Origin: Saprospiraceae bacterium | Lineage (GTDB): Bacteria; Bacteroidota; Bacteroidia; Chitinophagales; Saprospiraceae | Direction: 5' to 3' | NCBI GenBank assembly: GCA_020629915.1 | Contig: JAHDCK010000006.1 | Location: forward strand, 1-36,781 | Length of the DNA stretch: 36,781 bases | In this document: positions 1-36,781 of the stretch, one piece after another | Layout: each line of letters begins with the position of its first letter | How positions within the stretch are numbered: position 1 is the first letter of the stretch | Position numbers and translations under genes: made by a program | The notes under the pieces: model-generated | Seen by the model: the letters and a program-made list of their open reading frames with translations, nothing else | Databases searched by the model: none | What the model was told of the DNA's origin: nothing

Positions 1-16
1 ATGTTTTAATTATATA

Positions 17-373
17 ATGGAAAAAGATACAATACTAGATGAAAGTCTCCTGAAAAAAGAAAAACCGGACATCCAGCTTCTGGAAATGGTTCGTTGGTGG
101 GAGTGGAGGAGATGGTTGTTTAATGGGATTGTGTTGGTGTTTAATTTATATGTAAGTTTTAATTATAATTCTTGGGATGAAAGAGCATTGCTTATAGTGA
201 ATGTAGTATTTTTAATATTTTTAAATATTTGTTATGGCTTCTCTTGGATTGCTGAAGTATTCGTAAAATATTATTTAAATATATTTATTGAATCTAATAT
301 TGTCAGGTGGATATTATTTGTTCTTGGTCTGTTGCTTTCAATGGGGCTGGCTTGGGATATTTTTAGCGGATGA
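17..373 (+). CDS. small integral membrane protein of unknown function
   Basis: This encodes 118 residues that I do not recognise. The first ~30 residues are polar and charged. They are followed by a WWEWRRW patch and three hydrophobic stretches (roughly residues 33-50, 57-80 and 93-114) that look like membrane helices. The arrangement loosely recalls the small 2TM proteins that often sit beside LytTR regulators or histidine kinases in Bacteroidota, but no diagnostic motif is visible. The gene ends 44 bp before the LytTR regulator on the same strand, so co-transcription or a functional link is possible. However, a promoter-like box lies in the gap. The start lies 16 bp inside the window and no longer in-frame start can be seen. 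Confidence 0.6.
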   Translation: MEKDTILDESLLKKEKPDIQLLEMVRWWEWRRWLFNGIVLVFNLYVSFNYNSWDERALLIVNVVFLIFLNICYGFSWIAEVFVKYYLNIFIESNIVRWILFVLGLLLSMGLAWDIFSG

Positions 374-404
374 TTTTTATATAGAAAGTTTCACCTCATT
401 TTCC

Positions 405-412
405 TAACTTTG
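405..412 (+). promoter_or_regulatory. candidate -7 promoter box (TAACTTTG) of the LytTR gene
   Basis: TAACTTTG matches the Bacteroidota primary-sigma -7 consensus TAnnTTTG and ends 5 nt before the ATG of the LytTR regulator. Transcription would therefore begin at or next to the start codon, giving a leaderless or near-leaderless mRNA. No clear TTG -33 element lies at the expected spacing, so this is a motif match only. Confidence 0.4.
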
Positions 413-417
413 CAATT

Positions 418-1158
418 ATGCTAAACGCCATCATCATAGACGATGTCCCACAGGCCAGGGAAACATTAAAAGAAGATTTGGAAACTTACTGCCCTCAGGT
501 GAAAATTATTGGAGAAGCCGAAGGTGTTGTCAGTGGAGCCAAGTTGCTACGAAACAAAAAACCAGATATACTTTTTCTCGATATTCAAATGCAAGACGGA
601 AGCGGGTTTGACCTGTTGGAAATATTGCCCGAGATTTCCTTTAAAGTAATTTTTACGACAGCCTCCGACGCCTTTGCGATCAAAGCGTTTAGATATGCGG
701 CACTAGATTATCTGCTCAAGCCGATTGATCCGGATCTGCTAATAGAAGCTGTCCAGAAAGCCGAAACCAAATCCGCCGGGCAGGAAGAAAGCCTGGAATT
801 GCTCAAAGAAAATCTCCAACCCAATCACACGCCCCGTCGCCTGGCTTTGCACACTTCAGATAAAATTCATATAACAGAAATTTCAGATATTGTTCGTTGT
901 GAATCTTCCGGCAACTATACAAATTTTCATTTTACAAATAATAAAAAATTATTAGTCACAAAAACCCTCAAGGAATTTGACAAGCTCCTGGACGATCAGG
1001 GTTTTATGCGTGTCCATCAATCTCACCTTATTAATACCAGTCAAATTCAGGAATTTGTCAAGACAGATGGCGGCTACCTCGTCATGAAAGACAAAACCAA
1101 AATTCCCGTTTCTACCCGCAAGCGACCGATTGTCGTCAAGTTGTTGGAAAATCTTTGA
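418..1158 (+). CDS. LytTR-family response regulator
   Basis: The protein has 246 residues, the usual length for LytR/AlgR-type two-component regulators. An N-terminal receiver domain (about 1-120) has the acidic pair near residues 8-9, the phosphoacceptor Asp55 in FLDIQM, a Thr in the FTTAS stretch near 80 and the conserved KP near 101. A linker leads to a C-terminal LytTR DNA-binding domain (about 138-244) with typical segments such as ESSGNYTNFHF and MRVHQSHLIN. Such proteins act as cytoplasmic transcription regulators after phosphorylation by a histidine kinase. No kinase gene adjoins it here; the one at 34495 is distant and need not be its partner. The ATG lies just after a TAACTTTG box. 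A 21-bp-period direct repeat directly after the stop codon is a candidate binding site. Confidence 0.93.
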   Translation: MLNAIIIDDVPQARETLKEDLETYCPQVKIIGEAEGVVSGAKLLRNKKPDILFLDIQMQDGSGFDLLEILPEISFKVIFTTASDAFAIKAFRYAALDYLLKPIDPDLLIEAVQKAETKSAGQEESLELLKENLQPNHTPRRLALHTSDKIHITEISDIVRCESSGNYTNFHFTNNKKLLVTKTLKEFDKLLDDQGFMRVHQSHLINTSQIQEFVKTDGGYLVMKDKTKIPVSTRKRPIVVKLLENL

Positions 1159-1666
1159 TTAGAAAATAGCCCATTCACCGCATTCTGTTTTCCATTCATC
1201 GCATTCTTTTGCCTGCCTTTCCTTTTCGCTCTATATTTATATCACAAGCTGCACAAAAAAATTTAACAAACCTTTAATACTAATTTTATCCTTTTTTAAT
1301 TGGTAAAGTTTTTGAATTTTTATTTGGAATTTTAGAAAATTTCATAAAATAAATTGGCTATTACGAGTCAAAGTGCAAATTACCAATAAATATTTGGCGT
1401 GTTTCAAAAAGAGAAATAAAAGTAAAATGGAGTGTTTAGGCACAGATTTTGAAAATAAATCGGCAGAACCTCAAACAACTTTGAAACAATCCCCGAATCA
1501 CCCCGTAAATAAGAATACCTCTGATACGAACAACACATTATCAGACATTAAACTTAAACTTATTCTTTTAATCTCTAATTGTTAATCGAAGTGACCTAAC
1601 TCACCACTTCAAAAGTTCAAAGGAACTTTAAATTTTATCTCTTAAACTCTTTAACACGTATTTAAA
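1159..1666 (+). other. 508-bp intergenic region / long leader before the subtilase gene
   Basis: This stretch holds the LytTR-type direct repeat (1171-1207), then AT-rich sequence without a convincing gene. Near its end are two short perfect inverted repeats: GAAGTG/CACTTC at 1588-1610, and AAAGTTC/GAACTTT with a 4-nt loop at 1612-1629. If transcribed they would form consecutive hairpins about 40 nt before the start codon. A 70-codon frame (1373-1585) starting with GTG shows no protein-like features. No clear TAnnTTTG promoter box was found, so the transcription start is unknown. Confidence 0.45.
1171..1207. repeat. 16-bp direct repeat with 21-bp period, candidate LytTR binding site
   Basis: Two copies, 1171-1186 (CCATTCACCGCATTCT) and 1192-1207 (CCATTCATCGCATTCT), match at 15 of 16 positions and repeat every 21 bp. 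LytTR domains are known to bind two direct repeats about one to two helical turns apart, with periods near 21-22 bp. This pair starts 12 bp after the stop codon of a LytTR gene and about 460 bp before the subtilase gene. Function is inferred. Confidence 0.5.
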
Positions 1667-4600
1667 ATGTTTTACTCTAACAAAGTAAAAGCAGTCGTGC
1701 TGTGTCTGCTTTGCACTATTACCGTCATGGCTCAATCCAACTTACCGAGCCAAAGCAATTTGAAAAAAGTTGCTACTCAAGAAATTAAAGACTATTCTTA
1801 TAAAGGAAAATCTTATCTAATTGCAGAATTTGATGCTATTCTCTCTGCGGAGGAAAAAGCAGCGATGGAAGCGAAAGGAATTAAGGTTTTAAACTATTAT
1901 GGTAATAATGCCTATCAGGTGGTTATGCCTAAATCTGTTTCTAAAACTCAGATAGATGCTTCTAAAATTAAAAATGTTTTTACTGTAAAAACTGCTGAAA
2001 AAGCAACTCAGTTATTGAGTGAGGAAATGGATAATCTTTCCGGAGAAGTCAATGTAGGGATTATTTTGCCTGCAACTTTTAAAAAGAATGATATTGAAAC
2101 ATTTGCTTCTCATAATGGTCTGCAAATCATTCGCTCTTCCAATAATGTACTGGAAGCTTCACTTGATGCTTCGGGATTGCCTCAGTTACTGGCACATCCT
2201 GCTGTGATGAGTATTGATGTAGTAGAGGAAGTCACTGCGTTGAATTTTGAATCGCGTCAGCTAATAGGTGTAAATCAAGTAGCAGTAAACGGAGGAACAG
2301 GGAAAAATTTAACAGGAAAAGGAGTAGTAGTTGGAGTAGGAGATGGTGGAGAGCTTGGAAATCATATTGATTTTAATAATCGTGTTATCAATTATGCTAT
2401 AGGAACTTACACTAGCTTTGGAGGACATGGTGACCACGTGTCTGGGACAGCTGCTGGTGCTGGTTTGTTGAATCCACAGCACAAAGGGATGGCTCCTGAG
2501 GCTACCCTTCTCATAGAAAAAACATCTAATATTTTTTATAAAGCTCCCGATTATGTCGCTAATCACGATATGGTGATTACCAATAATTCTTATGGTAGTT
2601 CTTTTAGTTGTACCACAGCCGGGGATTACAATTACTCGTCTTACCTGCTGGATCAAACCGCACAAAATTATCCTCAGTTGCTACAGTGCTTTGCAGCAGG
2701 AAATTCAGGAGGAACAACTTGTACTCCTTCCGATCAGGGTTTTAGAACTATTTTGCGGTCCTATGCTACTGCTAAGAATGTTTTGACTGTCGGAAATGTA
2801 GACCATCAGGGAAATCTGCATACTTCTTCCAGCCGGGGACCTGTAAAAGATGGTCGCTTGAAGCCTGAGGTAGTAGCAGTAGGAAGAGCTGTTTATTCTA
2901 CAGGTAGAAATTATAATTATAGTCAAATGAATGGCACGAGTTCTTCCACACCAGGTGTGAGTGGAGCAATGGCTTTGTTATATCAAAGATATCGACAGTT
3001 GAATAATACCAATAACCCGGATGCTGCTCTTATCAAGGCAATAACTTGTAATACGGCAACAGATGTAGAAAATGCAGGTATTGATTTTAAAACGGGTTTT
3101 GGAGTGGTGAATGTCCCTGCTGCAGTAAAAGCATTGGAGGAAAATCGCTACGATAGTAATAGTATTGCTATAGAAGGGCAATCCAAAAATTTCAATATAC
3201 AGGTGCCTAGCGGAACTCAGCAAGTTAAAGTATTATTATACTGGAGTGATAAAGAGGGAACTGTTGGGTTACCGTCCTTGTTGGTGAATAATCTGGACCT
3301 GGTCGTAACAGATGCGAGCGGAACCGCTTACCAGCCCTGGGTACTAAACTCCAATCCTGGTTTTGAAAATAATTTGCCGGTAAGAGCGCAAGATACTTTA
3401 AATAATATCGAGCAGGTAACTATTGATAATCCAACTGCTGGAAATTATACCATTCAGATTACCGGAACAGACTTGCCGGAGCACAACCAAAAATTTTACA
3501 TCACTTATGAATTTGTAAAAGAAGAAGTAGTTTTGACTTACCCCGCAGGGAAAGAGGTGATGCAGCCAGGAACTACAAAATACATCCGTTGGAATGCTTA
3601 CAATCCAAATAACAATACTTTTTCTTTAGAATATTCTACCAATAACGGAGGTAGCTGGACATCGATTAATAATAATATCGCAGCGGATAAAAGAGATTTT
3701 GCCTGGACGATTCCTGCCGGAGCTTTTGACCAGGTACGTGTTAGAGTGACCATGAATGGAACGAACAGTTCAGATACAGGTATTGAAAATAATATTATAT
3801 TTTCTCAAACGACTTTAACCAGCCAGGCTTCCTGTGCCGGATATTCTTCCTTGTCCTGGGATGCGGTTAGTGGTGCAGATCAATATCAGGTTTTAAAACT
3901 GGATAATGATACCTGGAAAATAGTTGCGACCACATCCGCTACTACCTACCATAGCGAATACCTGGATTCTGAAATTCTTCACTGGTACACCGTAAAGCCA
4001 CTGATGGCAAACGGAACGGAAGGACAAAGAGCAATTGCCCGGCAGGCAGTTATAGGAACCGGAGGCATGTGCCCTTGGAGTGATGATATTTCTATAGTAA
4101 AAATTGAATTAAAAGCAGATACAGGAAGATTCAGAACATCTACTGGCTTTACTCAGAATGAGGTCATTTCAGTCGTTGTGGAGAATGTAGGAAATAATGA
4201 TATCAACAATCCAAAAGCCTATATTATGATTGATGGTAGTTCTCAAGTTATGGAAGTGATAAATCAAACAATTCCTTCAGGTGGAACAGTAACCTACACT
4301 TTCAATCATACTTTTGATTTGGAATTGGCGGGAAGTCATAAAATTGATGCAAGAGTTGATCTCTCAGGAGATACACATAATGAGAATGATATTTTACCAT
4401 CTTATACTGTATTACAATTGGATAACCCTGCCATTTCATTACCTTATATTTTTGACTTTAGCACGCCTGTAGATGGATTTTATAACGGAACCGTTTATGG
4501 CATCCCCGGGATAGAACAAGCAGATTATAACGGAGAGAGTGGAGTAGCTTTAAGCATTGCAGATGCTAAAAAGACAACAGGAAAAGCAATGAGTGTGATT

Positions 4601-5521
4601 GGAAAAAGCTCAGGTGCACAGGGAGATTTAATCTTTACAGTAAATTTTGAAAAATATCCTTCTACCCAAAATACCCTGCTCAATATATCTTACTATCACC
4701 AGGGTACAGCTGCAGATGCAGGTGATAAAATCTGGGTGCGTGGAAATGATGCAGAGCCTTGGGTGGAAATGACAACACTAGCTTATACAAGTGCTAACCG
4801 CGCTTTGAACAACCTGCCGTTAGGCCAAACTTTACACCAGGCCGGACAAACTATCAGTAGCAGTACCCAGATTATGTTTAGAAATAAGGGAGGGGAAGGA
4901 TACGCTGTAACGGAAATGTCTATCCAACCTACAAATGATCCACTACCAGTAGAATTGATTCGCTTTACAGCAGAAAAATCAGCAGAAGGCGTTTTATTAG
5001 AATGGGCAACAGCCTCTGAATTGAATAACGAATATTTTGATATAGAAGTAGCTGCCGGAGATCAGGCATTGGCAGAAGGTGCTTTTGAAGTGGTTGGAAC
5101 GGTAGAAGGAAATGGTACAACTTCCGAGCAAAGCAACTATGAGTTGCTGGATACGGATACAAAAAAATCAGGAACTTTATATTACCGATTAGTACAATAT
5201 GATTTTGATGGAAATTCGGAGCGATCTCAAATCGTTTCCGTATCCTTTGATGCAAATGAGGTAGAAGTAACCACTTTTCCCAATCCTTTCATCGACCGAA
5301 TCAATGTAAAACTGAATAATGCAAAGGCAACCGGAGATTACGAAATTAAACTCATCAATCTGAACGGACAAACTATGCACCAATCTGAAGTGAGCCTCAG
5401 TGGTTCGGAAGAAACAGCTTCTATTCAATTGAGTGAAGCACTCGCCAATGGATATTATATCATTCAGGTGACTGGTGAAAATGAAGTGAAATCTGTAAAA
5501 GTACTTAAAGGAAAAAAATAA
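1667..5521 (+). CDS. secreted subtilisin-like serine protease (S8) with T9SS sorting domain
   Basis: This is a 1284-residue exported peptidase. A signal peptide (1-22, ending VMAQ) is followed by a propeptide-like region to about 200 and an S8 domain (about 205-480). All catalytic elements are visible: Asp226 (VGDGG), His254 (GHGDHVSG), oxyanion Asn346 (AAGNSGG) and Ser425 (NGTSSSTPG). Beyond it lie a P-domain/jelly-roll-like region (about 500-625), beta-rich repeats, an FN3-like segment (SLSWDAVSGADQYQVL), a CARDB-like segment (about 815-910), and the PLPVELIRFTAE...WATASE module common ahead of T9SS tails. The last ~80 residues (FPNPF...VKVLKGKK) form a type-A T9SS sorting domain. It should be exported by Sec, then sent across the outer membrane by the type IX system. 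A hairpin terminator follows. The substrate is unknown. The LytTR gene upstream may regulate it. Confidence 0.95.
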   Translation: MFYSNKVKAVVLCLLCTITVMAQSNLPSQSNLKKVATQEIKDYSYKGKSYLIAEFDAILSAEEKAAMEAKGIKVLNYYGNNAYQVVMPKSVSKTQIDASKIKNVFTVKTAEKATQLLSEEMDNLSGEVNVGIILPATFKKNDIETFASHNGLQIIRSSNNVLEASLDASGLPQLLAHPAVMSIDVVEEVTALNFESRQLIGVNQVAVNGGTGKNLTGKGVVVGVGDGGELGNHIDFNNRVINYAIGTYTSFGGHGDHVSGTAAGAGLLNPQHKGMAPEATLLIEKTSNIFYKAPDYVANHDMVITNNSYGSSFSCTTAGDYNYSSYLLDQTAQNYPQLLQCFAAGNSGGTTCTPSDQGFRTILRSYATAKNVLTVGNVDHQGNLHTSSSRGPVKDGRLKPEVVAVGRAVYSTGRNYNYSQMNGTSSSTPGVSGAMALLYQRYRQLNNTNNPDAALIKAITCNTATDVENAGIDFKTGFGVVNVPAAVKALEENRYDSNSIAIEGQSKNFNIQVPSGTQQVKVLLYWSDKEGTVGLPSLLVNNLDLVVTDASGTAYQPWVLNSNPGFENNLPVRAQDTLNNIEQVTIDNPTAGNYTIQITGTDLPEHNQKFYITYEFVKEEVVLTYPAGKEVMQPGTTKYIRWNAYNPNNNTFSLEYSTNNGGSWTSINNNIAADKRDFAWTIPAGAFDQVRVRVTMNGTNSSDTGIENNIIFSQTTLTSQASCAGYSSLSWDAVSGADQYQVLKLDNDTWKIVATTSATTYHSEYLDSEILHWYTVKPLMANGTEGQRAIARQAVIGTGGMCPWSDDISIVKIELKADTGRFRTSTGFTQNEVISVVVENVGNNDINNPKAYIMIDGSSQVMEVINQTIPSGGTVTYTFNHTFDLELAGSHKIDARVDLSGDTHNENDILPSYTVLQLDNPAISLPYIFDFSTPVDGFYNGTVYGIPGIEQADYNGESGVALSIADAKKTTGKAMSVIGKSSGAQGDLIFTVNFEKYPSTQNTLLNISYYHQGTAADAGDKIWVRGNDAEPWVEMTTLAYTSANRALNNLPLGQTLHQAGQTISSSTQIMFRNKGGEGYAVTEMSIQPTNDPLPVELIRFTAEKSAEGVLLEWATASELNNEYFDIEVAAGDQALAEGAFEVVGTVEGNGTTSEQSNYELLDTDTKKSGTLYYRLVQYDFDGNSERSQIVSVSFDANEVEVTTFPNPFIDRINVKLNNAKATGDYEIKLINLNGQTMHQSEVSLSGSEETASIQLSEALANGYYIIQVTGENEVKSVKVLKGKK

Positions 5522-5586
5522 TGCTCCCGATTAAAACGGAGTAAAAATACTAATAGGGGTTATTTTAATACGTGTTTTTTCATTGC

Positions 5587-5626
5587 AAGGCTATCCGGTT
5601 GAGTTCGGATGGCCTTCTTCTTTTTT
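5587..5626 (+). terminator. rho-independent terminator after the subtilase gene
   Basis: An interrupted inverted repeat, aaGGC-t-ATCCG...CGGAT-g-GCCtt (5587-5616), forms a stem with a short loop. It is followed by a pyrimidine/T-rich run ending in six Ts (5617-5626). It lies 65 bp after the subtilase stop codon. Confidence 0.75.
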
Positions 5627-5711
5627 GTTTAAATTTGAACTAATTAGGAAAATTTCGTTGTTTAGGGTAATTTACTATTTATAAAAACTAATCTACAGAC
5701 TAGTGCAGGCT

Positions 5712-5811
5712 GTGCCTAAAATGCAATGCGTCCTCAGGTTTTCAACCTGTTTTAAAGCAGTTAAAACCCAAATGATTCAATCGGAACAAACCCGCTACTA
5801 GTATTTTTATA
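5712..5811 (+). repeat. dispersed hairpin repeat, copy 1
   Basis: The stretch beginning GTGCCTAA and containing AATGCGTC, CAGGTTTTCAACCTG and GTTAAAA closely matches the reverse complement of the last ~60 bp of the window (36722-36781), then more loosely to about 5811. CAGGTT/AACCTG is a short perfect stem. Together with the terminator it fills most of the 305-bp gap between the subtilase and methyltransferase genes; nothing else is recognised there. Confidence 0.6.
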
Positions 5812-5825
5812 AAATTTATTTCCCA

Positions 5826-6533
5826 ATGAAAAAATCGATGGCTCACACCGTTTATACCAATAAAAAATTTATAGAAGATTATTCTAAAAATGCAGAAACC
5901 AATTTTTTTAATGCTCATCTCGAACGCCCGGCTACGCTTTCTCTTTTGCCGGATGTAAATGGAAAGACAGTGCTGGATGCCGGATGCGGAGCTGGGATTT
6001 ACAGTGAAATTTTATATAAAAAAGGAGCTACTGTGAAAGCATTGGACTATAGCCATGAGATGCTGCGCCTGGCCAGAGAGCGAGTTCCGGAGGGAGTCGC
6101 ATTTATCGAACAGGATTTGAATCAGGCATTGCCTTATCCTGATAAAACTTTTGATGTGGTGCTGTGTTCTTTCGCTGTTCATTATGTAAAGGACTGGGTT
6201 TCCCTTTTTAACGAGTTTTCGCGAGTGACGAAAAGCCGGGGATTAGTTGTTTTTTCAACGATTCATCCGATTATGGATGTGATCAACTTACCCGATTGCC
6301 ATTATTTTGAAACGCAAACTATCAAGGAACTATGGGATAGTTATGAGGTATGGGTAGAATCTACACGCCGACCATTTGCCGATTTTTTTAAAATATTTGA
6401 GGAAACGGGTTTTATTTTTGATAAAATGATAGAACCACAACCCTTACCAGAAGCCAAAGAAAAGTTTCCGGGACATTTTGAGAAATATTCTAAAATTCCT
6501 CATTCTATTGTTTTTAGAATTATAAAAAAATAA
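5826..6533 (+). CDS. class I SAM-dependent methyltransferase
   Basis: The protein has 235 residues with a Rossmann methyltransferase core (Methyltransf_11/25-like). Motif I is VLDAGCGAGIYSE (about 50-62). The acidic residue of motif II lies in VKALDYSHEM (about 75) and binds the SAM ribose. Motif IV is FDVVLCSFAVHYV (about 115-127), and a post-motif RGLVVFSTIHP strand follows. The C-terminal half (ETQTIKELWDSYEVW, RRPFADFFKIFEETGF) resembles small-molecule methyltransferases, but the substrate is not predictable. It stands alone between a dispersed repeat and the convergent lolA gene. The ATG at 5826 is used, and an internal ATG at codon 5 is an alternative. Confidence 0.88.
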   Translation: MKKSMAHTVYTNKKFIEDYSKNAETNFFNAHLERPATLSLLPDVNGKTVLDAGCGAGIYSEILYKKGATVKALDYSHEMLRLARERVPEGVAFIEQDLNQALPYPDKTFDVVLCSFAVHYVKDWVSLFNEFSRVTKSRGLVVFSTIHPIMDVINLPDCHYFETQTIKELWDSYEVWVESTRRPFADFFKIFEETGFIFDKMIEPQPLPEAKEKFPGHFEKYSKIPHSIVFRIIKK

Positions 6534-6559
6534 GCCATGCAAATTAACTGCATGACTTA
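6531..6559 (-). terminator. hairpin terminator between convergent methyltransferase and lolA genes
   Basis: TAAG-c-CATGCA, a 7-nt loop, then TGCATG-a-CTTA forms a stem overlapping the methyltransferase stop codon. Read on the minus strand it is followed by a run of seven Ts, as expected for a lolA terminator. On the plus strand the downstream sequence is AT-rich with a weaker T tract, so it may work both ways. Confidence 0.65.
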
Positions 6560-6587
6560 TTCTAATAATATTTTAAAAGCCAATAAA

Positions 6588-7262
6588 TTACCAGCGCAAA
6601 TCTTCTACATGAACATTCGGAATGCTGTTGGGATCAAATGTAAAAAAGCTATCCTTGAATTGCTCTTTAGTATGGAGTTCTTCTAAAACCAAAGTATAGC
6701 GAAGACCATCTTTGCCGAATGCTTTGATGCGTTGTACTTGTTTTGTCTCCTTATCTACAGTTACCCGTAATTTAGAATACTCAGTATCCTTGGCAATAGG
6801 TTTGAATTCAATTTTTTGCACGGCACGACCTTCCTCCTCTGCTTCCCCTACAAGAGCATAAATAAATTTATCATTCTGCTCATAAACTCTCAGGAGATTA
6901 TTAGGCGAAAGCAAACTCATATCATCTTCCGGCTCCGGATTCGTAATTTGTACTTCTGGCGAACCTTCCCGTTTTAGATAAAACCAAACCGTAGTACCAT
7001 TGCTAATAATATCCTGCTCCGTCATTTCCAGGCGATATTTTTCTTTTTTCTGGTAAATGACTCCGCGTTGCCTTTCCAGTTCTTCGCCACCGGATTCGAT
7101 AACCAGGGAGAAATCTACTTTCAGATTGTCGTAACGTTCATATTTGCTGCGCACCTGCTCCAAAACGCGTTGGGCAGCGGGATCTGATTTTTCTGCTGGC
7201 GGCTGGGCAATGCCAATCACCACCATCAAAACCATCCAAATTGATAAACAAAATTTTTTCAT
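6588..7262 (-). CDS. lolA: outer-membrane lipoprotein carrier protein LolA
   Basis: This 224-residue protein begins with a Sec signal peptide (MKKFCLSIW...GIAQ, about 1-19). A LolA-type periplasmic domain follows, with the VRSKYERYDNLKVDFSL opening helix and strand, the RGVIYQKKEKYRLEM strands, and the NGTTVWFYLKREGSPEVQI region. LolA carries lipoproteins from the inner-membrane Lol transporter to the outer membrane in the periplasm. It lies 186 bp downstream of ftsK on the same strand. This ftsK-lolA order is, to my knowledge, common in Bacteroidota. A TATCTTTG box at 7354-7361 could give it its own promoter. Confidence 0.88.
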   Translation of the reverse strand: MKKFCLSIWMVLMVVIGIAQPPAEKSDPAAQRVLEQVRSKYERYDNLKVDFSLVIESGGEELERQRGVIYQKKEKYRLEMTEQDIISNGTTVWFYLKREGSPEVQITNPEPEDDMSLLSPNNLLRVYEQNDKFIYALVGEAEEEGRAVQKIEFKPIAKDTEYSKLRVTVDKETKQVQRIKAFGKDGLRYTLVLEELHTKEQFKDSFFTFDPNSIPNVHVEDLRW

Positions 7263-7353
7263 AGCTCGTGTTTATTGTTAAAAAATTGGCTTGTTTCAAA
7301 CCGGAACTATGGGATTTGTACAGGGTAAAGGGTTTTCAATGACTTTATAATGA

Positions 7354-7361
7354 CAAAGATA
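7354..7361 (-). promoter_or_regulatory. candidate -7 promoter box (TATCTTTG) upstream of lolA
   Basis: On the minus strand TATCTTTG matches TAnnTTTG. A TTTG lies upstream (7379-7376) at a 14-bp spacing, shorter than expected. It would give a leader of about 85 nt before the lolA ATG. Confidence 0.35.
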
Positions 7362-7448
7362 AGACCAAAGTTGCCCAAATGGAACCAGCTTAACCTAAAT
7401 TAACCCGGATTAACGAATGTTTAACCAAAATTTAGCTGAAAAAGTGTC

Positions 7449-8522
7449 CTATTTACCAGCATATTTTTGAGCGCGAATATGCTCTAAAAATTTCTGAAGC
7501 TCAATTTCATCATACATCAAAACTTCTCTGGCTTTGCTGCCTTCGCTGGGACCTACGATGCCAAGGGCCTCCAGTTGATCCATGATTCGCCCGGCCCGAT
7601 TGTAGCCCAATTTTAAACGACGTTGTAGCATAGAAGTCGATCCCTGCTGATTTTGGACGACCATTCTGGCGGCATCTTCAAACAATTCGTCCAACTCGGA
7701 TAATTTGAAGCCGGCTGCGCCATGCTCTGAATCGTCTCCGCCAAATTCCGGCAGAAGGAAAGGCTCCGGATAACCACGCTGATCACCAATAAAGTCAATC
7801 ACTTTTTCTACCTCCGGCGTATCCACGAAAGCACATTGTAATCGAATAATATCCGAACCAACGGATAAAAGCATATCTCCACGCCCAATCAATTGCTCGG
7901 CTCCACCTGAATCGAGGATGGTTCGGGAGTCAATTTTTGAAGTAACTTTAAAAGCCATACGCGCAGGGAAGTTGGCTTTGATTACCCCCGTGATGATATT
8001 TACGGAAGGTCTTTGCGTAGCAATAATCAGGTGAATCCCAACCGCACGAGCCAGTTGTGCCAGACGACCAATCGGCAATTCTACCTCTTTACCCGCCGTC
8101 ATAATCAAATCGGCAAACTCATCAATAACTAATATTATAAAAGGTAAAAATCGGTGGCCTTTATTCGGATTCAGCTTGCGTCCGACAAATTTGGTGTTGT
8201 ACTCCCGGATATTTCGGGCATGTCCGGCCTTGAGCAAATCGTAGCGTTGATCCATTTCTACACAAAGGGAATTCAAGGTATGAACGACCTTATGCGTTTC
8301 CGTCACAATGGGTTCTTCCTCTCCGGGCATGAACGCCAGGAAGTGATTTTCCAGCTTGGAGTAGGGGAAGAGTTCTACCTTTTTAGGATCAATTAAAACG
8401 AGTTTTATCTGAGAGGGATGTTTTTTATATAATAAAGACATCAATATCGTATTGATACCAACGTATTTACCATGACCCGTGGCACCCGCAATGATCAAGC
8501 ATTTTTGCCAAATCCGCCACAA
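7449..8522 (-). CDS. ftsK: FtsK/SpoIIIE DNA translocase, C-terminal motor and gamma part (frameshifted from the N-terminal part)
   Basis: This frame carries the RecA-like motor and the DNA-reading gamma domain of FtsK. It has a Walker A-like GATGHGKY, a Walker B region (FIILVIDEFADL), the AVGIHLIIATQRP sensor stretch, and a C-terminal winged helix (YNRAGRIMDQLEALGIVGPSEG) that in FtsK recognises orienting sequences. It has no credible start of its own: the open frame begins only just before Walker A, with a TTG. It continues the upstream FtsK frame after an apparent 5-nt deletion at about 8499/8500. Walker A has Tyr (codon 8465-8463) where Ser or Thr normally binds Mg-ATP. From the next residues onward the protein looks fully conserved. 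As read, it is the second half of a broken gene or a sequence error. Confidence 0.85.
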   Translation of the reverse strand: MWRIWQKCLIIAGATGHGKYVGINTILMSLLYKKHPSQIKLVLIDPKKVELFPYSKLENHFLAFMPGEEEPIVTETHKVVHTLNSLCVEMDQRYDLLKAGHARNIREYNTKFVGRKLNPNKGHRFLPFIILVIDEFADLIMTAGKEVELPIGRLAQLARAVGIHLIIATQRPSVNIITGVIKANFPARMAFKVTSKIDSRTILDSGGAEQLIGRGDMLLSVGSDIIRLQCAFVDTPEVEKVIDFIGDQRGYPEPFLLPEFGGDDSEHGAAGFKLSELDELFEDAARMVVQNQQGSTSMLQRRLKLGYNRAGRIMDQLEALGIVGPSEGSKAREVLMYDEIELQKFLEHIRAQKYAGK

Positions 8523-9948
8523 AAACCTCGTTGGAAATGGTTTTACCCATAGCGATAGGCAAGTCCATTTTGGCCTTCTTGAATTTTTCAGAGAGCAAAA
8601 CCTCCTTGAGGGAAACGATTTGCTTGCTCTTGTTCGGTACCTCGATACCGATAGTTCCCTTGCCGGGAATCGGAGCGATGATACGAATCCCCAATGCGGC
8701 CAAACTCAGGGCGATGTCGTCTTCCAGATTTTTTATTTTAGAAATACGGACACCGGGAGCAGGCACGATTTCGTAGAGCGTAACTGTCGGCCCGATGGTC
8801 GCCTTTATTTTTACAATTTCAATTTTATAATTTAAAAGCGTTTCGATGATCTGATCCTTGTTGAGTTCCAGTTCAGCCCGGTCGATTTCCACTTTTTGAT
8901 CCTCGTAGCTTTCCAGCAATTGCACGACGGGATTTTCGTAAGAACCCAAATCCAGCGTTGGATCATACGGATCGAGATGGGTTTTATTTTCTTCCTGAAT
9001 GGAAAGAGCGGGTTCTTTCGTTTTTTCCGTTTCCGAAATTTCGAGTTCCCCTTCGCCTGTTTTAAGGGTTTCGGCTTTTCCTTTCTTTTTATTTTTATCC
9101 AAATTAAAAGCCAGTTGTCCTTCTTTCAAATCTTCATTTTGAAATTCCACATCGGGCTTCGGCATTTCTGTTTCCAGAGACAATTCCGGTTTTGGTTTTG
9201 GGATTTTGGGACGTTCTCTGGGGCGGAGGGTTTCCAGCGGTTCATCTTCCACTACGTTTTCCATTTCCGGTGCGGCGCGTCTTTTCTTTCTACCCGGAAT
9301 GAGTCCTTCTATAAAATTTCCGATTTCATAAGAAATTTTGTTATAAGTCCATTCATTAAAATTGGGATTGAATACCCAGACAAGTGCTATCACAAAAGTG
9401 AATAGAAAAAAGGCAATCATACCAATCATCCCCAGGAAATTGCCCATCCATTTCCCGACTTCCGAACCAAATGCGCCTCCCCAGGGAAAATCCGAGTAGC
9501 GAAAAATAAACCCAAGGAAAAGCGAACACCATATTAATAATAGGAAAGACCAGCGAAAGAATCGGCCAAATTTGGCGAGCGGAACCCGGTTGAGCTTGCA
9601 ATAACCCGTCAGGCCAAGCATAGCGGCCACGAGGAAAGAAGACAAACCAAATATCATAAAAAAGGAGTGGGAAAGGAAAGCCCCAAGGCGTCCCAGCCAG
9701 TTTTCAATTTCGAGATTGTTATACAGGAATATCTCCCAGGAAAAGCGAGCGACTTCGTCGTAGTCCTCCTGCCAGGTAAAGAGATAAGAAACGAATGCGA
9801 TAAACAGGTAGAGTGATACCAATAGAAGTAGCAAACCCCAAATCTTAGGAATGCGTTCGTCATTCAAACCCATTTTAAACGACAACTGCGATTTATTTTT
9901 CTTCGCTCTTCTCTTTTTCTTCTTCGGCTGTTCTTTAGCTGTTGCCAT
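8467..9948 (-). CDS. ftsK: FtsK/SpoIIIE DNA translocase, N-terminal membrane and alpha part (frame broken at Walker A)
   Basis: This frame starts with a lysine-rich tail (KKKKRRAKKNK) and has four membrane helices (about 33-57, 88-115, 128-150 and 168-192), the FtsK 4TM module. A long charged Pro/Glu/Lys linker follows (about 220-345), then the alpha domain (LNYKIEIVKIKATIGPTVTLYE, IRIIAPIPGKGTIGIEVPN). FtsK anchors at the division septum and pumps chromosome ends apart. At EVFVADLAKM family members continue with Pro-His-Leu and Walker A. Here the frame runs into about ten unrelated residues and a stop. Removing the presumed 5-nt deletion restores a protein of about 830 residues. A TACATTTG box lies 23 bp upstream of the ATG. 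Confidence 0.88.
   Translation of the reverse strand: MATAKEQPKKKKRRAKKNKSQLSFKMGLNDERIPKIWGLLLLLVSLYLFIAFVSYLFTWQEDYDEVARFSWEIFLYNNLEIENWLGRLGAFLSHSFFMIFGLSSFLVAAMLGLTGYCKLNRVPLAKFGRFFRWSFLLLIWCSLFLGFIFRYSDFPWGGAFGSEVGKWMGNFLGMIGMIAFFLFTFVIALVWVFNPNFNEWTYNKISYEIGNFIEGLIPGRKKRRAAPEMENVVEDEPLETLRPRERPKIPKPKPELSLETEMPKPDVEFQNEDLKEGQLAFNLDKNKKKGKAETLKTGEGELEISETEKTKEPALSIQEENKTHLDPYDPTLDLGSYENPVVQLLESYEDQKVEIDRAELELNKDQIIETLLNYKIEIVKIKATIGPTVTLYEIVPAPGVRISKIKNLEDDIALSLAALGIRIIAPIPGKGTIGIEVPNKSKQIVSLKEVLLSEKFKKAKMDLPIAMGKTISNEVFVADLAKMLDHCGCHGSW
8499..8500 (-). other. frameshift junction in ftsK (apparent 5-nt deletion)
   Basis: On the minus strand the sequence reads GCA AAA ATG C TTG ATC ATT GCG. 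Family members read Lys-Met-Pro-His-Leu-(Leu/Ile)-Ile-Ala here, so the Pro-His codons have been reduced from six bases to one. The result is a +1 change of frame and a stop 30 bases later. No slippery heptamer or recoding signal is visible. Confidence 0.75.
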
Positions 9949-9971
9949 ACGTTCCGGTACGTGATTTTATA

Positions 9972-9979
9972 CAAATGTA
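9972..9979 (-). promoter_or_regulatory. candidate -7 promoter box (TACATTTG) of ftsK
   Basis: TACATTTG on the minus strand matches TAnnTTTG and lies 23 bp before the ftsK ATG, implying a leader of about 18 nt. No TTG -33 element is seen at the usual spacing. Confidence 0.45.
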
Positions 9980-10004
9980 TTTAAAAAAAAGTAGATATTA
10001 AAAA

Positions 10005-11045
10005 TTATTGGTTAGACGTTTTCCACAGTTCCTTGCTTAGCCATTCTCCAAGGAGTTTTTGGCCTTCGGGGGTTAGATGTGGATCATTGGTAAAAAAGAG
10101 CGTTTCGGGGTTATCTATGGTTTGTAAAAACTCTAATGCATTGATAATTTTTGCATTAGAATTTTTTAATGCGGGTTGCAGTGCACGAAGGAAGGGATAG
10201 GATATTTGCTGGAAATCTGTTTCGGGTGGAGCGGTGCATCCGAGTTGTTCCATTTGTTGCTGGTGTTGGTCGCTTACTTGGATGCAATGTGGAATAACCA
10301 ATACGATTTTTTTTGTTGTTTCCGGAAATTGATGGAGGAGTTCCCTGATTTCCGAAAAGTAATTTTGGAGGATTTTCTGTTTTTTTTCTTTTGTAAAAAT
10401 AGTTTGATAGAGATAATCCGGCTCGGCCTGAAAATACAAACGGCTGCGATGAGAATATTTTTTCGGGTCAAATTTTTGCGCAATTTGCCGGGGTTGGGGA
10501 GGTGTATCATTGTAGAATAAAGTTCGTATGTTTTTTAGTCTTATGTTTAGGTAAGGTAAAACTTTTAGGTAGCGGGATAAAAACCAGTAGCTTTTTCTAA
10601 AAAAGGAAATATTGGAACTGGCATAGGGCGGATCGTATTCCAGTAAATCATTTCCGACGTAAATTTGATATATTAAAATATCAGGATTGAATTGCTGGTT
10701 TCGCTTTTTGGCCATAAGGCGACTTTGAGTAATTGTCGTTCCGGAGATGGCACTGTTGATGATTTGCCAGTGGGGTTTGTTTTGACGGAGTGTTTTTAGA
10801 TAGCTATTGGGATCGGCGGAAAAGGAATCTCCGAGGGCGAGGAGAGTTGTATCTTTTTTTGTTTTATTAGAATTTAAATTATTTAAAAGAGCCAATTCAC
10901 TTCCGTAAAAATCAAACCAGTAATTTCTGTAGGTGATTTCTAATAAAATAAATACAACGGCAAACAGATAAAAAAGATAAAGAGATCCGCGGAAAAGTTG
11001 CTTAACCCATTTTAATGATTTGATATAAAATATGTTTTTCTCCAA
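10005..11045 (-). CDS. membrane-anchored SGNH/GDSL hydrolase-like protein
   Basis: The protein has 346 residues. One hydrophobic segment (about 18-38) should anchor it, with the rest in the periplasm. The GDSF motif (Gly72-Asp73-Ser74) provides a nucleophile-type serine. A C-terminal DPHLTPEG (Asp321, His323) supplies the Asp-x-x-His type pair of SGNH esterases. GNDLLEYDPPY near residue 135 may supply the Gly/Asn oxyanion block. Related single-pass SGNH proteins remove or transfer acyl groups on sugars. It is the last gene of the seven-gene minus-strand operon and overlaps the preceding methyltransferase by 44 nt. I infer acetyl or acyl editing of the locus product; the substrate is unknown. 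Confidence 0.72.
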   Translation of the reverse strand: MEKNIFYIKSLKWVKQLFRGSLYLFYLFAVVFILLEITYRNYWFDFYGSELALLNNLNSNKTKKDTTLLALGDSFSADPNSYLKTLRQNKPHWQIINSAISGTTITQSRLMAKKRNQQFNPDILIYQIYVGNDLLEYDPPYASSNISFFRKSYWFLSRYLKVLPYLNIRLKNIRTLFYNDTPPQPRQIAQKFDPKKYSHRSRLYFQAEPDYLYQTIFTKEKKQKILQNYFSEIRELLHQFPETTKKIVLVIPHCIQVSDQHQQQMEQLGCTAPPETDFQQISYPFLRALQPALKNSNAKIINALEFLQTIDNPETLFFTNDPHLTPEGQKLLGEWLSKELWKTSNQ

Positions 11046-11682
11046 TATTTATTTGATTTTCCAGTTCTTTCATTTTCAAATCATGCTCTAGTGCCAGTTG
11101 AGTTATTTTATCTAAATCACATTCTTCTGTTAAAATCATAATGATTTTGGTTGTACTTGAAATAAATAACTTTAACTGCTGAAACAAACCTTTAAAATAC
11201 AAAAAATCTTCTCCTCCAAAAAATGCGGCTTCCGTCATATCCTTCGGCTCGCGTGAAAAAAAAGGAGGATTGATGAAAATAAAATCAAATTCTTGCGGAG
11301 GAATTTTATCAAATAAATCAGACTCAATACAAATGATTTGCAGGTTATGATTTTCTGCATTTTCTTCCAGTCCTTTTATAGCCACGGGATTAATATCCGA
11401 AGCGGTCACTTTTGCTCCTCCTTGCGCAGCAAGCAGGCTCACTAATCCGTTTCCTGCTCCCAACTCCAGGAAAGATTTATTTTTAGGATCGATTTTATCT
11501 AAATAATCAATCAGCATCTTTGTCGCAAAAAAGCCCGGATAAAAAACGCTGGGATATATTTTTAATTTTAAATTTTTATATTTGTAGAAATAGGGTTTGG
11601 AAAATTTCCAGCGATAATACTTCCATAAATAGGGTTGAACCCAATGGCGGATTTTATTTAAATATTCATTTTTAGTATTCAA
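11002..11682 (-). CDS. class I methyltransferase with NPPF motif (MTS/PrmB-like)
   Basis: The protein has 226 residues. It contains motif I FLELGAGNGLVSLLAAQGG (about 91-109), the acidic ribose binder in VTASDINPVA, and FIFINPPFF. The NPP[FY] signature belongs to N-methyltransferases acting on planar amino or amide groups (RsmC/PrmB/HemK type). The membership fits the fold, but the target cannot be named. The apparent start is TTG, overlapping the radical SAM stop codon by 4 nt (TTGA), and no ATG lies nearby. It sits between a radical SAM gene and the SGNH gene in the operon. It could be housekeeping, but the tight overlaps suggest joint expression with the glycan genes. Confidence 0.8.
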   Translation of the reverse strand: MNTKNEYLNKIRHWVQPYLWKYYRWKFSKPYFYKYKNLKLKIYPSVFYPGFFATKMLIDYLDKIDPKNKSFLELGAGNGLVSLLAAQGGAKVTASDINPVAIKGLEENAENHNLQIICIESDLFDKIPPQEFDFIFINPPFFSREPKDMTEAAFFGGEDFLYFKGLFQQLKLFISSTTKIIMILTEECDLDKITQLALEHDLKMKELENQINIGEKHILYQIIKMG

Positions 11683-13190
11683 AATCCTTCGATTTCAGGT
11701 TGTCGGTAACGCAGCCAGAATTTTTGCAATGCCTTGATCTCGTAGGGGAATTTATGCCAGCCCATTTTATATCGCCAACTGGAAACGCCTCGGATAACTT
11801 TCTTTTGGAAGTTGCTCAACTTGACATCGGAGTGGGTCGGGTAGTAGCCATTCAGCACTACTTCAAAATTTTTAATTTCATCGATCATCTGAGCGGTTAG
11901 CCAGGGCGTGAGGGGATTTTTTCGCAGGTCAAATTTTTCCCACTGCGGACTGATCCAGTCTTCCAGTTTTTCGGGAAATTTAAATCCGGCTTCCGTGATG
12001 CGTTGATACAATTCGGAACCTTCCGTGGGAACGGGACTATAAACATATATGATAATTTCCGTGTCCGGGTTGACGGCTTTTACTTTTTTTATAAATTGTA
12101 TCTCGCTGCGAATTTGATCCATCACTTCCTTCTGGCTTCGTCCCGGTAATCCCAAAACAAAAGAATACTCCGGAATAATATCAAATTTTTTCATGCGTTC
12201 GGCAAAGCGAATGATTTGCGCGCCGGTTTGTTTGCCGCCTTTGTCCATTGCCTTGAGGATGTGATCGCTCCCGCTCTCCGCTCCAAAAAATATCATCCGG
12301 CAACCAGAGTCCCGCATAATTTTCAGCGTATCATCTTTGTATTTGTCTAATGTATCAATGCGTCCTTCTCCCCACCAGTTCATGTTTTCATTCAGCATCA
12401 ATTTAGAAAATTCCAATGTTCTTTTTTCTGATACGTAGAAATTGTTGTCGTGAAATTCGATGGCATCTGCACCGTAAGTCTCCTTGATTTTTTTTATATC
12501 ATTATAAATGAGTTGCGCACTTCTTCCTCGCCAACGCGCTTCGTAAATCGGAACAACAGCACAAAAGGAACACTTGAAGGGGCAGCCCATGCTGGAATGA
12601 TAAGCGAGTGTGTTCTCACCCAAAAAAGTCTTTGCCAAATAGTTTTTTATCGGATAAAATGAATTTAAATATTCGTAAGGGAGATCAGGGAGCGCGTCCT
12701 GATCCAGCAGGCTCTCCTTGTTGGTTTTTACAATGTCGCCCTTCTCCGTTTTATAAATTAAATTTGAGATAAACTCATAAGGTTTATTATTATTTAAAGC
12801 ATCTAGCAGTTCGGGGAAACATTTGTCGCCGGGCCCATTTATAGCAAAATCCACGTAGCCGGAATTGAGGACAACCTTGTGCTGATTGGAAGCAAAATAG
12901 CCACCCCAGATATTGATGACTTCAGGGAATTGCTCCCGCACTTTTTTGGCGAAGGGAATGGCCTGTTGCAGTTGCGGCCCTGGCATCACGGTCATCCCCA
13001 GGAACCGAAATTCCCCTGTGGCTAAGTAACGGTTGATAGTTTGCCAGGGATCTTTTTCCATGTTTCCATCCACAAAAACATATTCGTGTTTTCCATGTAT
13101 GCTTGCGCCTACTTGCAGGATGCTGTTTGGAATGCGGTGCTTGGCATTCGCACTTCGCGGATTAAAAAGTATGATTTTATTTTGGCTCAT
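11679..13190 (-). CDS. B12-binding-domain radical SAM enzyme, paralogue 1
   Basis: The protein has 503 residues. An N-terminal Rossmann-like cobalamin-binding-type domain (about 1-140) contains LGMTVMPGPQ and INIWGGYFAS. A radical SAM barrel follows with Cys203, Cys207 and Cys210 in GCPFKCSFC, the CxxxCxxC that binds the SAM-cleaving [4Fe-4S] cluster, plus IEFHDNNF and FFGAESGSDHIL strands. The DxHxxG cobalamin-ligating histidine is absent (VFVDGNMEK), so any cobalamin would be bound without a protein His ligand. Such enzymes methylate or rearrange unactivated carbons. The C-terminal ~120 residues are a family-specific extension. It lies 45 bp downstream of the glycosyltransferase. Its distance from the other two local paralogues suggests a separate reaction. 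Confidence 0.88.
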   Translation of the reverse strand: MSQNKIILFNPRSANAKHRIPNSILQVGASIHGKHEYVFVDGNMEKDPWQTINRYLATGEFRFLGMTVMPGPQLQQAIPFAKKVREQFPEVINIWGGYFASNQHKVVLNSGYVDFAINGPGDKCFPELLDALNNNKPYEFISNLIYKTEKGDIVKTNKESLLDQDALPDLPYEYLNSFYPIKNYLAKTFLGENTLAYHSSMGCPFKCSFCAVVPIYEARWRGRSAQLIYNDIKKIKETYGADAIEFHDNNFYVSEKRTLEFSKLMLNENMNWWGEGRIDTLDKYKDDTLKIMRDSGCRMIFFGAESGSDHILKAMDKGGKQTGAQIIRFAERMKKFDIIPEYSFVLGLPGRSQKEVMDQIRSEIQFIKKVKAVNPDTEIIIYVYSPVPTEGSELYQRITEAGFKFPEKLEDWISPQWEKFDLRKNPLTPWLTAQMIDEIKNFEVVLNGYYPTHSDVKLSNFQKKVIRGVSSWRYKMGWHKFPYEIKALQKFWLRYRQPEIEGF

Positions 13191-13235
13191 TGAGCGTTGT
13201 TTTTTAGACTTCCCAAGTTAAAATAATTTACCAGC

Positions 13236-14279
13236 TTATAAAAATAACGTTTTATAATATTTGATATATTGTTCAACTGTTTTTCTGATGGTGTAGGGGT
13301 TTTGGATTTTTTCTATTGTGGGATTATTGAGAAAATGAAGAACCGCCTTTGAAAACTCCTCTGCATTATTGCCAATTTTCCAGTGTGTTCCTTCTTCAGC
13401 CACGCCGACCTTCCTGGAAATGATCCGGGTTTGGTTGGCCAGGGCCTCCGGAAAAATCATCCCGAAACTTTCGTAGGTCGAAGGATGTAAAAGTACCTGA
13501 CTTCGGGCGATAAGTTCCAGGGTTTTTTGCCTTGAAATTTTACCTGTAAAATGAATATGATGTTCTAGTCCTGCGGCTTTACTTTGGGCTTCCAGCTTTT
13601 CTCTCTCCGGCCCGTCTCCAACGATATAAGCTCGAATATTTTTCTTATAGATTTGTGTTTTTTGTATGGTTTTTATAAAAGTATGAAAATCTTTTAGCTC
13701 TGTCAAATTACCCACTCCAATGACATCAATATCTTTTTTTACAGATGGCATCGTATCTTCTTCCGCTACTCCGAAGGGAATAATGGTTTGACTTTGGATT
13801 CCGGTATTTTGGTGCAGGACTTCTGTTTGAAATGCAGACTGAGTGATAAAATTTAGATTATTTAAATTTAATCTTTTTAAATATTTGTTTTCTTTTTTAG
13901 CATCCTGACCCATGAAAGAAACAAGGTGTGGGACATTTTTTCTTCTGGAAAGCCGTTGCCCAATCCAAGCGGTATCTGCCAGCCAAAAACTATGAATGAG
14001 GTCAACGGGTGTTTTTTGATGTATTTTAAAAAAACGAAAATAAGCCCGGCTAAAGATCAGAAAACGCTTGAAAAAACCTTTAGCATGACAAGGAAAAACA
14101 GGTAGGCTATTCCAGTGGTAAGGGGTTTTAGAAAAAGGAAAATGAAGTGTGATTATACTTATATTAAAATAATTGCTTAATTCTTTAACGAAAATCTGAA
14201 GGGCTGGGATACAAGTAGAATCTGCTTCATCTTTTGCAAAGCCGGAGGTGATGATTAATATATGTTTTTTCTTGTTCAA
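13236..14279 (-). CDS. GT-B glycosyltransferase, family 4 like
   Basis: The protein has 347 residues with two Rossmann domains. The N-terminal acceptor domain starts HILIITSGFAKDE. The C-terminal donor domain has VIGVGNLTELKDF, AYIVGDGPEREKLEAQ, HFTGKISRQKTLELIARS and the E-x7-E motif region ESFGMIFPEALAN. This is the pattern of retaining GT4 enzymes using nucleotide-sugars. The start is TTG at 14279, with no ATG close by. It lies 12 bp after a methyltransferase and 45 bp before a radical SAM gene in the operon. It probably adds one sugar to an envelope glycan on the cytoplasmic side. Confidence 0.9.
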   Translation of the reverse strand: MNKKKHILIITSGFAKDEADSTCIPALQIFVKELSNYFNISIITLHFPFSKTPYHWNSLPVFPCHAKGFFKRFLIFSRAYFRFFKIHQKTPVDLIHSFWLADTAWIGQRLSRRKNVPHLVSFMGQDAKKENKYLKRLNLNNLNFITQSAFQTEVLHQNTGIQSQTIIPFGVAEEDTMPSVKKDIDVIGVGNLTELKDFHTFIKTIQKTQIYKKNIRAYIVGDGPEREKLEAQSKAAGLEHHIHFTGKISRQKTLELIARSQVLLHPSTYESFGMIFPEALANQTRIISRKVGVAEEGTHWKIGNNAEEFSKAVLHFLNNPTIEKIQNPYTIRKTVEQYIKYYKTLFL

Positions 14280-14291
14280 TAGCTTAAATAT

Positions 14292-15095
14292 TTATTGTTG
14301 CTTTTGAAAATGAATATAGAAATGATCCGCCCGGTTGTAGAAAAATTTTAAATGTCCTGATATTTTATCCATATTAAATAACAAATTTAATATACTTTTT
14401 TTATTGTTAAATGCAGGTTGTAAGTAGGAGGGCGGAACAAAACTTCCGATAGAGCGAATGGCCTTTGCCTGAAATTCCGGCTCAAATATTCTAATAAAAT
14501 CAGCGGGAGAATAGTACCAGGTTTTGATAGTAGTTTGCCCATCTAAATTAGCCTCCACAGGAATGCCTTTTGACCGTCTGTTTGCTTTTTTTAAATCCCT
14601 TTTCAATAAAAAATACATATATTCCCACCAGCAATATTTTCCTATCACCACTGCGATAAAATGACCGCCGGGCCGGAGCAAATTAGACAGGTTTTTTACA
14701 GCACTCCGGATAGCCTTTTCATCCAGACAATTAATCCCGCCAAAATTAGAAAAAATTAAATCATATTTGTTATTTGATGATAGTTGTTGAAGGTTTTCGA
14801 TAGAAATAGTTTTTGTTTGTATAAAATTTTCCTTGTTTTCTTGCTTCACTTTTTGCTGAGTCATTCTAATCATTTCACTGGAAATATCTGTTGCTAAAAC
14901 CCGGCATCCCTGCTTAGTCAACCAAAGCGCGTCTTCTCCGGTTCCGCAGTTTAGCTCTAGGACATTTTGAATATTATTTTTTTGTATAAAAGGTTCTAAG
15001 TAACGATAGACCAATTGTCGTTGCAGTTGCCCGATGGAAGTGTGGGTAAACTGCTCGTCGTAATCTCCGGCTATGTCATCAAAGGCGGACTCCAT
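14292..15095 (-). CDS. class I SAM-dependent methyltransferase
   Basis: The protein has 267 residues. The N-terminus FDDIAGDYDEQFTHTSIGQLQR is typical of small-molecule methyltransferases. Motif I is VLELNCGTGEDALWL (about 40-54) with acidic VLATDISSEM; the motif IV region is YDLIFSNFGGINCL, followed by LRPGGHFIAVVIG. The C-terminal part (WWEYMYFLLKRDLKKANRRSKG, then YYSPADFIRIFEPEF) resembles methyltransferases found in polysaccharide and lipid clusters. Its ATG directly follows the TAG of the upstream radical SAM gene with no gap, which indicates translational coupling. It may methylate the same substrate as that radical SAM protein, though this is inference. Confidence 0.86.
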   Translation of the reverse strand: MESAFDDIAGDYDEQFTHTSIGQLQRQLVYRYLEPFIQKNNIQNVLELNCGTGEDALWLTKQGCRVLATDISSEMIRMTQQKVKQENKENFIQTKTISIENLQQLSSNNKYDLIFSNFGGINCLDEKAIRSAVKNLSNLLRPGGHFIAVVIGKYCWWEYMYFLLKRDLKKANRRSKGIPVEANLDGQTTIKTWYYSPADFIRIFEPEFQAKAIRSIGSFVPPSYLQPAFNNKKSILNLLFNMDKISGHLKFFYNRADHFYIHFQKQQ

Positions 15096-16550
15096 CTAGC
15101 GGGCTAATTTGTGTTGTGGTTTTTTTAAAATGGCAGCCGGGGCGTAATAGGCAAGTGAGGCGATTTTTTTTATAAGAAAAGGATTAATATCTTGAGGATT
15201 GCGCAGGAGATGTTGCAGAGCAGTTGTTCCCTGCTTGCGTCGAAACAGGCAGTGAATCCACCGATGCAATTGCTTGTAAAAAGTAGGCGGAAACGTAGCA
15301 GGATACATCATATCTAAATCATCTGAATCTGTCCAATTCTGTTTTTCCTTCATCAAAGTCTTTACCCGGTCGTAAAATAAAGTGCCGGGCAGAGGATAAG
15401 AAACCGAAACGCCGATGTCATCCGGCATGATGTCCAGCAGCATTTTTTTGGTGAGCAAAATGTCTTCCCAGTTTTCTTCCAGGTAACCAAACTGTAAAAA
15501 GAAACCCATTTTGATTTCCTGCGCTTTTAATTTTTTCCCGGCTTCATAAATCTGCTCTACCTTCGTTCCCTTGTCCATCGCATCCAGGATTTTTTGGGAG
15601 CCGGATTCTGCTCCGACCCAAACAATATCCAGGCCGGAATCCTTCAATGCCTGTATGGTATCTTCCTTGAGCAAAAGGTCAACTCTGGACTGTATTTTAT
15701 ATTTAAAATTTAAATTTCTCTTTTTTACCTCATCTCTGAATTTTTGAACCCAGCCGGGTTTTAATCCAAAAATATCATCACAGACCCAAAAATAATGCAC
15801 ATCATATTCGTTGATTAAATATTCGATTTCTTTTGCTACACGTTCCGGGCTTCGGGAATTATAGCGATTTCCGTAGATGGGTTTGGCGCACCAGTTGCAT
15901 TTGTAGGGACAGCCTCGCGTCGTCGCAAAATTTAGGGAAAAGTATCCATGCGCTTCCATCCAGATTTTTTTGTAGGATGGAATATCCACTAAATCCCAGG
16001 CCGGATCGGGCAGCGTATCCAAATCTCTTAGCACGGGACGACGGTTATTTTTTTGCGGCGCACCTTCGGATTGCCAGACGATGCCGGGAATATTCTCCGG
16101 AGTGAAATTTTCAGAATTGATTTTTACTAATAAATCTTTTAGCGTTTCTTCTCCTTCTCCAAGTAAAACATAATCGGCTCCCTGCTCTAAATATTTTTCA
16201 AAATGATCCGTAGAATCCGAACTGCAAACCATCACGGTGCAACCGTGTTCTTTTCCGATTTCACACAAGCGAAAAGCCGCTTCCCGCATTTTGGTCAGAC
16301 ACATTTTAGTGAGGTAATTAAATCCATCATCGTAGATAACGAGAAAATCAGGTTTTTCTTTTTTTATTATAGGTAAAATTTCATTGGGACTTTCCCGGAG
16401 ATTGGTGTCAAACAAGGCGACCTCGTAACCCATTTCCCGAACGGCTGCCGCAGCGTAGATTGTCCCGTAGGGCGGGTAGGGCATTTGGGTATTCCATTGC
16501 TTGGGATCAAAGCGATAGAAATAAGAGTGTGTGAATAATACCTTTTTCAT
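15096..16550 (-). CDS. B12-binding-domain radical SAM enzyme, paralogue 2
   Basis: The protein has 484 residues from the preferred ATG at 16550. This start overlaps the previous stop as ATGA, while an ATG 15 nt upstream lies inside that gene. An N-terminal B12-binding-type domain (KKVLFTHSYFYRFDPKQW..., about 1-135) is followed by a radical SAM core with Cys214, Cys218 and Cys221 (GCPYKCNWC), WVCDDIFGL, and WVGAESGSQKILDAMDKG. The cobalamin His motif is missing (ALFDTNLRES). It clearly resembles the protein at 24552 along its whole length, including FTHxYF at the N-terminus, PYPP, and the MMYPATFPPTFY-like tail. The two are paralogues and may act at consecutive or equivalent steps. Confidence 0.88.
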   Translation of the reverse strand: MKKVLFTHSYFYRFDPKQWNTQMPYPPYGTIYAAAAVREMGYEVALFDTNLRESPNEILPIIKKEKPDFLVIYDDGFNYLTKMCLTKMREAAFRLCEIGKEHGCTVMVCSSDSTDHFEKYLEQGADYVLLGEGEETLKDLLVKINSENFTPENIPGIVWQSEGAPQKNNRRPVLRDLDTLPDPAWDLVDIPSYKKIWMEAHGYFSLNFATTRGCPYKCNWCAKPIYGNRYNSRSPERVAKEIEYLINEYDVHYFWVCDDIFGLKPGWVQKFRDEVKKRNLNFKYKIQSRVDLLLKEDTIQALKDSGLDIVWVGAESGSQKILDAMDKGTKVEQIYEAGKKLKAQEIKMGFFLQFGYLEENWEDILLTKKMLLDIMPDDIGVSVSYPLPGTLFYDRVKTLMKEKQNWTDSDDLDMMYPATFPPTFYKQLHRWIHCLFRRKQGTTALQHLLRNPQDINPFLIKKIASLAYYAPAAILKKPQHKLAR

Positions 16551-17512
16551 ATAATTTTCATCCATTTACGAATCTGATCCAGTTGAATATTATGTTTTTT
16601 TTCGTATAATAAAATTCGTTCTTTAATTTTATCAATAACCTTTGTCTGAAAACTTTCCGGGTGATGTTTGGACACATTTTTAGTGGATTTAAATGCCAGA
16701 TCAAATTCTGATTTTTTCATCCCTGTAAATTTTTTTCTCCAAACGGAATGTGTTCCCTTTCTAAAAAAATCATCCAACCAATTTCCAATAAGACCAGAAA
16801 AAACAAATTCAAAAAATCTTTTTATAAGATTATTATTTGTGGGTTTTATATGTTCTGTTTCTCTGCGCCGTGCGTTGGGATAAAAATCATGGACCCAGGC
16901 ATTTGTTTCCATAAATTTATGGTAAAATTTTGGATTGGTCATAGGTAGCAGGGTGACAATTTCGGTTGCCGTGAAGATATTTTTTTCTTCAATTTCCAGA
17001 TTATCGGTAGTGACGAAATAATTAACACAAAAATATTTGTGAGAATTGAATAAAAATATTTTTTTATACAATATTAAAAAAGTGCGTGCTATCCAGAGCC
17101 TCCCCGGTTTTGTGATTATAAAAAAATCAATATCTCCATCTTTAGTCTGGACATTTTTTGAGAGTGCTCCCGAAATAAAAACAGCTCTTACAAAAGGAAA
17201 ACCATGAATGAATCGAGCTTGTTTAATGGCCTTAGGAAAAATATTTTTAGCGCGTTGATTATTCTCCTTTCTTTTTTTTATATTAGAAAAATTTTCTTCC
17301 AGGCTGTATAAGTTTTCAGAACAAGATAAATAATGATTTTGATGAAAATGTTGCAGCTCTTCCTCCAACCTGTGAATGGAGTTTATCTTCTCTGGACTGA
17401 ATCGTTTGATTTCTTCTGTAGTGAGGGGATAGGAAAATACATCGAAGTAGAACAAGGGGCAAAGGCATTGTTCAAGTACAAGAGAAGGTTTATTGGGATT
17501 CGATGTTGTCAT
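16547..17512 (-). CDS. nucleotidyltransferase-fold protein
   Basis: The protein has 321 residues. An N-terminal helical part (about 1-100, perhaps winged-helix-like) precedes the polymerase-beta nucleotidyltransferase signature SGALSKN...DGDIDFFII (Gly115-Ser118, Asp127 and Asp129). The third acidic residue could lie in the strand near CVNYFVTTDNLEIEE. A short hydrophobic stretch occurs near 240 (FFEFVFSGLIGNWL). Proteins of this fold transfer nucleotidyl groups to small molecules, proteins or RNA; the substrate here is unknown. It is the first gene of the operon ending at 10005 and is coupled to the radical SAM gene by an ATGA overlap. This constant pairing suggests it activates or tags the same pathway product. 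Confidence 0.7.
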   Translation of the reverse strand: MTTSNPNKPSLVLEQCLCPLFYFDVFSYPLTTEEIKRFSPEKINSIHRLEEELQHFHQNHYLSCSENLYSLEENFSNIKKRKENNQRAKNIFPKAIKQARFIHGFPFVRAVFISGALSKNVQTKDGDIDFFIITKPGRLWIARTFLILYKKIFLFNSHKYFCVNYFVTTDNLEIEEKNIFTATEIVTLLPMTNPKFYHKFMETNAWVHDFYPNARRRETEHIKPTNNNLIKRFFEFVFSGLIGNWLDDFFRKGTHSVWRKKFTGMKKSEFDLAFKSTKNVSKHHPESFQTKVIDKIKERILLYEKKHNIQLDQIRKWMKII

Positions 17513-17660
17513 AAGAAAATAAAAAAATACAAGTTTTTTATATTCAACAAATTGAGTATTACAATATAATGGTTAGTTTGTTATCAGGAAAAGGGAAGTG
17601 TTGTTATAAAGCAGGTCATTACAAGATTTTAACAAGGTAAAAAAAAAATGTAAGTTAATC

Positions 17661-17682
17661 CCCAAAAATGTCATATTTTGGG
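17661..17682. promoter_or_regulatory. inverted repeat in the divergent promoter region
   Basis: CCCAAAA, eight bases, then TTTTGGG forms a 7-bp perfect dyad 22 bp before the O-antigen-ligase-like ATG, in the 192-bp gap shared with the divergent nucleotidyltransferase operon. It could be an operator or a leader hairpin. Nothing else in the gap is recognised. Confidence 0.3.
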
Positions 17683-17704
17683 AAAAAAGTAACCAAAATA
17701 CCAG

Positions 17705-19477
17705 ATGAAAGAAAAACAAAAGGCCCTGCTTTTTTTAGTGGCTTTACTGGCTGGGGTTTCCTTGCTCCGTTCTTCAGCCTGTCCGGATGAATTTTTAGAA
17801 GTTCGTTTTTTAGGCGGCAATATTCTTTTGTTGCTGAGCATCCTTTTTTTACCATTTCCGAAAAACTTCCGGTGGCACTGGATGGACGCTCTTTTTCTTG
17901 GGAGTTACCTTTGGACCCTGCTCTCTGCTGCCTGGAGTTATCTGCCGGTATTGGCTGTTTACCCGGCTCAAAAAATTTTCCTGGCTTGGATGGCTTTTCT
18001 TTGTTTTCGGATGGTTATAAAAAAAGAATATTTAAAATATATACAATATATTCTGATGGGAATGTTGGTCATTACCAGTGGGATTGTTTTTGTTCAAATT
18101 GCCAATTTGTCGGGAAGTGGCGGAGATATATTTTCCGAAGATGTATATAAGATATATGGTTTTTCAGCACATAAAAATCTGGTTTCTTCTTTTCTGTTTA
18201 TGATTTGTGGATTACTGTTCTATCTTTTTTATAAAGAGAAAAACAATAAATGGTATTACCTGATTTTTCTTTTGCCGGTCATTCCTGTTTTGATTCTTCG
18301 GTCTCGTTCTGTTTGGTTGGCATTTCTCGTCCTTGGATTGAGTAGTTTGTTTTTATTAAAACCTCCCTATAAAAAATGGGGATTGGGTTTGGCAGGCATC
18401 CTGCTTGGAGGGTTTTTGGCCCTAATGATTTTGCCGGGAAATTATCTTGGAAAATACCATCCGAGCCAGGTGATGAATGAGGGGACGGGGGCAGAACGGA
18501 GATTTATCTGGTACAAAACGAGGGAGTTGATCAAGGATCGTCCACTACTTGGTTATGGCGGAGGCAATTGGAAATTGTTTGTGTCTAGTAAAAGTGTAGA
18601 GGGGGCCTACCGGATGCAGTCGCAGGATGTTACGTTTACCAGAGTACATAATGACTTTTTGGAAGCCTTTGCGGAACAAGGAGTTGTTGGGTTTTTGCTA
18701 TATATTTTTATTTTTGGTCTGGCCTTTTGGATTTTGTTTTTACAAATTAGAAATAATGATATTCAAAAGAAAAATGAAGCGCTTCTTCTCCTTGGGGTTT
18801 TAGCCGGATATGTGGTGATTGCCAATTTTGATTTTCCCAGGGAGCGGATCGAGCATCAGGTTTATATGTCGTTAATTCTGGCACTTTCTGTATTTTTTTA
18901 TGGTGATAAATTTTATTTTAAAAATTTAAATTCTAAAAACAGTTTAAAAATTGTCAGGTATATTTTAGCAGCCATTTTATTATTTGGTATATATTTTAGT
19001 TATAACTGGTATGAGGCTGCAAAAGAGCAAAAGAAAATTATCCTTGCTACCAATAATCAAAATTGGAACCAAATGATTGAAGCTGGAAAAAGAGGCGATG
19101 GATTTTGGACACCAATTGATGCCGCTTCAAATGCATTTTCTTTTCATGCCGGGATGGGTTATTACTACCAGGAAAAATTTGCAAAGGCGTTACCACTTTT
19201 AAAAAGAGCAGCTGAACTCAATCCCCACCATTTTCAAACTCAAAATAACTACGCCAATGCATTGACGATGTTAAAGAGGTATAAAGAAGCGATTCCAGTT
19301 TATCAGCTTGTTCTGACGATTAATCCAAATTTTCAAGAAGGATTTTTAAATATTTGTTATGCTTATATCCAGCTAGGGGATTTGAAAAATGCTAAATTTT
19401 GGCTGGACAAAGTGACAATGGATCTACCCCGAAAAAAACAGTTTGCAAAAGAGATTGAGCGATTGAGTCGGCAGTAG
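17705..19477 (+). CDS. O-antigen ligase/polymerase-like membrane protein with C-terminal TPRs
   Basis: The protein has 590 residues. About ten to twelve membrane helices span residues 5-440. A periplasmic loop carries the Wzy_C/WaaL pattern: RRFIWYKTRELIKDRPLLGYGGGNW, and HNDFLEAFAEQGVVG about 45 residues later. The Arg and His of these segments are typical catalytic candidates. After the last helix three TPR-like repeats (about 480-580: GMGYYYQEKFAKALPLL, NYANALTMLKRYKEAI, CYAYIQLGDLKNAKFWL) form a soluble domain. Such proteins polymerise or ligate lipid-linked glycans, and some transfer glycans to proteins. It is transcribed divergently from the operon at 17512-10005. Whether it is a ligase, polymerase or protein glycosylase cannot be told from sequence. 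Confidence 0.85.
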   Translation: MKEKQKALLFLVALLAGVSLLRSSACPDEFLEVRFLGGNILLLLSILFLPFPKNFRWHWMDALFLGSYLWTLLSAAWSYLPVLAVYPAQKIFLAWMAFLCFRMVIKKEYLKYIQYILMGMLVITSGIVFVQIANLSGSGGDIFSEDVYKIYGFSAHKNLVSSFLFMICGLLFYLFYKEKNNKWYYLIFLLPVIPVLILRSRSVWLAFLVLGLSSLFLLKPPYKKWGLGLAGILLGGFLALMILPGNYLGKYHPSQVMNEGTGAERRFIWYKTRELIKDRPLLGYGGGNWKLFVSSKSVEGAYRMQSQDVTFTRVHNDFLEAFAEQGVVGFLLYIFIFGLAFWILFLQIRNNDIQKKNEALLLLGVLAGYVVIANFDFPRERIEHQVYMSLILALSVFFYGDKFYFKNLNSKNSLKIVRYILAAILLFGIYFSYNWYEAAKEQKKIILATNNQNWNQMIEAGKRGDGFWTPIDAASNAFSFHAGMGYYYQEKFAKALPLLKRAAELNPHHFQTQNNYANALTMLKRYKEAIPVYQLVLTINPNFQEGFLNICYAYIQLGDLKNAKFWLDKVTMDLPRKKQFAKEIERLSRQ

Positions 19478-19485
19478 ATTTTGAG

Positions 19486-20868
19486 CTAAAAACGATAATC
19501 CATTCCTATATTATTATATAATAAAATTGGATTTGATTTAACTTCCGGGCTAAGGTGAATATCTTTTAACGCATAACTTATTCGGGAGGAAAATTTAATA
19601 CTAATATTTTTATTTAATTGGTAAAATACAGATGTATTCCCCAGCAGATAGAACTTGTTAGCAAAACTAAAATCGCTTTGTCCTATTGGAAATGGGGCAA
19701 ATTCTCCACTAGAGTTTTTTGGTAGCGGTCGGAGTGTTTTTCCTTTACTGGTACTTAGGAAGGTATATTTTATCCCGGCTCCAAGTTCAACTCCAAATCT
19801 TCTGGCTGGCATTTTGAATTGAGCGGTTAGTAATACAGGGATAGATATCAATTGATGTTTATTAAAATGCTTTGTCCGCAAGGTAGCCACAGCTTCCCGG
19901 TTGGAAGACCAGTTGGGTACGCTCAGTGGATTGCCTGTAAGGGCGCTTGTTACTGAGTGGGAGCGGGTTAAAACAGAATCTTTTTTATAAGTATAATCCA
20001 GTTTACTTTCCAATGAGAGATACTCAATTCCGGATGTGATTTTCCATTTTTCTCTAAAATACCAACTTAAATCAGCGGCTAGTCCATAACTTAAAATTTC
20101 ATTTTCCGCAAGGGAATTCTCCGCAGCAAGTTTACTCCCGGAATATCGGGTGGCCCAGGAAGTCATTCCGCCAGTCAAAGAGATTTCAAATCCTTTGCCT
20201 GATTTTTTTGGGTCTTCGTTGTCCTCCGGATCATTTTTGTGGGAAGGGAAGCCAGCCCAATTGGAAGCATAATTAAGAGGTTTTATTGCAGGCACTTTTA
20301 ATCGGTTCAAAATGGAAAAACTTGGGTTGGTTGTTGCTGCAACAGACTCTTTTTGAGTGTATTTCCGTGTTCGGGCTGGCACATTCACCTCTCTCAATAA
20401 TTCTTTTTTTTCTTTTGTAGGAAGAATAAAGTTTTGTTTTATTTCTGAAGATTTTTTTGGATTGCCAGAGATTTTATTGTAATAATTTTTATTTAAATTT
20501 ATTTTGTTTTTAGAATTAGAGACTTCATTTTTTGCGGCATTGATTTCTTTTATAATAGTATTAATCGAATTTGTTTTCTTTGTTTTTGAAATTTCTGCAA
20601 TAGAAGAAGGAGCAGAATTTTGTTTTACTTTTGCCAGAGCAGTAGTTGTTTCTTTTGTAGAATTATTGGAAATAAAATAAAGAAGTGTTGTTCCTGAAAT
20701 GAATAACAGAAAGATTAGAAGTATATAAAATTTATTATTAGGATCATCCTTTTTGTCTAATGCTTCCTTTTTAGAAAGAATCCCGGCTTCCATTTTTTCC
20801 CACGACAAGTATTCGGGTAGTTCTTCATCTACCTTCCTGAATTTATTATGTAAATTTTCTTTACTCAT
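19486..20868 (-). CDS. predicted anti-sigma-type protein: one inner-membrane helix plus outer-membrane beta-barrel domain
   Basis: The protein has 460 residues from the ATG at 20868; a TTG two codons earlier is possible. The N-terminal ~45 residues are charged (KFRKVDEELPEYLSWEKMEAGI), as in sigma-binding segments. One membrane helix follows (about 46-65, FYILLIFLLFISGTTLLYF). A Lys/Asn/Ser-rich linker (about 70-215) precedes a beta-rich C-terminus with alternating aromatic strands (FEISLTGGMTSWATRYSG, YGLAADLSWYFREKWKITSG, FGVELGAGIKYTFLS, final IGMDYRF). The C-terminus resembles the Bacteroidota outer-membrane barrel (OMP_b-brl-like) family. It starts 26 bp after the ECF sigma gene. The architecture implies a trans-envelope protein linking the surface to the sigma factor; that role is inferred. 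Confidence 0.75.
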   Translation of the reverse strand: MSKENLHNKFRKVDEELPEYLSWEKMEAGILSKKEALDKKDDPNNKFYILLIFLLFISGTTLLYFISNNSTKETTTALAKVKQNSAPSSIAEISKTKKTNSINTIIKEINAAKNEVSNSKNKINLNKNYYNKISGNPKKSSEIKQNFILPTKEKKELLREVNVPARTRKYTQKESVAATTNPSFSILNRLKVPAIKPLNYASNWAGFPSHKNDPEDNEDPKKSGKGFEISLTGGMTSWATRYSGSKLAAENSLAENEILSYGLAADLSWYFREKWKITSGIEYLSLESKLDYTYKKDSVLTRSHSVTSALTGNPLSVPNWSSNREAVATLRTKHFNKHQLISIPVLLTAQFKMPARRFGVELGAGIKYTFLSTSKGKTLRPLPKNSSGEFAPFPIGQSDFSFANKFYLLGNTSVFYQLNKNISIKFSSRISYALKDIHLSPEVKSNPILLYNNIGMDYRF

Positions 20869-20894
20869 GTTCAATCAATTTGAGTTCTTAAAAA

Positions 20895-21428
20895 TTAAGA
20901 ACTTTTTTTATAATGTACTTTTAACCATTTCAACCCACGAGATAATTGGGAGCGGGAAGTTTGTGGTGAGATTTCTAATATTTGTGAAATTTCTTTATGT
21001 GAATAGCCTTCTACAAACGATAATAAAAAAATCGTTCGGTATCCCTGTGGCATCATTTTTATCAACCTGTCCAAAACAGAAGTATTTAATTTTTCCACAT
21101 CTAAATCTTCATTTTCAATCGAAACATCAAAGTCATTTTCAAGAGCTTCAAACTGCTTTAGTTTTTCTGTTTTTTTCAAGTAGGTAATCGTTTGATTCAG
21201 GGTAATTCTGCTTAGCCAGGTTTTAAAGGAGGCCTTATTCTCATCGTACTTATGAATAGCGTGAAAGACATTTGCAAAGACTTCCTGCATGACATCTTTT
21301 CTGTCTTCCTGTCTGGAAATATAATTTTTTATAATAGAAAAAACATAAGGAGCACAGGTTTCATAGCATTCTTTGAAACCCTTGTGCTCCCCATTCCTAC
21401 ATGAATCAATAAGTCTCTTTTCTATCAT
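20895..21428 (-). CDS. RNA polymerase ECF-type sigma-70 factor
   Basis: The protein has 177 residues from ATG 21428. A TTG-initiated extension to 21467 exists, but the ATG gives the typical ECF beginning (MIEKRLIDSCRNGEHKGFKECYETCAP). Region 2 includes RKDVMQEVFANVFHAIHKYDENKASFKTWL, the -10 recognition and core-binding part. Region 4 includes MPQGYRTIFLLSFVEGYSHKEISQIL...SRSQLSRGLKWLK, the helix-turn-helix for the -35 element. It should direct RNA polymerase to an unknown regulon. The next gene downstream encodes a membrane/barrel protein likely to control it. The repeat-rich lipoprotein lies just upstream on the same strand and may belong to the same circuit. Confidence 0.93.
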   Translation of the reverse strand: MIEKRLIDSCRNGEHKGFKECYETCAPYVFSIIKNYISRQEDRKDVMQEVFANVFHAIHKYDENKASFKTWLSRITLNQTITYLKKTEKLKQFEALENDFDVSIENEDLDVEKLNTSVLDRLIKMMPQGYRTIFLLSFVEGYSHKEISQILEISPQTSRSQLSRGLKWLKVHYKKSS

Positions 21429-21575
21429 ATCGGTTTTTAAATCAATTTTGGGAACCGGAAGTTGCAAACTTTAAAAAGTTTCGTTTTGATCGTTTCCCCA
21501 TTTGCCGTTTACACCTTCCGGATTGCCCTGATAACACAAAGGTTATACTAAAAACCAGTTTATATAATTACAATT

Positions 21576-22787
21576 TTAGTCACAGGAAATAAGTAAATTA
21601 TCAAAATCTGTTTGGTCATTTATGCTGAGGATCGTTCCATCTGTCAGGGTTACAAAAAGTGGTAAAGTAACCTCCACAACATTTGGATTGGAATTCATTT
21701 CATTTTCGAGTTCGGTGGCATCATTCACCATAATACTGGTTCCATCAAATTGAATTAGTTCTATAGGAAAATTCATAGTATAACAATCAGACAAATCCGT
21801 AGAGAAAATCCAAAGCTGAAAGAGTAATTCAAGACTTCCAATATTTCCACCGCCACCCATTCCGGGGCAATCATTAGCAGCAGCATCTAGTTCCGCCTGG
21901 TTATTGACAACGATAACTGTTCCGTCAGGTGCAGTCAAAGTCAATGGAAAAGCATACCCCGCAAATTGTCCCATCAGCATCAGGTCACATAATTCCATGT
22001 GGTCATTTACAGTTACAACCGTTCCATCTACCAAGACAACATCCAGGGGGAAGGCCACGGTGTAACAGTAGATATATTCCAGTCCTGTATCCCAGTTGAT
22101 AATTCCGGTGTCTACCGGGAAGTCCCCACAGGATGATACTAACGCTTGCAGTAATTCATCTATATCATTTACGGTAATTTGTATTCCATCTTCATCTTGC
22201 AGATCAAATGGAAAAACAAAGTATTGGGGTTCATCTGCAATGGCGGCATTGAACTCTGTGAGGTTGGTAACGGTGGTAGAATCCCCATTGTCATTAACAA
22301 GCGTTAAAGGGAATACTAATTCGTAACAGGAGTTGTCAAACCCAATGGCATAAGCCGGGAATAAATCGGTCCAGCCGTTTGGAAGGCAATTTGCAAATGC
22401 CTGAGACAATTCATTAATATCGTTGATCACTCCTGTCGTCCCATCTTCATAAGTAACATTGATCGGGTAAACAAAATCGCAATAAATATATATGGAATCT
22501 TGTCCAAGTGCATCCAGGTCAGTTTGGTCATTGACCGGATATTGGTTGCCATCGGGATCAACTAGTGTAAAGGGAAAGTTTACCGTAAAGCAATCCAGGT
22601 CAAGTCCGGTGGTTGTTGTTAGTCCGCGCGACATTAATGGGTTTGCGGTAGCAACGTCTCCGGGGTTTGGAGTAATCGTTTCTTTTACTTCAATTACTTC
22701 TTCTAAGTTATCTTTTTCACAGGAAGTAAAAATTAATGTGAAAGACAACAAAAAAAGGAAAGACAATCTATATAAGTTCATGTTCAT
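21576..22787 (-). CDS. repeat-rich lipoprotein (eight FPxxL...DG...VND units)
   Basis: The protein has 403 residues. A lipoprotein signal (SLF-type hydrophobic stretch, then LIFTSC at about residue 22) points to lipid attachment. After a short acidic linker come eight units of about 24 residues spaced roughly 35-50 apart. Each follows [FYL]-P-[FLI]-x-[LV]...[DN]-G...[VI]-[NT]-[DN]...[LF], for example FPFTLVDPDGNQYPVNDQTD and LPLFVTLTDGTILSINDQTD. They group in four pairs. Every pair opens with Cys-[FY] and closes with Cys near its end, suggesting four disulfide-stabilised modules. I do not recognise a named family. It lies 108 bp upstream of the sigma gene's long frame, same strand. A CGTTCGAACG palindrome sits 36 bp before its start. 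Confidence 0.85.
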   Translation of the reverse strand: MNMNLYRLSFLFLLSFTLIFTSCEKDNLEEVIEVKETITPNPGDVATANPLMSRGLTTTTGLDLDCFTVNFPFTLVDPDGNQYPVNDQTDLDALGQDSIYIYCDFVYPINVTYEDGTTGVINDINELSQAFANCLPNGWTDLFPAYAIGFDNSCYELVFPLTLVNDNGDSTTVTNLTEFNAAIADEPQYFVFPFDLQDEDGIQITVNDIDELLQALVSSCGDFPVDTGIINWDTGLEYIYCYTVAFPLDVVLVDGTVVTVNDHMELCDLMLMGQFAGYAFPLTLTAPDGTVIVVNNQAELDAAANDCPGMGGGGNIGSLELLFQLWIFSTDLSDCYTMNFPIELIQFDGTSIMVNDATELENEMNSNPNVVEVTLPLFVTLTDGTILSINDQTDFDNLLISCD

Positions 22788-22822
22788 TATTTTAAAATCA
22801 AAAAATCAAATTCATTTTATTT

Positions 22823-22832
22823 CGTTCGAACG
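22823..22832. promoter_or_regulatory. perfect 10-bp palindrome upstream of the lipoprotein gene
   Basis: CGTTCGAACG lies 36 bp before the lipoprotein start codon in otherwise AT-rich sequence. It could be an operator. A chance occurrence is possible. Confidence 0.25.
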
Positions 22833-22972
22833 TACACTATATTATTCTAGAAGAAAATGTAAACGTTGCATCTGATAGAAATTTTTTTTCGTTTTTTTTC
22901 AAATAGGGAAGAAGAAGGCAGGGGATAGATTGCCTCAGAGTCTTTAAAAAAAAGAGGAAGATTAATTTGATT

Positions 22973-23136
22973 TAAGTAGGTGGACATAAATAAGTTATTT
23001 TTTTGGCGGATAGATTTTTAGTTCAGACAAGGCGAAAAACACAGGCGATGCCTAAGCATCGGCGAGTATTTTCAACGAAGTATGAACTAAAAAGATGTCG
23101 CCATAAAACATATAGTTAATTGTGTCCACCTACTTA
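22973..23136. repeat. 164-bp palindromic intergenic element, copy A
   Basis: Perfect 14-bp terminal inverted repeats (TAAGTAGGTGGACA at 22973-22986 and its complement at 23123-23136) bound an element that is an imperfect palindrome along its length. Further paired blocks are TTTTTAGTTCA and its partner, and the central GATGC-CTAA-GCATC. Its core matches the element at 36461-36632. The right end supplies the TAG stop codon of the O-antigen-ligase-like gene. It fills most of the 342-bp gap 22788-23129; the rest is AT-rich with only the palindrome at 22823. Confidence 0.75.
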
Positions 23137-24473
23137 TTATATAAAATGCTCAACCAAGCCAAAAAACTCCAAAACAAAATCGCAATTTTATCCTGGTGTA
23201 GAAAGTTATTAAAAAAGGCATGAATAAAATAACTGAGCAAACCCAGTCCAAGGGCCAATCCAATCCAGCGATTTCTTTTGGATAGTTTGGAGTGATAAAT
23301 TTTTATAGTTGTAAGAAAAGTAAATCCCAAAAAAAACAGCCAGCACAATCCACCGATGATTCCGTTTTCGGAGAGTGCCTGGAGGTATTCGGAATGTGCG
23401 CCGCCGCCTCTGCCGGGAGGATGATCGCCGGATGTGGTAACGCTGATGCGGGTCATTTCTTCCTCGCGCTGGAAAGGAAGATAAGCCGAAGCAAAAGTCC
23501 CGGAGCCAAATCCAGCCACCGGACGTTCCACAAACATCCGCCAGGCACAGCTATACCGATTGAGTCGTTCCTTATTGGAAACATCTTTTGTTAGATTTGT
23601 AATGGATTGAATATGATGGGAAAGGTCTTCCGTTTTTGAAATAGCCTGATTTCCGGAAATGTAGTTTTTTATATTGTTTAAATTTAAATAAAAAAGTAAA
23701 AGAAAACTTCCTCCCAAAATGGCAAAATGCTTTATTTTAAATTTTAATATTATAATAAAAAATACAAAAACTAAAATACAGGCAGCACTCAGCCAGGTGG
23801 CGCGGGAAAAAGAAAGATAAATGCCAATAATAAATATCAAAGATAAAGCCAGGGAAAGGTATTTTTGATTTTTTGACAAACCACTTTCACGGGCAGGTAG
23901 CATACTGCCCACCAGCGTCAGGGGCAGGAGCATTAACATCGCCGTGCTGTATTGTGCATGATCAAAATAAAAAGGCCGGGCGGTCAGTACAGAAGTGGAA
24001 ATACTGAAATTGTATTGGGCGTGATTATACCAGCTAAAAAAAATGACGAGGCAAAATGTCAAGCTATACATTCCCACCCACCAAAAATCTTTAGAAGGAT
24101 TTTTAAGATACCAATAAATAAATCCTATATAAAAAACAGCCCAGTGCATCTCCGCAATAAAAGTGTACTTGGCAGATACGAGCCAATCGGAAGAAAAGGG
24201 AACAGTTACCCACATCCAGCCTAGTAAAATCATAGCCACCCAGGTAGTAGGGAATCGGAAAAATTGCAATACCTCATTCTGAATGAGACCTGCAAGCAAC
24301 AGGAGTAATATCGGTAGCAATATTTCTGAAGGAAGGTTTAGCTTAAAATAAGTTGCCTCCCATTCCGCAGAAACAGGTAAAATAAATATTAGAAAGATTA
24401 ATATTTTGTCGAAAATATTCTTGTACGCTGTTTCTTGAGTACTCAATGTTACAATTATTTTACTTTTCCTCAA
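23130..24473 (-). CDS. O-antigen ligase-like (Wzy_C) membrane protein
   Basis: The protein has 447 residues with about eleven hydrophobic helices. The conserved Wzy_C/WaaL block includes LNRYSCAWRMFVERPVAGFGSGTF and, after a loop, GAHSEYLQALSENGIIGG, holding Arg and His residues typical of the family. It lacks the TPR tail of the protein at 17705, so the locus has two different family members. Its start is uncertain: TTG at 24473, or a TTG nine codons later, and no ATG is near. Its last codons and TAG stop lie in the end of a palindromic element. It diverges from the radical SAM gene across about 80 bp. A polymerase or ligase for lipid-linked glycan is likely, but which one is unknown. Confidence 0.84.
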   Translation of the reverse strand: MRKSKIIVTLSTQETAYKNIFDKILIFLIFILPVSAEWEATYFKLNLPSEILLPILLLLLAGLIQNEVLQFFRFPTTWVAMILLGWMWVTVPFSSDWLVSAKYTFIAEMHWAVFYIGFIYWYLKNPSKDFWWVGMYSLTFCLVIFFSWYNHAQYNFSISTSVLTARPFYFDHAQYSTAMLMLLPLTLVGSMLPARESGLSKNQKYLSLALSLIFIIGIYLSFSRATWLSAACILVFVFFIIILKFKIKHFAILGGSFLLLFYLNLNNIKNYISGNQAISKTEDLSHHIQSITNLTKDVSNKERLNRYSCAWRMFVERPVAGFGSGTFASAYLPFQREEEMTRISVTTSGDHPPGRGGGAHSEYLQALSENGIIGGLCWLFFLGFTFLTTIKIYHSKLSKRNRWIGLALGLGLLSYFIHAFFNNFLHQDKIAILFWSFLAWLSILYNK

Positions 24474-24519
24474 AGTAAGAATTTTTGAAGTAATGAACCC
24501 AACAATGATTCCTTTGTTT

Positions 24520-24527
24520 TATCTTTG
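24520..24527 (+). promoter_or_regulatory. candidate -7 promoter box (TATCTTTG) of radical SAM paralogue 3
   Basis: TATCTTTG matches TAnnTTTG. Transcription would start near 24533. The TTG at 24525 lies inside this box and so would not be transcribed, which favours the GTG at 24552 as start codon with a leader of about 20 nt. Confidence 0.45.
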
Positions 24528-24551
24528 AGTGTATTCCAAAAAACAGGAAAG

Positions 24552-25943
24552 GTGAAAATAATTTTTACACATGGTTATTTTATTGCAGAAGATCCCAAGG
24601 AGCAGGCGATTATGAAACCCTACCCTCCGCTTGGGCTTTTGTACATTAGTGCCTGGCTGGAAAAGCATGGGTATGATAACGAAGTTTATGATACGACTTT
24701 TTCTGATGTGAAATCTCAACGCGATTACCTCCTTCAAAATCCACCCGAAGTCCTTGCTATTTATACCAACCTGATGACCAAAATCCAAATTGTCAATCTG
24801 GTTAATTTTATTAAAACAAATAAAAAATTTTCGGATACTCTGGTGGTTATCGGCGGTCCGGATGTTACCTACAACCTCCAAAACTATCTCGGAACCGGAG
24901 CGGATGTCCTCGTCATTGGGGAAGGCGAACAAACCATGCTAGATCTGGTCAAAGCTCGGGAGCAGGGATTTATGAAGCAGTTTGGGCATATTGACGGCGT
25001 GGCATTTTTGGATGAACAAGGCGATGTAGTCAAAACAAACAAGCGGTCGCACCTCCGCCCGGTTTCTCAACTGCCCTTACCCAATCGCAAAAAAATCGAC
25101 CTGCACAAATACCTGGAAACCTGGAAAAAACATCACGGACGAAGTGCTGTTTCTGTAAGTACCCAGCGGGGTTGTCCCTATACTTGCCGCTGGTGCAGCA
25201 CGGCCGTTTACGGACAAAGCTACCGCCGCCGTCCGGTGGAATCCGTTGTGGCAGAGTTGATAGAATTGAAAAAAACATATAACCCGGATCAAATTTGGTT
25301 TGTGGATGATGTCTTTACGGTGAGTCATAAATGGTTGATGGCTTTTAGGGATGAATTAAGGAAAAATAATATACAAATTCCATTCGAGTGTATTTCCCGT
25401 GCGGATAGAATGAATGAAGAGGTGATTAAAATATTGAAAGAATCTGGATGTTTTAGGGTTTGGATAGGGGCGGAGAGCGGTTCGCAGCGCATTTTGGATG
25501 CGATGGATCGTCGGGTGAAAACGGAACAGGTATCGGATATGATACAAGCGACTCAGCAGGCGGGGATGGAAGCCGGGACTTTTATTATGCTGGGTTATCC
25601 GGGTGAAACAATGGAAGATATTAAAGAAACTTTAAATCATTTGCAGCGATCTAATCCCACTCATTTTACGATTACGACGGCTTATCCGATAAAAGGAACG
25701 AGCCTTTTTACAGAAATTGAAAGAGACATAACGGAGCGTCCGGACTGGAATCAATCTACAGATCGGGAAATAGATTTTAAAAGAACTTATCCAAGAAAGT
25801 TTTATCCGTATGCGACTAACTGGGTGGTCAATTCGATGAAGTGGTATCAGATGCAGCAAAACAATCAACACCTGAGTTGGAAGGGATTTAAAACATATAT
25901 GAAAATCAATTTGTCCCGTATCGCTATGCACCGTTATTTATAG
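24552..25943 (+). CDS. B12-binding-domain radical SAM enzyme, paralogue 3
   Basis: The protein has 463 residues from GTG 24552. This start aligns with paralogue 2 (KIIFTHGYF versus KKVLFTHSYF) and lies after the -7 box; TTG 24525 would add nine residues. The B12-binding-type domain (about 1-140) contains LVVIGGPDVTYN and GADVLVIGEGEQTM. The radical SAM core has Cys208, Cys212 and Cys215 (GCPYTCRWC), WFVDDVFTV and WIGAESGSQRILDAMDRR. The cobalamin His motif is again missing (EVYDTTFSDV). The tail FKRTYPRKFYPYATNW matches that of paralogue 2. It ends tail to tail with a methyltransferase, overlapping it by 10 nt. Probable role: carbon methylation or another radical modification of a glycan or lipid precursor (inferred). 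Confidence 0.88.
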   Translation: MKIIFTHGYFIAEDPKEQAIMKPYPPLGLLYISAWLEKHGYDNEVYDTTFSDVKSQRDYLLQNPPEVLAIYTNLMTKIQIVNLVNFIKTNKKFSDTLVVIGGPDVTYNLQNYLGTGADVLVIGEGEQTMLDLVKAREQGFMKQFGHIDGVAFLDEQGDVVKTNKRSHLRPVSQLPLPNRKKIDLHKYLETWKKHHGRSAVSVSTQRGCPYTCRWCSTAVYGQSYRRRPVESVVAELIELKKTYNPDQIWFVDDVFTVSHKWLMAFRDELRKNNIQIPFECISRADRMNEEVIKILKESGCFRVWIGAESGSQRILDAMDRRVKTEQVSDMIQATQQAGMEAGTFIMLGYPGETMEDIKETLNHLQRSNPTHFTITTAYPIKGTSLFTEIERDITERPDWNQSTDREIDFKRTYPRKFYPYATNWVVNSMKWYQMQQNNQHLSWKGFKTYMKINLSRIAMHRYL

Positions 25944-26647
25944 ATACAAATCCAGGGAAAGGGACTTCTTGCTTTTCCCAGTTTTCTGATGAGCTTATTT
26001 TGCCACGTATTTGGATGGTATAAAATTTTATGTGAGAAATTTTTAATTGAATCTATTGTGTGGTGGAAGTAGTATTGCGCCATTTCCGGATGCCCCAGTT
26101 TTGTATAATAATCTACTGTCCTTTTTTTTGCTTTTGCTATTTCATTTTCTTTATAAAATGGAGAATCCAATATATGAATTTCACCATTTTTATTGAGCAA
26201 TGCTAATAATCGCCCTGTAATTTTATCGAAATCCGAAAAATACTGAATGGCACTACAAACGACAATGCAATCAAACCGGGTGATAATATTTTTATCAAAA
26301 ACATCCTGATATTTAAAATGTAAATTAGAAGTATTGAAAATGCGTTGCGCCTGATCGAGTTCCGTTTGATTGACATCCCAGCCATGAATTTCTGCCGGAA
26401 TATTTTGGGCCAGGGCCGCTGTCATCCAGCCATTTCCACAACCAAGATCCAGGATGGTTTTAAAGGATGATTTATTTTTTAAATATGCAATTAAATTGTT
26501 TGTTGTTTTTTTTCGGATTGTCCACTTGTCAAAATGTGGGTCATGCTCAGCCACCTCCGGCAACCGCCTTACCTGTTCATCCGTAAAAAACAGACCTTCC
26601 TTTTTTCGGATTTCGATATAATTTTTTTCAAATGACTCAGGATTCAT
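25934..26647 (-). CDS. class I SAM-dependent methyltransferase
   Basis: The protein has 237 residues. Motif I is ILDLGCGNGWMTAALAQN (about 60-77), acidic IHGWDVNQTE (about 85), and motif IV DCIVVCSAIQYFSDF with NKNGEIHILDSPFY after it. The C-terminus (KAKKRTVDYYTKLGHPEMAQYYFHH) resembles methyltransferases in glycan clusters. The start ATG lies inside the end of the GT9 gene (11-nt overlap), so the two are probably translated in coupling. The 3' end overlaps the convergent radical SAM gene by 10 nt, so both transcripts run into each other. Confidence 0.86.
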   Translation of the reverse strand: MNPESFEKNYIEIRKKEGLFFTDEQVRRLPEVAEHDPHFDKWTIRKKTTNNLIAYLKNKSSFKTILDLGCGNGWMTAALAQNIPAEIHGWDVNQTELDQAQRIFNTSNLHFKYQDVFDKNIITRFDCIVVCSAIQYFSDFDKITGRLLALLNKNGEIHILDSPFYKENEIAKAKKRTVDYYTKLGHPEMAQYYFHHTIDSIKNFSHKILYHPNTWQNKLIRKLGKARSPFPWICIYK

Positions 26648-27620
26648 TTAATAAAAATTTTATTTTTTCAAATATAAACTTAGGGGAATATCTGGTTAAG
26701 CAACGCACGTCACCGTGTTTACATTTAGCCAGCATACAATCTCCGCATGCGAGATCAGAACTCGTAAGGTTTATAACATGAGGGTAGGGGGGAGCGGTCC
26801 AGTCTGCCCTTGTAGAACCCAGCATCAAAACTGTCTTTACACCTTGTACCCAGGCCATGTGTGCCAATCCTGAATCCTCCGAAACCATAACTGCCACTTT
26901 TCTTAAAAGAGCAAAAGCTTCCAGGATATTGGTTTGCTCTACAAGGTTGATAGTATCTTTTGGAAAAGTTTTTTCTATTATACGACTTTTTTCTGCAATT
27001 CTTTTGTCGCCGAGCAATAAGATTTTAAATGGATGTAAAAATTTATTTTTAATAATTTTAATTAAATTGATATAATTTTCAAGCGGCCAGTTTCGACTGG
27101 AAAAAAAACCCGCAGGATTCAAGAGGATGAGCTGTTCATTGGTATAACCTGCTTTTTGCAATAGTTCCAATCCGGCATTCGCATTTTTTATTTTTATATT
27201 GAAATCAGGATTTATGTCAAATTCCCCTTTTTGAATTCCTTCAAGATAACGGGTTCCGGCAAACTTTGGAGAAAATTTTTCAAAGGTGCTGATCTTTTTA
27301 TTCCTGTGAAAAAACTTGACCAATTTTGATTTTTTATCGTCTTGTAAATCCAGAATGATATCATAACCATTCAAGAGTAACTGCGGGATTTTTAATAAAT
27401 TATAGGCGAACATAGCCTTTGCATTTTTATTGCCTTTAATTTTTATAATATTATTAAAAATATAAGTGTTTTGATGGACTTTAGCGTTGTCTTTCACGGT
27501 GATTAGATCGATCTGCGCATCGGGAAGCAATTGCCGCAGGCCATTTAAAAAGGGCAATGTGATTAACACATCCCCCAGGGCATGAAAACGGATGACAAGT
27601 ATTTTAAGGTTTTTTGACAT
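26637..27620 (-). CDS. GT9 glycosyltransferase (heptosyltransferase-like)
   Basis: The protein has 327 residues. The N-terminus LKILVIRFHALGDVLITLPFLNGLR is the classic GT9 beginning, with Asp in GDV as the likely catalytic base. The donor domain has LILLNPAGFFSSRNWPLENYINL, VAVMVSEDSGLAHMAWVQG and TVLMLGSTRADWTAPP. A Cys-rich end (CGDCMLAKCKHGDVRCL) resembles the tail of many GT9 proteins. GT9 enzymes add ADP-heptose or related sugars to lipid A-core or other lipid acceptors at the inner membrane. It overlaps the following methyltransferase by 11 nt, and the terC terminator lies just before its start codon. Confidence 0.9.
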   Translation of the reverse strand: MSKNLKILVIRFHALGDVLITLPFLNGLRQLLPDAQIDLITVKDNAKVHQNTYIFNNIIKIKGNKNAKAMFAYNLLKIPQLLLNGYDIILDLQDDKKSKLVKFFHRNKKISTFEKFSPKFAGTRYLEGIQKGEFDINPDFNIKIKNANAGLELLQKAGYTNEQLILLNPAGFFSSRNWPLENYINLIKIIKNKFLHPFKILLLGDKRIAEKSRIIEKTFPKDTINLVEQTNILEAFALLRKVAVMVSEDSGLAHMAWVQGVKTVLMLGSTRADWTAPPYPHVINLTSSDLACGDCMLAKCKHGDVRCLTRYSPKFIFEKIKFLLNES

Positions 27621-27623
27621 ATA

Positions 27624-27654
27624 TAAAAATGCCCCGCTTATACAAGCAGGGCAT
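27624..27654 (-). terminator. rho-independent terminator after terC
   Basis: Minus strand: ATGCCCtGCTT, 4-nt loop, AAGCgGGGCAT, then TTTTTATAT. The stem is strong with one mismatch and the T run is correctly placed. It ends right at the GT9 start codon region, so it could also attenuate read-through into GT9. Confidence 0.8.
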
Positions 27655-27674
27655 GAAATATTTTTATATTAAAT

Positions 27675-28526
27675 TTATCCTTTCTTGGCTTCGATAATTC
27701 CTTCATTGACAGCCTGCTCCGGAATACCATGTAACTGCACCGGCTTGTCTTTTTTACGCAATCTCATATTTAAAAATTCTACCATCAAGGCAAAGGCAAT
27801 GGAGAAGTATAAATATCCTTTCGGAATCGCTCCATCGATGAGATGAGCCATGTGCGCCCCTTCCGCTATCAGCAAAAATCCAATGAGTATAAGGAAAGAC
27901 ATTCCAAGCATTTGGATAGTCGGGTGACGATTCACGAAGCGACCAACCGGTATAGCAAAGGCCATCATAATGCCTACGGAAACGACGACCGCAATGACCA
28001 TAATGACCAATGCGCCATCTAATCCATTTGTCATCCCAACTGCTGTCAGGATAGAGTCAAAGGAAAAAACAATATTAATAATAGTGATTTGTGTAATCAC
28101 ACTCGTAAAGGACGCATATTTTTTATTGGCTTTTGCTTCGCCCTCTGTTTCCGTATGACCTTCCAGTTTGTGATGAATTTCCGTAACGGATTTGTAGAGA
28201 AGAAACAACCCTCCGGCAATGAGGATCAAGCTTTGCCCGGAGAAGCCAGCGTGCTTCCCGAAGAGGTCAATACTAAACCAGGGCTTTTCCATCGCAATGA
28301 GAATATTGATACCGAAGAGCAGTAAAATCCGAATCGCCATGGCTAAAACTAACCCGATATTCGTAGCGCGTTTTTGTTGGCTTTCCGGCAGTTTGTTGGC
28401 AGCAATAGAAATAAAAATAATATTATCCACACCCAAAACGATTTCAAGAAAAGTAAGAGTAAGCAGACTCATCCAGATTTCAGGTGAAGCAAAATCCGGC
28501 ATGGTGAGTAAAAACATGGGTTCCAT
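27675..28526 (-). CDS. TerC-family integral membrane protein
   Basis: The protein has 283 residues with about seven to eight membrane helices. The family signature FLEIVLGVDNIIFIS (about 26-40) carries conserved acidic residues in the membrane. A second one is NIVFSFDSILTAVGMT (about 150-165) with the paired Asp. TerC/Alx-type proteins are linked to manganese export and metal loading of exported proteins; classical tellurite resistance is not implied. A charged cytoplasmic loop (HHKLEGHTETEGEAKANKK) lies between helices. It diverges from mscS across 68 bp, has a promoter-like TATTTTTG, and ends in a clear terminator. Confidence 0.9.
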   Translation of the reverse strand: MEPMFLLTMPDFASPEIWMSLLTLTFLEIVLGVDNIIFISIAANKLPESQQKRATNIGLVLAMAIRILLLFGINILIAMEKPWFSIDLFGKHAGFSGQSLILIAGGLFLLYKSVTEIHHKLEGHTETEGEAKANKKYASFTSVITQITIINIVFSFDSILTAVGMTNGLDGALVIMVIAVVVSVGIMMAFAIPVGRFVNRHPTIQMLGMSFLILIGFLLIAEGAHMAHLIDGAIPKGYLYFSIAFALMVEFLNMRLRKKDKPVQLHGIPEQAVNEGIIEAKKG

Positions 28527-28563
28527 AAATAGAATATTTTATTAAATTTAAAGCTAAATTTAG

Positions 28564-28592
28564 CAAAAATAAATGCTTTACTCAAAAACCAA
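28564..28592 (-). promoter_or_regulatory. candidate promoter of terC (TTG, 18 bp, TATTTTTG)
   Basis: Minus strand: TTG at 28592-28590, an 18-bp spacer, and TATTTTTG at 28571-28564. This fits the Bacteroidota pattern of a TTTG-like -33 and a TAnnTTTG -7. The leader would be about 30 nt. Confidence 0.5.
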
Positions 28593-28594
28593 CC

Positions 28595-30130
28595 ATGAAA
28601 AATAGTTTTATGAATAAAATATGTGTTTTAATTATTTTTATAATAATCGGAAAAGGTATTTTGGCTCAGCCACCGACTGAGTTGCCCTCCAAATTTGAAT
28701 CCCCTTATCAAGCCGTTTACAATCATCTTTTTTATCTCCAGCCGGATTCTTTTAACCCGGAACAAGCCGCACGATCGATACATGGAGTAGAAGATGTGGA
28801 AGAGCGAAAGAAACTAGCGGTTCGGCTCAAGCAGGTGTTGGATGGGAAAGGATTGAAGGTCAATCTGAAAATTTTGCCCAGAGATAATAATTATCGCGAT
28901 AGTAGTAATTTGAAAATGAAATATGTTTTGTTTCCAGACTATTTGCCGGAAGTTTCAGTTGAAAAAATCAAGGATGGCTGGTATTATTCTACCGGAACTG
29001 TCAGTTTGATAGAAATGCTGCACAAGGAAACTTATCCGCTGGGAAGTGATTGGCTGATGAACCTCATGCCCCGGTTTGGTCACTCCAAAGTGGCGGGCTT
29101 GTTCGTCTGGCAGGTAGTAGGATTTGGGATTCTTTTTTTATTAGCCTTTATTTTATATTTAATTTTATTAAAAGTTTTTCAGGGATTTATCCGAAGGGTT
29201 TCTGCGACGCGATTGGGGACAGAATACCTGCGACCAAAATTAATATTAAAAATCGCAAGGTATGGAAGTATGCTTTTTGCTATGTATTTTTTTAGAATAT
29301 TTTTGCCTGTCTTACATCTGAATATTCACATCAGCGAATGGGCAAATAAAGCTATTACTATTTTTTCGGCTGTGCTGTTTATTCTTCTGGCCTTGAGATT
29401 GGTAGATTTCGTTTTATTATATTTTGAAAAATTTGCTAAGAGTACGGCGAGTACAATGGATGATCAACTCGTACCGATTGTCAGGAGGTTGCTGGATGTG
29501 CTGATCGTAATCTGGGGTGTTATTTATATTTTAAATACTTTAAATGTAAATGTAACTGCCCTGATTGCAGGCGTCTCTATCGGAGGACTGGCACTGGCAC
29601 TAGCAGCTCAGGATACTGTAAAAAATCTTATAGGTTCTTTAATGATATTTGTGGATAGACCCTTTCAAATCGGAGACTCTGTTACCTTCTCCGGTGGTAC
29701 GGGCACAGTAGAAGAAGTTGGATTTCGTTCTACCAGAATCAGGACAATTGAAAATTCTCTGATTGCCGTTCCCAACGGAAAACTCGTCAATGAAGTAATA
29801 GATAATAAAGGACTTCGGAAGTATCGGTTGTTTCGTGCGCAGCTTGCCTTGAAGATGGAGACCCCGCCAGCGCGGATTGATCAATTCATTGCAGGTGTCC
29901 GTAAAATACTGGAAGAGTATCCGAATACCAATAAGGATATTCTGGAAGTCCATCTAAATGGAATTGACCAATCGGCATTGCAAGTGCTCCTGATGACTTA
30001 TCTGGATGTGCCGGGATGGGGTCAGGAAATGGCAGCTAAGCACGAATTGTATATTTTAATATTAAAATTAGCCAAAGAGGTAGAGGTGGAATTTGCTGTT
30101 CCGGTTTTTCCGAATGCCAATAATCAATAA
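28595..30130 (+). CDS. MscS-family mechanosensitive channel with N-terminal periplasmic extension
   Basis: The protein has 511 residues. A signal peptide (about 1-24, ending GILAQ) and a periplasmic region (about 25-150) precede four or five membrane helices. The MscS pore helix and upper beta domain are well conserved: VTALIAGVSIGGLALALAAQDTVKNLIGSLMIFVDRPFQIGDSV (about 312-360), then GTVEEVGFRSTRIRT and VPNGKLVNEVI. Ala/Gly packing in the pore helix is typical. The protein should open under membrane tension and release solutes during osmotic downshock. The signal peptide and extension make it longer than the minimal MscS of about 290 residues. It diverges from terC. No terminator was found after it. 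Confidence 0.92.
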   Translation: MKNSFMNKICVLIIFIIIGKGILAQPPTELPSKFESPYQAVYNHLFYLQPDSFNPEQAARSIHGVEDVEERKKLAVRLKQVLDGKGLKVNLKILPRDNNYRDSSNLKMKYVLFPDYLPEVSVEKIKDGWYYSTGTVSLIEMLHKETYPLGSDWLMNLMPRFGHSKVAGLFVWQVVGFGILFLLAFILYLILLKVFQGFIRRVSATRLGTEYLRPKLILKIARYGSMLFAMYFFRIFLPVLHLNIHISEWANKAITIFSAVLFILLALRLVDFVLLYFEKFAKSTASTMDDQLVPIVRRLLDVLIVIWGVIYILNTLNVNVTALIAGVSIGGLALALAAQDTVKNLIGSLMIFVDRPFQIGDSVTFSGGTGTVEEVGFRSTRIRTIENSLIAVPNGKLVNEVIDNKGLRKYRLFRAQLALKMETPPARIDQFIAGVRKILEEYPNTNKDILEVHLNGIDQSALQVLLMTYLDVPGWGQEMAAKHELYILILKLAKEVEVEFAVPVFPNANNQ

Positions 30131-30246
30131 CCAAACTTATAAAAAGGGATATTTTGAAGACAGTTGTACACCAAAGATAAAAAAAATGAAACCATTTAAT
30201 AAGAATTGTCTAATTTGGTGTTGTAAAACAGAACTAACCAAAAAAG

Positions 30247-31212
30247 ATGAGTAAGGATAAAATTTTGATCGTCGGTGCCCTCGGACAGATCGGGACAGAA
30301 CTGACGCTTGCCCTGCGCAAAATGTATGGAGATTCCTGCGTGATGGCAACAGATATTGTAGAACCCAGAAATCTGAAAAATGAGGTGGGGTGGTATGAAC
30401 ACCTGAATATCCTGGACAAAGATCGCCTGCGCTATTTAGTAGAAAAACACAAAATTACCCAAGTGTATCTCCTGGCTGCAATCCTCTCTGCCAAGGGCGA
30501 ACAGAATCCCGGATTTGCCTGGCGACTGAATATGGAGAGTCTCGCTAATGTGCTAAATGTTAGCGTAGAAAAAAATATACGAAAAATATTTTGGCCAAGT
30601 TCCATTGCTGTTTTTGGCCCGAATACGCCCCGGCAAAATACACCTCAAACCACCGTCGCCGATCCACTGACCGTTTACGGTATCAGCAAACTGGCCGGAG
30701 AACGATGGGCAGAATATTATCACCTGACTAAAGGCGTGGACATTCGCAGTTTGCGTTATCCGGGTTTGATTTCTTACAAAGCCTTGCCGGGAGGAGGCAC
30801 GACGGATTATGCCGTGGATATTTTTCATCAGGCATTAGAGCATAAAAAATATACGTGTTTTTTAAATGAAGGAACGTATTTGCCGATGATGTATATGCCG
30901 GATGCCATTCGTTCTACCCTGGAACTAATGGAAGCTGATAGTGATAAAATTAAAATACGTTCTAGTTATAATTTGTCGGGAATGAGTTTTGAGCCGGGGG
31001 AGCTGGCGAGGGAAATTCAAAAACATATCCCGGAATTTGTCATGGATTACAAAGCAGATTTTCGTCAGGGCATTGCGGATAATTGGCCGCAGAGTATTGA
31101 TGACAGTCAGGCAACACAAGATTGGGGATGGAAACCGGAATACGATTTGGCGAGGATGACAGAGGATATGATTTACAATCTCAGCAAAACGAAATTACCT
31201 CAGGTCGTATAG
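30247..31212 (+). CDS. tdh: NAD-dependent L-threonine 3-dehydrogenase (short-chain/epimerase type)
   Basis: The protein has 321 residues of the extended SDR fold. The NAD-binding Gly-rich loop is VGALGQIGTEL (Gly10, Gly13, Gly16), with acidic MATDIV after it. FWPSSIAVFGP gives the Ser/Thr of the active site, and YGISK gives Tyr144 and Lys148. The VFGPNTPRQNTPQ and YPGLISYKALPGGGTTDYAV segments match the Bacteroidota SDR-type threonine dehydrogenase, which oxidises L-threonine to 2-amino-3-oxobutyrate. It is a cytoplasmic enzyme of threonine breakdown, normally followed by a CoA ligase (kbl) that is not adjacent here. A UDP-sugar epimerase is the alternative, but the N-terminal and loop motifs favour tdh. 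Confidence 0.86.
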   Translation: MSKDKILIVGALGQIGTELTLALRKMYGDSCVMATDIVEPRNLKNEVGWYEHLNILDKDRLRYLVEKHKITQVYLLAAILSAKGEQNPGFAWRLNMESLANVLNVSVEKNIRKIFWPSSIAVFGPNTPRQNTPQTTVADPLTVYGISKLAGERWAEYYHLTKGVDIRSLRYPGLISYKALPGGGTTDYAVDIFHQALEHKKYTCFLNEGTYLPMMYMPDAIRSTLELMEADSDKIKIRSSYNLSGMSFEPGELAREIQKHIPEFVMDYKADFRQGIADNWPQSIDDSQATQDWGWKPEYDLARMTEDMIYNLSKTKLPQVV

Positions 31213-31214
31213 GT

Positions 31215-31406
31215 TTATTTCCAGAATTTTTTAGAAAATATATATAAGAAAAGTACGAAAACAAGTTGTAGCAATACTGAATAATACAGCCAACCCGGCA
31301 GCCCAAACCACATTAAATGGTCAACCGGGCCAAAATTCCAGTAATCCTGAGAAAGAAAAAACAGGAAAGCAAAAATAATTATCCAGAAATATTTATTTTG
31401 TAGCAT
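31215..31406 (-). CDS. small two-helix membrane protein
   Basis: The protein has 63 residues from ATG 31406, with a TTG two codons earlier. Two hydrophobic helices (about 7-18 and 35-58) flank a loop with GPVDHLMWFGLPGWLYY, and the C-terminus is basic. The layout recalls DUF3311-like small proteins, but the match is weak. It is convergent with tdh, ending 2 bp from its stop codon. A good promoter-like pair (TTTTG, 18 bp, TATTTTTG) lies directly before the ATG, which supports expression, perhaps leaderless. Confidence 0.65.
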   Translation of the reverse strand: MLQNKYFWIIIFAFLFFLSQDYWNFGPVDHLMWFGLPGWLYYSVLLQLVFVLFLYIFSKKFWK

Positions 31407-31409
31407 CCT

Positions 31410-31440
31410 CAAAAATAAAGAAAAAAGGGAAGATTCAAAA
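31410..31440 (-). promoter_or_regulatory. candidate promoter of the small membrane protein (TTTTG, 18 bp, TATTTTTG)
   Basis: Minus strand: TTTTG at 31440-31436, an 18-bp spacer, and TATTTTTG at 31417-31410. The box ends 3 nt before the ATG at 31406, which would make the mRNA leaderless. It has the same spacing as the terC promoter candidate. Confidence 0.55.
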
Positions 31441-31456
31441 TTTGAAATTTTACATT

Positions 31457-32806
31457 ATGAAAAAAATAATAATAATACTTTTACTAGGGCTTTTTTCTAC
31501 CACAATTATGTTGGCTCAGGATCACCAGCACGATGAAAGATGTGGACATAATTTATATTTAAATAATATAGAAAAACACTTGCCAGGATATAAAAAACTG
31601 GTAGATAAAACATTCAAAGATGCCAAGGAAAAAATGAATAATAAAAATGCAGGAGTGGTTTACACCCTGCCCGTTGTTGTTCATGTTGTTTGGAATGAGC
31701 CTCAGGAAAATATAGATGATCAATTGATATACGATCAAATTGATGCTTTGAATGAAGATTATCGGGCACTTAACTCCGACTTCGCCAATCTTCGTTCGGA
31801 GTTTGATGCCATCGCCGGAGATGCAGAAATTGAATTTGAATTGGTGCATATCGAGCGAGTGCAAACCTCGGAGACTTTTGGAATAGATTTTCTCACGGGC
31901 GGCTTTTCAGATGCTACGCTTAAAGACAGCAACAACGGTGGAAGCTCTGCATGGGACACGGAAACGTATTTAAATATTTGGGTGTGTAATATACAACCTT
32001 TAGCAATTGGCCCACTTATCCTGGGCCAAATCCTGGGCTATGCTTCGCCTCCAATCAACCTTGCAGACTACCCGGAAATCAATAACTGGCCTCCGGAAGC
32101 TCTGGAAGTTTTTGGCAATCCGGCCTATGATGGCGTGGTGATTCACTACCCGGCCTTTGGCGGGCGTGACCGAACTTATACCGATCAAAATCTGGGAACC
32201 CTTTCCTTTGAAGGCAGAACTACAGCACACGAAATTGGACATTATCTTGGATTAAGACATATATGGGGAGATCCTGATATATTGACGGGACAGGATGGCT
32301 GTACCGTGGATGATGGTATTGAAGATACTCCTAATACGGCCAATTCCTCCCAGGCAGGAGATGGCTGTTCTCCTGCTGCAAATACCTGCAATGACGGAGC
32401 AGGAGATATGATAGATATGTGGGAAAATTATATGGATTATTCTGATGAACCTTGTCAGGTGGCTTTCACACAAGAGCAAGTGGACTTGATGCGAGCTGTT
32501 TTGGAAGGACCTCGTTCTACGATGTTAAATTATGTGAGTACTAAGAATATTAATTCCTTAGATGCAAAAATGAACCTTTCACCTAACCCGACGACTGGAA
32601 CATTTGAGTTGTTTATAAATTCCGAAGAAACCGGAGCAATAGAAATTCGGGTTATGGATATTTTAGGAAAAACTGTTTTAAATTCAACAGGTGAAATGGG
32701 ACAATCCATCTCTTTGGATTTGAGTAATCAATCCAATGGTATTTATTTTGTAGAAATACGAAAAGGAGAAATGCGTGGTGTGCAGAAATTGGTGCTGAGT
32801 TATTAG
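31457..32806 (+). CDS. secreted M43-type zinc metalloprotease with T9SS sorting domain
   Basis: The protein has 449 residues from ATG 31457. A TTG five codons earlier was rejected because the ATG gives a clean signal peptide (MKKIIIILLLGLFSTTIMLAQ). The pappalysin/cytophagalysin domain (about 50-365) has VYTLPVVVHVVW, the zinc site HEIGHYLGLRH (His258, Glu259, His262, His268), and a Met-turn in ENYMDYSDEPC. Several Cys residues near 282-350 probably form disulfides. The C-terminal ~75 residues (LSPNPTTGTFELFI...GVQKLVLSY) form a T9SS sorting domain. It should be released or anchored at the cell surface after T9SS passage and cleave unknown proteins. It is the second T9SS protease in this window. 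Confidence 0.94.
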   Translation: MKKIIIILLLGLFSTTIMLAQDHQHDERCGHNLYLNNIEKHLPGYKKLVDKTFKDAKEKMNNKNAGVVYTLPVVVHVVWNEPQENIDDQLIYDQIDALNEDYRALNSDFANLRSEFDAIAGDAEIEFELVHIERVQTSETFGIDFLTGGFSDATLKDSNNGGSSAWDTETYLNIWVCNIQPLAIGPLILGQILGYASPPINLADYPEINNWPPEALEVFGNPAYDGVVIHYPAFGGRDRTYTDQNLGTLSFEGRTTAHEIGHYLGLRHIWGDPDILTGQDGCTVDDGIEDTPNTANSSQAGDGCSPAANTCNDGAGDMIDMWENYMDYSDEPCQVAFTQEQVDLMRAVLEGPRSTMLNYVSTKNINSLDAKMNLSPNPTTGTFELFINSEETGAIEIRVMDILGKTVLNSTGEMGQSISLDLSNQSNGIYFVEIRKGEMRGVQKLVLSY

Positions 32807-32829
32807 AAATTGTGAAATGTTTATAAATA

Positions 32830-34182
32830 TTAATCAGAAGTAAATCTTTCCAAAACCTCTTTCCAGGTTTGAATCAACCAATGCGCCTGGGCGTGTAAAG
32901 GATTTTGCTGGGTATAACGAACTGTATAGTAACTGATATTTTTTAATAAATAAAACTTAAATAAAATCTGAAAATCTCCCTGAGTTTCTTGTAGCATTTT
33001 TTGCACCAGTCCATTTGCTGAAAGCGCATTTATTTGTTGTAAAATGATTTCTGTAGAAGAACGTTTTACTAAAATATGTGTTTGAAAAATATGATGAAAG
33101 GCATCAAAAAGCAAGGGCAAATCCTCGGCCAGTTCCCAGTCGTAAACGGCAATTTTATCTTGAGTCACATACATATTCCAGGGCGTAAAATCTCCATGCG
33201 CCAGACAAAGCGGAATTGGCTCCGTATTTTTTAGCAAATCATCTTCCAGTCGATTTAATTTTTTATAAATAAAATTAATATCATTTTTATTTAAATTATT
33301 TACAGGAGTTATTTTGGATAATTGCTCCAGATTGGTTCTGATTTCTTTGGCAGCAGGAAGGTTAGAATAGGGAAACGAAGTTTTAGTATTGTAAAATAAT
33401 TCATTTAAAACTTCCAGATGTAAATCGCTAAAATTATCTCCCGGAAGTATTTTTTCAGGACGAATATTTTTTTGCTGCAATCCTTCCTTAGTGATTTCTG
33501 CAACGGGGAAAGTCATTTTTTCAAAGCTATATTGCTGAAGGCGTTTTAAAATTTTTCCTTCTTGAGCTACAATCTTATTAGCACTTTTAGTCAGGGGCAT
33601 TTTTGTGAAATGCGAAATATCCTCACCCGATTGCCTGGCCAAAACAGCCTTGCGATTGTCGCCCTTCGTCCCGGTGAAAATAGCTAACTCCCTTTCTTTT
33701 TTATATTTAAAATATTCAGGGGCATTTTGTAAAAAGAACTGCCCACTGGCAACCTGATTTTTTAAACCCAATTGAAATGCCCGCTTGAATATTTGTCGAA
33801 ACAACCAACCTCGCCATCCGCTGCCATTATACAAACCCAAAAAAACCGGGTAGCGATTTTCAGAAGGAAAAATCCAGCGAATAGTTTTATCTGGATTATT
33901 AATATAGGAAAAAGATTGAGTAGGTGTTTTTGTTGGCACAAAATGAAAAACAGGAAAATCGATCGCCTTAAACTCATCTGAGTGGCTCAGATGATTTATG
34001 GCAACAATTTTTTTCGTATTTTTTTTATTAAATTTTATAAAAGATTCTGTAGAATGAAAATTCAAAACAGGCATTTTTCCATCAGGCAGTTGGCAAACCT
34101 CCGTAGGATGGAGATGCACCAAAAGTTCCGTCTCCGGTTGGAATATTTTTGCTAAAATGAAATAATCATTGTGCGGTAACAT
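32830..34182 (-). CDS. APH/choline-kinase-like phosphotransferase with N-terminal extension
   Basis: The protein has 450 residues. The last ~290 residues look like an aminoglycoside-phosphotransferase-type kinase. An N-lobe around 165-215 has candidate Lys194 and Glu208. The catalytic loop is CLAHGDFTPWNMY (His329, Asp331, Asn336) and the metal-binding segment is VYDWELAE (Asp348). The first ~160 residues have no recognised domain, though they contain a possible fold repeating LNFHSTESF and FHFVPTKTP. Members of this group phosphorylate small molecules, sugars or lipids, and commonly sit beside surface-polysaccharide genes; antibiotic resistance is not implied. It is convergent with the M43 protease (23 bp) and diverges from the histidine kinase. 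Confidence 0.75.
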   Translation of the reverse strand: MLPHNDYFILAKIFQPETELLVHLHPTEVCQLPDGKMPVLNFHSTESFIKFNKKNTKKIVAINHLSHSDEFKAIDFPVFHFVPTKTPTQSFSYINNPDKTIRWIFPSENRYPVFLGLYNGSGWRGWLFRQIFKRAFQLGLKNQVASGQFFLQNAPEYFKYKKERELAIFTGTKGDNRKAVLARQSGEDISHFTKMPLTKSANKIVAQEGKILKRLQQYSFEKMTFPVAEITKEGLQQKNIRPEKILPGDNFSDLHLEVLNELFYNTKTSFPYSNLPAAKEIRTNLEQLSKITPVNNLNKNDINFIYKKLNRLEDDLLKNTEPIPLCLAHGDFTPWNMYVTQDKIAVYDWELAEDLPLLFDAFHHIFQTHILVKRSSTEIILQQINALSANGLVQKMLQETQGDFQILFKFYLLKNISYYTVRYTQQNPLHAQAHWLIQTWKEVLERFTSD

Positions 34183-34274
34183 ACAGTAGTTTTAACAATA
34201 ATTGAGCCTGAATTTGAAAAAGACAAGACGATGTTCACTGAAAAAGTAATGACAAATTAAAAAGAAAATTGTAT

Positions 34275-34282
34275 TATTTTTG
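34275..34282 (+). promoter_or_regulatory. candidate -7 promoter box of the histidine kinase
   Basis: TATTTTTG fits TAnnTTTG. It lies just upstream of the MITE-like insertion (left end 34301), so the inserted element would sit inside the transcribed leader. No matching -33 element was found, so this is weak. Confidence 0.3.
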
Positions 34283-34292
34283 TCTTAGGGAA

Positions 34293-34491
34293 CAAGTAAT
34301 GGCTCTAAATGATTTCATTTGGTCAAAAAAGATGATTGCCCTGAAACCGTCAGGTGGGACACCTGACGGGAAAAGAGGTTTCGTGTCAGGTGTCCCACCT
34401 GACACCAGCAACAAGCTGGGTTTTTTGTCTGAAAAAAAATTGAACATATCTCAAACTACAACCAAATGAAATCATTTAGAGCCCAAGTAAT
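34293..34491. mobile_element. MITE-like element, 183 bp, with 23-bp terminal inverted repeats and 8-bp target duplication
   Basis: The inserted unit is 34301-34483. Its first 23 bases (GGCTCTAAATGATTTC...) are perfectly complementary to its last 23 (34461-34483). The 8-bp direct repeat CAAGTAAT flanks it at 34293-34300 and 34484-34491, as expected of a target-site duplication. Inside are two 19-bp sequences at 34349-34367 and 34385-34403 that are exact reverse complements of each other; each is itself nearly palindromic (CAGGTG...CACCTG). No transposase is encoded. GGCTCT ends and an AT-rich 8-bp duplication recall ISL3-family ends (inference). It lies 3 bp before the histidine-kinase ATG and occupies most of the 312-bp gap 34183-34494. 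Confidence 0.88.
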
Positions 34492-34494
34492 ATA

Positions 34495-35757
34495 ATGTAC
34501 GACGAATTTAAAAAGACATATTTAACCAAGCTGGTGTGGCAGACTATTTTGATAGGGCTGGCCACGAATGTCTTCATTTTAATATTTGCGTTTTTGTTTT
34601 TTCGGGATGCGTATGTGATTGGTACTTCTGTTGGATTATCTGTTGTAGGAATTATCAGTTACCTTTTGTATTTTAAAATGAAATCAGACTTCGGGCTTCA
34701 TTTTTTGTTACTGGGTTACATGGGCATTTTCTTGAGTATGAGTTTTACGCATTTGGTCGTTTTGCCCTGGGCCTTGGGGTTTCCCATTTTCCTCGGAGTG
34801 GCCATTCTGTTTTTTCATGATTTTAAAATACGGGTGCTGTATCTTTTGGCTTGTATTATTGGATGTGTTTTATGTGTATATAAAAATTATCAATTTTCTG
34901 TTCCTGAAACTTATGATTCCTTGTTGCCTGTTAGCATTTTGATAACGATTGGATTTTTAGTTTGCTTGTTTTTAATTTCCAACTTGAGCAATGTATTTAT
35001 GGAACGTTACCGGCAAGAATTAGAAGCCAACCAAAAATCCATTTTACAAAAAAACAAGGAACTGGAAGAATACATTGAGTCTAATATTCAATTGACTCAA
35101 TTTGCTCATATCGCCTCCCATGATTTGAAAGCACCCATTCGATTGATTAATAGTTTTTCCTCTTTGTTGAAAGTAAAACTTGGTGATAAGTTAAATGAGG
35201 AGGAACAGGAATATTTTGAGTTTATAGAATCCAATGGCCAAAAGATGTCCAACTTAATTGATGACTTGCTTCAATATTCTAAAGTAAATTCTCAAAAATT
35301 AAATATTTCTAAAATAAATGCTCAGGAAATTGCAGAGGAAGTGTTGACCATTTTGAGACATCAGGCAGATGATAAAAATGTGAAAGTTAAAATTGTGGAA
35401 CCGCTTCCGGTGCTGCGGGCTGATCCCATAAAAATCAAAAGAGTGTTTCAAAACCTCATTAGCAATGCCATAAAATTTTCAGATAAAGGTGAGGAGGCAA
35501 AGGTGGAAATTGGAGTAACAGATTTTAAAAATAAATGGAAATTTTTTATAAAAGATAATGGAATAGGTATAAAAAATAAAAATCAGGACATCTTTAAACC
35601 CTTTACCCAACTCAACCCTAATTCTAAATATGGCGGAACGGGAATGGGGCTTTCCTTTTGCCAGAAAATTATACAAAGGCACGGCGGCGAAATTTCCTTT
35701 GACTCTGTGCCTGGAAAAGGAAGCACTTTTTGTTTTACCATAGATAAAAGTCTTTAG
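34495..35757 (+). CDS. membrane-bound sensor histidine kinase
   Basis: The protein has 420 residues. Five to six N-terminal membrane helices (about 15-165) are followed by a coiled coil (RYRQELEANQKSILQKNKEL, about 172-200). A HisKA domain has the phosphoacceptor His209 in ASHDLKAP. The HATPase domain has the N box NLISNAIKFSD (about 320), the D box/G1 DNGIGI (about 360) and G2 GGTGMGLSFCQKIIQRHGG (about 380-398). It autophosphorylates and passes phosphate to a response regulator that is not adjacent. The integral membrane sensor has no obvious ligand domain. The 183-bp MITE-like element sits just before the ATG, so its leader, and perhaps its expression, is altered. Confidence 0.93.
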   Translation: MYDEFKKTYLTKLVWQTILIGLATNVFILIFAFLFFRDAYVIGTSVGLSVVGIISYLLYFKMKSDFGLHFLLLGYMGIFLSMSFTHLVVLPWALGFPIFLGVAILFFHDFKIRVLYLLACIIGCVLCVYKNYQFSVPETYDSLLPVSILITIGFLVCLFLISNLSNVFMERYRQELEANQKSILQKNKELEEYIESNIQLTQFAHIASHDLKAPIRLINSFSSLLKVKLGDKLNEEEQEYFEFIESNGQKMSNLIDDLLQYSKVNSQKLNISKINAQEIAEEVLTILRHQADDKNVKVKIVEPLPVLRADPIKIKRVFQNLISNAIKFSDKGEEAKVEIGVTDFKNKWKFFIKDNGIGIKNKNQDIFKPFTQLNPNSKYGGTGMGLSFCQKIIQRHGGEISFDSVPGKGSTFCFTIDKSL

Positions 35758-35788
35758 TGATGTTATAGTTTATATAATTAGAAATTAT

Positions 35789-36028
35789 ATGGAAGTTAAA
35801 TTATTTGGAGCGTTAAAGGACAAAATCAAACAATCGTCTGTTCAGATAGCAGATACCGGAAATGCAATGACAGCAAATGAACTGATTAAAAAAGTATATG
35901 AAAATTATCCTGAGTTAAGCGATTTTCCAATGATTAAGGTAGCGGTGAATAATATACTGGCCAATGAACAAACCTTTATTCATAATGGGGACGAAGTGGC
36001 TTTGTTGCCTCCTTATGCCGGAGGATAA
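35789..36028 (+). CDS. moaD: molybdopterin synthase sulfur-carrier subunit MoaD
   Basis: The protein has 79 residues with a ubiquitin-like fold: MEVKLFGALKDKI at the start, KVAVNNILANEQTFIHNGDEVALLPPYAGG at the end. The terminal Gly-Gly is adenylated and thiocarboxylated, and then donates sulfur to cyclic pyranopterin monophosphate inside molybdopterin synthase in the cytoplasm. It lies 12 bp upstream of moaE. The other moa/moe genes are not in this window but may lie to the right. The gap to the kinase gene is only 31 bp, so all three may share a transcript. Confidence 0.92.
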   Translation: MEVKLFGALKDKIKQSSVQIADTGNAMTANELIKKVYENYPELSDFPMIKVAVNNILANEQTFIHNGDEVALLPPYAGG

Positions 36029-36040
36029 TATTCTTAAAAC

Positions 36041-36463
36041 ATGAATAATTTTATTATAAAAATAATTGACACTCCTTTAATCCGGGAAGAATATCAAAAC
36101 TTCCTGGCAGATGATCGCAGTGGAGCCACCGTTGCCTTCACCGGAACTGTCCGGGATTTTTCTCAGGGCAAAACGGTAACAGGTCTGGACTTTGAAGCCT
36201 ACGAACCCATGGCTTTAGCAGAAATGCAAAAGCTCGCAGATAAGGCCAATGAAAAATGGCCTATCCACAAAATGGTCATCGTGCACGTTGTAGGACAAAA
36301 ACAAATTGGAGAAGCCGTCGTTTATATTGCGGTGACTTCCAAGCATCGGGACACCGCTTTTGAGGCCGCCCGATTTTTAATTGACGAACTCAAGCGCACT
36401 GTTCCCATTTGGAAAAAGGAATTTTACGGGGATAGTAGTTATTGGGTAAATTCAACACCTTAG
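36041..36463 (+). CDS. moaE: molybdopterin synthase catalytic subunit MoaE
   Basis: The protein has 140 residues of usual MoaE length. GATVAFTGTVRDFSQGKTV and VTGLDFEAYEPMA form the substrate pocket. VIVHVVGQKQIGEAVVYIAVTSKHRDTAFEAARFLID carries the conserved Arg/His surface, and VPIWKKEFY carries the active-site lysines. It converts precursor Z to molybdopterin using sulfur from MoaD in a heterotetramer. It starts 12 bp after moaD. Its stop TAG lies at the left tip of a palindromic element that fills the region beyond. Confidence 0.93.
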   Translation: MNNFIIKIIDTPLIREEYQNFLADDRSGATVAFTGTVRDFSQGKTVTGLDFEAYEPMALAEMQKLADKANEKWPIHKMVIVHVVGQKQIGEAVVYIAVTSKHRDTAFEAARFLIDELKRTVPIWKKEFYGDSSYWVNSTP

Positions 36464-36632
36464 AAGCTGTTTGAGTTTATGTTTTTTAAAATATTATAGG
36501 CTATTTTTGTTTTAATCGAGGGTCATTTTTGAGTGCATAGCCAAAGCTATGGACGAAAAAATAGCCGAAGAGTAAGACAAAAAGAGACCTAATATTAAAA
36601 AAAGATCAAATTCAAACAGCTTCTTAGTACAC
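36461..36632. repeat. palindromic intergenic element, copy B
   Basis: Terminal inverted repeats near AAGCTGTTTGA (left from 36463, right complement near 36614-36628) and a central CATAGC-CAAA-GCTATG make this an imperfect full-length palindrome of about 170 bp. Its core (GCTATGGACGA...CGAAG...AAAAAGA) aligns with that of the element at 22973-23136, so they belong to one diverged family. The left tip overlaps the moaE stop codon. Length and exact ends are approximate. Confidence 0.6.
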
Positions 36633-36673
36633 AGTAACAAATTTTATTATATACTACTGGGCATGGAACAAAT

Positions 36674-36781
36674 ATAAAAAAATAGACTGGCGTAGGTTTC
36701 ACCTACGCCGAAACGTTCGTAGCGGTTTTTAACCGCATTAACACAGGTTAAAAACCTGTTGACGCATTTCGGATTAGGCAC
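36674..36781 (-). repeat. dispersed hairpin repeat, copy 2 (reaches window edge), with three stem-loops
   Basis: The minus-strand sequence from 36781 begins GTGCCTAATCCGAAATGCGTC and closely matches copy 1 at 5712. It contains three compact inverted repeats: GGCGTAGGT/ACCTACGCC (36690-36710), GCGGTT/AACCGC near 36722-36736, and ACAGGTT/AACCTGT near 36742-36758. The right end is cut by the window. With copy B it fills the 318 bp after moaE; no gene is seen there. Confidence 0.65.

Follow-up and report, generated by a model that had tools for sequence, protein, structure and literature searches.

The DNA examined was a 36,781-nucleotide stretch from a Saprospiraceae bacterium (GCA_020629915.1, contig JAHDCK010000006.1, positions 1-36,781), referred to below as the window, with the interval 10005-27620 as the region of interest. 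The left part of this interval is an operon on the minus strand. It begins with the gene of a 321-amino-acid protein combining a winged helix with a nucleotidyltransferase fold of the pol-beta type (NT, 16547..17512, weak Pfam match to NTP_transf_2), and continues with a B12-type radical SAM protein (RS2, 489 aa, 15096..16565), a class I SAM methyltransferase (MT2, 267 aa, 14292..15095, Pfam Methyltransf_25), a GT4 glycosyltransferase (13236..14279, Pfam Glycos_transf_1), a further B12-type radical SAM protein (RS1, 503 aa, 11679..13190), a HemK/RsmC-like class I methyltransferase (MT1, 11002..11682) and, as last gene, an accessory SGNH/GDSL-like protein (10005..11045, weak Pfam matches of 25 bits to GDSL and 24 bits to SGNH). 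WzyTPR, an O-antigen-ligase-like membrane protein with TPR (17705..19477, plus strand, Pfam Wzy_C and TPR), is encoded divergently from NT. At the other end of the interval a second O-antigen-ligase-like membrane protein (Wzy2, 23130..24473, minus strand, Pfam Wzy_C) is divergent from a third B12-type radical SAM gene, RS3 (472 aa, 24525..25943, plus strand). RS3 converges with the class I SAM methyltransferase MT3 (25934..26647, minus strand, Pfam Methyltransf_31), which is overlapped by the gene of a heptosyltransferase-like GT9 glycosyltransferase (26637..27620, minus strand, Pfam Glyco_transf_9).

The initial annotation had treated the interval as one envelope-glycan-like locus. All the genes that it named are present as intact ORFs, and Pfam agreed with its assignments, weakly so for the SGNH-like protein and NT. 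The interpretation of the interval was supported in part. The set of NT, radical SAM and methyltransferase genes recurs in other genomes, but Wzy2, GT9 and the SGNH-like gene are local or rare, and the block at 19486-22787 (an ECF sigma factor, a membrane/OMP-like protein and a lipoprotein) is unrelated and was rejected as part of the system because it showed no recurrence with the other genes.

The three radical SAM genes are full-length and encode, as originally proposed, B12-binding-type N-domains; they have an intact CxxxCxxC motif, whose cysteines are invariant (C203, C207 and C210 in RS1; C219, C223 and C226 in RS2; C217, C221 and C224 in RS3). Pfam Radical_SAM scores were 49, 73 and 87.5 bits for RS1, RS2 and RS3, respectively. 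Taking the curated Pfam cut-off for B12-binding (32.1 bits), the Rossmann-type N-domain is recognized directly only in RS3 (42.0 bits), whereas RS2 stays slightly below (30.2 bits) and RS1 (24.2 bits) is assigned by fold. The AlphaFold model of RS1 resembled cobalamin radical SAM structures along most of its length (Foldseek E 4e-17 to 1e-13), with TsrM, OxsB, MgmA, TokK, CysS and AprD4 among the matches. At 33% identity over 450 residues, RS2 and RS3 are close paralogues, and RS1 is more distant (25%); identity across the relatives of RS1 is 55-71%. By sequence, the nearest solved relative of RS2 and RS3 is MgmA (9ccb, identity taken from the fold search), and AprD4 is among the nearest solved relatives of all three proteins. 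AprD4 is an aminoglycoside diol dehydratase that works independently of cobalamin, with a reductase partner. Because it shares the fold, the fold does not by itself tell whether RS1-3, as predicted, use B12. The source genome also encodes the B12 enzymes MetH and methylmalonyl-CoA mutase. In the B12-type domain, the GGPD of RS3 is replaced by SSSD in RS2, which we count against the interpretation favoured below. None of the three reached the curated cut-off of a named NCBIfam family, the best scores including 131 versus 578 for RS1 (HpnJ), 142 versus 481 for RS2 (BchE), and 156 versus 600 (PhpK) and 145 versus 360 (TIGR04072) for RS3. Assignment to an unrelated known pathway, which the initial annotation had named as an outcome that would speak against it, was thus not obtained.

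The AF2 model of NT (pLDDT 94.1) consists of a region resembling winged helices (residues 7-74) and one resembling kanamycin nucleotidyltransferase (residues 85-207, Z 8.2-8.4). The predicted fold resembles the ANT(4') and MNT nucleotidyltransferases; superposition with ANT(4') gave Z 8.4 over 113 residues with an rmsd of 3.3. This likeness is through fold only, as no PDB relative was found by sequence, profile search included. The pol-beta-type core carries the GS...DxD signature on an adjacent strand, and neither D127 nor D129 varies across 46 sequences. N164 and E184 are likewise invariant in the alignment. Of the acidic residues of the site two were assigned, a point that we count against the interpretation favoured below. 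Among the methyltransferases, MT1 contains an NPP[YF] motif with N138, P139 and P140 invariant in 16 aligned sequences. Its profile matches were MJ0882, RsmC, METTL5, HemK and N6AMT1 (E 6e-16 to 4e-13 for the last four), and judged from these matches MT1 is a member of the HemK/RsmC/N6AMT1 NPP-motif group. MT2 sequences fall into two score classes, which track the presence of RS3.

Comparison of loci from other genomes revealed two cassettes. NT-RS2-MT2(-RS3) forms a tight cassette of overlapping genes from Flavobacterium to Ignavibacteria, and RS1-MT1 forms the other. Same-strand pairs were found in 73 loci for NT-RS2, 80 for MT2-RS2, 43 for MT2-RS3 and 13 for RS1-MT1. MT2 adjoined RS2 always on the same strand, with a median overlap of 5 bases, and in the 43 MT2-RS3 loci, all from outside the window, RS3 directly followed MT2. 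MT3 neighboured RS3 in 10 loci and MT2 in 13, and the divergent NT/WzyTPR pair was seen in six other loci, two of them in Lewinella. The cassettes can be united: Flavobacterium humi has a single-strand operon of ten genes (NT-RS2-MT2-RS3-GT39-like-GT4-ABC-GT2-RS1-MT1), and another locus (L098) has one of six (NT-RS2-MT2-MT3-RS1-MT1). F. noncentrifugens, like F. humi, has almost all genes of the set, and Kordia algicida is a further cultured carrier.

The genes also travel together between genomes. Of 392 near-complete genomes sampled from the phylum, 29 carried RS2 and 31 carried NT; every one of the 29 with RS2 also had NT, and 361 had neither (Fisher 7e-42, or 3e-26 when genera were counted). 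In an order sample of 150 genomes RS1 (15/15) and RS3 (20/20) occurred exclusively in RS2-positive genomes. By profile, NT was absent from three RS2 genomes of this sample (G077, G123 and G132). Completeness is 72-75% for two of these and 93% for the third, whose draft is split into 370 contigs; a missing piece of the assembly is thus the likely cause of the apparent loss. NT was single-copy in 16/16 named RS2 genomes tested, and where it lay away from the RS2 locus it was still found once per genome (9/9). Distances correlated at 0.77 for NT/RS2 and MT2/RS3, those of RS1 correlating weakly with the rest (0.20-0.26), and inheritance of RS2 is largely family-wise. Plasmid spread was rejected, as no RS2 relative was detected among 72,556 plasmids at E 1e-60. 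Searches for a phage origin (PHROGs, no match for NT, RS1 or RS2) and for anti-phage defence (PADLOC, generic radical SAM and methyltransferase-domain matches only, none for NT) led to rejection of these two possibilities as well. Chance adjacency is ruled out by the co-occurrence and by the control stretches (see below). Across many families, then, NT and MT1-3 are found in the same genomes and the same loci as the radical SAM genes, so that the other outcome named by the initial annotation as speaking against it, genes that do not travel together, was not obtained either. These observations show that the genes form a co-inherited module, with NT, RS2 and MT2 as a near-obligate core and with RS3, RS1-MT1, MT3 and GT4 as frequent additions.

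The glycan setting that had been proposed for the radical enzymes is well supported: glycan-assembly genes were present in 30/33 long named NT loci compared with 2/20 control stretches. These neighbours are variable and include GT4, GT2 and GT-C types, an MsbA-like ABC exporter (13 loci) and O-antigen-ligase-like proteins. Relatives of the GT4 and GT9 genes occurred in 22 and 4 of 103 loci, respectively, an SGNH relative adjoined the module in two (L042 and L051), and a Wzy2 relative was confined to one (L059). Two observations count against a glycan role. One RS2-MT2 clade (e.g. L063, L073 and L076) has no glycan gene nearby, and no Wzx flippase, initiating transferase or sugar-nucleotide synthesis gene was recurrent with the core among the neighbour families scanned. 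The window itself contains neither Wzx nor an initiating transferase; only a NAD-dependent epimerase-type gene is close by, at 30247-31212, outside the interval. By its content of Wzx, initiating transferase and sugar-nucleotide genes, the locus is not a Wzx/Wzy-dependent O-antigen or capsule locus.

Taking into account that the module is co-inherited and located among sugar-polymer genes, decoration of a surface glycan with a radically modified group is probable. Its chemistry and product we infer as follows. Like the aminoglycoside nucleotidyltransferases, NT would nucleotidylate a hydroxyl of a precursor. Each of the B12-type radical SAM enzymes would methylate or otherwise change an unactivated carbon, coupled to a class I methyltransferase adding an O- or N-methyl group; for MT1, which has the NPP motif, the target would be a planar nitrogen, e.g. 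of an amide or a base. Local glycosyltransferases would then set the product into a glycan, which the membrane proteins may export, polymerise or ligate. We consider the chances about even that one co-inherited module in this manner makes a modified group and fixes it to a surface glycoconjugate, radical C-methylation or another carbon change being coupled to O/N-methylation and nucleotidyl transfer. The architecture suggests that the conserved core makes a shared modified unit and the variable transferases a strain-specific remainder. A more far-reaching version, possible but doubtful, is that a new class of surface glycoconjugate extends from Flavobacteriia to Ignavibacteria, its conserved unit being a nucleotidylated intermediate that undergoes as many as three C-methylations by radical chemistry (or other radical changes at carbon), with matching O/N-methylations, ahead of strain-specific glycosylation.

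Some of the same evidence could be read differently. The core might act on a lipid or polyprenyl carrier, like radical SAM enzymes of the HpnJ or ladderane type, with subsequent glycosylation yielding a glycolipid. The MsbA-like exporter and the presence of HpnJ, BchE and the lipid-biosynthesis family TIGR04072 among the top NCBIfam profiles would fit, but all these scores are far under the cut-offs, and genes for isoprenoids, hopanoids, acyl carriers or fatty acids did not turn up among the recurrent neighbour families scanned, three of which lack a Pfam match; we regard this explanation as unlikely. Quite unlikely, too, is a small diffusible sugar-bearing metabolite, an antibiotic or signal leaving through the ABC transporter. 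In its favour, secondary metabolism is the typical setting of B12 radical SAM methyltransferases (the fold matches of RS1 include TokK, CysS and OxsB), and NT, similar to antibiotic nucleotidyltransferases, could serve self-protection. Conservation across the phylum in a single copy per genome, with largely family-wise inheritance of RS2, argues against it, as do the ligase and GT-C neighbours, unlike those of a typical antibiotic cluster, and the failure to find PKS/NRPS genes among the scanned neighbours.

The likeness of MT1 to HemK, RsmC and N6AMT1, together with the relationship of RS2 and RS3 to MgmA, a protein glutamine methylase, could point to a macromolecular target in translation (a tRNA, an rRNA or a protein, for instance a release factor), with the glycan genes as mere neighbours of the core. 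The patchy distribution (29/392 genomes), the enrichment of glycan genes and the packing with GT4 and SGNH genes in the window operon make this very improbable. Maturation of a RiPP, in which the radical SAM enzymes would C-methylate a ribosomal peptide, is suggested by profile likeness to the RiPP C-methyltransferases TIGR03975 and ApyD. Here again the scores are far under the cut-offs, and the core genes, both in the window and in relatives, overlap or nearly abut, so that the operon has no space for the gene of a precursor peptide; a precursor encoded elsewhere is conceivable, and we regard this possibility as highly unlikely.

Most known B12-type radical SAM enzymes serve the synthesis of antibiotics, of cofactors or, in a few cases, of lipids. 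In the present module several such genes are fixed and single-copy in about 7% of the sampled genomes of a phylum, cultured strains included, and are linked to surface-glycan genes. If decoration of a surface glycan is the true function, radical carbon chemistry and nucleotidyl transfer would be added to the bacterial glycan toolkit, a large group of so far unassigned radical SAM proteins would acquire a role, and in environmental Bacteroidota the supply of B12 would be connected with the cell surface. As the NT-RS2-MT2 set is near-obligate, the question is directly testable in cultured flavobacteria.

A description of this gene set was not found in open-access PMC full text, a source that covers neither subscription papers nor preprints. 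With the cobalamin-dependent radical SAM methyltransferases TsrM, TokK, CysS and MgmA, and with OxsB, the module shares the Rossmann-type N-domain and the radical SAM core with CxxxCxxC; it differs in its distant sequence relationship (13-16% identity in the alignments by fold) and in uniting three radical SAM proteins, each paired with a class I methyltransferase, in a single pathway. HpnJ, BchE and PhpK, the best-scoring named profiles at a quarter to a third of their cut-offs, have different neighbours. Like RS1-3, AprD4 combines a radical SAM core with a B12-type N-domain, and its substrate contains a sugar, as that of the module would; no reductase partner was seen at the module. NT shares the pol-beta-type core and the G-S...D-x-D signature with the aminoglycoside 4'-nucleotidyltransferase and MntA-type proteins, and differs from them in the added N-terminal winged helix, the C-terminal helical part and the linkage to a biosynthetic cassette. 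In fosfomycin synthesis the B12 radical SAM methyltransferase Fom3 acts on a nucleotidylated intermediate, and Fom1 has another nucleotidyltransferase fold; the likeness is by analogy only, fosfomycin synthesis being no glycan pathway. Finally, GT4, GT2, GT-C-type and Wzy_C proteins are shared with Wzx/Wzy O-antigen and capsule loci and with Bacteroidota protein O-glycosylation loci, whereas the conserved part of the present module is the radical SAM/methyltransferase/NT core.

The radical SAM, methyltransferase and nucleotidyltransferase genes of the interval 10005-27620 (17.6 kb) travel together. In an order-level sample of 150 genomes the winged-helix pol-beta-fold nucleotidyltransferase NT was found in 24 and the radical SAM protein RS2 in 26, with both present in 23, and the two other radical SAM proteins, RS1 (15 genomes) and RS3 (20 genomes), were confined to genomes containing RS2. 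Among 392 near-complete genomes sampled across the phylum, RS2 occurred in 29 and NT in 31, and all 29 RS2 genomes carried NT; the radical SAM and nucleotidyltransferase genes that the initial annotation placed in an envelope-glycan-like locus do keep company elsewhere. Fisher tests of RS2-NT co-occurrence in these 392 genomes gave 7e-42 per genome and 3e-26 per genus, the count by genus serving as a rough guard against relatedness. In the window's own family the module set was absent from the 18 other genomes sampled, thus gain or multiple loss of the module is likely there.

As mapped from the ORFs, the core genes NT, RS2 and MT2 (a class I methyltransferase) stand at the head of a minus-strand operon, NT-RS2-MT2-GT4-RS1-MT1-SGNH, running from 17512 down to 10005. 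The operon is compact, with several overlapping genes and a largest gap of 45 bases. Divergent from NT is WzyTPR (17705-19477), which codes for an O-antigen-ligase-like protein containing TPRs, and a second group, consisting of the genes for Wzy2 (also O-antigen-ligase-like), RS3, MT3 and the glycosyltransferase GT9, occupies 23130-27620. Between the two halves lie genes for an ECF sigma factor, a membrane/OMP-like protein and a repeat-containing lipoprotein (19486-22787); this block does not recur with the module genes and was rejected as a part of the module. Separately, a frameshift near 8470-8520 divides ftsK (7449-9948, minus strand) into two ORFs that overlap; it lies within the ATPase domain, where the Walker A motif reads GATGHGKYVG. 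The frameshift is probably an assembly or sequencing indel of the draft genome.

Gene order was compared in 103 loci. The most frequent adjacent pairs were MT2-RS2 (80 loci), NT-RS2 (73), MT2-RS3 (43) and RS1-MT1 (13), in every case on the same strand and mostly overlapping; MT3-RS3 were adjacent in 10 and NT and WzyTPR divergent in 6 of the 103. Recurring neighbours included transferases (GT4, GT2, and the GT-C types PMT_2 and GT87), O-antigen ligases, an MsbA-like ABC exporter (13 loci) and unassigned membrane proteins. In eight loci the module is joined by a SPASM-type radical SAM protein, making a fourth radical enzyme (L055, 5375-6427; L056; L057, 4600-5637; and five others). Three recurrent neighbour families, one soluble and two with many membrane spans, had no significant Pfam match (L135 15109-16233, L136 10152-11309 and L117 13609-15132). 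In Flavobacterium humi (L132) a beta-lactamase-fold (serine hydrolase) gene, 20829-21455, follows MT1. Glycan genes were present in 30 of the 33 long named NT loci, in contrast to 2 of 20 control stretches drawn from carrier genomes.

The locus survey, in which at least 577 relatives were confirmed, yielded at least 80 named loci in Flavobacteriaceae, Saprospiraceae, Lewinella, Cytophagales-type genera and Ignavibacteria, and the RS2 tree branches largely along family lines. An RS2-MT2 contig (L074) belongs to a MAG labelled Thermoanaerobaculia (Acidobacteriota); its RS2 falls within the Saprospiraceae clade, so the contig may be misbinned, transfer being the other possibility. One RS2-MT2 clade has no NT nearby (L063, L069, L073, L076, L083, L086, L087, L094 and L126); its genomes still encode one NT at another site, and in nine genomes in which RS2-MT2 is apart from NT a single NT is encoded elsewhere. 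No glycan genes were found in those loci of this clade that were long enough to test. Several of its loci adjoin a 2-oxoglutarate dehydrogenase E1-like gene.

The B12-binding-type N-domains ascribed earlier to the three radical SAM proteins are indeed present, together with the cluster cysteines, with only RS3 passing the cut-off of the Pfam B12 model. RS2 and RS3 share 33% identity and RS1 is distant from both. RS1 is the weakest of the three by sequence; its structure model (pLDDT 84.5) aligns with cobalamin radical SAM enzymes and AprD4 along most of its length. NT consists of a winged helix (7-74) and a pol-beta core (85-207) resembling ANT(4') and MntA, and because D127 and D129 are also invariant, it is likely to be an active nucleotidyltransferase. 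In MT1 the NPP motif is invariant and the closest solved relatives are N-methyltransferases acting on amides or bases; taking the motif to have the meaning it has in N-methyltransferase families generally, these features suggest that the substrate contains a planar nitrogen. MT2 scores fall into two classes that track the presence of RS3 in the locus: 158-255 bits in 47 loci with RS3, and mostly 90-135 bits in 28 loci with NT and without RS3. Distance correlation was 0.77 for both MT2/RS3 and NT/RS2; lineage effects contribute to these correlations and to the score classes.

The pairing of radical SAM with methyltransferase genes suggests that the partners could carry out paired C- and O/N-methylations, but radical SAM enzymes of this type of fold also carry out dehydration and ring contraction. 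Any sequence of reactions and any product assigned to the module are our inference. Since MetH and methylmalonyl-CoA mutase are encoded in the genome, the organism very likely uses B12. With respect to known systems, RS1-RS3 reached no named NCBIfam radical SAM family, NT matched nothing in NCBIfam and had no relative by sequence in the PDB, and full-text searches of the open-access PMC library turned up no account of the gene set. On these grounds the locus is best classed as a glycan-associated biosynthetic module that brings known superfamilies together in an undescribed combination.
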